Positions 1-64,000 of a stretch of DNA of 64,000 bases are shown here, in pieces. A model generated the notes under the pieces. That model did no database searches. It was not told the DNA's origin and saw nothing but the letters and a program-made list of their open reading frames with translations. Source of the DNA: Bolinopsis microptera (lineage: Eukaryota > Ctenophora > Tentaculata > Lobata > Bolinopsidae); assembly GCF_026151205.1 (NCBI RefSeq), contig NC_087080.1:10773837-10837836 (forward strand), in the 5' to 3' direction. Position 1 is the stretch's first letter. Each line of letters begins with the position of its first letter. The position numbers and the translations under genes were made by a program.

Positions 1-2844
1 CACTACATCTCTGCATACTTCACGCTGCAGCTCTGCATTTAGATCGCGGATGTTGTTGTGTCTCATAGAAACATAGCCACCTTTCTTGCATATAAGTGTG
101 TGATTCACATTATTTCTCTCTCCACAAGCACAGTGAAATGGGGTGTTAGGGATCTCCCAACCATAACGCAAGTACAGAGCATCACGGAACTCAATCTTGT
201 TCAGGGAGTAGCCAAATCTCTTCAATGGAAGTGCAGTAAGCCAACATCCTGAACCTTTCTCTTTGATGAACTGGAGAGATCGCTTTAGGTTGGGATCTCT
301 TACACTGTCCTCTATTGATTTGCTAACCGTAAATAAGTGTTTCTCCTTGATTGCCTTGAGACTTTTTATAGTGTCATTTTGAATTGACATGTTGTAATGT
401 TCAAGGGTGTTTTGCTGGTTGATAATCAGGTCTGTGAGGTCTTTTGTGATGGTGACTGAGGCTGTGAATTCTCTATTGCAGTTTTCAACTGGGTTGGAGA
501 TACCTAGGCCACCATGTCTGACTGGCAATGCAAATATGGAGCGGTCCAAGTCTGATACGTTCTTACCCAAGATTGCTGGAATAAAATCTGTTCTGATGCA
601 ATCCTCCAATGGTTGAAACAAGTGACTTATACCCGGGATGGTCCTCTGAATGAACGTCCACCGGTGACAAATTCCCTTAGTATATGCAGTCAAAGCAGCT
701 TGGGGCTCCTCAATAGCAATTGATGACAACAGCTTGATGTCCTGACACCATTTATGGACTTTATCTGAGACATATTTGTTCTTAAAAGCTTCGCTGCCAA
801 TTGCTGCACCCAAATGGCGTTCTCCTTCAGACTCGATTTTAATACCAGTGCCTGAGAATACTTTCTGCGCAAGATCTAGGTCCTCGCTATTCTTCACAAT
901 CAGGACGGTCTTACTGGCTTTTGGGTAATATCCATACTTTGGTCCTTGCTCCAACAGCGTATCCCACCATATCTTAATACCTTTAATCTTTCCACCAGCA
1001 CTACTGTCGTCAGCATACCAAGACTGTTTGCAAACACTGGGCTTGGAGGCTGTGGCTAGGTCATCTACTAGAGGCTTGATCCCTAACGCATAGAATGCCA
1101 TTGCTGCTACATCTCCCTGAGTTGAACCTTCCTCAGACTTAAGTTGGTAGTGGTCCTCGGTAGTATTAATGATCAGGTCTGCTGGCTTTTGGTAGTGGTT
1201 CTTTAGATACTGATAGAGCGGAGGACAGATCTCATGAACATTGTGAAGGGCTGCTTCTCTATTAAGACGATTGAACGCATTATCAGCGTCAACCTGTAGT
1301 ATTGCTTCAGTGTCACTGTCTTCCCAGATCTGTCTCATTGCATGAATGGAAGCCTCTATTCCTGATTTGAGCCCTGCACAGGTCTGCAGTGGGCCAGCAG
1401 CATATTGTATATCAGTTTTGAAAGACATTATAACTGCTTTTCCAATGATTCTGCGCAATATCTCGCCGATTCCAATTGGTCTTACACCAGGTTTCCCGTT
1501 CTTATCCTGGCCTTTATCAAGAGGGATTAATCTGCATGCAGTGAACTCTTTCAGACAGCTATGATGGATATCTTCTCTACAAAGGCGCCTTGCAACAATT
1601 GCTATAGACTCAGCAAGTGTCACCGATGCTTTGCCAAATGATTTGCTGCAGATGATATGCTTCCACAAATCTGAGTCCGTTAGTGTTGGGCCGCCTGATC
1701 CATCCAAATATAAACAAGCCCTCTTGACAGTCTCTGCGTCAATCCTCTCAAATATCACTTCCTGAGGTGGAGGAGTACTGTGAGGGTGCAGAACAACTGG
1801 ATCTGCTTTAACAGCTGGAGGGTGTTTCTCCCCAAGGACCTGTTTAATGTTTGCTGTTAGGCTGTGAACTCCTAAGGTGTCATTGGAACTGTCAACATAT
1901 TTGGTGGCTTGTTTAACTTTCCCAAGAAGCATTAGTCGGCAGAAACTCTTCTTCCTGGATTCCTCGCTGATTTTTTGTTGCTGCACCAAGGCTTTCTGAA
2001 TACTCCTGCACTCCATCATTAGATCGTCAAGTTCTCCATTTTTCCATTTAACCAAACGCTTGGTTAGATATGTTACATGGTCTCTTGCTTTTGACTTGCT
2101 TGACGGTTTTTGCAACATGATTGGCAAGAAGATATGAACCAGTGCGAACGATAGCCTTTCCCACTTGGTAGCATCTGCAAATAAGAGGATGAGCCGAGTC
2201 AGTTCTTTTATAAAGTCGCTACCTGATTTACCTCTGGGAACTAGGAAAAGATTCTTTCTCCATGTCACCATCTCTTGATAAACAGCTTGGACTTTCTCAG
2301 CTATCAACTCTTCACCAACCATTGAGCCCCAATTAATTTTGTTTGCTTTCACTGCTTGACAAGTATCACAAAACCATATCTCTTCATTATCCATCTCAGC
2401 GTACTCGGTTTCACTGATAAACAAACAAGGTGCATGGAACCATTCTTCACAGCCATCACAACCCAATGCCTTATCCGAATCCCCCACAACACTCCTACAC
2501 ACGGGACAGTTATAACAGATATCATTTTCCTCATCAGGAGCATCAATGATCTGCTGGTTCTCTACATTATCCCTACATTTCTGACAAACCCACCGTTCAC
2601 TGTCCACTGGTGCAGACTTGCCAAGACATTTAGGATGGAAAAATGTCTTACAGGAATCACATTGAATGCTACAAGGTTCTGATATAAGATCTTTGGGACA
2701 GATTCCACATAACAGAGAAACAACAGGTGTAACATAAGCAATACCTTCAGAAGACAGGTGTTGAGATGTCTCCGGATCACAGGTGTCTGGTAGCTGTACA
2801 CTCTCTGTTTCTGCTGTCTTGTCTTCACCGCTGTTTGTTATCAT
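1..2844 (-). CDS. PHD-finger reverse transcriptase of a non-LTR-type retroelement (partial, runs off window edge)
   Basis: The minus strand is open from an ATG at 2844 to base 1 (948 codons, no stop), so the C-terminus is outside the window. Two PHD zinc fingers lie at about residues 46-90 (CGIC, CDSC, FHPKC, WVCQKC) and 110-162 (CPVC, CDGCEEWFHAPC, WFCDTC). A reverse transcriptase follows: motif A VDADNAF near residue 518, motif B GSTQGDVAAMAF, and motif C YADD at 610-613. Near residue 905 is a C-x-C-x7-H-x4-C knuckle (CACGERNNVNHTLIC). In R2/HERO/NeSL-type elements such a knuckle precedes a restriction-like endonuclease; I infer one beyond the edge but cannot see it. No frameshift or stop was found, so this copy looks young. 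No gag-like ORF is seen upstream; the satellite starts about 90 bp away. Clade assignment is tentative. Confidence 0.85.
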   Translation of the reverse strand, partial: MITNSGEDKTAETESVQLPDTCDPETSQHLSSEGIAYVTPVVSLLCGICPKDLISEPCSIQCDSCKTFFHPKCLGKSAPVDSERWVCQKCRDNVENQQIIDAPDEENDICYNCPVCRSVVGDSDKALGCDGCEEWFHAPCLFISETEYAEMDNEEIWFCDTCQAVKANKINWGSMVGEELIAEKVQAVYQEMVTWRKNLFLVPRGKSGSDFIKELTRLILLFADATKWERLSFALVHIFLPIMLQKPSSKSKARDHVTYLTKRLVKWKNGELDDLMMECRSIQKALVQQQKISEESRKKSFCRLMLLGKVKQATKYVDSSNDTLGVHSLTANIKQVLGEKHPPAVKADPVVLHPHSTPPPQEVIFERIDAETVKRACLYLDGSGGPTLTDSDLWKHIICSKSFGKASVTLAESIAIVARRLCREDIHHSCLKEFTACRLIPLDKGQDKNGKPGVRPIGIGEILRRIIGKAVIMSFKTDIQYAAGPLQTCAGLKSGIEASIHAMRQIWEDSDTEAILQVDADNAFNRLNREAALHNVHEICPPLYQYLKNHYQKPADLIINTTEDHYQLKSEEGSTQGDVAAMAFYALGIKPLVDDLATASKPSVCKQSWYADDSSAGGKIKGIKIWWDTLLEQGPKYGYYPKASKTVLIVKNSEDLDLAQKVFSGTGIKIESEGERHLGAAIGSEAFKNKYVSDKVHKWCQDIKLLSSIAIEEPQAALTAYTKGICHRWTFIQRTIPGISHLFQPLEDCIRTDFIPAILGKNVSDLDRSIFALPVRHGGLGISNPVENCNREFTASVTITKDLTDLIINQQNTLEHYNMSIQNDTIKSLKAIKEKHLFTVSKSIEDSVRDPNLKRSLQFIKEKGSGCWLTALPLKRFGYSLNKIEFRDALYLRYGWEIPNTPFHCACGERNNVNHTLICKKGGYVSMRHNNIRDLNAELQREVCRDVV

Positions 2845-3806
2845 CGTAGCGGACTTTCCATTGTCATACCTCAAATTATTTGTTATATAGTAGTGTTGAA
2901 AGTATTAAAATTTAAAGTATTGAAATTTAATTTTCTCATTGGATTAGATTTTTGTAGGGAGCTAATATACCTTCTTTGATCATGCACTCCATTTAACAAA
3001 TTTTGCTTGTTTCTTTGTCTGTTGCAATCATTCGGTTGATCATTCGGCGGATGATTCAAAGGGCCGGGACATATTTTAATGTTTAATTCTCAATAACCAG
3101 CAGACTTGTTACCAGTTACCTTACTACACTTTTGTCATTTGCAATTGGACTTTAGATTTATTTTCTCATTGGATTAGATTTTTGTAGGGAGCTAATATAC
3201 CTTCTTTGATCATTCACTCCATTTAACAAATTTTGCTTGTTTCTTTGTCTGTTGCAATCATTCGGTTGATCATTCGGCGGATGATTCAAAGGGCCGGGAC
3301 AAATTTTAACGTTAAATTCTCAATAACCAGCAGACTTGTTACCAGTTACCTTGCTACACTTTTGTCATTTGCAATTGGACTTAAGATTTATTTTCTCATT
3401 GGATTAGATTTTTGTAGGGAGCTAATATACCTTCTTTGATCATGCACTCCATTTAACAAATTTTGCTTGTTTCTTTGTCTGTTGCAATCATTCGGTTGAT
3501 CATTCTGCGGATGATTCAAAGGGCCGGGACATATTTTAATGTTAAATTCTCAATAACCAGCAGACTTGTTACCAGTTACCTTGCTACACTTTTGTCATTT
3601 GCAATTGGACTTAAGATTTATTTTCTCATTGGATTAGATTTTTGTAGGGAGCTAATATACCTTCTTTGATCATGCACTCCATTTAACAAATTTTGCTTGT
3701 TCCTTTGTTTGTTGCAATCATTCGGTTGATCATTCGGCGGATGCTCCAAAGGGCCGGGACATATTTTAATGTTAAATTCTCAATAACCAGCAGACTTGTT
3801 ACCAGT

Positions 3807-4332
3807 CACAGAGATACAAAAGCTGGAGACTGTACAGAGATCCTTTACTAGAAAGATATCTGGCTGCCGTGATCTACAGTACTGGGACAGGCTGAAGAAG
3901 CTTAAGTTGATGTCCCTTCAGAGGCGGAGAGAGCGTTATTCTATTATTCATGTATGGAAAATTCTTAATGAACATGCTCCGAACGATACGGGCTTCGAGT
4001 TCAAGTCTCATCAAAGGCATGGTATTAAGGCAGAGATCCCAGCCATGAACAAAAACGCACAGTTGTCGGTAAGAACAGATTACGACAACAGCTTTAGAGT
4101 TAGAGCAGCTCAGCTCTTCAACGTGCTCCCATCGGAGCTCCGGAGTATCACATTGCTAGACAGTTTCAAAGTTGGTCTAGGCAGATTTATGGAACAGTAC
4201 CCAGACACACCACCGGTTCCGGGCTACACTCCGACAAACGATAACTCAATGCTGAGCTGGAGGAGGACGCAGTCGATGCAGTTGTCCTGAGCATGCCCTG
4301 CCAAACTCACCAAAACGTACCAAAACGTACGT
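3807..4332 (+). mobile_element. 5'-truncated LINE tail inserted in the satellite
   Basis: The satellite breaks at ttaccagt (3806) and resumes at agttacc (4333), leaving a 3-bp AGT duplication. The insert is open to a stop at 4288-4290 and encodes the C-terminus of a CR1/Jockey-type reverse transcriptase. It shows the familiar pattern LETVQRSFTRKI...YWDRLKKLKLMSLQRRRERYSIIHVWKIL, with a conserved tail of about 95 residues. The 3' end carries a short repeat, ccaaaacgta twice, instead of poly(A), as many CR1-like elements do. The first codons of the apparent ORF come from the satellite. It is a dead fragment. Confidence 0.8.
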
Positions 4333-5623
4333 AGTTACCTTGCTAGTGCTACACTTTTGTCGTTTGCAATTGGACTTTAGATTTATTTTCTCATTGGATT
4401 AGATTTTTGTAGGGAGCTAATATACCTTCTTTGATCATGCACTCAATTTAACAAATTTTGCTTGTTTCTTTGTTTGTTGCAATCATTCGGTTGATCATTC
4501 GGCGGATGATTCAAAGGGCCGGGACAAATTTTAACGTTAAATTCTCAATAACCAGCAGACTTGTTACCAGTTACCTTGCTACACTTTTGTCATTTGCAAT
4601 TGGACTTAAGATTTATTTTCTCATTGGATTAGATTTTTGTAGGGAGCTAATATACCTTCTTTGATCATGCACTCCATTTAACAAATTTTGCTTGTTCCTT
4701 TGTTTGTTGCAATCGTTCGGTTGATCATTCGGCGGATGCTCCAAAGGGCCGGGACATATTTTAATGTTAAATTCTCAATAACCAGCAGACTTGTTACCAG
4801 TTACCTTGCTAGTGCTACTCTTTTGTCGTTTGCAATTGGACTTTAGATTAATTTTCTCATTGGATTAGATTTTTGTAGGGAGCTAATATACCTTCTTTGA
4901 TCATGCACTCAATTTAACAAATTTTGCTTGTTTCTTTGTCTGTTGCAATCATTCGGTTGATCATTCGGCGGATGATTCAAAGGGCCGGACAAATTTTAAC
5001 GTTAAATTCTCAATAACCAGCAGACTTGTTACCAGTTACCTTGCTAGTGCTACTCTTTTGTCGTTTGCAATTGGACTTTAGATTAATTTTCTCATTGGAT
5101 TAGATTTTTGTAGGGAGCTAATATACCTTCTTTGATCATGCACTCAATTTAACAAATTTTGCTTGTTTCTTTGTCTGTTGCAATCATTCGGTTGATCATT
5201 CGGCGGATGATTCAAAGGGCCGGACAAATTTTAACGTTAAATTCTCAATAACCAGCAGACTTGTTACCAGTTACCTTGCTACACTTTTGTCATTTGCAAT
5301 TGGACTTAAGATTTATTTTCTCATTGGATTAGATTTTTGTAGGGAGCTAATATACCTTCTTTGATCATGCACTCCATTTAACAAATTTTGCTTGTTCCTT
5401 TGTTTGTTGCAATCATTCGGTTGATCATTCGGCGGATGCTCCAAAGGGCCGGGACATATTTTAATGTTAAATTCTCAATAACCAGCAGACTTGTTACCAG
5501 TTACCTTGCTAGTGCTACTCTTTTGTCGTTTGCAATTGGACTTTAGATTAATTTTCTCATTGGATTAGATTTTTGTAGGGAGCTAATATACCTTCTTTGA
5601 TCATGCACTCAATTTAACAAATT

Positions 5624-7485
5624 TTGCTTGTTTCTTTGTTTGTTGCAATCATTCGGTTGATCATTCGGCGGATGATTCAAAGGGCCGGGACAAATTTTAA
5701 CGTTAAATTCTCAATAACCAGCAGACTTGTTACCAGTTACCTTGCTACACTTTTGTCATTTGCAATTGGACTTAAGATTTATTTTCTCATTGGATTAGAT
5801 TTTTGTAGGGAGCTAATATACCTTCTTTGATCATGCACTCCATTTAACAAATTTTGCTTGTTCCTTTGTTTGTTGCAATCGTTCGGTTGATCATTCGGCG
5901 GATGCTCCTTAGGGCCGGGACATATTTTAATGTTAAATTCTCAATAACCAGCAGACTTGTTACCAGTTACCTTGCTAGTGCTACTCTTTTGTCGTTTGCA
6001 ATTGGACTTTAGATTAATTTTCTCATTGGATTAGATTTTTGTAGGGAGCTAATATACCTTCTTTGATCATGCACTCAATTTAACAAATTTTGCTTGTTTC
6101 TTTGTCTGTTGCAATCATTCGGTTGATCATTCGGCGGATGATTCAAAGGGCCGGACAAATTTTAACGTTAAGTTCTCAATAACCAGCAGACTTGTTACCA
6201 GTTACCTTGCTACACTTTTGTCATTTGCAATTGGACTTAAGATTTATTTTCTCATTGGATTAGATTTTTGTAGGGAGCTAATATACCTTCTTTGATCATG
6301 CACTCCATTTAACAAATTTTGCTTGTTCCTTTGTTTGTTGCAATCATTCGGTTGATCATTCGGCGGATGCTCCAAAGGGCCGGGACATATTTTAATGTTA
6401 AATTCTCAATAACCAGCAGACTTGTTACCAGTTACCTTGTTAGTGCTACTCTTTTGTCGTTTGCAATTGGACTTTAGATTAATTTTCTCATTGGATTAGA
6501 TTTTTGTAGGGAGCTAATATACCTTCTTTGATCATGCACTCAATTTAACAAATTTTGCTTGTTTCTTTGTTTGTTGCAATCATTCGGTTGATCATTCGGC
6601 GGATGATTCAAAGGGCCGGGACAAATTTTAACGTTAAATTCTCAATAACCAGCAGACTTGTTACCAGTTACCTTGCTACACTTTTGTCATTTGCAATTGG
6701 ACTTAAGATTTATTTTCTCATTGGATTAGATTTTTGTAGGGAGCTAATATACCTTCTTTGATCATGCACTCCATTTAACAAATTTTGCTTGTTCCTTTGT
6801 TTGTTGCAATCGTTCGGTTGATCATTCGGCGGATGCTCCAAAGGGCCGGGACATATTTTAATGTTAAATTCTCAATAACCAGCAGACTTGTTACCAGTTA
6901 CCTTGCTAGTGCTACTCTTTTGTCGTTTGCAATTGGACTTTAGATTAATTTTCTCATTGGATTAGATTTTTGTAGGGAGCTAATATACCTTCTTTGATCA
7001 TGCACTCAATTTAACAAATTTTGCTTGTTTCTTTGTCTGTTGCAATCATTCGGTTGATCATTCGGCGGATGATTCAAAGGGCCGGACAAATTTTAACGTT
7101 AAATTCTCAATAACCAGCAGACTTGTTACCAGTTACCTTGCTACACTTTTGTCATTTGCAATTGGACTTAAGATTTATTTTCTCATTGGATTAGATTTTT
7201 GTAGGGAGCTAATATACCTTCTTTGATCATGCACTCCATTTAACAAATTTTGCTTGTTCCTTTGTTTGTTGCAATCATTCGGTTGATCATTCGGCGGATG
7301 CTCCAAAGGGCCGGGACATATTTTAATGTTAAATTCTCAATAACCAGCAGACTTGTTACCAGTTACCTTGCTAGTGCTACTCTTTTGTCGTTTGCAATTG
7401 GACTTTAGATTAATTTTCTCATTGGATTAGATTTTTGTAGGGAGCTAATATACCTTCTTTGATCATGCACTCAATTTAACAAATT
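5624..7485. repeat. Two consecutive 931-bp higher-order repeat units (4 monomers each)
   Basis: The same point in the array recurs at 5624, 6555 and 7486, exactly 931 bp apart. The sum fits the monomer classes in the order 230+236+229+236. The preceding unit (4458-5623, 1166 bp) has the same order with one extra monomer of the G-deleted class. Such multi-monomer homogenisation is typical of satellites under unequal exchange, as in centromeric arrays; a centromeric role is not shown here. Confidence 0.85.
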
Positions 7486-8335
7486 TTGCTTGTTTCTTTG
7501 TTTGTTGCAATCATTCGGTTGATCATTCGGCGGATGATTCAAAGGGCCGGGACAAATTTTAACGTTAAATTCTCAATAACCAGCAGACTTGTTACCAGTT
7601 ACCTTGCTACACTTTTGTCATTTGCAATTGGACTTAAGATTTATTTTCTCATTGGATTAGATTTTTGTAGGGAGCTAATATACCTTCTTTGATCATGCAC
7701 TCCATTTAACAAGTTTTGCTTGTTCCTTTGTTTGTTTCAATCATTCAGTTGATCATTCGGCGGATGATTCAAAGGGCCGGGACAAATTTTAACGTTAAAT
7801 TCTCAATAACCAGCAGACTTGTTACCAGTTACCTTGCTACACTTTTGTCATTTGCAATTGGACTTAAGATTTATTTTCTCATTGGATTAGATTTTTGTAG
7901 GGAGCTAATATACCTTCTTTGATCATGCACTCCATTTAACAAGTTTTGCTTGTTCCTTTGTTTGTTTCAATCATTCAGTTGATCATTCGGCGGATGATTC
8001 AAAGGGCCGGGACATATTTTAATGTTAAATTCTCAATAACCAGCAGACTTGTTACCTGCAGTTACCTTGCTACACTTTTGTCATTTGCAATTGGACTTTA
8101 GATTTATTTTCTCATTGGATTAGATTTTTGTAGGGAGCTAATATACCTTCTTTGATCATACTTACTTTAGGTACTTTAAACAAATTTTGCTTGTTTCTTT
8201 GTCTGTTGCAATCATTCAGTTGATCATTCGGCGGATGATTCAAAGGGCCGGGACATATTTTAATGTTAAATTTTGAATAACCAGCAGACTTGTTACCAGT
8301 TACCTTATTACACTTTTGTCATTTGCAATAGTACA

Positions 8336-9256
8336 TTTGTTAAATGTTGTCAAGGTGTAAATTTTCTCTAATTTTAATTGTATTTTGGACAAGTGTTTTG
8401 TTGAGAAACACTTATATAAGCGAACCTACCCCAATATTGATTAGCAAACAGTATTTTATTGATTAACTCCCTAAATTATTTCTAGTCCAAATAGTGGATA
8501 TTTATTAGCATAATTTACAGCCATCTCTGAGGAACACTATAAGTGAACATATCCCAATATTGGTTAGCAAACAGTATTATTGATTTATTCCCTACAATTT
8601 CATGTTTCCAGTCCAAAAAGTGGACATTTATTAGCATAATTTACAGCCATCTCTGAGAAACACTATAAGTGAAGCTTATTGTTTAACATTTTACCAATTA
8701 CTCTGTCTTATTGTGTTTCATTTTAAACTGTTCGATCCGAATTGTGAGTTTGTTTTATACATTTGAGTTCACAGCTGCACTTTATCAGATTATAATTTCA
8801 GTCCACTAATATTTGCTTCTCTTAAATCATCTCATTGTTTAACATTTGACCATATTTATTTTTATATATTTATTAGCATAATTTACAGCCATCTATATCT
8901 CTGAGAAACACTATCAGTGAACCTACCCCAGTATTGCTGTATTGGTTAGCAAACAGTAACATGTTAAGCGTGTATTATAAACCATGTCCTATTCCCCCAC
9001 CCCTTTTTCCTTAGCGAGTGATAACTAAATATGTGAATGACCCCTTACAAAGGATCCTGTACGTGCAGAAATAGTATACATCGAAGTACACACTCATCTG
9101 CACACTAAAGTTACACTCGCTACAGTTCATCTCTCGGATTATTCCAGAATTGCGCGCAAACACACGTGTTGTCTCAAACAATGAAACAGTCTGTTTCATT
9201 GACATGTAGGTTGACACTCTCTCGTTGTGTACGTTTTGAGAACTTTTGTTTAGACT
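8336..9256. repeat. AT-rich spacer with three diverged copies of a 100-130 bp motif
   Basis: No gene is visible. The motif attagcataatttacagccat followed by ctctgagaaacactat and then ccaatattggttagcaaacagta occurs around 8430-8547, 8548-8674 and 8870-8960. The third copy is partial and rearranged. This looks like a local tandem repeat or the remains of one mobile family. Confidence 0.6.
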
Positions 9257-9259
9257 TTA

Positions 9260-10098
9260 GGGGCCATCTACTTGGGACGTCCGTCAAAATTGCAGATTTT
9301 CAGACCACCCCCGGGGAGCACCCCAGTGGCGTAACGTTGCATGTTGGCGCCCCCCTGCCGAAAAAAGCGCCCCCCTGTTGGCGCCCCCTCCCCTTTTGGT
9401 GCCCCTCCCTAAAATTGAACAAATTAGGTGATTTTAGAGAATACGCCGGTAAAATCTCTAAAAAAGTGTGTATCTAGAGCAAAACGCGCAGTTTTGCTAG
9501 TACTTTAGTTAAGTTTTCGAAATTGTCCCACATTCAAACGACGATTTGGCGCCCCCCTAAGACGGCGCCCCCCTGCACAGCGGGGTCAGCAGGGCCTTTC
9601 GTTACGCCACTGGAGCACCCCCTCCCCCTGTCCGGGTGTGTCCGAATTTTCAAACCCCCTCCCCCGGACGTCCTGATTTCCAGCTACTTTAAAGAGTACA
9701 AATAAAACCAACTCAAATTCATTGTTAATAAAATGTGTAGTCACTTAGAATAGACAATAATACATTTAGTGTCGAACAAGTTTAGCACAGTTACATTAAG
9801 GTACTTAAGTAGGTAGCCATCCAATGGAATAAGTTTTAAGGCAGTAGCAGAATATGCGAGTTGTGTCTCGGCTCTCATGAGCTGCTCTGGGAAACGACTT
9901 CTCGTTACAGGGATCTAAACTTACTGATCGTAATTAGTGTCAAAGAGTTGAAATAAATGCGGCTTTTTCGTTAATTCTGCCAAAATTTCCGGACGTCCGG
10001 ATTTTCAGAAACCACTCCCTATCACTGTCCGGATTTGTCCGAAATTCCAAAACCACCTCCCCCTCCCTTTTTGCTGGACGTCCTAAGTAGATGGCCCC
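9260..10098. mobile_element. Harbinger-like MITE with TTA target duplication
   Basis: The ends are inverted: GGGGCCATCTACTTGGGACG at 9260 and the complement of its near-identical partner (one mismatch over about 23 bp) ending at 10098. TTA flanks both sides (9257-9259 and 10099-10101), matching the TWA 3-bp duplication of PIF/Harbinger elements. The interior is built from subterminal GGACGTCC and TCCGG motifs and pyrimidine-rich tracts. There is no transposase. A hAT-type MITE is nested inside it. Superfamily assignment rests on the duplication length and is tentative. Confidence 0.75.
9324..9612. mobile_element. hAT-type MITE nested in the Harbinger-like MITE
   Basis: The terminal inverted repeats are CAGTGGCGTAACG (9324) and CGTTACGCCACTG (ending 9612). 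They are flanked by a perfect 8-bp direct repeat gagcaccc at 9316-9323 and 9613-9620. The 8-bp duplication and CAGNG-type ends are the hAT signature. The interior repeats GGCGCCCCCCT-like blocks and has no transposase. Because it splits the outer element, it is the younger of the two. Confidence 0.85.
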
Positions 10099-10101
10099 TT
10101 A

Positions 10102-11405
10102 ATATTTTATTTGATGCAGAATAGCGGACAGCAGCTACAATTGTACATTTGACTCAGTCTTTCTGTGCTTTCATATCTTAAGTCTGATATTTACTTTGCT
10201 CCTAAACCTTCTTTTAGTTCTGACAAAGCAAGATTTGCCATGATACACACACGATAAAGCGACTTTTTATGTCGTCATCGCTGCATAATTTAGACTTTAG
10301 AGCCAAGGTACTAAGGCAGATAGCTGATATTCAGGGCTCTTTCCCCCTAGACGATTTTGGAGCCCGCTGTTTGACAATATTCACACTGACAAAAATTGGT
10401 CGACTCTTTTATCTTATTCTCTCACATTAAACAACATTAACCAGGTTTATTTTTTTTCTAGAAATGACTATAATGTGACTATTGCATTGGATAGAGTTTT
10501 CCAATGGCATTGTTTTCTACCTATCTGACCTATGTTGAGTTTCGCCAAGACTTGACGGGACCATCACATCTTTTGACCACCCCAAAGTCTCACTCGTTGC
10601 GCCAACACAGCAGAGAGTTCGTGAGGAGGGGCCTATATCCCTGATCAGCGGCTTATCCTTTCGTCCACCACAACACTAACTCACACAGTAACTGATGACA
10701 ATCCTTTCCAACTAATGCTCACTGAATTTATCCTCAGCGCTTCTGTTGACACAGCATGGCACCAGGTACTCTCCCTTATTTTTCCCTATTTATTTTGTTA
10801 TATTACACAAGCTGAACTGGCTCGAGGGATACCCTTGATTTTTACACGTACCTCATTATTACATCATATCAAGTTTAAGTATGTTAAATTCGATTCTAAT
10901 CGAAATAAAATGGTTAACATTTGCAAGATAGTAACATTTGTTTCACTTCAGGTGATCCACTAACTTTTCCTAAACAGTATCGAAAGATTGATCTAGAAGC
11001 TTTGACAGAGTTTTAGCTCTTTATGTCTGCCACATTGACTTTCTGATGAATAAAGGAAAAAATCGTAAGCCTTTTACAATATCTAGCGCCAGCCGGCCGC
11101 GCGTTATTGACATTGTGTAGACCCTTTGAAATTTTTTAAAGCTTTTAAAAACGGCCATTTCTTAGGATCGATGTCCTTAAAGTTAGTTGTTCAGATCATT
11201 CAGAGGTTATCGTTTAAAGTTTAGTTCAGTCTAAAAAAGAAATCTGAAAGAAGGTAAATATCTTAAACCTCAGCTGCTTTTCCTAATATGCGAGATGAGT
11301 CTGTCCGACCAAATTTTATTTAGTTAGCCGTCAGGGCAGAAACTCAGAATCTCAACGAATCTTTATTTAGTTGCTTATCTTAAAATCTGTTTCAGGTAGG
11401 TGATA
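10102..11405. other. Intergenic, nothing recognised
   Basis: No reading frame with a recognisable product, no RNA gene and no clear repeat. A slightly less AT-rich stretch at about 10540-10770 ends in a donor-like caggtactc but gives no convincing protein. Confidence 0.4.
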
Positions 11406-12478
11406 AGGTGACGTTTGCAGAGCGGCGTCTATTAAATATCATACCTTTATGTTTGAAGCTGAGACCGGCGATAGTTTTAGTAAGGGAGGGCTCCTGCAGA
11501 GATCAATTCACGGACGCTAATGTTGCCTTGAATTATAGTATGATAACCGACAGAGTAAGTTTGTATTATATGATTAGTGTTTGTGAAGTTAAGTTGTAAA
11601 TCAAGTCGGAGGTTTTGTGATGTATAAGTATAATGTCTTGATAAATGATTCAAATTTCTGATTGTCTCTAAATAGACTTAGTGAAGACAGATTCTAATAG
11701 AAATAAATAGTTGAATAACGTATCGACATAACTACGTCATACTCATATCCTCAATAAATGTAATGGATTTGTAGTGTTGTAATTAGTTTAAGCTAAGTTA
11801 AAGTATAAGTGTGCAGATGATAATATAATAGCAATATAATATTGTGCCCAGACCCTCCCAGATCTGCCTTCAGCTCCCTGTCGTAGTCAGGGATTATAAG
11901 GAGCTCTATCTACTTATCCCTTTTCAGGTGACGTTTGCAGAGCGGCGTCTATTGAATATCATACCTTTATGTTTGAAGCTGAGACCGGCGATATTCCTAA
12001 GTAATACGGCAGATGAAGACACAAGTTTTAGTAAGGGAGGGCTCCTGCAGAGATCAATTCACGGACGCTAATGTTGCCTTGAATTATAGTATGATAACCG
12101 ACAGAGTAAGTTTGTATTATATGATTAGTGTTTGTGAAGTTAAGTTGTAAATCAAGTCGGAGGTTTTGTGATGTATAAGTATAATGTCTTGATAAATGAT
12201 TCAAATTTCTGATTGTCTCTAAATAGACTTAGTGAAGACAGATTCTAATAGAAATAAATAGTTGAATAACGTATCGACATAACTACGTCATACTCATATC
12301 CTCAATAAATGTAATGGATTTGTAGTGTTGTAATTAGTTTAAGCTAAGTTAAAGTATAAGTGTGCAGATGATAATATAATAGCAATATAATATTGTGCCC
12401 AGACCCTCCCAGATCTGCCTTCAGCTCCCTGTCGTAGTCAGGGATTATAAGGAACTCTATCTACGTATCCTTTTTCAT
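11406..12478. repeat. Tandem duplication, 521-bp and 552-bp copies
   Basis: The segment beginning gtgacgtttgcagagcggcg at 11408 recurs at 11929 and is nearly identical to about 12478. Copy 2 carries 31 extra bases after gaccggcgata (near 11998-12028), which accounts for the length difference. Copy 2 starts right after ttttcag, so an acceptor-like site precedes its open stretch. No known protein is encoded; a duplicated non-coding exon or promoter is possible but unproven. Confidence 0.8.
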
Positions 12479-12677
12479 TCCTGACCCTGATTGTTGTACG
12501 TAGCTGTGACTTGTAATCTTCTCGATTCTCCCAGTTCAATTTCATTTGAACAGCTTCAGGTAGCATTTAAACAACAATTGTTACATGTTTAAATCTGGAA
12601 ATATTCTTCGATCGTACACTTCTCTACACTGTTTTACACCATACATAAAAAATCAAGAAAACAACACATTTTGTTGT

Positions 12678-12751
12678 GCAGCTGGATTGAACGGGTCGGC
12701 TCGCTCCGCTCGCCAAGGGCCCCCCAAAGAAAAATCCTGGCTACGTGCCTG
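12678..12751 (-). mobile_element. hAT terminal fragment
   Basis: Read on the minus strand it begins CAGGCACGTAGCCAGG and continues through a gcgagcggagcgagcc block. The same sequence occurs on the plus strand at 51441. CAGG-type ends reading CGTAGCCAGG are common in hAT non-autonomous elements. Only one end is recognisable here. Confidence 0.6.
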
Positions 12752-13399
12752 TAGTGGATACTAAGTAAAAAGGCTTCCATGAAAAAAATTGCACATATAA
12801 TATCTCGGTTCGGGATACTAGCCAAAATGACTTCTTTAAAATTGAAATAACTCCAGTTTTTGATATTCAGTTTTTTACTCTTTTTCTGAACTCTAGAATG
12901 TGACTGAGGAGTGATTATATTTGTCCTAGTATACTAATTAGCTAATATAGTAATCGGCTACAGACATATCTACGCCTATGTGGGACGCACACTAAAATTA
13001 CGAGCGTGCTAAATCACTCTACAGTCGATCTTCGAGATTGTTCTAAAAGGGCCCCCGACAGTTGAGACCGACTTCGATCGATGTATTTTCGGACGCTGAT
13101 TCCGAATCACCCACCATGACATAGGGTTAAAATGCTCCCCTATCGAGATATTGGCGAAAAACTGTCTCGATCACGTGATATGACCATATAAGGAAGTTAG
13201 TCTAATTTCTCGATAGGGTTAGGGTTTCAGAATATACTTTTGTTAGAGATTGGGTTAGGGTTAGGGTTGGGATCAGATTAGAGGGCTATGATTTCGAATA
13301 GTCATTCAGGGCCACCAAGAGAACGTATTTAAAAAGTCACGTGACAGTCGAGTGTAGAGTGATTAATCATCATCCCTAAAATTAATGGAAATAATTATC
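12752..13399. other. Intergenic with telomere-like TTAGGG runs
   Basis: Short (TTAGGG)2-3 runs occur at about 13216-13270 (gggttagggtttc and gggttagggttaggg). Flanking inverted copies of aatcactctaca-tcga lie near 13010 and 13355, so the block may be a MITE of about 350 bp. No coding capacity. Confidence 0.45.
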
Positions 13400-14330
13400 G
13401 GACTTTATTATTCACGGACCTTAATACCACAGACATTATTTTCACGGACATAATTATTCACGCTGAGGTCTTCAGTGTGAAAGTAATGTCCGTGATAATT
13501 ATGACCAATAAGGTAGATAACATGCTTGTCCTTGCATTTTAGAGTTCCGTCTAGCACCAGTTCTATGTTGTTGACCATGATCTTTTGAGTCCTTGTCAAA
13601 GAGGACGGGGCAAATTTTGCAGCTAGGTCCATTACACCTCTGTAATTGTCCTACATCAAGGGTTTCCAGTTGTCCCAGTTGTCGATTCTTTTCTAGTGTA
13701 TTACCGATTGAAGGGTGTTTCCTAGTGGCAAATACTATCCGTACATCCCCACATAACATTACTAGTAGCTTAATGACCAGATTAAGTTCTTAACCAACTT
13801 TGTAAGACTAATGTTATCAAGAGTGTTGTACGGAAAATACGAGGCTCTGTTGTGTCTTATCCTCAGTGTCTCTGGTTGGATTTCCTGGGTTCTCAATAGA
13901 CCTCTGTATTGCTTTCGGCTCGATTTCTTCTAGTTTGTCACCGTTGTTGTTGTGTCCGCATCTGGCAAGATCCTCCTTTAGTTCGCCCAGGTCCTCTACA
14001 CATGGTGGGGTTGGAAATTACATATGTATCTGATCTCAAGTAGTTCCTAGCATCTGTTTCCTTTCTAAATAGCTTGTACCAGATCTGATTTTCGGAGTCC
14101 AAGCTCAAGGTAAGGTCTAAAAAGTTAACCTTGATTCTATATGGTTCTGCCAGTTTGATTTAGCCAGTTTGTTCAACAATTCGACAAACATTGTAAATTG
14201 TCCCGCTGTCCCCATCCACACTCCAAATATGTCGTCGATGAATCTCTCCCAAAAGTTTATCAGGGTCGCACTCTTTATCTTTTTGCTAACCTTTTTGAAG
14301 AGCAACCAATGCATACTATGCATGCATGCA
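13400..14330 (-). pseudogene. Decayed Penelope-like retroelement (RT then GIY-YIG region)
   Basis: Read on the minus strand, the 14330-14100 part gives FWERFIDDIFGVWMG, the catalytic motif region of Penelope-like reverse transcriptases ([YF]IDDIF-x-x-W). It is followed, after a frame change, by NFLDLTLSL and LFRKETDARNYL, typical of the same family. The 13770-13400 part gives RCNGPSCKICPVLF and then LKCKDKHVIYLI, matching the cysteine cluster and the start of the GIY-YIG nuclease in this group. The order RT then nuclease is correct, but several frameshifts and stops separate the pieces and the nuclease is cut off. It is a molecular fossil. Confidence 0.75.
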
Positions 14331-14479
14331 TTGCATAGTAACGTCTGACACTTGTCTGGAGATACAGTTTCCAGTAGTAGGCATGAGGCAGGGAAAATTA
14401 GTGTGTGACTGATTTAAGCAGTTGGTCACCAGAGTTCAGTTCGAGTACTAATTTTAAGGAAATTAGTGACGTTTTATTG

Positions 14480-14620
14480 CTAATAAAATTGATTTGAATT
14501 CACGTATTTTTGTTGACGTTAACAAGGCTCATACCTCCCCCTCCTGTCAGCAACCGTCAGCATTTCCAAATACCCTTTTCCCTCGGCTGCTGACGTCATA
14601 CATAAACGCTCGCTTATGTT
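14480..14620 (+). repeat. Dispersed repeat also present at about 43840-43950
   Basis: The block with cctcccc, gtcagcaaccgtcagcattt and ccctcggctgctgacg is shared with the MITE near 43.8 kb, where clear inverted ends are visible. Only the right half is recognisable here. Just upstream is a small gcatgcatgcattgcat run. Confidence 0.6.
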
Positions 14621-14697
14621 AGCTATACATTTTGTAACAGCAACATTTACATTGTATTATGTATTATATTGTATTATGTAATTACATTAAATGACGG

Positions 14698-15182
14698 GTG
14701 GGCGACAATTTACCCCCCGACAATTAACCCCCCGACAATATAATTTAATACAATTAACCCTGACCCTGACCCTGACCCTGACCCTGACCCTGACCCTGAC
14801 CCTGACCCTGACCCTGACCCTGATCCAGGACCCTGACCTTGACCCTGACCCTGACCCTGACCCTGACCCTGACCCTGACCCTAACCCTAACCCTAACCCT
14901 AACCCTAGGCCTAACCCTGACCACTGACTCTGACTCTGACCCTGACCCTAACCCGATCAATTGACCCAGTGTAATTACATGGGGGTCAATTGTCGTACTA
15001 AGTCCTAGATTTCGCGACAATTGACCCTAGTTTAATTACATAGGTAGGGGGTCAATTGTCGGTGGGTCAATTTTCGGGGGGCCAATTGTCGTACTAAACC
15101 CTAGATTTCGCGACAATTGACCCCAGTGTAATTACATAGGGGGTCAATTGTCGGGGGGTCAATTCACAATTGTCGCGGTACC
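14698..15182. mobile_element. MITE-like element with a telomere-like hexamer core
   Basis: Both flanks are built from inverted copies of a gacaattgaccccc module (left 14703-14750, right about 14975-15180). The core is a run of CCCTGA hexamers (14757-14880) grading into CCCTAA hexamers (14880-14915) and mixed variants. The long ORFs on both strands (DPDPDP, LTLTLT and GQGQGQ repeats) are artefacts of the hexamer. No target duplication was resolved. Confidence 0.65.
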
Positions 15183-17145
15183 TAAATGACATGTACTTTT
15201 TCAGGATCAAGTCAAAGTCAGGCCTGCAGCGACGAGCCCCTTTCTTTCGGATTGTGAAGTGTAATGTTAATGTTTAATGTAGCTGTTTAACGTCGAAAAT
15301 TGTTAGTTTGTAATTGTTTTTGAGAAGCAAAATAATTAATCTGAGAAGTGTTTCCAGTTTTAAAAAGCTCAGGCATGGGCACCGTATTGTTTATTTAGTT
15401 ATATTTTATACAATATCTTTGACCTTTGTCGCATTAAGTTGTAGTACTACTACTAGTAGCGGGGTAGTACTAGTAAATACTGAATACTGTGTTTCGTTTA
15501 TTCTATAAGTATATAAATATTGCATTGTGTATCTTTGTCGCATAGTACATAGTATAAGTTGATAAGTAGCGAGGTAGTTAATACTGTTTCGTGATGTATT
15601 TTGATTGTACAATCTTAATTATTCGTATTATTATACCGCAATTCCTGTATTTTATCGTCTAAAAGTGAACAATACCAAATTAAAATAAACAAGAGGCATT
15701 TATAGCCTTCGATAAGTATAAATAATCGCACACGATGTACGTGCACCCGGGGTTAAATACGACGCAATTGTCAGCACTGCGCGCGCACACACGTACCATC
15801 TTATGTGTGCTGATCTGTATGTGCCTATCCTACTTGTGAAACAAGCGCGTCACGCAGTACGCGTAGGCACATGGCTATGTGAACCCAGTAGCCCATTTTG
15901 CCGATTTACAATCTAACAAAGCATTATTGGATATGCGCGGCGCGGCCCATTAACGCATTTAGCATTGCAAAAAACATGTTTCAGCTTATGTTCAATTTGA
16001 AACGGTATTTAAAAAAACTTTAGCTTTAATTGCTACTAGGATCTATTTGCGAAAATAAAATAGCTAATTGTTGATTGCATTGTGATCGAGCTGTACGCCT
16101 GTACATTGTTAGTGCGATAAATGTAGCTTCAAGCTTGTTTATATATGTTGTACAATAAACCACTGGACTGTTATGCATTATGTGTCACGCATTTAATCAT
16201 TAATAATGCTTCTTATACCTGGTGACCTCAGGCTTTTTTGTTCAGTGTTCATAATTGCGTTAACCAGAAACTACACGCTTGTAGCCTTCATGAAACAAGC
16301 ACGTCACGTAATACGTTGCTCTATCCAGAGCCCTTGCGCTTTCAATGGTGAATGGCGCGCGCCCGCCTCCCGGCATGAAAGCACATGCAACATTACTGGG
16401 CCGCGCTCAGCCTGTCATTCCGCCTAATCTCTATTCTATTTAACAACATTAAAGCCTGGGGTCCTCAGGTAAATGCAACATGGTTATGTTAGGTGAACGT
16501 AATACGCAAAGGCTCTTGTGCCATGGTAAGGTAATTTTTTCACTACTTGCTACTACAGATTTAAATTGTCAATAAAAATTAAACAAATGATTACAAAATG
16601 TTTATAGAAAGAGTAAATCACATCAATTAAAAAATCCAAATATACACAGTTGCTGGTTGCTGTTACACCGTTGCTTGATCAGTCATGTCATACTGCACTG
16701 AATGTTTATACGTTCATGCACGCAAATTTGGAGTATTAAGCTGATATATTTGATATTTGTTTAAACATTAATAAACAGTGCTAGCTGATTTTATCACGAA
16801 ATATATTACCAAAAACGGTACCCATTATAACGTGGTACATGGTCGCATGTTATGTATGATGTATAATGTTGATTTTGGATAGCTGTTTTAATCCAATTTA
16901 AATTAGCGATGGAGTCGATGAATACTGTCCAAGATTTTTATGAGGGTTAGATTCGATATTGATTTGGAAATATTTGTATCAAGTTGTACTTGTATTTCCA
17001 GTTGAATTCTTGATCCTTTCTGTCAGATTGTGAATCTGTGTAGATTATGTGTTATGTTCAAAACTGTGCTAAATGATAAGATTAAGCAACTGTTCTGCAT
17101 ATGTTAGTTATCTTGCTGTACATGACAAAATACTCATTTGTGAGC
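15183..17145. other. Intergenic, nothing recognised
   Basis: AT-rich DNA without a credible gene. The phrase aaacaag-gcgtcacg-a-tacg recurs near 15840 and 16300, hinting at a diverged duplication. Confidence 0.4.
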
Positions 17146-20100
17146 TCAATAAAAATAATTGAAGCTATTATAGTGTACCTTGAACATTACTCTACTCTCC
17201 AGAGAATATTTTACTTTGGATGAAACTTTTTTACAAGCTTTCACAGATTCCATTGCTTTTCTGTTATCACCTTTTAACCAGTAAAGTTCTGCCATTTCAT
17301 AGTTGGCCCAACCCATAATAAAATGGTCCAAAGCAATCTGTTTTTCTGAAAGTTAACAATTAACATTCATTACTTTATATTTCTATTAGAATTTTCATGG
17401 TTGAAAGATGGTCTTAAACAGATAAAAAATCTTACCGTACGACAGTGATTTTGTGAGTGAATCCTCTGATTTTTGTAAGCAAGATTCTCTGCTACTTTCA
17501 TCGTTATTATTCTTGGTTAACAGATAGCAATGTTTCCACAATACACCCTAAGATTATTTCAATTGTAAGTATTCAAATATTAATATTTCCTTATATCACT
17601 ATGACCATGGGCTGCTATGCTGGCTGCATAGGCAGCTGGCACTTTTAAAGCATATCATTTTGACTCATGTCACTTTATGGTCATATAACCCTTAAATAAT
17701 GGCATCTATTGAAATTATATTAGACGCATATCACACCAATCCTCCTATAGGTGTGATATTGTTCCGATAAGTGCGATATTCACCAATATATCTGCAATAT
17801 GCCCAATAGCATCTGACAGATGTGAAATTTAAAACTGAAACCTGCAAAAACACCGGAATGCAGGTCCGTGTACTGTATAAGTAGAGAGCTTTTAGTGCAA
17901 ACTATACCACAAAGAATCCAGGATTCATAAATTTATACTCACAATCATAAGATGTCCAAGTGCTCTATCATCTGCACAAAGTTGAACATCTGTAACACCA
18001 TTCACCATTTTGGAATCACATTTTTGTATAAAAGTTTTTGCAGTTGATTCGTCCAATAATGAGAAGATTCCCCATATGTACATTGCCTATTAAAAATAAA
18101 AAGGTACTGGGAATTAATTTGTAAAATACCCGATAAAAGAATATGCCAGTTGCTATATTTCAACCAGAAATAATGACTGTTTAAATTGTGTTTACATCCT
18201 TGGCCTTGCAGCATATTGACTAGAATCGGAGTAAGAGTATAAATTATGTTAATATGTAAGTTGATAATTAACATACTTCTAGGGCTGGTAAGAATAGGAA
18301 GTTGTTTCTATTTTTGAAACTTCTTGCTTTTCGCACACAATACTTTTCTATTTGAAGTCGTTTCCCTGCCACCCTTATTTGATATTCTTTAACATCTTTG
18401 AACAGTGTTGTTATATTTGGATCTTTTGCATACCTAGATGTAATAAGATTATAGCATCAGAGCTCATGAAATAGAACTTTAAAATATTGTTAGTAGGGTA
18501 CAAGCAACAGGTCATTGTTTCATTGTTCTTATCAAAAGAAATTAAAACCTTATTCAAATATGACTTACTTTCTGGATGGGTCACTGTCAATAAATTGGGC
18601 ATGCCTAAAAGCAGCAAGTAGATAGAGATAGGATGTTTTACTCCAGTTGCTTGCTCCAAACAACCTTTCTGCATATTCAGCAGCTTCACTCCATTTTTGT
18701 TCCAATGATGAAACCCACAATAGTTCAAACCAGCATGTATGGTGCATTGTGACCCACTCATCCTGTAGCAAGGACAAACTTATTTATTAAGGATTTTTTT
18801 CTCCAAAATAAAAGAACTAGCTGATTCCTTTTAAATATTTTAACAGATTGCTACTAGAAAGATGAATACCTGCAACATGATGCATTTTTCAAAAGTTTGC
18901 CTAGCACTCGGCAAATTCCTTCTGAGCATTTCAGTTCTACCAGCAAAGAATTGAAAAGACACACATACAGGATGTTTTGCTAAATATTTTGTTGTGAGCT
19001 TATCAACCACTTCAAGTTTCATGTTGTAGGGGTCTAAGTGGAATTTGAAAGCTGATTCATATGCGATGATTGCCTGGGATTGAAATTACATTATTATCTT
19101 GATTCACTCCAAAATTATTGATCAGAATAGCACTTAAAGTAAATTTATCACATATTTTTTCAGCATCTTGTGCATCTTACAGAAAGATCACGTGATAAAT
19201 CCTCAATAAACTGCTCAGGATGCTTTGTTTCAATTTGAAACATCATGAGTTACAAACTTGGGCACAGAATGATGATCTTAAACCATCACAATCCACTCCC
19301 TGAGAAAGTGCCTTCAGCCCTTCTTGTGTATCTCCCTGCAATCCAACAAGCTCTAATATCTTTAGTAATTTCTGAGAGAGACAATGTTGGCATGGCATTG
19401 CACAAATATAATTCATATTGAACTTGAGTTTTGAAGAACGCTGTTCTTTAATATTTTATCTCAGCCTAATTTTTATAAAATTATCACAGGTTTACTCACA
19501 GGTGGAACCATTGAAAGCGCTATATGAAAGCATCCATAACCCATTAGAATCCCAGAGAGAAAATCGTTCGATAAGTACTCCTGGAAATAATGATCTCTTT
19601 AAGAATGAGCGTGTACTTGATTCCAAAAATTAAATACATTTCACTAGGTAATTGTATTCGAGTATTTTCACAAAAATTATACTATGTTTTAAAATCCATC
19701 CTATACATGTATTCGTAAATCGTACCGGTATTTTCGACTTGTTGTGCCTGCTAATGCCAGCTTTGAGTATATATTTGTTATACAAATCCCTGTAGATCCC
19801 ATAGGAGGTTCGTCCCTGCAGCAAATTATCATATTATTGATCATTTTAAACTCGAGCAATTGATAAACATAAGTCATGTACTGTAAATATTTTTTGGACT
19901 ATTACATAGGTTTCTTTCTTTAAAAAGAATTGTTTGTTATTTACAGAATCTAGTTCTTGTTACCTTGACGGCACCTTTTATCATGGCTATCACAGAGTCA
20001 CTTTGAGTAAAGGAAAGGAGTGAAGTGAGCAGCAGTGTCTCAGCGTAGAGTAGCTCTGCAACTACCTTGAAATTAGAATAGTGGTGCTATAGTTGCAACT

Positions 20101-21528
20101 ACATTGAAATTAGGATAGTGGTGTTATAGTTGCAACTACCTTGAAATTAGAATAGTGGTGCTATAGTTCCTGAGTCCTGACTTTTGAATTTCGTCAAGTT
20201 CAGGACATGACAAAATTAACTTACATATGTATTTAAGTAAGTTAGCCTTATATCTCACATAGTCCTTGTCAAGAACTGTTCTTCAAGATTAATTAGCATA
20301 ACATAATAACCTAAGCTTAAGATAGTAGGTAGTAGGTACCTTAGGTAGTCAGTAAGTACCTTACCTCTTCATATTTCGGTGCCTTCATACGGAGGTAATC
20401 TGTTCTTTTCTGTCTCTGTGAATCTGTCAATTCCAAACCCTTTGCCAGTATTGCATAACCTTTCTCAATCTCCCGAGAGTCATACGTCATTATAGCCTGT
20501 TGACAAATGACAAGTTTATTTTAGCATATCAGTGCCGAAGGTATTTATCAAGAAAGAAAGTAAGCTCAAAGTGTTAGTAAAGAAAAGGTATTGAATTGTG
20601 TAATGCACACATTATGTTTTGGAATACTCAAGTTTTTACCTGAAACGTTAGCATTGCTCCATATCCCAGAGCGAAATGCATATCTGTTTCGTAGTGCTTT
20701 TTAAGGATGTCCTCTGCTTCCAGGAATCTAAAATCGTCAATTTAGTTTGGAGACACAGGTTTGCCTTTATAAAACGTCTTTATACAATGTACATGGATGC
20801 TGCTTGTCGAAAGTTGGTTCAATACACAGCTCCGAGATACTATGGAAATCTATAGATTCATAAAAATGACCCCGTTAACAATCAAAACATGCCCCTACTT
20901 GTTGTCAAGAAGTAGTTCCAGGGATTTATGAACCAATGCCATGTTAACGTTTACGTCCATGTCAATGTGAGGATCCATAATCATTTCTGGAGTAGTCATT
21001 GCGGAGAGGTCACTTTCCCTCCCCATAGACCTATCTCGCTCAATAAAATCTGTAACTTTGTTGTGTTTATGGTGCACGTTTCTAGTTGAATACAATAACA
21101 CAGTTTTAAATATGATCATACAAGAAATAGTGTCAAGACAGGCGTTAATTACTTATTGCATACATTCTCAGTCTTTCAATTAATAAATTAGAAATGTGTC
21201 TCCTACTGGTTAAAGGTTCTTGAGGTGGTCCATTCTCCATTATATCAGGTTGATTTGGTTCTCCCTTCGATGACGAGGATGGAAGATCAGTTATCTCGTC
21301 AGCGAGCGCATTTGCTTCACCAGTTGTAAGTCCTTCTACAGAATCATCTCGTAAGGTTTGCTCTACTGGTTTATTCTCCAGTGTCTGTTGTGATGTTCGC
21401 CCCATTTCTATTTTCTTATCAAGTTCTGATGTATCCGTGTTCTCGGAGTCGTCCTGAGAGCTTCCTCCAGGACTTCTCTGTCTTAATAAGCCGAAAACCA
21501 TACTTCTGCGTTCTAATGGACGTCGCAT
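17146..21528 (-). CDS. TTC39: Tetratricopeptide repeat protein 39 family (TTC39 / IML2-like), 14 exons
   Basis: Exons on the minus strand: 21528-21164, 21081-20899, 20727-20640, 20496-20365, 20065-19964, 19815-19726, 19580-19500, 19371-19258, 19073-18870, 18762-18569, 18433-18277, 18086-17943, 17547-17436, 17345-17146. Every junction has GT/AG sites and phases agree, giving 721 residues (human paralogues are about 600-680). The first 120 residues are Ser/Glu-rich and look disordered. The family core follows: ALGYGAMLTFQAIMTYDSRE, VVAELLYAETLLLTSLLSF, GRTSYGIYRDL, ILMGYGCFHIALSMVPP, KLLKILELVGLQGD, FFAGRTEMLRRNLPSARQTF, CWFELLWVSS, and near the end MGWANYEMAELYWLKGDNRK. TTC39 proteins are TPR proteins of poorly defined role (lipid metabolism for TTC39B, inclusion clearance for yeast Iml2). 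The last exon may be terminal or may splice on. I cannot say which vertebrate paralogue is closest. Confidence 0.9.
20057..20169. repeat. 37-bp tandem repeat, three copies, across the exon 5 acceptor of TTC39
   Basis: gcaactaccttgaaattaga plus 17 more bases occurs three times. On the minus strand each copy contains atttcaag/gtagtt, the acceptor and first bases of exon 5, so the splice site has been copied twice into the upstream intron. Confidence 0.8.
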
Positions 21529-22081
21529 GGTAACAAATTAAATGTTGCTTCAAAAATAATCATTGTATGATTATGTTAAACTAACGCATTTACAAAACTG
21601 AACACAAAACAGTGCAGCCTGCACAGTGCAGTGCAGTGCAGCCTGCACAGCACACATAATTTCTGGGAAAGTAGCTAAAAAGAAACTTTGCGAAACTCAT
21701 CTTTGCATAATAAACATACAAATAAACGTGTGAACCGAAAATGTATCATCTCATGAATATAATATGTAGAGAGAATGTTAATTAAAACTCAAAGCATGAA
21801 GTTAACAGGAATTATACACTGATACACAGTAATGTGCGTGGGTTTCAACCATCTTATGATATGTAAACATTGGGGAAACAGTCAGTCTGTAAACACAGCA
21901 CATTAAGGATTTATATTTGAACAACAACCCAAGATAAATCCTAGAATTTAGTAAATTTACTGTGATTAAGCCAGAATAATGGCAGTTTAGGAAGATAAGA
22001 GCAAGACTGGTAGACTCCTTACACTACCAGTTACCATACTCTACCTTTTATCGTTTATCTTACCTAATTATTCCTGTAGGC
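21529..22081. promoter_or_regulatory. Shared spacer between divergent TTC39 and MKKS
   Basis: The two start codons face away from each other with 553 bp between them, so both promoters must lie here or overlap the 5' ends. It contains a cag-tgcag-rich run (21610-21650), an inverted repeat actggtag/ctaccagt (22008-22033), and a half-site GTTACCAT at 22030-22037 that fits half of an RFX X-box. A second half ATGGTAAC overlaps the TTC39 start codon. No TATA box is convincing. RFX control would be logical for a BBS gene but is only suggested. Confidence 0.45.
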
Positions 22082-25000
22082 ATGACACAGTCGAGAAGTG
22101 CATGTTTCAGGAGCGAGTTACCCTCAACTGAATCCGTTACCAGACTTTGTAACGTTCTAAAGTTGACAAGGGGAGGTAATAAAGTTGCGCTGTTGAACTG
22201 CGAGGATGGAATCGTGTCTATGACTGCTGATTCCAAATCTATCATCGCTCATTTTCAGGTAAGAGATGTTGTGGCAAGTCTCCTTTTAGGGGGGTTTATT
22301 ATTTCATAAAACTACATATTAATACAGTAAATATCAGCTATATGGTAATTTCGACTTCAATTTCGACTTCAATTTCGACTTCAATTTCTCTCCTTTGCTG
22401 AAGTTACATCTTGAATATTTCATATCTGGATTAAGGATTGCATAGGATATGACGTGTGAAGCAGTATAGGCCTGATTGGCGTGATTTTATCCCGATAGGA
22501 TCAATAATATGACTTGAGTGGAAGGTTGTGATATGTTTCCGTTTGTCTATCCAAGGTCTGTCTACTCCAACAACAGCATGAAGTTTAAAACATCGCATAT
22601 AATCAGCGCTACAGTAAATGTACCCACATGAGCCCAATTAACTGCAGTAGCTCTAACCTGCTGTTTTAGAGCATGTCTGCCAGGAAATCTCCTCACTAGG
22701 ACTAGTGTGCAGGGTAGTCCCTCTTCTTAATGTGTACTTGCCCGAGTATAAGGGTTCGTACGTTATACCCCCACAGTCTGAGAATAGTTATTTTACAACA
22801 AAATTTTGGGTTTAAAATAAAAATGAGATATTTATTGGGTTTATTATTTGCTCCTGTTATTAAGAATAATCATGTACTAATTAGCAGGATTAGCGTACAA
22901 AACGCTGATCCTACCATGGCTTATATATCAATATAACAAATGATAAAACCGTACCATTTCTTTTGAGACACTCTGCTTGAGCCTCAGTAAGTGTAACATA
23001 TCTGTAGGTCCCTGAGCTGTATCCTCCCAGATACTTCACCTTGTGTTCACACCATGTTGTGAGGGTTACTGAGTCTCCTTTTATTGTTCTTATCTCTGGG
23101 AGGTTGTGGTTACAGAGACTGTAACCCTCACACCATGCTGTGAGGGTTACTGTGTCTCCTTTTATTGTTCTTATCTCTGGGAGGTTGTGGTTACAGAGAC
23201 TGTAACCCTCACACCATGCTGTGAGGGTGACTGAGTCTCCTTTTATTGTTCTTATCTCTGGGAGGTTGTGGTTACAGAGACAGTAACTCTCACACCATGT
23301 TGTTTATTAAAAAAAAAAACCATGTTGTGAGGGTTACTGTGTCTCCTTTCATTGTTCTTATCTCTGGGAGGTTGTGGTTACAGAGACTGTAACTCTCACA
23401 CCATGCTGTGAGGGTTACTGTGTCTCCTTTTATTGCTCTTATCTCTGGGAGGTTGTGGTTACAGAGACATGCTGTGAGAGTTACTGTGTCTCCTTTTATT
23501 GTTCTTATCTCTGGGAGGCTGTGGTTACAGAGACTGTACAATTTAAAATATTAGGTAATGTTCATGATAAGCGACTGTTGCATGAGTGTTTCTTTATCAT
23601 GTTGACATGTTTATGACATGCGACAAAGCTAATAGCTAAGCTTGTCCAGTATCCACGCTTGTTAACAAAAAAGCTTTTTTTTTCTTTTTTTTCTATGAAA
23701 TTAGTATTTATAAGGTTAACAAATGATTACCTGAGAGGAAGAATAATAAGATAATTATTATCCATGACACTCCACAAACTGTCATTTACTAGTCCTACAA
23801 TAATGAGAGCTTTATCGACACTATAAAGTTTATCAACAAGAAAGCATACAACCTTCTAAAAACGTAATTTTAAACTAATTACAACACTACAAATCTATTA
23901 CATTTATTGAGAATTATGTAATGTAACGCGATGGAAGTATTTTAAGCGGGCATATCCTGTCCAAACCCAGGATATATGACATAAAGAATTTGGTTTAACT
24001 TGTTTGTATCAAAAGCATCAATAGTTTATAGGATAACCGTCAAAAACATCCTCAGCAATACATAGCAAAAACAGGTGCTTCGTGTAGCTTAGCTAATAGC
24101 TAATGAAGCAACCTCAAAGAACAATGTACAACTACAATATGTTTGTAAGAAAAGAGGCTAGACATAGAAGATATAGAATAAAACTCAGGCTGAAATTGTT
24201 GGGTCATCGGCCCGTTTACAAACATGTTATCATTGTTAATGCTCCTTTATAATGCTCCTTCCTTCAGGAGTTGGGTAGAACATTTCATTAAACATAAGAC
24301 ACAGGCTACGATCAATATGGGAAGTGTTAGTAATTTAGAAGGCCGAGGATTGGAGCCTCAAAACTGAATAATTCAACACATTTGCGCCTTTGTAGTTGAA
24401 TCATGAGGCTTTGATCCTGTATATATGATAACTTATCTTGAATACATCGCAATACCATTGTCATTTGTCAACATCATACTATATATATATTTATATAAAG
24501 TGAGACGATATATATTATACACGGTATATGGATAGATGGATGGATCCGTACCATTTTACTGACGCCACGGCAGCAACTTTAACGCGACTTTCCGCAAAAA
24601 CCGTAAAAGATATACAACTGATATACAACTGAAAAGATATACAACTGAAACTTTTTTGACTGGGTCAAATGCTTTAATGGCCTCCAGATCAGCATGAAAA
24701 ATAAAAATTGGCCAAGAAATAGGAGTTTTAGAGCCTAAAATTTGGATCCCCAAGTGGTGTCAAAAACGCGAATTAAATAGGTAATAATTATTTTAGTCTC
24801 TTGAGTCTTGACACCATTTTAGGGTTATAACCCGTATAAATACGGGTTCCTGCTAGTACACGACTAATCATAGAGGTAATGGTATTATAAGTTACATAAT
24901 GTGTGGCCAGCAGACAATTAACTAAACTAGAAAAACTTGATACGGCAAAACCGACATAACTTCTGAATCATTACTGCCTTAATAATATTTGCCACCTCCA

Positions 25001-28000
25001 TTATTATATAGTTCCTCATATATAAGCTAATGCACTTGCTAGATTTCTAGAATTCTAATAACCTTCCATTTATAATTCACAGCATGTGGATAAGATAATT
25101 TAGCATACTTTAATAGTAAAACGGGATACGGGCACCTGGTGTAGCGGCTTAATCCGAGTCATTGGCCCAATTAATGTTCTGACGAATATAGTAATCACAT
25201 AATTATATAATATGGTAAGATAGAAACCCTGTTTTAGTACTGTAATTAATGTTGAACTTGATAAAGTCGGTGATTAAAAGAGACAAATAGCACGTTCTAA
25301 GGTTCTAAGGTAAGACATGATTTAAAAGGAATTGAAATGCAAATGATTCCTATAAATAAAATATTGAATAGATAATGAACTGCCAACGCCGAATAGAATG
25401 CATAGACTCGTTTCACTTATGTATGGCTGCCAGTTGCCACTGAGTTATACAATTTGATTTAGACTCTACTTAAAACTACTTTCAAAGTAAATTATTGTAC
25501 AAAGTAGTACTTTGTACAATAATTTACATCGTTAGATTGTCATAAGTCATGATTAGTAAGAGCTTGTGGTCTACTATTGAGATCTAGTAGGATGAGAGTT
25601 TAACACGTGGGTATGTCACGTGGGTTTGAGTATGTCTCTAGTCTCTATGTTGCATCGTGCTCAAACTCCAGTCATGCTGCGCATACTAAATACTTACAAG
25701 TACTTTTGGAGTATAATTTTAAAGCTTTTTAGCAGTTTTCCTAAGATTTTCGAGATAATTCTGAACCATCATTTAACATGAGTTTTTAGTCGCAACGGGT
25801 TTAAACATTTCAAACAAAGGTAAAGTGAAGCCCATAATTCAGTGAAGAACCATGGTACAACCGTAAGTCAAACAAAATAAAACTTTAATAAACCCCAAAT
25901 GATTACAACATAACCCAATGAGCCATTTGAACGTCAATAAGTTTTATCATTTGCTTGACCCTGTACCGTGTACCAGGATGATATTGTCCGACCAGTGAAC
26001 AGTAACCATAATATATAGTCGACTAATCACTCAACGTATGTTCGAATAATTACTGATTATATTGTTAAGCGCTGACACTAACCTGGCTTGCATTGTTTTG
26101 TGATAATGATGAACAGAAAACAGAGTTGTGTCGTCAAACATTGAGTTACACTTCCTTACATAAGATAACAATGCAAAGGTGGTAAATAATTATCACATTT
26201 CTAACTTAAACAGTTGTTTAGAAGCTGCTATCTGTCGTACAAGAAAGTTTATTTCGGAAATAAACCTGTTATGGCTGGCCTGACCGGGAGAAACACTTTT
26301 AGACCCCGTGTATAGTGATAGAACAAAACAATATTTTGGTTGAGTAGACAACATATTTCCTCAGTGAGGTCGCGAAGTTAGTAAACACATATACAATAAA
26401 TGAAACCGTGTGCCTGTAATCACTTTATTTAAATTAAAATAAAGAATAAGTCGTACAATAACACCGTTAATTGAGCTTTAAGGAAATATTGCTAATTCTA
26501 CAGTTTAAGACAAGTTGAAGTTAGGACTGTAATAGAGACTACGAAAATAGTGAAAGTTAATCATAATGTAGATTACAAGTTGTATGTGCTACGTCATGCA
26601 TGTCAAATGGTTCAGTGAGATTGTGAGGTTACTAACGTTACAAACATATGTTATAGTCGACTGTTAGTCATGAGCAAGATTTTGTAACCTGATATTGCGA
26701 TTATCATATTGCAATTCCCGTCCTATTCCTTAACCTTAACAGAAGGGAACTTAACAACACATTGATTCCATGATGTCATAATAATATTTTAAGTTTCTTT
26801 CTGTTAAGGTTAAGGAATAGGATGGCTTCAAAATAGAGCCAGTATCCTGCATAGGAACCAACCGGTCTAGGAGTTCGGCTGCCGGACTGGAAACGGCCGG
26901 ATATCAGTTTATTTTCCGGTTTGCCGGATTTTTCCGGACCGGAACCGGGTAATAAGAAGAGGAAATTTGAGGCTGCCGGAAATCAAAACGCACATTTCAA
27001 TAATTTGCGTAGCACACATGTAAGCATTGTTCTAGAAGTGAAGCCCAAAATCCAGCTCTCACAAGTCCTAAGTTCTTGGTGTCAATATTCCCGAGAGTAA
27101 TGTCCATTGTCCGTAGTTGTTTAATGGCATAATTGAGGAGCTGGCAACGGGTTTGTTTGCCACAATATTGCAGGACATGGAATCCTCCGCTTGTAATGCT
27201 CATGAATAAATCATTGTTATGTAATTGGTGGGGGTACCTGCTTTGACTCCTTTCTTTGTGTTACACAAAATATTATATAAACGGGTCTTTAACATTCGCT
27301 GACATATTACAAGCTACCATGAATTCACTGTTCACTGAGAGCTCTGACTGGATGCCCCTTAATAAGAATTAGACAAAAACATGCATTTCAGGAACATTTT
27401 AAAAAGAAATTTCCGCCCAAATTCTTGGAAACCGGACCGAAACTGGAACCGGATGTTAAAGCCGGATATCCGGCCTGGAACCGGATTCAGCCGGATATGC
27501 GGTCGGTTCCGAATCCTGCTACACACATACCATGTTTTAGATGCTTACTCCATGTCATACCAGACTTTTTAACTATTTAACACCTGCAGTACTATACAGT
27601 TGTTTCTCAGCTTGGTTTTGGGCCCCACTCATAATAATCTGTCTCGAAGTGATCTACATCCAGAATGCAAGAAAACGTCGAAAAAAGTGGTAAAATCGTG
27701 CAAAAGTAACGACCAGTTTGCCTATTTTGACAGGGCTGAACTACGTGCCTATTCACCGGTGCTATCCCGCTACTGATCAGTACTGCAGCTTTTGCCTGCT
27801 GACTTTCGTCCCTGGGCCAGTACGCTGCTAACTATCAACCTGGACCCCTCAAGCTACCGAGTGGAGCCCATATTGGCACCGATCTTAGCGTGGACACCAG
27901 CTCAACATAGCACAGCGCAGCCCAGAACTCCCTATCTCAAGACATTCTAGCCGTTAGCGCCTCCAAGTAGCTGGATTACAGACTCACGCCACGGAGCCCG

Positions 28001-31000
28001 GCTATTGAGAAGGATATACGGGCTATATATTGTGCTGAGTTTACAGTAATTATTCCTTATTGGGAGAGAGAGAGAGAGAGCTGTGCTCACTGCTCAGCAG
28101 CAGCAACTCTCTAATTACAACTTCCTTATTATGTGGTGATTTGTTGATTTTACATAATTAACAAATATTCGCCTGCATGCAAGCACTTAATTGAGTCACA
28201 AAGAGCTCGAAATTTTATAAATTCTGCCCATGTAACCTTGGGCCCATGTAACCCATTTCATATACCGATTTTCTTTCAAATTAAGAAATTTCACTCTAAT
28301 TTTAATTTATGCACAGTTGAATAATTTAATTGATGAAACCAATTAATCGAATTGCATAACACAAATAAATATTTTCAGGAGGACGATATCTTGATGACGT
28401 TCTACCGCAACATGATAACTTCCAGCCCAGTTCCCGACTTGAAAGCAACTCTAGCTCAACTATCCATATCATTGCTTCTCAAGCTACTGCCTTTATTATC
28501 AGAAAACAGCTTAACTCGGTCAGGTGCTATCAATAAATTATCACGATGCCTTCAGATTATTGAGGAAACTGTTGAGGAGTCAAGTTTTAAACTTTCCATT
28601 AAAAACACGGTTCATTTGAGGAGTGTTATCGGTGCTGTTATCAGCCCCAAATTATCAAAAGTTTTGAGTTATCCCAAACAACGTTTCCTGATATCTCTAG
28701 TACTTGAAGCGTATATCAGTTGTATTTCTGCAAATAACTATCCTAATATTAGATTGATAACCTCTGGACATTGTGGCGATATAACAGATTCACGCTTTTA
28801 TCACGGTATCGTTTTCCCTTTACAAAGAACCAGCGATTATAAAGATTTTCCGGGAAAAGAAAACTTGTCAGTTGTGGTGTTCAGTTGCTGTATTCCCCAA
28901 GAACTCGAGTCTTACGAAGGTGAAACCTTTACCTTTTGTTAATATGAACACAGATTTGGAGAATGTTCTCGTAGAAGAATCAATCAAATTAATCGAAGAT
29001 TTTCTGCAAAGTAGGACGGTTAATGTTGTTTGTTGCCAGAAAGTTGTACATCATCGAGTGAAAACTTATCTTGAATCAAAAGGCATCATGGTATTGGAGC
29101 GACTTTCTGTTATGTATGCAGAAGATCTGGCCACTTTGTGTAGAACTAGCTTATCTCCGAGTATTAGTCACTGGAATATTGGGTTTGTTCAATGTGTGCA
29201 GCGACTGGAGGTTGGGGGTAAGAAGTTCCTGCATTTTCAACCTACTGATACGACTCATTTTGGTGTTATTATTCTACATTCACTGGTGGGTAAGTGATAT
29301 GCTATTATCATAGAATTCTATTATCATAAAATTCTATTTTATGTTTGTTGATTACGAATTTTTGGCGGTTTAATGACGGCGCGCGCGTACGCCTTGTCAG
29401 AAACTTGAATACAAATGCTATTGTTCGCACTTTGTGTTGCTAAGGTAACACGTGGAAATTTATAGCGCGTTCGAGTATTCGATTGATTTGATACATCGCC
29501 ACATCTTTTTTGCTTTTTTGGGCCTCTAGAGTCTAGACTCTAAATCTAGAGACTCTAAAATCTCTAGAGTCTAAAATCCTGACTCGAGAAGAAGGTATCT
29601 TCACTCTTTATACTAGAATAAAAACGTGTAGTAGATACTAAAAATGGCCCCAAAAACCAAATGACGACCATGTGAAAAGTTAGCGTTTGCACTCTTTATC
29701 TGCAATACCCAACATTTCTGACTAAAGTACGACTTTTCATTCCAAATAACCCTTATATACAATAACCATAATATCATTTTCCTTTGATTGATATTTACCA
29801 TTTGAGAAATAGTCAGTCAAAGCACAAAAGAACAACATCGAAACGAGATACGGGATACAAGGATCTGGGTATCCAGATTCCAGCTGGTGGTATAAGTCAT
29901 TGCTACTTATCTACAAATTTCTCAAGAAAAGAGGATGATTTAGCGATGATTTGCTCCATTTTCTGGCGACTGGCAGTTATAAAGGCTATATAACCAGTAA
30001 CCACACCTGCTCTAAATTTACTACGTTAACCGTTAACTGAATTTAAAGCATGTTTGACAAATCGTAAAATTGAAGACAAAAATCACGATTTCAGATAGTA
30101 TGGTGATTACGGCTACATAACGGGAGCGAAATAACCATTTATTCCATAATCACTGATCAGTTACTGCAACCAGTGACCGCTACTAGGGCCACTGCGGCTT
30201 AAACAAACACCTCCACACCATCCGCAAATCAAGCACCAGTGCTTGTCCCATGTGCGGAGACGGAGAGGAGACTGTCTCACACTTTCTTGGACAGTGCCCA
30301 GCTATTGCCCAACTAAGAGGTCAATACTTTCGGGACTACTACCTCTCGGTCAACGACATATTCGACAACCACCACATTACCACAATCGTCAACTTCACAA
30401 ACCGCACCAAACGCTTAATAGTACCAGAAGAACTGGATCAGACTGGCGTAACTTAGCGCATTAACACATTACATATGCAGCCTAACTGATTTATAATCTC
30501 ATCTGGTACCAAAGCGCGGTATTCCCATTCAGATCATTACCACCACCGTCCTCCACAATTCACACTGTTGTCCCCGACAAACCCCCCCTCATCCCAGAGG
30601 TAGGCAAAGCATCTTAATGCTATCCTCTAGTGGGCTTTCTATGCCCAGCCTCTCTTTAAAAAAAAAAGAAAAAAAGTGACCGCTACATCTAAACTGTCAC
30701 AGGATACACAAAACCACCTTTCCATTTCAGGCTTAATTCTGCATTTAAATCTTCTCTACAAGAACTAACAGATCCGTTCTTTCCAGACGAAATGTATCTC
30801 GGAAGAGATGGAACTGTGTATAAATCAGAGTCTACTATCATGTAACAACGCACTATCAGCACAAAGTTTGGTACATGGTTCCTCTTGTTTGTATTCTACA
30901 CTTTTATCTAGACTTTCGCTGGTGAGTAGGTAATTTATTACTAATTTATAATAGCTGTTAACTTCTTAAACATATTAATTACTCAAACAAATTAAAAATG

Positions 31001-32259
31001 TTCGTGTCCTCTCAAATATTTGGATAGTTTTTTAGGGGTTTCGTGCGTTCTTAAATTAGCATTTTTAATGAAGCTATGATTTTTACTTTATCTCACTTAT
31101 TGAATTACTCTCATTTGTTTACGTATGGTGTCATCGTTATTTTTACATGTGAGTGACAAAATTCATTTTATCTTCACTATAATTGTCTGGGACATCTCTG
31201 TAGACCGAAATACAAAATTAAATTTTCCCTGATTAAGGTACAAAATGTGCAAGGAGAACAATTGCTGTCAGTGTTGATTGGTAATATGATTAACTATTTC
31301 AGGAGTCCCATGATTCAGTCATCAGAGCTGTTTCTGCTACTTTATCAGAGTTCTGTCCAAAGGAAAGTACTCTAGTCTGTGGTAATGGACATGTCTGGGA
31401 GCTTGAGCAGACTCCTTCAGAGGATAACTTCATTTCAGACCGGTTAGTAGATAAATTAATATCACAATCTTGACAGAAAGAAACGATAATAGATAGAAAC
31501 TAATCGTTGAGTTATTTTACTGAAGACAAATTACTGATCTCCATTCACCCGTAAAATAGAAAAAAATTCTAACCTGGTCGAAGAAAAATTGTTACTCAGG
31601 GCAATTATTTTCAAAATAGATTTTTGTACGTAAGCTACATACTGTACACAGACTTCAAATTGTGGGTTTCGGCTGTTTTTGAACGTTCGGTTCGCCAAAC
31701 ATTTTACCAAAACATAGCTGAACTTTTCATAAATTCCAAGAAATGATAACAGCGGTAAAATTCTTTTCTCGGCAAAAATCATCGTTGTTACACTACAGAA
31801 TAAATTTCTGCTCACGAAAAATTTTAAATTGTAAGATCACAACATGGAGGGTAATTCGTTCAATTGTTCTAGAACTCCCATATGCGCGTTAATTCTCGCA
31901 TAAGCATAGAATTAGAGCTTAAATTTTCTAAACGGGCTTCAAATATATTTTAAAAGTTCGGTTCAAAAGAAAATCGTGGTTCGGCCGTTTCCTAATTATA
32001 AGCAATATATATTCCCAGGTGTTTGTGCAGAAGTTACCGAGCTGTCGGTGATCTTGACACAGAAAACTTCACTCCTCTATCTGATTACACAACCTCTGTC
32101 ACATACAAACAAACAGACAAACCAACACCCCTTAATCTGGAGTATGAGCAGGGAAATGATAAGGTTTTACACCCTACCAATGTGGTACTGGAAGTGTTCA
32201 GAAAGGCATTCCAGATATTGGAAGTTTTGTGTCAATCAGAGCTACCTGTTTTAGTTTAA
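22082..32259 (+). CDS. MKKS: MKKS/BBS6, chaperonin-like ciliary protein, 5 exons, with a frame break in exon 2
   Basis: Exons: 22082-22258, 28379-29285, 30787-30921, 31303-31442, 32019-32259; all junctions are GT/AG and phases agree, giving about 533 residues (human 570). MKKS/BBS6 is a group II chaperonin relative that helps assemble the BBSome with BBS10 and BBS12. Similarity to MKKS runs along the whole chain: SELPSTESVTRL in exon 1, VNVVCCQKVVHHRVKTYL and GGKKFLHFQP in exon 2, EEMELCINQS and VHGSS in exon 3, LVCGNGHVWEL in exon 4, VFRKAFQILEVL at the end. In exon 2 the frame shifts by one base at a T run (28934-28937): the first frame stops at 28940-28942 and the family continues in the next frame. 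The ATG is preceded by tgtag 2 nt upstream. Intron 1 is 6.1 kb and full of repeats. Confidence 0.88.
22950..23541 (-). other. Antisense open stretch with 27-residue repeats in MKKS intron 1
   Basis: The minus strand is open from about 23293 to 22950 and, before an insertion at 23294-23318, from 23541. It reads as repeats of 81 bp or 27 residues (key segments CNHNLPEIRTIKGD and TVTLTAWCE), followed by a non-repeated tail KYLGGYSSGTYRYVTLTEAQ then AECLKRNG and a donor-like GTACGG at about 22952. The upstream edge has an acceptor-like tgtacag at about 23535. The tail looks like a real extracellular domain with Cys and a TEAQAECL helix, reminiscent of lectin or scavenger modules, but I do not recognise it. 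It may be one exon of a nested gene or a captured gene fragment. No ATG is in frame. Confidence 0.4.
23051..23540. repeat. 81-bp tandem repeat, about six units
   Basis: accatg-tgtgagggttac starts units at 23051, 23132, 23213 and 23294 (81-bp steps), then 23319 and 23400, plus one shortened unit at about 23468. Each unit carries inverted copies of tgtgagggttac. Between 23294 and 23319 the sequence accatgttgt is duplicated around ttattaaaaaaaaaaa. Confidence 0.9.
25486..25526. repeat. 41-bp near-perfect palindrome
   Basis: Left arm GTAAATTATTGTACAAAGTA, one spacer base, then its exact complement. It lies in MKKS intron 1; no flanking duplication was seen. Confidence 0.85.
26722..26821. repeat. 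Foldback element with 23-bp perfect arms
   Basis: CCTATTCCTTAACCTTAACA plus 3 more bases is repeated inverted at 26799-26821. About 54 bp separate the arms. Probably a small MITE; target duplication not identified. Confidence 0.75.
26838..27525. mobile_element. CCGGA-rich non-autonomous DNA element
   Basis: Both ends are packed with CCGGA/TCCGG and ggaaccgg motifs in opposite orientation (26855-26950 and 27425-27515). The right end reads outward as caggattcggaaccgac, a hAT-like end; the left end is a degraded counterpart. The interior has no recognisable transposase. Boundaries are approximate. Confidence 0.5.
27640..28010. other. GC-richer island in MKKS intron 1, probable mobile-element remnant
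   Basis: Composition is clearly different from the neighbouring AT-rich intron. The plus strand gives open runs broken by stops (for example DQFAYFDRAELRAYSPV and DFRPWASTLLTINLDP). These are not recognised; a decayed element ORF is the best guess. A (GA)n run follows at 28064-28080. Confidence 0.35.
30184..30675 (+). mobile_element. 5'-truncated LINE with poly(A) and 11-bp target duplication in MKKS intron 2
   Basis: gtgaccgctac occurs at 30173-30183 and 30676-30686 around the insert, which ends in an A-rich tail (about 30657-30675). It encodes the C-terminus of a Jockey/I-type ORF2: the typical GHCGLNKHL, then the CCHC motif CPMCGDGEETVSHFLGQCP, stopping at 30454-30456. The rest is 3' UTR. 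The sense orientation matches MKKS. The near-intact duplication suggests a fairly recent insertion. Confidence 0.9.
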
Positions 32260-32632
32260 TGAACAGAGAGAGAGAGTTTAATGCGATTTTGTTAACTTTA
32301 GTGTTTAGTATTTATTGATTTAATGTGACTTATTTTAAAGATCTATGTTAAAAGTTTGGATATGTACATTGTACAACGATTGTTGACTTTTTTGAAGATT
32401 GCCAAGAATTTTGTAAGTATCAATATCGACAGATCTTTGGCCAATTAAAACAATTCCAAATATAGATATTAATATGTTGGGAATCTTTCCAATTGAACAA
32501 AGATCTGTCCATGAGAAAAGTTAAACTTTTGCGCTATGCTCAATACCTCGGTAGACTATTTGGAATTGTGTCATTACTCTGCAGAAAATAATACAATCGA
32601 AAAAAAGTAACAGGATTAAAAAAGTAATTCTG

Positions 32633-32638
32633 AATAAA
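32633..32638 (+). terminator. Candidate polyadenylation signal of MKKS
   Basis: AATAAA lies 374 nt after the MKKS stop and only 53 nt before the next start codon (32691). Another signal could be used; none closer to the stop was noticed. Confidence 0.4.
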
Positions 32639-32690
32639 TCTCAGCAATTATTTTACCAAATATCAATATATTACACCTGATTAGGGTAGC

Positions 32691-33638
32691 ATGGAGTTGT
32701 TTCCTATTTTGGAGCGAAGGAATAAGCTGAATGATAATCTTTGGTATGTCCTCTCCCCGACCAATAACATGCAGGTAGGAGTCTCAAGTAACGAAGTCAA
32801 TTCTGGTGAGTAGGTGAGGCTTGTTGTTTTGGTCGGTAGTCAAAGCTGATTGGTTGATATTTATCACGTATCAAAAATGCCTCACCTCCCCACCAGAATC
32901 CACATCTATTGTTTTGTCCCCTAAAAAAGTATTTAAATTTAGATGAACAAGATTTACGCCAGTATTTTCTGAAGTGTCCCCTGAATCGTATGAATTTTTT
33001 GCTATAAATTTATTAAATTATTAAATAGACATGATATTCAAACTTTACCGTGACTTTGATCGTGACCAATATCAGCTCATCGTCCAAATAGCCTGGTGTT
33101 TGTGTGTGACTAAGTTTTAATTTGAATTTGCAGAAAAAACTACAAATTGCACTAGCTGAGTCTCTTTTTATAGAGATTTTAACTGTAGACAAAGTTTGTT
33201 TCCTAGACCGTTGAGCAATGACCTGCAATACTGTCTCAAACTCCGAAATATGATTTAAAGACTAAAGAGCCGTAGAAAAATTTTACCGTGGAAAAAACTA
33301 AAAGTTTAACTGTTACTTTCCACATAAAATATACTTGTTTATTTTATGTGGAAAGTAATAATTTGTAAATTATAGTGATTTCTTGAACATGACCACAGCC
33401 CCATACTAAGAAGAAGAAGAAGAAGATTCAAAGAGCCATTTAAAGACTTCAAATAAAAAACAAATTTGATGTTATTTGTATATTAATGATATGATGTTAT
33501 TTGTATATTAACAATATGCTTCTAAACAGGTACAAGGAGGAGTGGGCAGTAAGTTGTGTTCACGTGACACTGATATCTACATTACCTGCGGAGCTCAGCC
33601 TGACCGGTCCTTTGGATCCGTCTACCATCTCTCTCTAG
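32691..33638 (+). CDS. RABEPK: RABEPK-like kelch protein, first two exons only
   Basis: Exon 1 is 32691-32774 (28 codons, ending caggtagga) and exon 2 is 33530-33638 (donor g/gtaggt). The joined product begins MELFPILERRNKL and DNLWYVLSP, and exon 2 has CSRDTDIYITCGAQPDRSFG then SVYHLSL. This matches the start of RABEPK (Rab9 effector with kelch motifs), whose first kelch blade has the pattern VFIVGGANPNRSFSDV. RABEPK acts in endosome-to-Golgi transport and has six kelch repeats; only the first is present here. I found no further kelch exon before 36 kb or elsewhere. Either the gene continues beyond the window across the secreted-protein cluster, or this is a truncated copy. An AG 6 nt before the ATG could be an acceptor. 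Confidence 0.6.
32798..32903. mobile_element. Foldback MITE, copy 1
   Basis: ttctggtgagtaggtgaggc at the left and gcctcacctccccaccagaa at the right form inverted ends around a spacer of about 65 bp. The same family occurs at 44811-44961. It sits in intron 1 of the RABEPK-like gene. Confidence 0.7.
33313..33358. repeat. Perfect hairpin, 19-bp arms
   Basis: TTACTTTCCACATAAAATA at 33313-33331 and its exact complement at 33340-33358, with an 8-bp loop. An AGA trinucleotide run lies just downstream (33409-33425). Confidence 0.85.
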
Positions 33639-33740
33639 GTAGGTCATGTGATATATTTTGAGGGATGGGGGTATTCAAGCTCAACATAACTGGTTTAGTA
33701 CCTTTGGGGAAGTGTTGTTTTGTTACTATATTTAGTCTAT

Positions 33741-34070
33741 GCCGGCCAAGTAGCGCAGTTGGCCAGTTTAAGCCACTGTGCTGCTATCCTAGAGGTTGCA
33801 AGTTCGATCCCCATCAGGGGCAGTTCTCAACATATAACCAAAAAGGAACGACCGATCACAAAACCATGGTGTTGCTTAGCACAAATGGTACAGGGCCTAG
33901 GCCTTGGAAACTACTTGAATTAATTGTTGGTAGCTTCGATGGGCTCCCCGTGCAGAAATGCATGAATATCTTCATCCTCGGTTACACTTGTGTGAGCTTG
34001 GAGAAGAAACGCCTTGGCGGGCGTTGCCAGGTAACTGGCTATCCCGTGAATGGAAGCTTAGTAGTAGTAG
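33741..34070 (+). mobile_element. tRNA-derived SINE
   Basis: The head has a Pol III box A (TAGCGCAGTTGG, 33751-33762) and box B (AGTTCGATCCC, 33801-33811), 38 bp apart, in a tRNA-like frame. A unique body of about 200 bp follows, ending in (TAG)4 at 34059-34070. Flanks ttagtctat and agtctttat may be a diverged target duplication. The element is not a functional tRNA: the acceptor stem does not close. The 184-codon ORF across it is accidental. Confidence 0.8.
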
Positions 34071-35995
34071 TCTTTATAATTAACGTGCGTAATTCATTCG
34101 TTGATCTACATTCTTATCTACAATTAGCAGTAACAGGATTGCCTAGGGTTATTTTTCCCATCAGTGTTGAAGAAATATCTAAACTTATAAATCTATACTG
34201 TAACTTAAATTTGGAGTGACATGAAGTTTGTAATTTATTTATTTAATGATATTGCGACATCTCACTAAACGAACCTTAGTTCTGCTAGTACTCTGCGGGT
34301 TATTTTATTTTTACCCTACAAATTAAATTTATTTAGATTGAAAACATCAAACATCTTGTTAGAGACAAATATAGTGAGTTAATCTGATTTAGTTATCCTC
34401 GTGCAGTGGTGCACCGATGATGAGTGAACAGATCCCTAACTACAGAGATGAATCATGACCTCCAGAACTTATTAAATCTTTCTGCACTGTCACATTGAAT
34501 TGTATGACACAATTATTATTATTTAATATAACTGATGAAAATTAAATGAAATAATCGACGTTTTGGTACTCATTTACCTTTTACTAAGATTACTGATTAC
34601 GAGATCTACGACCCAGCATCTGTTATCACATACAAGGAAAGACTCGACTTATAACCTCCGTGCTATCATCCGGTTTGCAAACCGGAGATATTGGGGGACC
34701 AAACGTTCTCCTGATATAGACAGCAATGAGCGAGTTATTAATAAAATAAAATCACATACTGATGATAATTTGAATTCTTGATATTGGTGATGGTATTTCC
34801 GTTTAATTTACAATCATGTAAGTTAAATTACTAGTCGGGAAACTTATCTGATGTATTAAACCCACTTATCACCTGCAAATATTTGCATACAAACTATACT
34901 ACCAGATATATAAAATATTGCTGAGGACGAAAACCCTTAAATTCGATTCAACTCTTATATTCGATTTATTGACTAATAATTTGACCTTTTTTGCACGGCG
35001 ATGAAGATGAAAATTGATATATTAACCGTACTACCTAATATCTAAAAAGAGGGTGCAGAGTGCAGAGTGCAGATCATTTTATCTGAGGATAGTTATTTGA
35101 TTAAACACCAACAGAACCCTGTTTATGCTATTTATGCTGTTTATTTTTTGATATGGAATATGGATCAGGAATCCAGGATACTGAGGTGCTTATCCGAACG
35201 TTATTTTACAACCCCAACTCTTATTTATTTCAATTCAGTTTCTATGGTTGTTCCAACTTCCGAATAAGCTTTTAAAGCGTTACTACGATCTTCACAATCT
35301 AGGATAACTTATTTTTGGCAATCGTGTAAATTTTACATTTTTAGTTCCTTTTTATTTGTTGTTATCTTTAATTCGTCAAGAATAATTTTTCCAAACTCCA
35401 GTTTGTCGATCATATTCTGACTATTTCAAGAAAACTATATCCTCTGAAAGTTAATCCGCTCGTTCATTACGGTCTAGTGAATTGAGGAAATCGGTTGCGA
35501 AAGCTAAGCTATGAGCGTTCCGTGACAGATTCAGGAAACGGAAACAACTATCTTTACTCTTTAGTATGATTTCGTAGATAATTGAGCCACCCTGTAAATT
35601 TCCCACGATTTTTTTCAGCACTAGCTCTGTCTTATTATACCGTTCTAAACTTAATCTGTATGAAGTTAGTTGAAACTAATAACCTTTTAATGTTACAATA
35701 ATTACCTGGAGTTTGATTCGCCCGATCTTGCTCTCAGGGTCACATATGATTCGAAGTTTTCATAAATCAATGTGGCTTTTATAGTTTTATCATTATACAA
35801 AGGTAGCTCACAAATATGCCCTGATCGCGAGTATTGTTTTAGCGTTCAGAATTTAAATGTTGTTCTTTTCTTGACGCGAGTAAATTTTACTCTTATATCT
35901 ACAAGCAATAACGTGATTATGATTTTTTATAAAGATTTTTTTATTCCTATGAAATAAACTGAATTAGCTTCTAAAAGTGTCTTTTTGACAGGGAA
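34071..35995. other. Spacer before the secreted-protein cluster
   Basis: No gene recognised. A 16-bp palindrome CCGGTTTGCAAACCGG is at about 34669-34684. The final 60 bp lead to tttttgacag, the acceptor-like site 4 nt before the first cluster gene. Confidence 0.4.
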
Positions 35996-37210
35996 ATGTT
36001 ACTAATCTTGGTTGTGTCTACGGTGTTTGGCATGGCCTTCTCCGCTGTGCTGGATCCATCTCTAACTGAGTGGAGACTGATAGAACAAGATCAGGAACGA
36101 ATCATGTTTCCTCTGAAAGACTACATTCTGGAGGTCAAATCATTCCTTCCTGACGAATACGATACGAACCCACCGTATGGCGAACTTTTCAGAACGGATA
36201 AAGCCTCTACTATGATGATGACGCTTCATGCTGGAAGCTGGAATAATAAAGTCGGCCGTTTGGTGTGGAATACCATCAAATATGACAGAGGATATGATAT
36301 TGCAGTTGAAGAGTGCGATGCCAGATACCAAGCCTACCAAAGCTTTCCCGCTGGAGGAAAGAAGGAGCAGATTTGGGCATGGAATTTTTTCGAGGATCAC
36401 CTTGAATTGACATGCGACGGAGAACTTCAGTACGAACAAAACTTTGATGAAGGTGATGTTAGTCCCAGAAAACCTGGCTTGCCAAAAAGCTGTCGGGCAC
36501 TTGGAGATGCGGATGTGGACAGGATAACTTTCAAACACATGGCAGGTGAATACATCCGTGGGATACCCAAGACCGCTAAGGAAACTACTCTGCCACAAAT
36601 TGGAACTACAGCTCCGCCCACCGAACCAAACACTGTAAGTGTAGATCCTGGCATTGATGACGTCATATACCCTGAAGAACCTATTACTGAGGAGCCTGAA
36701 GATATTGATGAGCCTGAAGTGTACCCTACGTGCGGCTGCTGGACTCCCGAGTGTGGTTACTGTTCCAACCCAGAATGTACCGTGAAATACGATCTCATAA
36801 ACTCCAAACTCGGAATCACAGTTCACTCCCACATCAAATGGAAGGAACTCAACACAATCATGCTCCTCGATGAAGACGGGAATGCTATCGGAAACTTCCA
36901 GTGGAACCGGAAAAGCATCTATCTGACCGGTTGTATCAGCTGCCAGACACCTCCAGCTATACGAAAAATCAATCCTGAAGAAATGTCTGATTGGTCGCTC
37001 AGTTTGCACGGTGGTGTGGTGACGCTAACGGTGGGGGGAGAAGTTCTTTACGAAAGTAAACTGAGGGGAAAATGTGCCGAGAAGTACAGCCAGGCTACGA
37101 GATTCGCATTCTATGACATGACTTGCGAGAATAGTTTCGACTTGTTGGCGGGGATGGAAGCAGGGGAAAGGGTCACGGCAGATTGCGCTGGGGCGTGTCC
37201 TCAAGAATAG
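35996..37210 (+). CDS. Secreted two-domain cysteine-rich protein, cluster member 1
   Basis: 404 residues in one exon. Residues 1-17 are a signal peptide (MLLILVVSTVFGMAFSA), so the product enters the secretory pathway; there is no other membrane segment. Domain 1 (to about 190) has ILEVKSFLPDEYDTNP, VGRLVWNTIKYDRGYD, EQIWAWNF and LTCDGELQYEQ. The linker (about 191-242) is acidic with Pro/Thr, unlike the other copies. Domain 2 starts CGCWTPECGYC and has GNFQWNRKSIYLTGC, GKCAEKYSQATRFAFYDMTC and CAGACP at the end. 14 mature cysteines. The ATG was chosen because it begins the signal peptide and lies 4 nt after an AG acceptor. AATAAA at 37890. The family is unknown to me; the fold looks like two related beta-sandwiches. 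Confidence 0.9.
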   Translation: MLLILVVSTVFGMAFSAVLDPSLTEWRLIEQDQERIMFPLKDYILEVKSFLPDEYDTNPPYGELFRTDKASTMMMTLHAGSWNNKVGRLVWNTIKYDRGYDIAVEECDARYQAYQSFPAGGKKEQIWAWNFFEDHLELTCDGELQYEQNFDEGDVSPRKPGLPKSCRALGDADVDRITFKHMAGEYIRGIPKTAKETTLPQIGTTAPPTEPNTVSVDPGIDDVIYPEEPITEEPEDIDEPEVYPTCGCWTPECGYCSNPECTVKYDLINSKLGITVHSHIKWKELNTIMLLDEDGNAIGNFQWNRKSIYLTGCISCQTPPAIRKINPEEMSDWSLSLHGGVVTLTVGGEVLYESKLRGKCAEKYSQATRFAFYDMTCENSFDLLAGMEAGERVTADCAGACPQE

Positions 37211-40200
37211 TTTCAAGAACGGCAAACTCTAGAAAAATGAACTGAATCTGACTGGACTTCGTTTACAATCATGTGCAGTGGATCTAGACGGTGTATTCGG
37301 AGGTATATATTTCAGAGTTTTAATTTTGAAAATAAGAGAAGTGAAATGCCGTGTTAAACCCCAATATTGTTTTTGCATGAATTTGTTCCGCGCACGTATA
37401 CCTTTTCATGAAATTCGAAAAACGACGTAAAATTGACGATCTTAGGGGATGTCTAATTTCTCAATTTGTCGAGTCTGCGACAAATCCACACAGGAGGGAT
37501 TGAGACATGAAAATAACCGTAGTACAGGATTAAATGCAATGAAATAGATATGTTCAAAAGTGTTGGTCAGAGTAAACTAAATAAAAAATATCCCTGCAGA
37601 AGATATCCCGTATGCTGCATCTTTGTAGATCAGCTGGGTCTCGTGCAGCAATCCACTCTTTCGCATAGTGATCTGGTTTACTCCAACGTTCGGAAATTAA
37701 CATTGTCATTTGTATATTTAATTAGAGTAGGTACTCAAGGTGCAATCTTTAAAAGTTTGTAATATTTTAAGTTGCTGATATTATTATTATGGCGTACGAT
37801 TTTGTTACCGGTTATAATTATGTAACATTGTAAATATGTTTAACTCTTTTCCCAATAATTTGCTTCGATTTTATTATCATAATACATCCAATAAATAGTT
37901 TTTTCTATACTTGTTTTTATGCTTATGTAATATGTGATATGAACAATTTGTACCACATTACTTCATGTTTAAACTTCCTCACCTGCACCTGTCTACGCAG
38001 AGATACACCTTTTCTACACACCACGTTTCATACTTATTCATAAATCACTCCTTTGTCGAGGAATGAATTTTACGAAGGACGATTATTTCTATTAAAGTTT
38101 ACGGCCAATCTAAGCTTTCCTCATGGCCAAGTGAAACCAAACTCAGGTAAAGTGTACCGATTCATAACGATACTGGAAACTTATGTGGTTTTTTAAAGTT
38201 AGGAAAATGGAGACCTTTTAATAGTCTTCTGTAAGGACCTCGATCACCTTTGGATTGCAGGTTGCACGCCTAGGTTTTTTCACCATGTCGAAAAAATAAA
38301 AAACCACATACTCCAAAGCATCTGATACAACTACTTCATCCAATAATATGTTAGCTCCTCTTCGATAAATTTGTGAGCAAAATTGTCACGATAGAAAGAA
38401 ATAGAATAGGTAATAAATAGTTGGAATTAAATTTGTGGGATGGAATTTAATTTGTGGATGAAATTGTCACGATAGAAAGGATAAGGAATAAATAGATGAA
38501 ATCAAAGCTAATGTTTGGCTGAGAGTCCATTACCGAATATCTAAAACAGTCGATATTGCAAACCTTGTTCAACCTTGTTCAACTCTGCAAAAGTTCCCTG
38601 TTTGCAGGCACTTTACCGATTTGCCAATAAACCCTCTTTTGTTATGTGATAATAACAGATACATTGTCTTGCCCGAACTTGTTGATCGCTAAAATAAAGT
38701 TCATGGCTACAGACCAGTTCAGTTTGTTTGTTGGGTTTAATTCAATTGGGGTTCCACTAAAATCAAGTCAGAAATGTAAAGAATGCGATATAAGTGATAT
38801 AATGGACGTCTGAACCGCCGTACTTTGGTGATCTCGCCAGTTCATAGTTTACGATTAGTAAACTCAAAATATTGGACAAATTATTGGACGATTGTTTTAG
38901 AAATCTGAATGTGATCGATTCGTTGATTTTTAGTTTCTCAGTACGTATGGCAAGTATTTTAGGGAACAGAGTTGAATTTATAAAAATTAAGTTATTCTGG
39001 AAGTAGGAAACAGTCATCAACAGGAATAGGCACGGTAACTTTGGGTTTTGTGGCGTGAGGGCGAGTCCGTCGAGGTAAGTTTTAACTGTTTGGTGGGCTC
39101 GGGCGAGTGGCAAGCTCTCCTCGCTCCTCTCAGAGAATGCTAAATTTCTATTTCTTAATGCCTAAGACATGCTGCTTACGTTGTTGGTAGGGGTTACTAT
39201 TTTTTAATTTAAAACATGCCAGCTTTGAATTGTTCAGAAATCAATTGCATCTCATTAAAATAAAAGTGAAATATAGGGTAACACAAAGAGCATTTCCGAT
39301 CCAGATTAAATTTTCAACTTTGTGACATGCATGAAATATAGCACTAACTGATAGTCCGTTTTTTTTGCTCAAGTAGACTAAAAATTTATATTCTATGAAA
39401 CTCATAAAACAAATATGTGGGCCGTTATGTACGTGAAACTTAAAATTATTGACAAGTGGCGAGAGCTGCAGTCTGCACAGTGCACACCCTAGAGGCCATA
39501 TATTTATGTTTACGCCAACCAGTTAAACTTGTTCTTCATACTTTCATGATGCCGACGTGGTTGACTTAACTTCATGGAATTTCCCAATTTAGGCTACATT
39601 TTTCACTCGTTTGTATTATTGAAATAGTGTTCCGGCCGACATTTTTCGTTGAGCTTGATATTATGAGAACAGCCGTATAATTTTCAGGGCGTTTAGTGGG
39701 GCCGTTTTGCTCCTTTTCAAAAATTATATCCCGCCAACAATTTCTGCTTATAGAATTCTCAGATTTCCTAATTTATTGCATAATCTTCCTTCCCGATACG
39801 ATTTCTCGATGTACATGTTATATCTGATTTCTATAATTTTCGTGGCTTTACTCTGTCACTCCTAAGATTAACGTTACAAGCACATCGTGAGCTGTAATTA
39901 TCATTATCATAACCCATTGCTTGCTACACGTTGTATATCACGTTCTCCCGCAAATTAAAGGAAATACAACGTGTGTCAACTCATTGCTCAATTCTATATC
40001 TGAAAGCGTTTTTATCAAAAAATTCTGAAATAGGAAGTTCAAAGGCCCAAAGGGGCCTCGAAGGACTTTTACCGGGCCAGAAAATTCATTCCACGGCCCT
40101 GACAATTTTACTATGTATCAAGGACTTAGGTGCTATAGGGAAAATTAATTGCGTTCGATATAACACCAAAGATCACGATATTTTTATACAATTTGAAAAT

Positions 40201-41290
40201 ATATTTAACCCCTCAAAAAACAGGCAGGATCATGTTTTTATTTGCCATCCACTGCCATCACGTCGATGGCAGAGGTCAAATTATTTTTGTTCTACATTGA
40301 ACAAAAGGTGCTTCATTTTGCCGTTGCAGAGGTCTACCTCAATTATTATAGGTCTACCAAATTTACCTCTTAGACAGGTCTGAAGACATATCTTCAGAGG
40401 TCCATCTCAATTTCAGGAGTTTATATTTAGCATTGTAAACTCGAGCCTAAGGCGTGGATGAAGCCTAATAACTCCGTGTTGTTATTTACACAAATGTTAT
40501 TACTGTTACTCAATCATTCTCAATTAGACAACTGCTCTGCTCCAAGGTTATTAGTCCCAATAGATATTGTGAGCCTAGAGTATACCTGTTAAAAGTTCAA
40601 GAAACTTCCTATGATACCCCTTCAGTGCATACTATAAACATAGTACTATTAATATTCTCTTCCTGCTGTTTTCTCTAATGTTATTTGGTAGTGCTGACAT
40701 TATATAAGTCTCGTCCTGTCTCCGTTGGCAGAGGATCAGTGAATATAGCTTGTTAGCGTGTGTCCGTCTATCACCAATTACAGAACAGTGTGATGCAATA
40801 ATTATCTTTAAGTAGGAATACAGTTAACACTTATAATAGTCTAGCTTTATAATCACCTTTCCAGCTTAGAATTTAATCTGATTAAGTCATGTAGTGTCAC
40901 ATTTGATGATTATTTCAAAAATGAATAAAATTCTTGATTTTTCTGAATGGACTCAGTGATGACAATGTTCTAATAAAGGTTAATAGATAAATTATAATTT
41001 AAATTACAGTAATTTGTAAAGAGATGAGTAACTTTACTTGTCTTTTACTGTTTACTGAATAGCAGATTTAAACGAGGCAACAACTTTTAGCAAATCTTTC
41101 GTAAAATCTTTGTCCGCAGTCTAGAATAGGGACTAGTGAACTATACCAAAGCCTGAAAATACTTGCCTCTAGATTTCAAGCTTTTAGCTGCCAAGTTTTC
41201 GCAACAGTAGTACCTGTTATTACTTTAGATAACGTTTACTGCCGTGCGTGTGTATTAGATAACATCGATTAAAACATTGCTTTTAGGATC
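37211..41290. other. Spacer between cluster members 1 and 2
   Basis: Possible polyadenylation signal AATAAA at 37890. A small duplication (gaaattgtcacgatagaaag) occurs at about 38387 and 38462. The 150-codon ORF at 39931 has no recognisable domain and poor composition, so I do not call it. A TATA-like tatataag at about 40700 lies 590 bp before gene 2 and could mark a non-coding first exon. Confidence 0.4.
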
Positions 41291-42451
41291 ATGATTGTGC
41301 TCATTGCGTTGCTGATGTTTGGTCCTGCCCTCTCTAGTAAGATAGACCCCTCCCTCGCTGATTGGAAACTTATCACCGAAAACCTCATCACCATCAATGT
41401 CCCCATGAAAAAGTACATCCTGGAGATAAAATCCACGTTACCAGAGGACTTTGACACTAACCCTGTCTACAATGAAACTATAAAGGTGGACAAGAGCACG
41501 ACAATGATGTTGGTGCTCTATGACGGAGAGAACCAAGTGGGGCGTCTGACCTGGAATTCTATTCACTATAAAAGGGGGTATGACGCGTGGATCGAACAAT
41601 GCAACATATTTTACGTTCCCTTCAGGAGCTTTCCATGTGGAGGAAGGAAGGACCAAGTTTGGGCCTGGAAATTAAACAAGAATGATGTGGAGCTGAGTTG
41701 TGATGGTGAGCTGCAGTATTATCAGCACTATCTTAATGGAGATAATTGGAAGCACCTGAGGGAGAGATGTCGGAGACTTGGTCAAGCTGATGTGGACCGG
41801 GTGGAAGTGAAGTTCATGAAGAACTTTTATATCCGTGCTGTCTCTAGAGATGATAAAATTGAACCGACCCAAGCGAAGGTCACAACTCCTCCCACCACAC
41901 CAACTCAAAGACCAACCACCAGTGCTCCTCTTCCCGGTCGTCTTGCTTTCGCCAAAGATTTCCCGACCTGTGACTGTTGGACTCCCAAGTGTGGGTTCTG
42001 CTCCAATATGGAGTGCACTGTGAAGCAAGATCTTTTCAGCTCCTTCGAGGGAATTGTAGTGCGTTCTAAGCTCACTCGAGGTAAACCCAACTCGATTGCA
42101 CTTTTTGGCGAGGAGGGAGATCTTCTCGGGAACTTTCAATGGGACCTTTCCGGCATTTTCCTCACTGGCTGCATTCGGTGTCGGCCGTCGGTAGCTTTGA
42201 GGCGTGCTAAAGCAATCATTGGTCTGACACCCTGGGCGTTTTCCATGAAGGATGGCGTGGTTGAGATCAAGATAAATGGACAGACTTTGTTTAGACGGAC
42301 ATTAAAGGGAAAATGCGCGGAGAGATACGGAAAAGCGAAACGATTCGCATTCTACGGTATGAATTGTGAAAATAGATTCCGTTTGCTGCCGGAAATGGTG
42401 CCTGGGGCAATGCTCACACCGACCTGTAGTAATACTTGTTCTCTGTATTAG
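41291..42451 (+). CDS. Secreted two-domain cysteine-rich protein, cluster member 2 (most divergent)
   Basis: 386 residues, single exon, signal peptide MIVLIALLMFGPALSS. The architecture is the same: domain 1 with ILEIKSTLPEDFDTNP, VGRLTWNSIHYKRGYD, QVWAWKL and LSCDGELQYYQ; a basic Thr/Pro linker (about 194-224, for example TTPPTTPTQRPTTSAP); domain 2 with CDCWTPKCGFCSNMEC, GNFQWDLSGIFLTGC and GKCAERYGKAKRFAFYGMNC. It carries one extra cysteine (FPCGGRK), giving an odd count of 15, and the C-terminal CAG-CP of the others is TCSNTC. The domain cores are kept, so it is probably functional but specialised. AG acceptor (ttttag) 4 nt before the ATG. AATAAA at 42686. Confidence 0.9.
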   Translation: MIVLIALLMFGPALSSKIDPSLADWKLITENLITINVPMKKYILEIKSTLPEDFDTNPVYNETIKVDKSTTMMLVLYDGENQVGRLTWNSIHYKRGYDAWIEQCNIFYVPFRSFPCGGRKDQVWAWKLNKNDVELSCDGELQYYQHYLNGDNWKHLRERCRRLGQADVDRVEVKFMKNFYIRAVSRDDKIEPTQAKVTTPPTTPTQRPTTSAPLPGRLAFAKDFPTCDCWTPKCGFCSNMECTVKQDLFSSFEGIVVRSKLTRGKPNSIALFGEEGDLLGNFQWDLSGIFLTGCIRCRPSVALRRAKAIIGLTPWAFSMKDGVVEIKINGQTLFRRTLKGKCAERYGKAKRFAFYGMNCENRFRLLPEMVPGAMLTPTCSNTCSLY

Positions 42452-43712
42452 ATTAATATAACAGCTACCTAGATTTAAATTGTTACTGAAATAATGTTAC
42501 TGCATGTATGTTCTATCTGAAAAAAAAAAACTGGAACAAAACGGCAAATTTGAATTGTATATTAATTATTACTGAAGCATGCTTATCATTAAAGCATGTT
42601 AACTATGTATGGGTTTTACATTACTGTTGTATATGCAAAATTAAAATAATATCTCTATTAAATTTATTATGGGCAGGAAATCTACAATAAAAATATATGA
42701 ATTTTGTAAATTTTATCATTAATTTTATCGTGCTATTATAATCGTCAGTTATTGTCATTATTTGCTTGGTCATTGTCATTCTTATCGATCGTCTTAGGAA
42801 GTTCTTAGCGGTGCCTTTCGACAAAAACATCTAAGTTAATAGAAAACCGCGTGTTTCGTAACGTTTCCATCTGCAATTATCCCTGTAATGCAATAAATTA
42901 TTGAGTCATCAGTCAAATGGAGGTTGTGAACTATCTAATCAGATTTCGATTATTGATATCAGAATTTTATCTGCAACTCTTGAGCAAATTAATAATGTTA
43001 ATTTTGCAAGATATTTGATATCAATTATATCAAATATCTTCCATAACTTGGAAAATTTTTCAAAATAGAGCAGATACCGCAGATTTAATTTGCAGTGTCC
43101 AACCTATTTAGAAAAGGGGAAGGATGGCAATCTTCCAGAGCAGGCTAGGTCACTTCTATTTTGATTATCAATTCTCTACCAATTACTGAGTACGGAAATG
43201 AAAAGTGTGATGAAATATTAAACAATCATGTCGATCAGTGTTTCATTCAATCACAATTCATCTTTTAACCACAAACACTAATCATATATTGGGAACCGGA
43301 GAGTTTTAGCCCACTTCTAACGCCGTACAAGTTGAAATACCATCAACAAGAGAGAGTAATTCTTTACTGATATAATATAAAAACTTACACCCACTTTTAG
43401 TCTGCATACTACTATCTACTAGTAATGAGAGGCAACTGTTGGTTCTACCTCTACCCCTTCCGGCTATGGCTAATGTAGATTAAAGAGACAGAACTACAGA
43501 AGGCTCCGCAGGGTTTCTATCAAGTTATCAATAACTACTGAGATACTTTGTCATTGGGTTAAGCTAGGTATCACTTGTGAAGTGTCGTCACGTGTCAAGT
43601 GTCGTCAGCAGTTCCACTCTGCATCTGGTCCAAATTACTCTGAAGAATGATCTCTACAACAATACTCGGACTCCCTTGATCTGCTACAGTGCTACTGAAA
43701 TCACTACATGTA

Positions 43713-43952
43713 AGGGCGCGTTCACATATTACGTCATGAAGATTGAAGAGTTTAGTATCCTGACATATTAGTATCAAGGACATTTGCCAAGTTTCATTGT
43801 TAATCAGATTGATTTGAAAAATTGAATCATACAAATATTGGCCAAAATTCAGGTATTTTTGCTGACGTGAGAAAGGGAAAGACCTCCCCCGTCAACAACC
43901 GTCAGCATTTCCAAACTCCCTCGGCTACTGACGCAACATGTGAACGCTCCCT
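43713..43952. mobile_element. MITE with AGGG(C/A)GCGTTCACAT ends
   Basis: Left end AGGGCGCGTTCACATATTAC at 43713 and the complement of a close match (agggagcgttcacatgttgc) ending at 43952. TA is found next to both ends. The inner block with gtcaacaaccgtcagcattt is shared with 14480-14620. No transposase. Confidence 0.7.
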
Positions 43953-44810
43953 AGCAATAATGAGATCATTTATTGGCTAGTACAACGAGCTGATGCTGCG
44001 AAACAGGAATTTAGAAACCTACAAAAGGTTTTGGCTGTCCACTCCCGGCAGCCTCATTTGTATGGGATTTCCGTCATCAATTTTTAACTTTCAAATCCAA
44101 AATCTTGAGCTGGTGATCCAAAATTGGTAGACGTGTAAACTGGTGTTTGAACGAATTAGGAAGCACAGATTTGGTTTCCACTCCCAAAGGTTTTAACACA
44201 AATTAATTTAATCAGATTTTTAGTAATATATCCCTAAATTAAGTCACACGATGATTTAAGATTAACACCGATTAACGACATATTTAAAATTTAGCCTTGG
44301 TAGTCCAAGTGGTACATGTGAAATGTTACTTCCAGAGGAAGGGAATATAAGTTTTTTTCTCTTTTCCGATTGGTGAGAAGTAAATTTCTGCTTTTGAAAA
44401 AATATGTAAATTTTTTCAAGTTCCAGAAAAATGACACATACTTCCACTGTATCACAGCGATTGCAATGCCTTATCATAGCGTTACCAGACTTCAGAATTT
44501 ACACTTTACTCAAAAAAGTACCGAATAAAATTTAAAAACGGGTAATTTCTGAAAAATAATTAATCTGGGGTTATTTTTGTAAAATAATTAATATGGCTCC
44601 ACGTTACTCATGCAGTCTCTTCCGCGGTTCAGTTATGCAGAATTGCTCTCTTTTCAAGTTTTTCGCTATGCAATAGAATCTCAGACATCCAAGACTTTAC
44701 CCTCTGGCTTCTTTGTCAATAAATAAATTAACACTAACAGTATAATAAACAGCTCTTTATTATACCAAATACGTTTTCTCAGTTCTAAAACAGTTAGATA
44801 TTTAATAGAT

Positions 44811-44961
44811 GTGGATTCTGGTGGGGAGGTGAGGCATATTTGTTTTTACACTAGTTAAAAATTTACCAATCAGCTTTGACTGTTGACCAATCAAACCTGA
44901 GAATCACTGTCACGGGTCAAAAAGCACAAGCCTCACCTCCTGGCTCCTCGCCAGAATCCAG
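44811..44961. mobile_element. Foldback MITE, copy 2
   Basis: gtggattctggtggggaggt gaggc at the left and gcctcacctcc...gccagaatcc at the right; same family as 32798-32903. Right arm has an internal gctcctc insertion. Confidence 0.7.
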
Positions 44962-46013
44962 ATTTATAGCAAAACAAGCTATCACCCACTTTAAATACAA
45001 ATAACAAGTCCTGGTCACTATAAAATACCGTCTGGCTCCTTCTATGAAATGTCTGCGTATTTAGGTTTATTAGGAATCTTTTTAAAGCTAGGCTCTAAAC
45101 CAATTTGCTTCTGTTTTTGCGGTCTGGACATATGACTGATAAGAACATTTCTACTCATTTTAGATTGTTGGACTTTGATAAAATCTTTTTGGCTTTAATT
45201 CACCAGTCTTTGAGACAGGCCCGCGAGCTGTGCAAAATAAGTTCATCATAAATAAACAATACTAATCAAGTTTAAATAAATTTACCGGTGAATCTAAAAT
45301 TTTAATGGAGAAATGGAGATGAGCATGTTACTTCACAAAGGATTCGATATTCTTCAAATTACGCTTTTTGAATTAAATTCCTTAAATTCTTCCATTTATT
45401 CAAGTTACAACCAAGGATAATTTTGAATCTAATTCTATGATGCACATTCTAAAAATAGCAACTAACAGCTAGATTAATCCTAGAATCATCCGCACGATAC
45501 CGCACATCCTGCTTAAAACAAAGATAACGATTAGAGATGACTCCTTAACAGGAGATACGATCAACAGTTACCGTGTCATTACACGTGTTATGACCATCAC
45601 GTCACTATTATGTTCACTGTGTGCAGTAAAACGGTAGAGTTGGGGCTTCCCTCTTCGCCTGGCCTCTCTCCTACGTTAATAACTGTGACATATGTGTCGG
45701 GCCGAACCCACTGTTGCGATCCTGTATTTAAGGCTGTGGTTGGAGCCGATTTATCATCAGTTCTTCGTTTGTCGAATTCATTTAGTTTGGCCAATTTATT
45801 TACGCTAATTTAGCTTAAATTCTCTTGGATCTTGTCTCTTGGGTTGTTCATAATCATATTATGATCAACATCTCTTTCGTTGAATTTCTGACTTCAGTTT
45901 TCATGAGCTTTCCAATTTGATGATATTTTGTTTATAATATCGTATAATTTGGAGATTTGTTCATACCAATATATTTAATAATACACAAATTAAATAACTT
46001 TTTACTCAGAAGC

Positions 46014-47192
46014 ATGATATTCTCCATTGTTTTGGCGCTCATTGGTACAGCTCTCTCTGCTGAACTGGACCCCTATCTCACTGAATGGACACTTCTCACA
46101 AAGAACGAGGAAAGAATCATGTTTCCTCTGAGAGATTACATTCTGGAGGTCAAAGCATTCCGTCCTGATGTGTACGATACAAACCCACACTATGCCGAAC
46201 TTTTCAGAACGGACAAGTCCACTACTATGATGATGTTACTGCACGCTGGAGGCTGGAAGAAGAAAGTCGGCCGTTTGGTCTGGAATACCATAAAATATGA
46301 CAGAGGATACGACGTGAACGTTGAGGAATGTAATGCTAGATACCAAGCCTACAGAAGCTTCCCCGCCGGAGGAAATAAAGAGCAGATATGGGCATGGAAT
46401 TTCAACGAAGATGATGTTGAACTGACATGCGACGGAGAACTGCAATACTCCCAACATTTCGATGATGGAGAAGTTACTCCCAGAAAACCTGGCTTGCCAC
46501 AAAGCTGTCGGTCACTTGGAAATGCGGATGTAGACAGAATAATCTTCAGACACATGGAGGGCTATTACATCCGTGGAATACCAAGGAGTTATAAAAAAGA
46601 AACTACTCCACCCCCTACAACAACCAGATATCTTACAACGGAGGTACTTTATACTACCACTGTGCTCTCTAATACTGATGATATAGTACATAAAGTTTAT
46701 CCTACATGCGACTGCTGGACTCCAGAATGTGGATATTGCACCAACATGGAATGCACTGTGAAGCAAGATCTCGTCAACTCCAACAAAGGTATCGAGGTTA
46801 CTTCAAAGCTCAGGAGGAAGAGGCTCAACTCAATTGTGCTGTACGATGAAGAAGGTGACGAAATTGGAAGATTTCAGTGGAACCTCAGGGGTATCTGGAT
46901 GACCGGCTGCATTGCATGTCTGACTCCTGCTGATTTGAGACGTGCTAAATCGGAAGAAGGACAGACGACATGGTCCTTTTCCCTAAAAGACGGAATAGTC
47001 CGAATTTCTATCAACGATGAATGTGTGTACGAGCAGCCTCTACTCGGAGAATGTAAAGAAAGATACAGTAAAGCTAAGAGGTTCGCTTTTTATGACATGA
47101 CCTGCGAGAATACATTCACATACAGACGTAAGGAAATGGAAGCTGGAGACAGAATTACACCGGACTGTGCTGGCACATGTCCTGAACAGTAA
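46014..47192 (+). CDS. Secreted two-domain cysteine-rich protein, cluster member 3
   Basis: 392 residues from the ATG at 46014; an in-frame ATG at 45957 would add 19 residues that spoil the signal peptide, and an acceptor (actcag) sits 4 nt before 46014, so I use the later start. Signal peptide MIFSIVLALIGTALSA. Domain 1 has ILEVKAFRPDVYDTNP, VGRLVWNTIKYDRGYD, EQIWAWNF and LTCDGELQYSQ. Linker (about 190-226) is Thr-rich (ETTPPPTTTRYLTTEV). Domain 2 has CDCWTPECGYCTNMEC, GRFQWNLRGIWMTGC, GECKERYSKAKRFAFYDMTC and CAGTCP. The second domain shows the internal homology best: WSFSLKDG...CVYEQ mirrors WAWNFNED...LQYSQ in domain 1. Confidence 0.9.
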   Translation: MIFSIVLALIGTALSAELDPYLTEWTLLTKNEERIMFPLRDYILEVKAFRPDVYDTNPHYAELFRTDKSTTMMMLLHAGGWKKKVGRLVWNTIKYDRGYDVNVEECNARYQAYRSFPAGGNKEQIWAWNFNEDDVELTCDGELQYSQHFDDGEVTPRKPGLPQSCRSLGNADVDRIIFRHMEGYYIRGIPRSYKKETTPPPTTTRYLTTEVLYTTTVLSNTDDIVHKVYPTCDCWTPECGYCTNMECTVKQDLVNSNKGIEVTSKLRRKRLNSIVLYDEEGDEIGRFQWNLRGIWMTGCIACLTPADLRRAKSEEGQTTWSFSLKDGIVRISINDECVYEQPLLGECKERYSKAKRFAFYDMTCENTFTYRRKEMEAGDRITPDCAGTCPEQ

Positions 47193-47648
47193 TTTACAGG
47201 GTTTTTGTTGAATGAAGAATAATCTTATGCAAATTTTTATTGATGAACGTTTGATACGGTTTATTTATTCAATTATATCTTATGGTTTGGAGTGAAATAT
47301 TTGCTCAATTATGTAAATTCAGTTTTTATGGTGTACATTTTATTTAAAACTTGCTTTAAGTTCAATTTTTGTAATTGGTTGGTTTTATTTAGATGTAAAA
47401 AAGTAGTTCAGTTCCTTCTCTTCCTCTCTTCCTCTCTTCTTTTCTCCTTTTCTCCCTCCCATGATATCTTCTGTTTCATATTTGGAACACGACTGTTAAT
47501 TATTCAAACTTTTCATCTGGACGTGAAACAAATTCTTCATATTATGGAGCTAGGGTGTTGAAACGGTTCCATCCCCTTACATAATACTCAACGAATGTAA
47601 TAGATTTGTTGTTTTGTTGTATGTATATTGTATAATGTATGTTTTGTT
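47193..47648. other. Spacer after cluster member 3
   Basis: AT-rich with a pyrimidine-rich run (ttcctctcttcctctcttct, about 47418-47460). No gene recognised. Confidence 0.4.
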
Positions 47649-47702
47649 GTATGTATAATGTATGTACGACCACGTGGGCGGTCGTTCATACATTATACAT
47701 AC
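47649..47702. repeat. Hairpin with about 23-bp arms around cacgtgggcgg
   Basis: gtatgtataatgtatgtacg and its near-complement cgttcatacattatacatac face each other; one mismatch. It begins the tandem array that follows. Confidence 0.75.
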
Positions 47703-48859
47703 AGAAATAATTCTTTGAATTATAATAATGACTAGAAAGCCCGTGGTCACAGGGAGAAAAGTAATGGTATTCTGTGGTACCAATGGTAGTCAGTTTTTAT
47801 AGCATCAAAAAATATCCGTCACAACCGAAAATACAGCCGATTAAAATGTAGCTCACACTAAACACGACGTAATTACTACAAAGCTGATCAAAATTTCGCG
47901 CGTAAATCTTTGCACGTGTTCCAACAGCGTTACTATGTTTACTATGTAACTTCCAATTTCTCATATAATTTGCACGTGGGCGGTCCTACAGACATACAGA
48001 CAGAATAATTCTTTGAATTATATAATTACTAGAAAACCCGTGGTAACAGGGATGAAGCTAGTAGTATTCTTTGAAAGAAAGTTTTAATCGCATCAAAAGA
48101 TATCCGTCCCAACCAAAGATACAGGCGATTTATATGTTAAACACTTTAAACACAACGTACACGTAATTATCACAGCCTTATCACAAAACCGATCAAAATG
48201 CCGTTCCAACGATCTTTGCACGTGCACGTGTGCATTACAACACCGTTGCTATGCAACCTTTTGGTTTTTACCTAACTTCTATTTGTTTACCTAATTTGCA
48301 CGTGGGCGGTCGTGCAGACATACAAAAAGAATCTTTTAAATTATAATATAGACTAGAAAACCCGTGGTCACAGGGAGGAACCTAATAGTATTCTTTGGAA
48401 GTCAGTTTTAATCGTGTCAAAAAGTATTCATCCCCGCCGAAGATACAGCCAAATAAAATGTAGCTCGCACTGAACACAACGTAATTACCACAAAACCGAT
48501 CAAAATGACGTTAAAACAATCATTATACGTGCACGTGCGTGTAACAATCCTCGTTACTATGGTTATTATGCAACTACCTATTTCTTATCTAATTGCACGT
48601 GGGCGGTCGTTCAAACAAACAAAAAGAATTCTCTGAATTATAAGTAAGATGTAATATTATTCTTCGGTAGTCAGTTTTTATAGCATCAACAAATATCCAT
48701 CACAACCGAAGATACAGCCCATTAAAATGTAGCTCGCACTGAACACCACGTAATAACAAAAAACCGACCAAAATACCATTCAAACAATCCTTGCACGTGC
48801 ACGGGCGTGTAACAACCCTCGTTACCATGGTTACTTTGCAACTTCTTATTTTTCATTTA

Positions 48860-50561
48860 CCTTAATTCCCAAAAATTTGGGCGACAAAAAATTTGAGCGG
48901 GCCTCTCGCCCAAATTTTTTGCAGACCAAATTAATTGCATAAATCTTTTCCGTCTGCTAAATTTATTTGCTAACCAAAGTTTTGGCATTTGGCCTGTGGC
49001 CCTGAAATCTATAGAAATATGGCTTTTTCTTCATATCCAAGTGAAATAATATTTGAAATTTTAGTTTTCTAATCTGTTCATTCATGGCTTGACCAAGTAA
49101 AAAGGCTTATATTTTAAATGAATAGAAATAACTGGAATAGCTAACAGCGCTACTAATAAAACAAATGGCTAGAGGTACGGATAGATAGAGATTTAAACAA
49201 GATCTGCAAATGGATTATCATCCACCGTAAAGTCTGATCTACAAGCATCAGTTATACCCGACTTCTCAAAGCCTTTCCTTATGTCATCTGGCCTCCCTTT
49301 TAAATATACAAAAAGTTCGTTGATCCAACGAGCGTGTACTTCACGGATCACTGTCAAGCGGGTATCAATTTTCACATTGTCTGATGAAACTCCTCCATTG
49401 AGCTGACACACTATGTTTTTCGCGTACCAATCTTCGTACTTATTGCGCATGAATTTCTTAGCCAGTCCATTGATAGATATGTCCAGGGGCTGTAGATGAT
49501 GGGTCATATTAGCTGGAGCCTGGAACTTTCTGTAGGATGCAGTTGTTGGCTGTCGTCAGATCTTTTAGTCATTTAGTGTCTGTGTGTGTTGGGCCCGAAA
49601 CACATCTGATATCAGTAGCGCTTTCTGCTCAGGGTTGTTGATGGAGGCTCGAACTGATTCTATGTGGGGAAGAAGGATTTTCTCAAAGAACTGGACACTG
49701 GTCAGGGTATTAGACCAATGGTTGTGGGTATGGGTAACGTGGAAGCTGGATGGGAACTTGAATTTGGGCTCACAACGCTTTGTTTTACCCTGATAGATTA
49801 TCTGAACAGGCAAGAATTCTCCCGACAACGTAACAGCGAAGTTACCCGTAATCTGTCTCTTATCCTTAGTCCCACTGACACCGATAACTTTAGCGCCTTT
49901 CGGTGCCAAGGTGTTGCTACTGACAGAAACGTAAGTTAGAGGAGTCTGGTCGTGATTAATTACCAAGGAATCTGGTATGCTGTGATCCTTGACCAGCGGA
50001 TGAATCTCCCGTTGAAAGCTAAGTTTGATCTATTTGAACATACCCTCGGGTACAGGAAGCTTCGCAGTTGTTGCTCTACGTCTGACGAGTTTAGGGCGGG
50101 TTTTCTGATAGTGGTAAAGAATCTGTCTCACATGACGGTACTCTATACTGTCCCTATCCAACAAATCTGGAAAACGAGCTTCCAAAGCCCCGACGATGAT
50201 TCCCCGGATCACACTTGCACTTATCACAGCTCCTTTCATTGTATATCTATCATTTTGTACTGTGCCATCATCACTGTATTTTTTAGTAGTTACTGGGCAG
50301 ATCGTAAATTTCATAATATGAAACAAGTCAGACTACCACCTACATGCTTAAAATTGAAAGCAAAATGACTGGAATAATAAGGAATAATAATGAACTAAGG
50401 CAAATATCTAACAGAAATTTTAGTGGAAAATCGTTCATTTTTCGAAGAATTTGTGCCCAAATTTTCGGTCGCCCAAATGAGTTCAAATTTTCTGCCCAAA
50501 TTTTTCGGGCTCAAATAAATTTTGCTCAATATAATGGCACACAAATTTTTGGGAACTAAGG
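48860..50561 (-). mobile_element. pogo-like DNA transposon with TA target duplication
   Basis: Inverted ends CCTTAATTCCCAAAAATTTG at 48860 and its near-complement (one mismatch) ending at 50561, with TA on each side (48858-48859, 50562-50563). Subterminal gcccaaatttt motifs repeat at both ends. It encodes a minus-strand DDE transposase remnant. It splits the 300-bp tandem array, so it is younger than the array. Confidence 0.85.
49193..50326 (-). pseudogene. pogo/Tigger-type DDE_1 transposase, broken
   Basis: On the minus strand the product shows KLPVPEGMFK, an in-frame TAG, then the DDE core LVINHDQTPLTYVSV (first D), DKRQITGNFAVTLSGEFLPV, QIIYQGKT and ALLISDVFRAQ (second D). After two frame changes near 49500-49580 it continues with MTHHLQPLDISING, WYAKNIVCQL and EVHARWINELF. 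This is the usual pogo/CENP-B-related domain order. The N-terminal HTH part is only partly visible. One stop and at least two frameshifts make it inactive. Confidence 0.85.
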
Positions 50562-50690
50562 TAATTTGCACGTGGGCGGTCATACAAACAAACATAATTC
50601 TTTGAATTACAAGTAAGATAATTCTTTGAATTATACTAATGATAAGATGGCTGGCTTTATAATAACGTATATATGGCTGTTTTGACAAAA

Positions 50691-51294
50691 CTGTAGGGGG
50701 GATAACACCGACCGCAAATCTATTCATGCAAAGTCAGTTTATTTAATCAGGAAGGTGAAATGTGCCTCTACCGCTGGAGAGGTGCTAAAATTGGAATTCT
50801 CTAGGTTTTGCAACGATAGATCAGGGTGTCTTGTCTTTACATACTTGGTGTCTCGCTTAGACTCAGACTTGGGTGCACTGCATTTTGGTGTCTGGTTATA
50901 ATCAGAAATTGTTGTGAAACTAGGGATGATGATTCCAACAAGGATAGAAAAACCCATAACCTGGCTACCTTATTGCATGCACAAAAGCAATTCTAACTGC
51001 AAATCCACATTTTAGTGAAAAAACTGATATGAATCCGATCTGCACAGAATTGTATGTGGTCTGCAGAATTGTATGTGGTCTGCGCAACTTTCCTCAAGGC
51101 ATGGATTCCAATTTTCGCCCTAAAATAATGCGAATGATTTGTTCGGGGAATTATCAGTGATGACGCTAATGCTCAGTGTGATTTACTTCTAGGGTGGCAC
51201 CTGAGAGGTACCTAATCAAAGCAACAGTCCAGCTGCACTGTATAAAGATGCCGCGTCAGTGTCCGAAACGTTCAGACGGAGGTCTTGACGCCGA
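50691..51294. other. Spacer, nothing recognised
   Basis: No gene. A short direct repeat gcagaattgtatgtggtctg occurs at about 51044 and 51062. Confidence 0.4.
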
Positions 51295-51440
51295 GATCTA
51301 TTAACGCCGACTGCATTTTCCGCTTTGCACCCCTCGCGATGCAGACTGTAGTCTGAGATTTAATTCACGTCAGGATACACTTTAAAGAATACAATCTGAG
51401 GTCTGCGTTCTAGCGGAAATCCGTTCCGGGTTATTGCGAA

Positions 51441-51620
51441 CAGGGACGTAGCCAGGATTTTTCTTTGAGGGGGGCTGTCGGCGAGCGAAGCGAGCCGACG
51501 CGTCCAATCAAGCTGTGGCAGGGGTCTGGGGGCGCAGCCCCCAGCGGGGTCCAGGGGCGGAGCCCCTTGGCGGGGGCTAGGGAAATTTTTTGCGAAACAG
51601 GGTGTTTTAGACGACATTTG
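51441..51620 (+). mobile_element. hAT terminal fragment (GC-rich)
   Basis: Begins CAGGGACGTAGCCAGGATTT and continues with gcgagcgaagcgagccga and gggcgcagcccccagcgggg palindromic blocks. Related to 12678-12751. A further caggcacgtagcc followed by a C run is at about 51974-51999. Confidence 0.6.
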
Positions 51621-52656
51621 GCATTAAAGAAATTTGTAGGACAGCAATAAACTGGGATTGAAAAGAATCAAGTACTCACGTAAATTTGGTAACTTCACAA
51701 CAGCAATCTGCATTCTCCAATCAGAATTTACGACTTACTCAGGCCTCATCGTCTTAAGATTTTTACATTTCCTACGGTCTAGGGGACACTATTGACTATA
51801 ATTATAGAAGTCTTCTAGAATGTTTGCTTGGATTTAATGACATATATTTACTAATCCACAGTTCAAATCTTTGACTGACTGCAGTCATAAACACAGCCCA
51901 GTTACCAGGCGACCATGGGGACTAGGGGGCTTATCTTTTTTCTGGGGTTCGATTTTTTCGCATTCGCAATCAGGCACGTAGCCCCCCCCCCCCCCCCCTG
52001 GTTTTTGTAACTTAAATACTAAATAGGCACAGTTATCTTATGAAGCTGGTTACTTTTTAAAATGAACTATTTTAGCATGCCATGAGAAAACAATTAGGAA
52101 CGAACAACTTTTAAATCCGTATATCAATTAAATTATTATCAGTAGCAATTTACCAGCAAGTCATGCAAGAGTTAGAAATTTTAAAGTGGTTATATTTCAC
52201 CAAGATCGAATGATATATAGTCAGTGTGATCCAATTTTTGACCCAATCCTGAAAAATGGAAAAAAGCTAGTTCATTGCTATTAGTCTTGAATATATGTGG
52301 CATTTCTATGGAAGTCCTTATACCTTATCTGCAGATCTATCATCTAACACTGGAATTGCCTCATAACATAATAAAATCATCTCAGTTCGAAGAAGTACAG
52401 AAACTCTTCTGTTTGGGATAAAGATCTAAATACGCGCTCCGTCTTCTGTTTGCCATTTTATATTTCGAATAATAATGTTGGAATTCGAAATTGCCCAATG
52501 GCAATTTTAAGAACTTTTTTGTATTTGTGGAATTGTATACCAATGAGCCGTAGAGTTAATATTTCTAATGTTCAGAATTCTCGATGCAACCATTTTATAA
52601 AAATACGATACTTACTATAGAATCTCTTTAAACCTGAAAACACGGTATCCAGGAAT

Positions 52657-53891
52657 ATGTTAGTTCTCGTCCTGACAGCACTGTTTGGTGCAGCCTACTC
52701 TGCTGAACTGGACCCCTCTCTGACTGAGTGGAGACTTGTCACACAGAACGAAGAAAGAATCAAGTTTCCTCTTAGAGACTACATTCTGGAGGTCAAAGCA
52801 TTCCTTCCTGATGAGTACGATACGAACCCACCGTATGCCGAACTTTTCAGAACAGACAAGTCCACTACTATGATGTTAATGCTACACGCTGGAAGCTGGC
52901 AGAAAAGCGTCGGCCGTTTGGTGTGGAATACCATCAAATATGACAGAGGATATGATACTGCAGTTGAAGAATGTGACGCCAGATACCAACCCTACCAAAG
53001 CTTTCCCGCTGGAGGAAAGAAGGAGCAGATCTGGGCATGGAATTTTTTCGATGATCACCTTGAATTGACATGCGACGGAGAACTTCAGTACGAACAAAAC
53101 TTTGATGAAGGTGATGTTCATGCTAGAAAACCTGGCTTGCCAAAAAGCTGTCGGAAGCTTGGAGATGCGAATGTGGACAGGATAACTTTGAAGCATATGG
53201 CAGGTGAATACATCCGTGGTAGACCCAAGGTAGAACCTACTACTCCACCTAAAGCTACAACACAACCAAAAGTTACAACACAACCAAAAGTTACAACACA
53301 ACCAAAAGTTACAACACAACCAGCTCCAGTACCTCCGAGTGAAGATCCTGGACTACCTGATGATAACAAATTCGCTGAACTCTATCCCACCTGCGACTGC
53401 TGGACATCAGAATGTAACTACTGTGCCAATATGGAATGCACTGTCCAACATGACCTGATCGGAGATGACCTAGGGGTCCAGGTTACGTCTAAACTCGGCT
53501 GGAGGATATTGAACTCGATCGTGCTGTATGATGAAGAGGGAAATACTCTTGGAATGTTCTATTCCAGTGGAGTCTGAAAAAGATTCTTCTGACCGGCTGT
53601 GTCAGCTGTCAGACACCTCCTGCTATACGACGTATCAAACCTGGCACTGTAGATCTGTGGGTTTTCTCTCTGGACATGATTGACGGGGTGCTAACACTGA
53701 AGCTTAGTGTCGGTGGATCTGTTGTGTACGAGAATGCACTGGTCGGAGAATGTGCTGAGAGGTACAAGAATGTTGACAGATTTGCTTTCTTCGACATGGC
53801 CTGTGAGAATACGTTTACATACGTGAAGGAACAGATGGTGGCTGGAGCTAGAGTTACCCCTAACTGTGCTGGAACTTGTCCTAGTTCTTAA
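52657..53891 (+). pseudogene. Secreted two-domain protein, cluster member 4, frameshifted in domain 2
   Basis: Intact from the ATG (signal peptide MLVLVLTALFGAAYSA) through domain 1, the linker and the CDCWTSECNYC start of domain 2. At 53556-53562 the sequence ggaatgttctattccagtgg has four extra bases (tatt) compared with member 5 (ggaatgttccagtgg). This gives a stop at 53575-53577 after 306 codons. Downstream, the remaining domain 2 continues in a shifted frame to TAA at 53889-53891 with no other defect, including CAERYKNVDRFAFFDM and CAGTCP. The linker has four TTQP units against two in member 5. AG acceptor (atccag) 4 nt before the ATG; AATAAA at 53952. The break is recent; a truncated secreted domain 1 could still be made. 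Confidence 0.85.
53258..53329 (+). repeat. 18-bp coding minisatellite (TTQPKV) in the linker
   Basis: aaagttacaacacaacca occurs three times in a row after a variant aaagctacaacacaacca. The paralogue at 58254-58289 has one copy after the variant. Confidence 0.9.
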
Positions 53892-56276
53892 AGAGACAAT
53901 CGATATAGACTAATTACTCTGAAATATATAGAACATTTCTTTGCATTCCAAAATAAACTAATTACGACCTATAATTACTTCTTAACTCATACTTATGAAC
54001 TGATTATAAATAGTTACAAGCCAAATTAAAACACAATTTTGCGTGTGTCGTCCTCATTCAATTCGCCTAGCTGTTAATTTTTATTGATCATTGGAAATGT
54101 AAATTTATTATTGTTTTTGATGACAGTTCTAAATCACTAATTAGTGGGATTTCATTAACCTCTATAATATCCAACTCTATAACGTATTATGAAAAGTACT
54201 GATAAGATCAGTTTCAACTCATATACCAGTCCGTTCCGTCAGTCCAAATTTGAAATGACTCCCAGGACCCGAATGTTCCTCCTATTTGGAGTGCAGTGCA
54301 CTAACAAAGAAAACCTTCCCAGCTACAACCTAACAACCAGGATATATCTTATAATTATAACCTGGCTTTTAAGGTGACCTCCAAGCTCAATTTTATGGGT
54401 TATACGGAAATGATATCAGGAACTTCTGTACGGGGTTCGTGTGGGTGCTGTGCATTCTGCAACTGCTCGAATATGCACGTGTTATGATTACTTATTATAT
54501 AAATCGATCACCTAGTTTCATGGCCCACGCTCTTAACTCCAATATTTTCTAGGAAAGTCTGCTTATTTTAGTATGGTGATTCATTATCACTGAAGATCTG
54601 TATGTTGGCTAGACACTGTCATTATGCGTTGCACCGGAAAAATTTCTATGTGGACCAACTGTGAACTGTCTGTCGAAAAATGATATTAGAAATTAGATAA
54701 GTCTTAAAACAAATCTGAATACGTCTTTAGAGGGTGGAAATAAACAAAAATGTGAACCACACCGTTTCTACTGTTTTATTATTATTGAATCAGATCAAAA
54801 AACCGGGTTTGTTGTATTTAAAAGCTTAAATTCATTTTGACATTTTATTATACAGATTCATAAAACAGATTGGCTGTGCAGTAAAAAACAATAAACCCAC
54901 TACTGATCGGCGACAGTGACCGTTTTTTCTACCCTTTAATTTTAAACCAACATACTGTCCTCTGACGAATTGTCCAGTTTCATTCGCCTCCATGCAATTA
55001 TTGTCTCCGCTCGCATCATACAAATTTATTTCGTTCAACGTTTATCAGCGTTGGCTGATTTGTACAGTCAACCAGTGCAGTGTTTTTATAGCTAGACAAC
55101 TCCAACCCTGGTACCCTGCCATCCTAAGCAAGTTGAGCAATGGGTTGATTGTAGTGTAATATCGGTTGGGAACATTGCCTCAAACATGGACATTCTTATT
55201 GTGAAGAGAACTACCGAGGCCATGTGCAGTGCAGAATGCTTTAAAACACCCAAAGTGATAGTTATCGATTATTGAGTAGAGATGTTAAAAGCGAGCGGCG
55301 GTTATAGCTAGATATGGTCATGGCCTGTTTTTAGTCTTTTCAGCCACATCTAGCAGAAACCAAAGACACGGACGCTTTGAAGAATTCGCCGGTAATTATG
55401 GCTGGGTTTACTAGGAAGTCTCGGTAATTTTGTGCCTCCTTGCCCAAAAGTAGAAAACTACTGGGCTATTCCTCAAAATCCAATTACGGTAGGACGGAAG
55501 CGGCATTTCATGGCGATGGTTCTAGTAATGTTGATCATCATAGCGATGGTTCGAGTTATGCAGATCATCATCGCAAACTGTTCCACAAAAGTCTAACTAT
55601 GGACTGTTTTGTGTCTCCTTGGCCAGATGATACAAGCTGAACTGTTTCCCAAGAGTCCTATCACATTGTTTTGTTTCTCCCTTGCCAAAAGTAGAGAATT
55701 GATGAGCTGTTCCCCAAAAGTTCGACTAACAAGTAACATGAACACTGTTTTGTTTCTCTTCGTCAAAATGTAGAAAATTGCAGAACTGCTCCCCAAACTT
55801 CCCACTAAAATATAATTGTGGATGCTGAGACCAACTACAATCCGCACGGTTAAACAGAATAGCAGTACAACCTGAGAACAAACAGAGAGAACAGTCCTGA
55901 TAAAGCTATGAGCACGTGTCAGTCACGATGTCAGACTCGATTCTGTCAGAACAATCAGGTGACCCTAGAATAGTGGTGATTATACCAAAGTCAGAATTAC
56001 TAATATATAGCCGAAAGAACGTACTTTCTGACAGATATGCAAGGTGTGAGGCGTCATTCTTCTGTCTACTTATTAACCGGGTTCAATAGCTCCTACCTAC
56101 TACCTAGATCTCTAGATACCTCTGTTTTCATATTTTAAAAGCTCGCTGACCATCTTATGACTTATAATTTAACCCTCTCTCACCGGGTGAGCTAGTCCAT
56201 CCAACATTCTAATAATAATAGAATAATGATCTAGAATAATAATCTAATATAATAATAGAATAATGAGTGGTCATTG
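53892..56276. other. 3' flank of member 4, copy A
   Basis: Shared with copy B at 58847-60885. Contains a 30-bp repeat (gatggttc-ag-ta-tg-agatcatca, 55515-55575) and degenerate 60-75 bp repeats built on tgttttgt-tctc-cttg-ccaaaagtaga (about 55600-55830). The short ORFs here are frameless between copies, so I do not call genes. Confidence 0.5.
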
Positions 56277-57068
56277 ACAAGATCTATTTACGCCGACTGC
56301 TTTTTCCGCTTTCCACCCCTCACGATGCAGACTGTAGTCTGAGATTTAATTCACGTCAGGCTACACTTCAAAGAAGACAGAATACGATCTGTGGTCTGGG
56401 TTCTCGCGGAAATCCATTGCGGTTATTATTCGTGTCGACTGTCACGGGAAATCCAATCCGGGTTATTACGAATGCATTCAATTTTGTATTCGTTTCGACT
56501 GTCGCTACAGCTATATCATAACCTTCTTGCTAACTCTACGAGCGTTGGATTATTTGTTGGTATTCCTTTCTCCTGATTAGGTTTTTAACTATTTGATTTA
56601 CCTTTTAATTGGTTGTTCTCTTAAAACTGTCAACTAAATGTAATTTAGGTGTAAACTGTAAGCTTTTTTGTAAATTAAATACTAAATAAGCACAGTTATC
56701 TTATCTTCTTATGAAGCTGGTAATTTTTAAAAATGAACTATTTTAGTCAGGGGTGTGAATGATTTTATTCATGGGGGGGCCAAATTCTAGATATTTTTGG
56801 CGCTTCGCGCCACAACCTGAGTTTCAAAAAAGTTTCGGGGTAAGGACAAAAGGAAATTACGGCATGCGCGGAATCGTGATTTTTCACGTTTGCCGTGACA
56901 AATCGCGATTTTTTTCAGATCCTGGCCTCGCGAGAAATCAGGATTTTTTCAGTTCTCCGCGTCAAATTGCGCATTTTCCTTTAAATCTGAGGAACGAATT
57001 CGCGTATTTTCCTTAAAATCTGCGGGCCAAATTTCACGTTTTCTATATAAGTATATGAAACCAATCAT

Positions 57069-57371
57069 ATCCACAGCCTTCTGAATGTAGGTATGGACTT
57101 CAGAAAACCGAAAAAATATTTTCGGCTCATAATGATCAGGGTAGCATGAAACATGAACAAAAGTAGTTTCCAGAAAATCTTTGAAAAATTTTGACTTACA
57201 AAATTTTCGGTCCGAGTCATTCTCGATACGTACCTCTGAAGGCAGAGTTCATCCATAGCCTTCCGAATGTAGGTGCGGACTTTGAAAACCGAAAAAATAT
57301 TTTTAGCTCATAATGATCAGGGTAGCATGAAACATGAACAAAAGTAGTTTCCAAGAAAACTTTGAAAATTT
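57069..57371. repeat. Two copies of a 183-bp repeat
   Basis: atccacagccttctgaatgt (57069) and atccatagccttccgaatgt (57252) begin the two copies, both continuing to gaacaaaagtagtttcca. Lies 300-580 bp upstream of gene 5 and is absent upstream of gene 4. Confidence 0.8.
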
Positions 57372-57649
57372 TTGAAGAAGTACAGAAACTCTTCTGTTTG
57401 GGTTAAAGATCTAAATACACGCTCCGTCTTCTGTTTGCCATTTTATATTTCGAATAATAATGTTGGAATTCGAAATTGCCCTATGGCAATTTTAAGAACG
57501 TTTTGAGTATTTGTGGAATTGTATTTACCAATGAGCCGTAGAATTAAATAATCATTTCTAATGTTCAGATTTCTCAATGCAACCATTTTATAAAAATACG
57601 ATACTTACTATAGAATCTCTTTAAACCTGAAAACACGGTATCCAGGAAT

Positions 57650-58846
57650 ATGTTAGTTCTCGTCCTGACAGCACTGTTTGGTGCAGCCTTCTCTGCTGAA
57701 CTGGACCCCTCTCTGACTGAGTGGAGACTTGTCACAAAAGATCAGGAAAGAATCAAGTTTCCTCTTAGAGACTACATTCTGGAGGTCAAAGCATTCCTTC
57801 CTGATGAGTATGATACGAACCCACCGTATGCCGAACTTTTCAGAACGGACAAATCCACTACTATGATGATATTACTGCACGCTGGAGGCTGGAAGAAAAG
57901 CGTCGGCCGTTTGGTGTGGAATACCATCAAATATGACAGAGGATATGATATTGCAGTTGAAGAATGCGATGCCAGATACCAAGCCTACCAAAGCTTTCCC
58001 GCTGGAGGAAGGAAGGAGCAGATCTGGGCATGGAATTTTTTCGAGGATCACCTTGAATTGACATGCGACGGAGAACTTCAGTACGAACAAAACTTTGATG
58101 AAGGTGATGTTAGTCCTAGAAAACCTGGCTTGCCAAAAAGCTGTCGGGCGCTTGGAGATGCAGATGTGGACAGGATAACTTTGAAGCATATGGCAGGTGA
58201 ATACATCCGTGGGAGACCCAAGGTAGCGAAGGAACCAGAATCTACTACTCCACCTAAAGCTACAACACAACCAAAAGTTACAACACAACCAGCTACCACT
58301 GAATCACCTGAACTACCTGATGATAACAAATTCGCTGAACTCTATCCCACCTGCGACTGCTGGACATCAGAATGCAACTACTGTGCCAATATGGAATGCA
58401 CTGTCCAACATGACCTGATTGGGGATGACCTAGGGATCCAGGTTACGTCTAAACTCGGCTGGAGAATAATGAACTCGATCGTGCTGTATGATGAAGAGGG
58501 AAATACTCTTGGAATGTTCCAGTGGAGTCTGAAAAAGATTCTTCTGACCGGATGTGTCAGCTGTCAGACACCTCCAGCTATACGTAATATCAAACCTGGC
58601 ACTGTAGATGGGTGGGTCTTCTCTCTGACTATGATTGATGGGGTCCTGACGTTACATCTCAGTGTTGATGGATTTGTTGTGTACGAGAATGAACTGGTCG
58701 GAGAATGTGCTGAGAGGTACAAGAATGTTGACAGATTTGCTTTCTTCGACATGACCTGTGAGAATACGTTTACATATGTGAAGGAACAGATGGTGGCTGG
58801 AGCTAGAGTCACCCCTAACTGTGCTGGGTCTTGTCCTAGTTCTTGA
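57650..58846 (+). CDS. Secreted two-domain cysteine-rich protein, cluster member 5 (intact)
   Basis: 398 residues, single exon, signal peptide 1-16 (MLVLVLTALFGAAFSA). Domain 1 is 17 to about 188, the Thr/Pro linker about 189-231, domain 2 about 232-398. Mature cysteines are at 106, 139, 165, 235, 237, 242, 245, 250, 302, 305, 353, 370, 391 and 395 (14, even). The domains share a pattern: LVWN / FQWS, WAWNFFEDHLEL / WVFSLTMIDGVLTL, GELQYEQ / FVVYENE, and DADVDRITLKHM / KNVDRFAFFDM, so I infer an ancient internal duplication. No catalytic motif is evident. Extracellular binding is the simplest guess. AG acceptor (atccag) 4 nt before the ATG. About 270 bp upstream are shared with member 4, likely including its promoter or intron. 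Confidence 0.92.
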   Translation: MLVLVLTALFGAAFSAELDPSLTEWRLVTKDQERIKFPLRDYILEVKAFLPDEYDTNPPYAELFRTDKSTTMMILLHAGGWKKSVGRLVWNTIKYDRGYDIAVEECDARYQAYQSFPAGGRKEQIWAWNFFEDHLELTCDGELQYEQNFDEGDVSPRKPGLPKSCRALGDADVDRITLKHMAGEYIRGRPKVAKEPESTTPPKATTQPKVTTQPATTESPELPDDNKFAELYPTCDCWTSECNYCANMECTVQHDLIGDDLGIQVTSKLGWRIMNSIVLYDEEGNTLGMFQWSLKKILLTGCVSCQTPPAIRNIKPGTVDGWVFSLTMIDGVLTLHLSVDGFVVYENELVGECAERYKNVDRFAFFDMTCENTFTYVKEQMVAGARVTPNCAGSCPSS

Positions 58847-60885
58847 AGCGACAATCGATATAGCATAAGCCCTAATTACTATGAAATATATGGAATTTTT
58901 CTTTGCATTCCAAAATAATCCAATTACGACCTATAATTACTTCTTAACTAATAACTATGAACGGATTATAAATAGATACGAGCCAAATTAAAACTCAATT
59001 TTGCATGTGTTTTTCTCATTTAATTCGCCTAGCTGTTAATTTTTATTGATCATTGGAAATGTAAATTTATTATTGTTTTTGATGACAGTTCTAAATCACT
59101 AATAAGTGGGATTTCATTAACCTCTATATCAAACTCTATAACATATTATGAAAAGTACTGATATCATCAGTTTCAACTCATATACCAGTCCGTTCCGTCA
59201 GTCCAAATGACTCCCAGGACCCGAATGTTCCTCCTATTTGGAGTGCACTAACAAAGAAAACCTTCCCAGCTACAACCAGGATATATCTTATAATTATAAC
59301 CTGGCTTTTAGGGTGACCTCCAAGCTCAATTCGTTTAAATGGGTTATACGGAAATGATATCATGAACTTTTGTACGGTGTTCGTGTGCGTGCTGTGCATT
59401 CTGCAACTGCTCGAATATGCACGTGATATGATAACTTATTATATAAATCGATCACCTAGTTTCATGCCCCAGGCTCTTCACTCCAATATTTTCTAGGAAA
59501 GTCTGCTTATTTTAGTATGGTGATTCATTATCACTGAAGATCTGTATGTTGGCTAGACACTGTCATTATGCGTTGCACCGGAAAAATTTCTAAGTGGACC
59601 AACTGTGAACTGTCTGTCGAAAAATGATATTAGAAATTAGATAAGTCTTAAAACAAATCTCAATACGTCTTTAGAGGGTGGTAATAAACAAAAATGTCAA
59701 CCACACCGTTTCTACCGTTTTATTATTATTGAATCATATCAAAAAACCGGGTTTGTTGTATTTAAAAGTTTAAATTGAATTTGACATATTATTATACAAA
59801 TTCATAAAACAAATTGGCTGTGCAGTGAAAAACAATAAACCCACTACTGATCGGCGACAGTGACCGTTTTTTCTACCCTTGAAACCAACATACTGTCCTC
59901 TGACGAATTGTCCAGTTTCATTCGCCTCCATGCAATTATTGTCTCCGCTCGAATCATACAAATTTATATCGTTCAACGTTTATCAGCGTTGGCTGATTTG
60001 TACAGTCAACCAGTGCAGTGTTTTTATAGCTAGACAACTCCAACCCTGGTACCCTGCCATCCTAAGCAAGTTGAGCAATGGGTTGATTGTAGTGTAATAT
60101 CGGTTGGGAACATTGCCTCAAACATGGACATTCTTGTTGTGAAGAGAACTACCGAGGCCATGTGCAGTGCAGAATGCTTTAAAACACCCAAAGTGATAGT
60201 TATCGATTATTGAGTAGAGATGTTATAACTTATAGGCGAGCGGTGGTTATAACTAGATATGGTCTGGCTTGTTTTGTGTCTCCTTGTCCAGAAGTAAAAA
60301 CCTGCTGGAATTTTCCTCAAAATCCAAGTACGGTAGGATGGAAGGGACATTTCATGGCGATGGTTCTAGTAATGTTGATCATCATAGCGATGGTTCGAGT
60401 TATGCAGATCATCATCACAAACTGTTCCACATTAGTCTAACTATGTACTGTTTTGTGTCTCCTTGGCCAGATGAAACAAGCTGAACTGTTTAGTGTTTCC
60501 CAAGTGTCCTATCACATTGTTTTGTTTATCCCTTGCCAAAAGTAGAGAAGTGATGAGCTGTTCCCCAAACGTCCGACTAACACTGTTTTGTTTCTCCCTT
60601 GCCAAAAGTAGAGAAGTGATGAGCAGTTCCCCAAAAGTCCGACTAACAAGTAACATGAACTCTGTTTTGTGTCTCTTCGTCAAAAAATAGAAAACTACAG
60701 AACCGCTCCCCAAATTTCCCACTAAAAAATAATTGTGGATACCGAGACCAACAACAATCCGCACATTTAAACAGAATAGCAGTACAACCTGAGAACAAGC
60801 AGAGAGAACAGTCTTGACAAAGCTATGAGCACGTGTCAGTCACGCGTCAGACTCAGAACAATAAGGTGACCCTAGAATAGTAGGA
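58847..60885. other. 3' flank of member 5, copy B
   Basis: Closely matches the flank of member 4. The minisatellite at about 60440-60730 has one more unit than in copy A. No gene called. Confidence 0.5.
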
Positions 60886-63884
60886 ATACAAGGAATACAA
60901 GGAATACAAATTTAAAATCTTAAGCTACAATAGTAACTGTTAAGATAATAACAATATCATAAGATTTGAATTTATTATATTAATATAACTTAAACTAAAG
61001 TGAAACATAAATATTTTGACAAAAAATATTTTGTTTACAATCGCCTTGGTAATGCTCTAATGCTTGAGCCAGGCCACTTTGCACTCTTTGTTGCGCGAAA
61101 AGAAAAAAAGCGCTGGTACAGTGATTTTCAGTGTTCATGTACTGGCCAGAGAGTCGACGAATTTCTTGCGGTTGTTAAAACACGTAGTGGCAAATCTAGC
61201 AACGACTCTCGTGAGGTGGACTTGACTTTCATTCGTGATTAATTCAATGATTTCACTGTTGCTGCTGATGAATTTGAGGACGTTTGCTCCAGGGATGACA
61301 GTGTAAACAGAACAAGATGACGCAGATGGTTTGATTGAATTTGATATGATTGATTGGATCTTGTCTAGGACTTTTCGCCTTGATGCAGCGTTAAGATCAC
61401 AATGGTTAAGGAAGTGATCTTCATTCTCAATAATACCAGAACTTAAGACTATATTGCACCAGGAGCATATTCGCTCATCGCGAGGAGTTTGATTGTATCG
61501 GCCAAGTTCAATTTCGAGTCGATGTGCACTGATCCGCAGTCTTGTGATATTAGCACGGTCTGCATATTTAATGACACTGTCTAGGTAATACTCTTTGTTA
61601 AATTTGGATTTTTGGTCACGATAGAATTCTAATTTCCGAGAAGTGTTGATACAGGACCCCCAATATTCTCTAAAGCTACTTTTCAAAGTTTTAGTAATGA
61701 CGTGTGGTGTGAATATTTTACTCCCGATGGGTTGTGTTGATTGCGGAGGAATTCGTTTCTTGAAACCGTTGTGAATAAGAAAGTCCTCTTTTGGTGGTTT
61801 TGCGATACTCGGGTTTCTTTCGAAAATTGACTTGGAGTGATTGTTTTTGAGTGTGCGGTAGGCTGTGACATGATCGGTAGAGAAACATGGGTCTAGCGCG
61901 AGGACAGGCTCCAAACCCCTGTACCAGTCCAATTTCATGTTCATCTGTTCTTTGAAAGCTAAGGATACAAGGGAGTTATCTTTGAGATTTTTCAAGCGTT
62001 GGGTATATTTGAGAGTGAGGTTAATACATTCATAGATTAATGGGTAGCGGCCTGACTCACCCCAGACGCCTGCGTTGCTGGTTTTACGATTTACACCCAG
62101 TGACCATTTAAGAAAGTGAAGGTGAACTTTTTCGCTGTTCAGAAGACTAATTTTCTTGAGGATACTAGTTTGAAATTTTGTTTTTGTGTCGGGATCCATA
62201 TTGAGATCGACTTGTTTTGTTATGTGTTTTATGATAGCCATATTAGGTGTGTAAATAGGCTCTCCGTAAAGAACGATAGGTTTAATAAGAGCGTCAAAGA
62301 GTGTTGTTAGAGAACGGAATGATAATTTGGATTTGTTTACTGAGCTTTTCATGCCATAAAGTGCACGCATGGCTTTCTTTTTGAGCTCAGTTCGGGCATT
62401 TGTGAATGTGCCGGATTTGTGTATTTCGATTCCTAGATAACAGTATGACTCGACTTCTTCTAACAAGTGATTACCAATTTTGAGGGGAACCGGCTGATAA
62501 TTATCGAAGCGGGAATTAAATTTCATGAGTTTAGTTTTATCTGCATTAATTTCGACGCCCCATTCCAAGCAGAAATTGTTCAAAGCATCGAGTTGCTTTT
62601 GGAGGGTTTTGGGGTCCAGTGCCAAGAGTATCAGATCATCTGCCCATAGTAAGTGACTGATAAGTTGGTTCATTAGTTTCGGACAGTTATCATATTCTAG
62701 TCGAGGGGAAAGATCTCTGATGTATATTTTAAAAAGATCAGGGGAAAGTGGATGACCCTGTTCAGTTCCTTTATTGATATCAAATTTTTCGCTGACAAAT
62801 CCAGATAGTTTTATCTGGCCAGTGGAATTTTTATACATATGTTTAAGAACATTAAATGTTTTGCCAGTGATACCTAGTTTAGCTAACTTTAAGAAAAGAG
62901 CTTCACGACAAACAGAGTCGAAAGCTTTCCGGAAGTCCACAAAAACAGCATAGACGGGAACCTTGAGCTTTTTGTATTTAGACGTAATGGTGTTGAGTGT
63001 GAGTATGTGGTCATATGTTTGAGCTCCTTTAGCGAAGCCAAGTTGATTTATGGGGTCCGGGTTGTATTCATTTTTGAACTTGATTATCCTGTTTAGCATA
63101 ATGGTCGAGAATAGTTTCCCGATTGTACTACTCACAGCAATTGCTCTGTAATTGTCGGGATTATCTTTGTCGCCTTTTTTGTGTAGGGGTGTTATGATGC
63201 TGTTGTTCCACGGGTAAGTTCCAGTGTCCAAACAGCGGTTAAATACTTTGCAAAGGAGTTGTGTATTTGTTGTGGACAAGGTCTTCAGTATTTCATTGCA
63301 TATCATATCCTCCGAGGAACTTTTGCCGTTTTTGAGTGAAGAGAGCGCAGTAGATATTTCGTCCACAGAGATCTGGCCATTGAGTATTGATTGTGCAGGG
63401 GATGGTTGGCACTTATTGTTAATAGCCTCTGCATTTTGAAGCATTTCTTCCTTATTCTCTACAGTTATGGTGCTATGTGCATTGGCATAAAGTTTACCAA
63501 AGAATTTTTGAAAGTTGTCCATGTCATGGCAATCAAATTTGTCAACTCTTCCTTTAAATTTTTTCAGTTTTTTGAATTGTTTCCAGTTAAGAATTTTACC
63601 AGATTCGATATCTGTATTCAGTTTGTCAAGATATTTGTTTTTGGTACGGTCAATTAAACTTTTGTACGTATTTTTTACTTGGTAAAAATTTTTTCGAAGA
63701 TAATCGCTATTGGGGAAATCAGAAACAATTTGAGCTGCACGAGTACAGGATATTTTAGCTTCTCTAGTGGCTTGTGTGAACCAGGGTTGTTTATCTATGG
63801 ATCCCTTTTTGGTTATTTTGGGATGTTTGGTCTTTTGGAGACATTTGTCTGCTATTTTGTTCAAGTGAACTGTGATATCTTCGT
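60886..63884 (-). mobile_element. LINE insertion, 5'-truncated, with short 3' repeat tail
   Basis: Copy B is broken after ccctagaatagt and resumes with gtgattatacc, so the insert is defined by comparison with copy A (55970-55980). On the minus strand the element ends in three gtattcctt repeats (60886-60915) rather than poly(A). The 5' end cuts off the endonuclease domain; the reading frame is still open at the junction. No clear target duplication. It is younger than the tandem duplication. Confidence 0.88.
61135..63864 (-). CDS. LINE ORF2 reverse transcriptase (N-terminus missing)
   Basis: 909 codons open from the first ATG; the frame extends upstream to the truncation point without a start. 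Reverse transcriptase blocks: SSLKNGKSSSEDMICNEIL (about 175-194), NYRAIAVSSTIGKLFS (about 238-253), motif A VFVDFRKAFDS (about 307-317), motif B GTEQGHPLSPDLF (about 366-378), motif C LLWADDLILLA (405-415), then GVEINADKTKLM. A CCHC motif CSWCNIVLSSGIIENEDHFLNHC lies near the C-terminus. The upstream AP endonuclease is missing, so it cannot move by itself, but the RT has no stop or frameshift. It belongs to the CR1/Jockey-type group; the exact clade is not determined. Confidence 0.9.
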   Translation of the reverse strand: MNKIADKCLQKTKHPKITKKGSIDKQPWFTQATREAKISCTRAAQIVSDFPNSDYLRKNFYQVKNTYKSLIDRTKNKYLDKLNTDIESGKILNWKQFKKLKKFKGRVDKFDCHDMDNFQKFFGKLYANAHSTITVENKEEMLQNAEAINNKCQPSPAQSILNGQISVDEISTALSSLKNGKSSSEDMICNEILKTLSTTNTQLLCKVFNRCLDTGTYPWNNSIITPLHKKGDKDNPDNYRAIAVSSTIGKLFSTIMLNRIIKFKNEYNPDPINQLGFAKGAQTYDHILTLNTITSKYKKLKVPVYAVFVDFRKAFDSVCREALFLKLAKLGITGKTFNVLKHMYKNSTGQIKLSGFVSEKFDINKGTEQGHPLSPDLFKIYIRDLSPRLEYDNCPKLMNQLISHLLWADDLILLALDPKTLQKQLDALNNFCLEWGVEINADKTKLMKFNSRFDNYQPVPLKIGNHLLEEVESYCYLGIEIHKSGTFTNARTELKKKAMRALYGMKSSVNKSKLSFRSLTTLFDALIKPIVLYGEPIYTPNMAIIKHITKQVDLNMDPDTKTKFQTSILKKISLLNSEKVHLHFLKWSLGVNRKTSNAGVWGESGRYPLIYECINLTLKYTQRLKNLKDNSLVSLAFKEQMNMKLDWYRGLEPVLALDPCFSTDHVTAYRTLKNNHSKSIFERNPSIAKPPKEDFLIHNGFKKRIPPQSTQPIGSKIFTPHVITKTLKSSFREYWGSCINTSRKLEFYRDQKSKFNKEYYLDSVIKYADRANITRLRISAHRLEIELGRYNQTPRDERICSWCNIVLSSGIIENEDHFLNHCDLNAASRRKVLDKIQSIISNSIKPSASSCSVYTVIPGANVLKFISSNSEIIELITNESQVHLTRVVARFATTCFNNRKKFVDSLAST

Positions 63885-64000
63885 AGTGATTATACCAAAG
63901 TCAGAATTACTAATATATAGCCGAAAGAACGTACTTTCTGACAGATATGCAAGGTGTGAGGCGTCATTCTTCTGTCTACTTATTAACCGGGTTCAATAGC

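Follow-up and report, generated by a model that had tools for sequence, protein, structure and literature searches.

The ctenophore Bolinopsis microptera carries, within a 64,000-nt stretch of DNA here called the window, part of a tandem array of genes whose products combine two related domains, A and B. We assign a probability of about 0.5 to the reading that these genes form a ctenophore family, the products of which are secreted, rich in disulfides and two-headed, have a galectin fold and bind or cross-link their partners. The usual member would consist of a signal peptide, a galectin-fold (concanavalin-A-like) sandwich A, a mucin-like linker of Thr and Pro, and a related sandwich B. Each sandwich would hold a ligand, either a glycan or a glycoprotein of the matrix or mucus, and the flexible linker would let a single molecule bridge two partners, comparable to tandem-repeat galectins and laminin-G pairs. 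The fold would be stabilised by disulfides and the linker may be glycosylated; mucus, an adhesive or the mesoglea are the presumed sites of action. New copies would come from local tandem duplication, and A and B halves would be re-paired by recombination at the repetitive linker.

Five paralogous open reading frames, m1 to m5, lie on the plus strand between positions 35996 and 58846 of the window (Table 1), in agreement with the original prediction, which had been made from the letters of the window. Its designation of m2 as a divergent copy also holds, as the A domain of m2 has 50-51% amino acid identity to those of m1, m3, m4 and m5, and 44-51% to those of the other genes listed. Copies m4 and m5 had been called near-identical. 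They are close relatives, with 91% amino acid identity in domain A, but an identity of 86-98% between their coding regions, determined in 100-bp steps, is less than that term implies. Both are borne on tandem units of about 5 kb, which together with the variable linkers and the broken frame of m4 substantiate the predicted combination of duplication, linker variation and loss of frame. The frameshift in domain B of m4 may be an error of the assembly or a recent lesion, or m4 may be a pseudogene. The nearest relatives of m3 are copies L005, L011 and L012 on contigs C5 and C6 and L006 on C9. Other features of the window include a 909-aa frame with a reverse transcriptase match (RVT_1, E 2.1e-29) on the minus strand at 61135-63864, a LINE-like element directly 3' of m5, and a 118-bp stretch at 63883-64000, of which a 99% identical copy (55973-56090) lies between the 5-kb units. 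Weak matches were seen between m3 and m4 (49565-49966, minus strand, DDE_1 transposase, E 0.0044, below the cut-off) and in a 196-aa frame at 28352-28942 on the plus strand, which has a sub-threshold Utp12 match only (E 0.0039).

Table 1. Location of family members and other features. Positions without a contig name refer to the window.
Feature	Position	Strand	Description
CAG, 3' splice-acceptor-like	35989..35991	+	ends 4 nt before the m1 ATG
m1	35996..37210	+	404 aa; A 36050-36571, linker 36572-36721, B 36722-37201
m2, divergent	41291..42451	+	386 aa; A 41342-41848, linker 41849-41959, B 41960-42442
m3	46014..47192	+	392 aa from ATG; A 46065-46586, linker 46587-46697, B 46698-47183
Two ~5-kb tandem units bearing m4 and m5	51294..60844	+	repeat pairs D4-D6, D8-D10, D13, D15; spacing 4844-4986 bp
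m4, frameshifted	52657..53577	+	306 aa; frame ends within B; remainder of B open in another frame, 53562-53882
m5	57650..58846	+	398 aa; A 57701-58222, linker 58223-58342, B 58343-58837
L001, L002, L003, L004	C9:10840163-10850079	same as m1-m5	continuation of the array beyond the window
L014	C8		layout A-A-(Ser-Gly linker)-B
L024-L026	C13:11.64-11.76 Mb		B after long Pro-Val-Val-Pro-Val-Asp-Pro-Glu repeats of differing lengths
EF-hand array, 15 copies listed	C5:17013039-17026356		head-to-tail
EF-hand array, 11 copies listed	C13:11082760-11094295		head-to-tail
EF-hand array, 8 copies listed	C1:21999721-22006881		head-to-tail
EF-hand array, 7 copies listed	C3:3415799-3427318		head-to-tail

The array is larger than the predicted cluster of five. 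All five genes are present, but four further copies follow and the array ends about 12 kb beyond the window, which brings nine members onto one strand within about 40 kb of C9; L006 lies 85 kb farther. The genome searched comprises 264.65 Mb in 232 contigs, of which 13 are chromosome-sized and sum to about 258.07 Mb (97.5%), the next contig measuring 198 kb. With m5 as the query, 49 matching stretches were obtained at E ≤ 0.01. The 21 matches to a divergent A query fall into 20 open frames. With a B query the count was 43, which takes in split matches and fragments. A and B are joined in one unbroken frame in 17 of the 20 A-bearing frames; the exceptions are m4 and L012, which are frame-broken, and L004, in which A is present without a B match. 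An additional partial A occurs on C11 (L028). Further members of the family are B-only loci, spread through the genome. Sixteen B-only or linker-B loci were examined, and at 11 of them, none among L022-L026, a CAG precedes B within about 10 nt, which gives these 11 the look of downstream exons in spliced genes. Two copies of a B fragment (L032, C8:9303457, and L033, C8:9315475) are situated 12 kb apart and have identical translated frames. Searches of GTDB genomes with the B profile, and of viral contigs with the B and the A profile, revealed no relatives; the B searches relied on short conserved peptide patterns. In the open-licence ctenophore literature surveyed, none of the titles and abstract openings listed describes this family, and it may have been described earlier elsewhere.

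The four intact proteins of the window (m1, m2, m3 and m5) share one architecture: a hydrophobic leader, domain A of about 174 residues, a Thr- and Pro-rich linker, and domain B of about 162 residues. The linkers vary between 37 and 50 residues and the mature proteins contain 14, 15, 15 and 14 cysteines, respectively, both as anticipated. Across the family, eight cysteine columns are conserved in all 30 aligned B domains, and three in 20-21 of the 22 aligned A domains. B starts with a cysteine knob, CxCWTxxCxxCxxxxC. The conserved cysteines presumably form disulfides. The shared signal peptide of the original prediction corresponds in all four intact members to a hydrophobic, signal-peptide-like N-terminus, in which, as read by eye, small residues (AxS) mark where cleavage might plausibly occur. 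On the Kyte-Doolittle scale no 19-residue window of the four mature sequences exceeds 1.47. Judged from these properties, the members of the family are probably secreted.

A and B had been described as related domains, and profile comparison indicates that they are. Local alignment of the A and B profiles with hhalign gave a probability of 76.8% (P 2.1e-5). Reversed controls stayed at 0.2-0.4%; forced global alignment of the same profiles reached only 11.7%. The profiles used for these values were clean; an iterated B profile had absorbed some A domains.

The original prediction could not match the proteins to a named family, and the database searches, profile searches included, led to the same outcome. 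No Pfam family was found for four window proteins at E ≤ 10, and neither NCBIfam, searched with three of the four, nor the PDB sequences, searched with m5, gave a convincing match. Comparison of individual domains (30 B, 22 A) with Pfam (E ≤ 1) and with PDB sequences had the same result. Weak NCBIfam and Pfam matches (Baculo_RING, Paxt-1_C, PAW, DUF4327 and others) had E values of at least 0.016, concerned one to three members each and were attributed to chance, as was a PDB match to LlaBIII (E 0.58).

Structure prediction covered A by itself and B as part of a weak full-length model. Domain A was modeled template-free from nine rows of window sequences, five A and four B; with the B rows in the alignment, the model assumes that A and B are homologous. 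It attained a pLDDT of 73.8 and a pTM of 0.74, and one of the five models a pLDDT of 36.5. Of 1445 PDB matches (E ≤ 10), the best 50 consist of 49 galectin or Charcot-Leyden protein structures and the fungal lectin CGL3; they are mostly entries of galectin-10 and galectin-8 and hence do not represent 50 independent matches. All 50 have a probability of 1.00, and the best E is 1.3e-4; TM scores range over 0.49-0.60 when normalized by target and over 0.41-0.52 by query. A search of BFVD with domain A returned a mixed list in which galectin- and ConA-like proteins occurred among many others. The full-length model of m3, calculated from six rows, had a pLDDT of 52.9 and displayed a similar order of strands and helices in both halves. 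The first PDB matches listed for it are the two-domain galectins 8 and 9. Next come galectins of viruses and nematodes, along with the laminin-G pairs of Gas6/laminin and neurexin; a glycosyl hydrolase and botulinum receptor-binding domains are further ConA-like proteins among the matches listed. TM scores by query were 0.17-0.28 among the best 50 listed. We infer that A adopts a galectin-fold β-sandwich, for which the model is of moderate confidence, and that B may fold likewise, as suggested by the weak full-length model and by the relation of B to A.

At the level of sequence, membership in the galectins was ruled out by the absence of a PF00337 match, of the motifs and of profile similarity. 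None of the matches obtained at E ≤ 1 for the 30 B and the 22 A domains belongs to PF00337. The genome contains 47 matches to PF00337 at E ≤ 1, 36 of them above the cut-off, none at a locus of the family. Galectins bind sugar through the motif HxNxR ... WxxExR and are not known to have a signal peptide. Neither HxNxR nor W(G/N)xExR occurs in the four intact proteins; FRP and WxxEIR-like residues are retained, as read by eye, in the genome's own galectin frames at L052-L054. When compared by hhalign with five galectin domains from two loci of the genome, A reached a probability of 0.1% and B one of 0.5%, values that the reversed controls equalled. As no sequence relation to galectins was detected and the motifs are missing from the four intact proteins, sugar binding cannot be assumed. 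What the family would share with the tandem-repeat galectins galectin-8 and galectin-9 is the predicted arrangement of two related galectin-like sandwiches and a linker; it differs in its signal-peptide-like start and its many conserved cysteines. Laminin-G/LNS pairs, such as laminin LG4-5, Gas6 and neurexin, are secreted pairs of ConA-like sandwiches. In the matches of the full-length model they rank behind the galectins, but none is in the best 50 listed for domain A, and the laminin-G models of Pfam matched neither the proteins nor the A and B domains. Of the galectin loci, L054 (C4:1272980-1274572, minus strand) has a 745-aa frame with four galectin-model matches and an extra C-terminal part. 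On C10 a Pfam galectin match and a B-domain match are 12 kb apart (C10:9316756 and C10:9329077), possibly by chance.

The genes had been predicted to be single-exon, which is correct for the coding region but has to be restricted to it because of a potential splice acceptor immediately upstream. In m2, m3, m4 and m5, as in m1, a YAG ends 4 nt before the ATG. A CAG or TAG lies 1-7 nt ahead of the ATG in 18 of the 20 A-bearing genes, at exactly 4 nt in 12 of them, the background being a YAG within 12 nt before 29.6% of 2221 ATGs of the window; the 20 genes are kin and not independent, and the binomial P is therefore overstated. At least seven pyrimidines are found in the 12 bases before the YAG in 14 of the 20 genes, as opposed to 12% of the background. 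The coding part is a single exon; the transcript probably contains more than one. The acceptor may serve trans-splicing just ahead of the ATG or, alternatively, join a 5' untranslated exon. In Hormiphora, also a ctenophore, a trans-spliced leader has been reported on 56% of Iso-Seq reads (PMC8527503).

The sequence upstream of the acceptor also bears on the origin of the dispersed copies. Upstream of the ATG, the likeness between the C5 copy (L048) and the C6 copies (L046, L047) extends past the acceptor for about 310-330 bp, and that between the two C6 copies for about 560 bp; L006 has 90-120 bp of upstream sequence in common with them. In the same search, the likeness between m3 and L046-L048 stops at about the start and stop codons, which is compatible with retrocopying. 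Because the likeness among the C5 and C6 copies extends past the acceptor, retrocopying is disfavored and these copies likely arose by duplication at the DNA level.

The original prediction hinted at a rapid diversification of the immune type, which the substitution rates do not bear out. For pairs with dS < 1.5, the remainder being too diverged or saturated, the median dN/dS was 0.17 in A (37 of 136 pairs) and 0.24 in B (20 of 120 pairs). The highest value, 0.83, belongs to L001 and L002 in A at a dS of only 0.03, and no compared pair reaches 1. Such low pairwise values give no sign of pervasive positive selection.

The two halves of the genes have had different histories. Between m1 and m5, dS is 0.23 in A and 1.43 in B; between L001 and m5 it is 1.65 in A and 0.18 in B, and between L001 and L003 0.03 in A and 0.73 in B. 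In 100-bp steps, m1 and m5 are 86-99% identical over 57750-58249 and 51-69% from there to the end of the coding region, with 31-39% upstream of the ATG. L001 and m5 display the reverse, 63-82% to 58249 and then 88-98% to the coding end. Trees were calculated for 15 genes, leaving out m4, L004 and L012, in which A or B is incomplete, and two L014 genes. The A tree groups m1 with m5 (support 93/96) and rejects m5+L001+L002 (AU 0.008), whereas the B data reject m1+m5 (6.6e-15) and L001+L003 (0.010); as the clades tested were picked after the identities had been seen, these P values are indicative. In the B tree, m5+L001 has a support of 82/98, which falls to 58/73 when L002 is added. Members of the family have swapped whole halves, with breakpoints at the linker. 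The conflict between the trees and the steps in identity would be accounted for by gene conversion or unequal crossing over at the repetitive linker.

Photoprotein genes provide a second example of tandem arrays in this genome. The EF-hand arrays listed in Table 1 have a spacing of about 0.94-1.03 kb across most of each array (150 of 491 candidates were scored). One EF-hand copy on C1 (L045), a 207-aa frame, is a photoprotein, with matches to berovin at E 1.1e-123 and to mnemiopsin 1 at E 4.6e-121. In Mnemiopsis, at least 10 photoprotein genes are reported, in single-exon tandem clusters under purifying selection and concerted evolution (PMC3570280); if the remaining EF-hand copies of Bolinopsis are also photoproteins, their number would exceed that figure. 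The photoprotein arrays resemble that of the present family in being head-to-tail with one coding exon, but they encode unrelated EF-hand proteins, and in Mnemiopsis the photoprotein family evolves in concert, in place of the re-pairing of halves.

The genes may instead encode structural or adhesive components of mucus, mesoglea or colloblast glue that self-associate and are cross-linked via disulfides and a glycosylated linker, with the number of copies serving bulk output. We consider this possible, if doubtful. The many conserved cysteines, the low dN/dS and the long low-complexity linkers of some members (Ser-Gly and Pro-Val-Val-Pro repeats) are consistent with it, and the photoprotein clusters, which were suggested to permit fast production (PMC3570280), offer a parallel. 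The colloblast and tentacle candidates of Mnemiopsis are enriched for signal peptides, and those of the colloblast also for ctenophore-specific genes, yet the colloblast candidates are not enriched in low-complexity regions (PMC6278862). Divergent members such as m2 also speak against pure dosage. A decaying array of largely inactive duplicates appears very improbable. The frameshift of m4, the broken frame of L012 and the A without B of L004 point in this direction, but A continues unbroken into B in 17 of the 20 A-bearing frames, dN/dS is low and the YAG before the ATG has been kept in 18 of 20 genes. Moreover, two Mnemiopsis photoprotein genes that were frameshifted in a draft assembly turned out to be full-length (PMC3570280).

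Immune recognition by opsonin-like lectins, whose halves would bind microbial surfaces and acquire new pairings by exchange, would make use of the predicted lectin-like fold, the tandem array, the swapping of halves and the variable linker. We regard it as unlikely. The low dN/dS, with its maximum of 0.83, speaks against a classical arms race, yet not against recognition as such. The immune repertoire of Mnemiopsis has been described via known protein domains; as the word galectin has no occurrence in its main text, that paper neither supports nor excludes the present family (PMC11797021).

The reading that we prefer, a family of secreted, two-headed galectin-fold proteins, would allow a further step, which we think rather unlikely: a large galectin-fold family built within a comb-jelly lineage and devoid of galectin signatures, its heads continually recombined at the repetitive linker, might constitute a germline combinatorial repertoire of bivalent binders for recognition or prey capture. 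The family is also a clear example of genes trading halves at a low-complexity linker. Now that its fold has been predicted and its architecture, gene content and mode of evolution have been described, a role of this candidate family in mucus, adhesion or immunity becomes testable.
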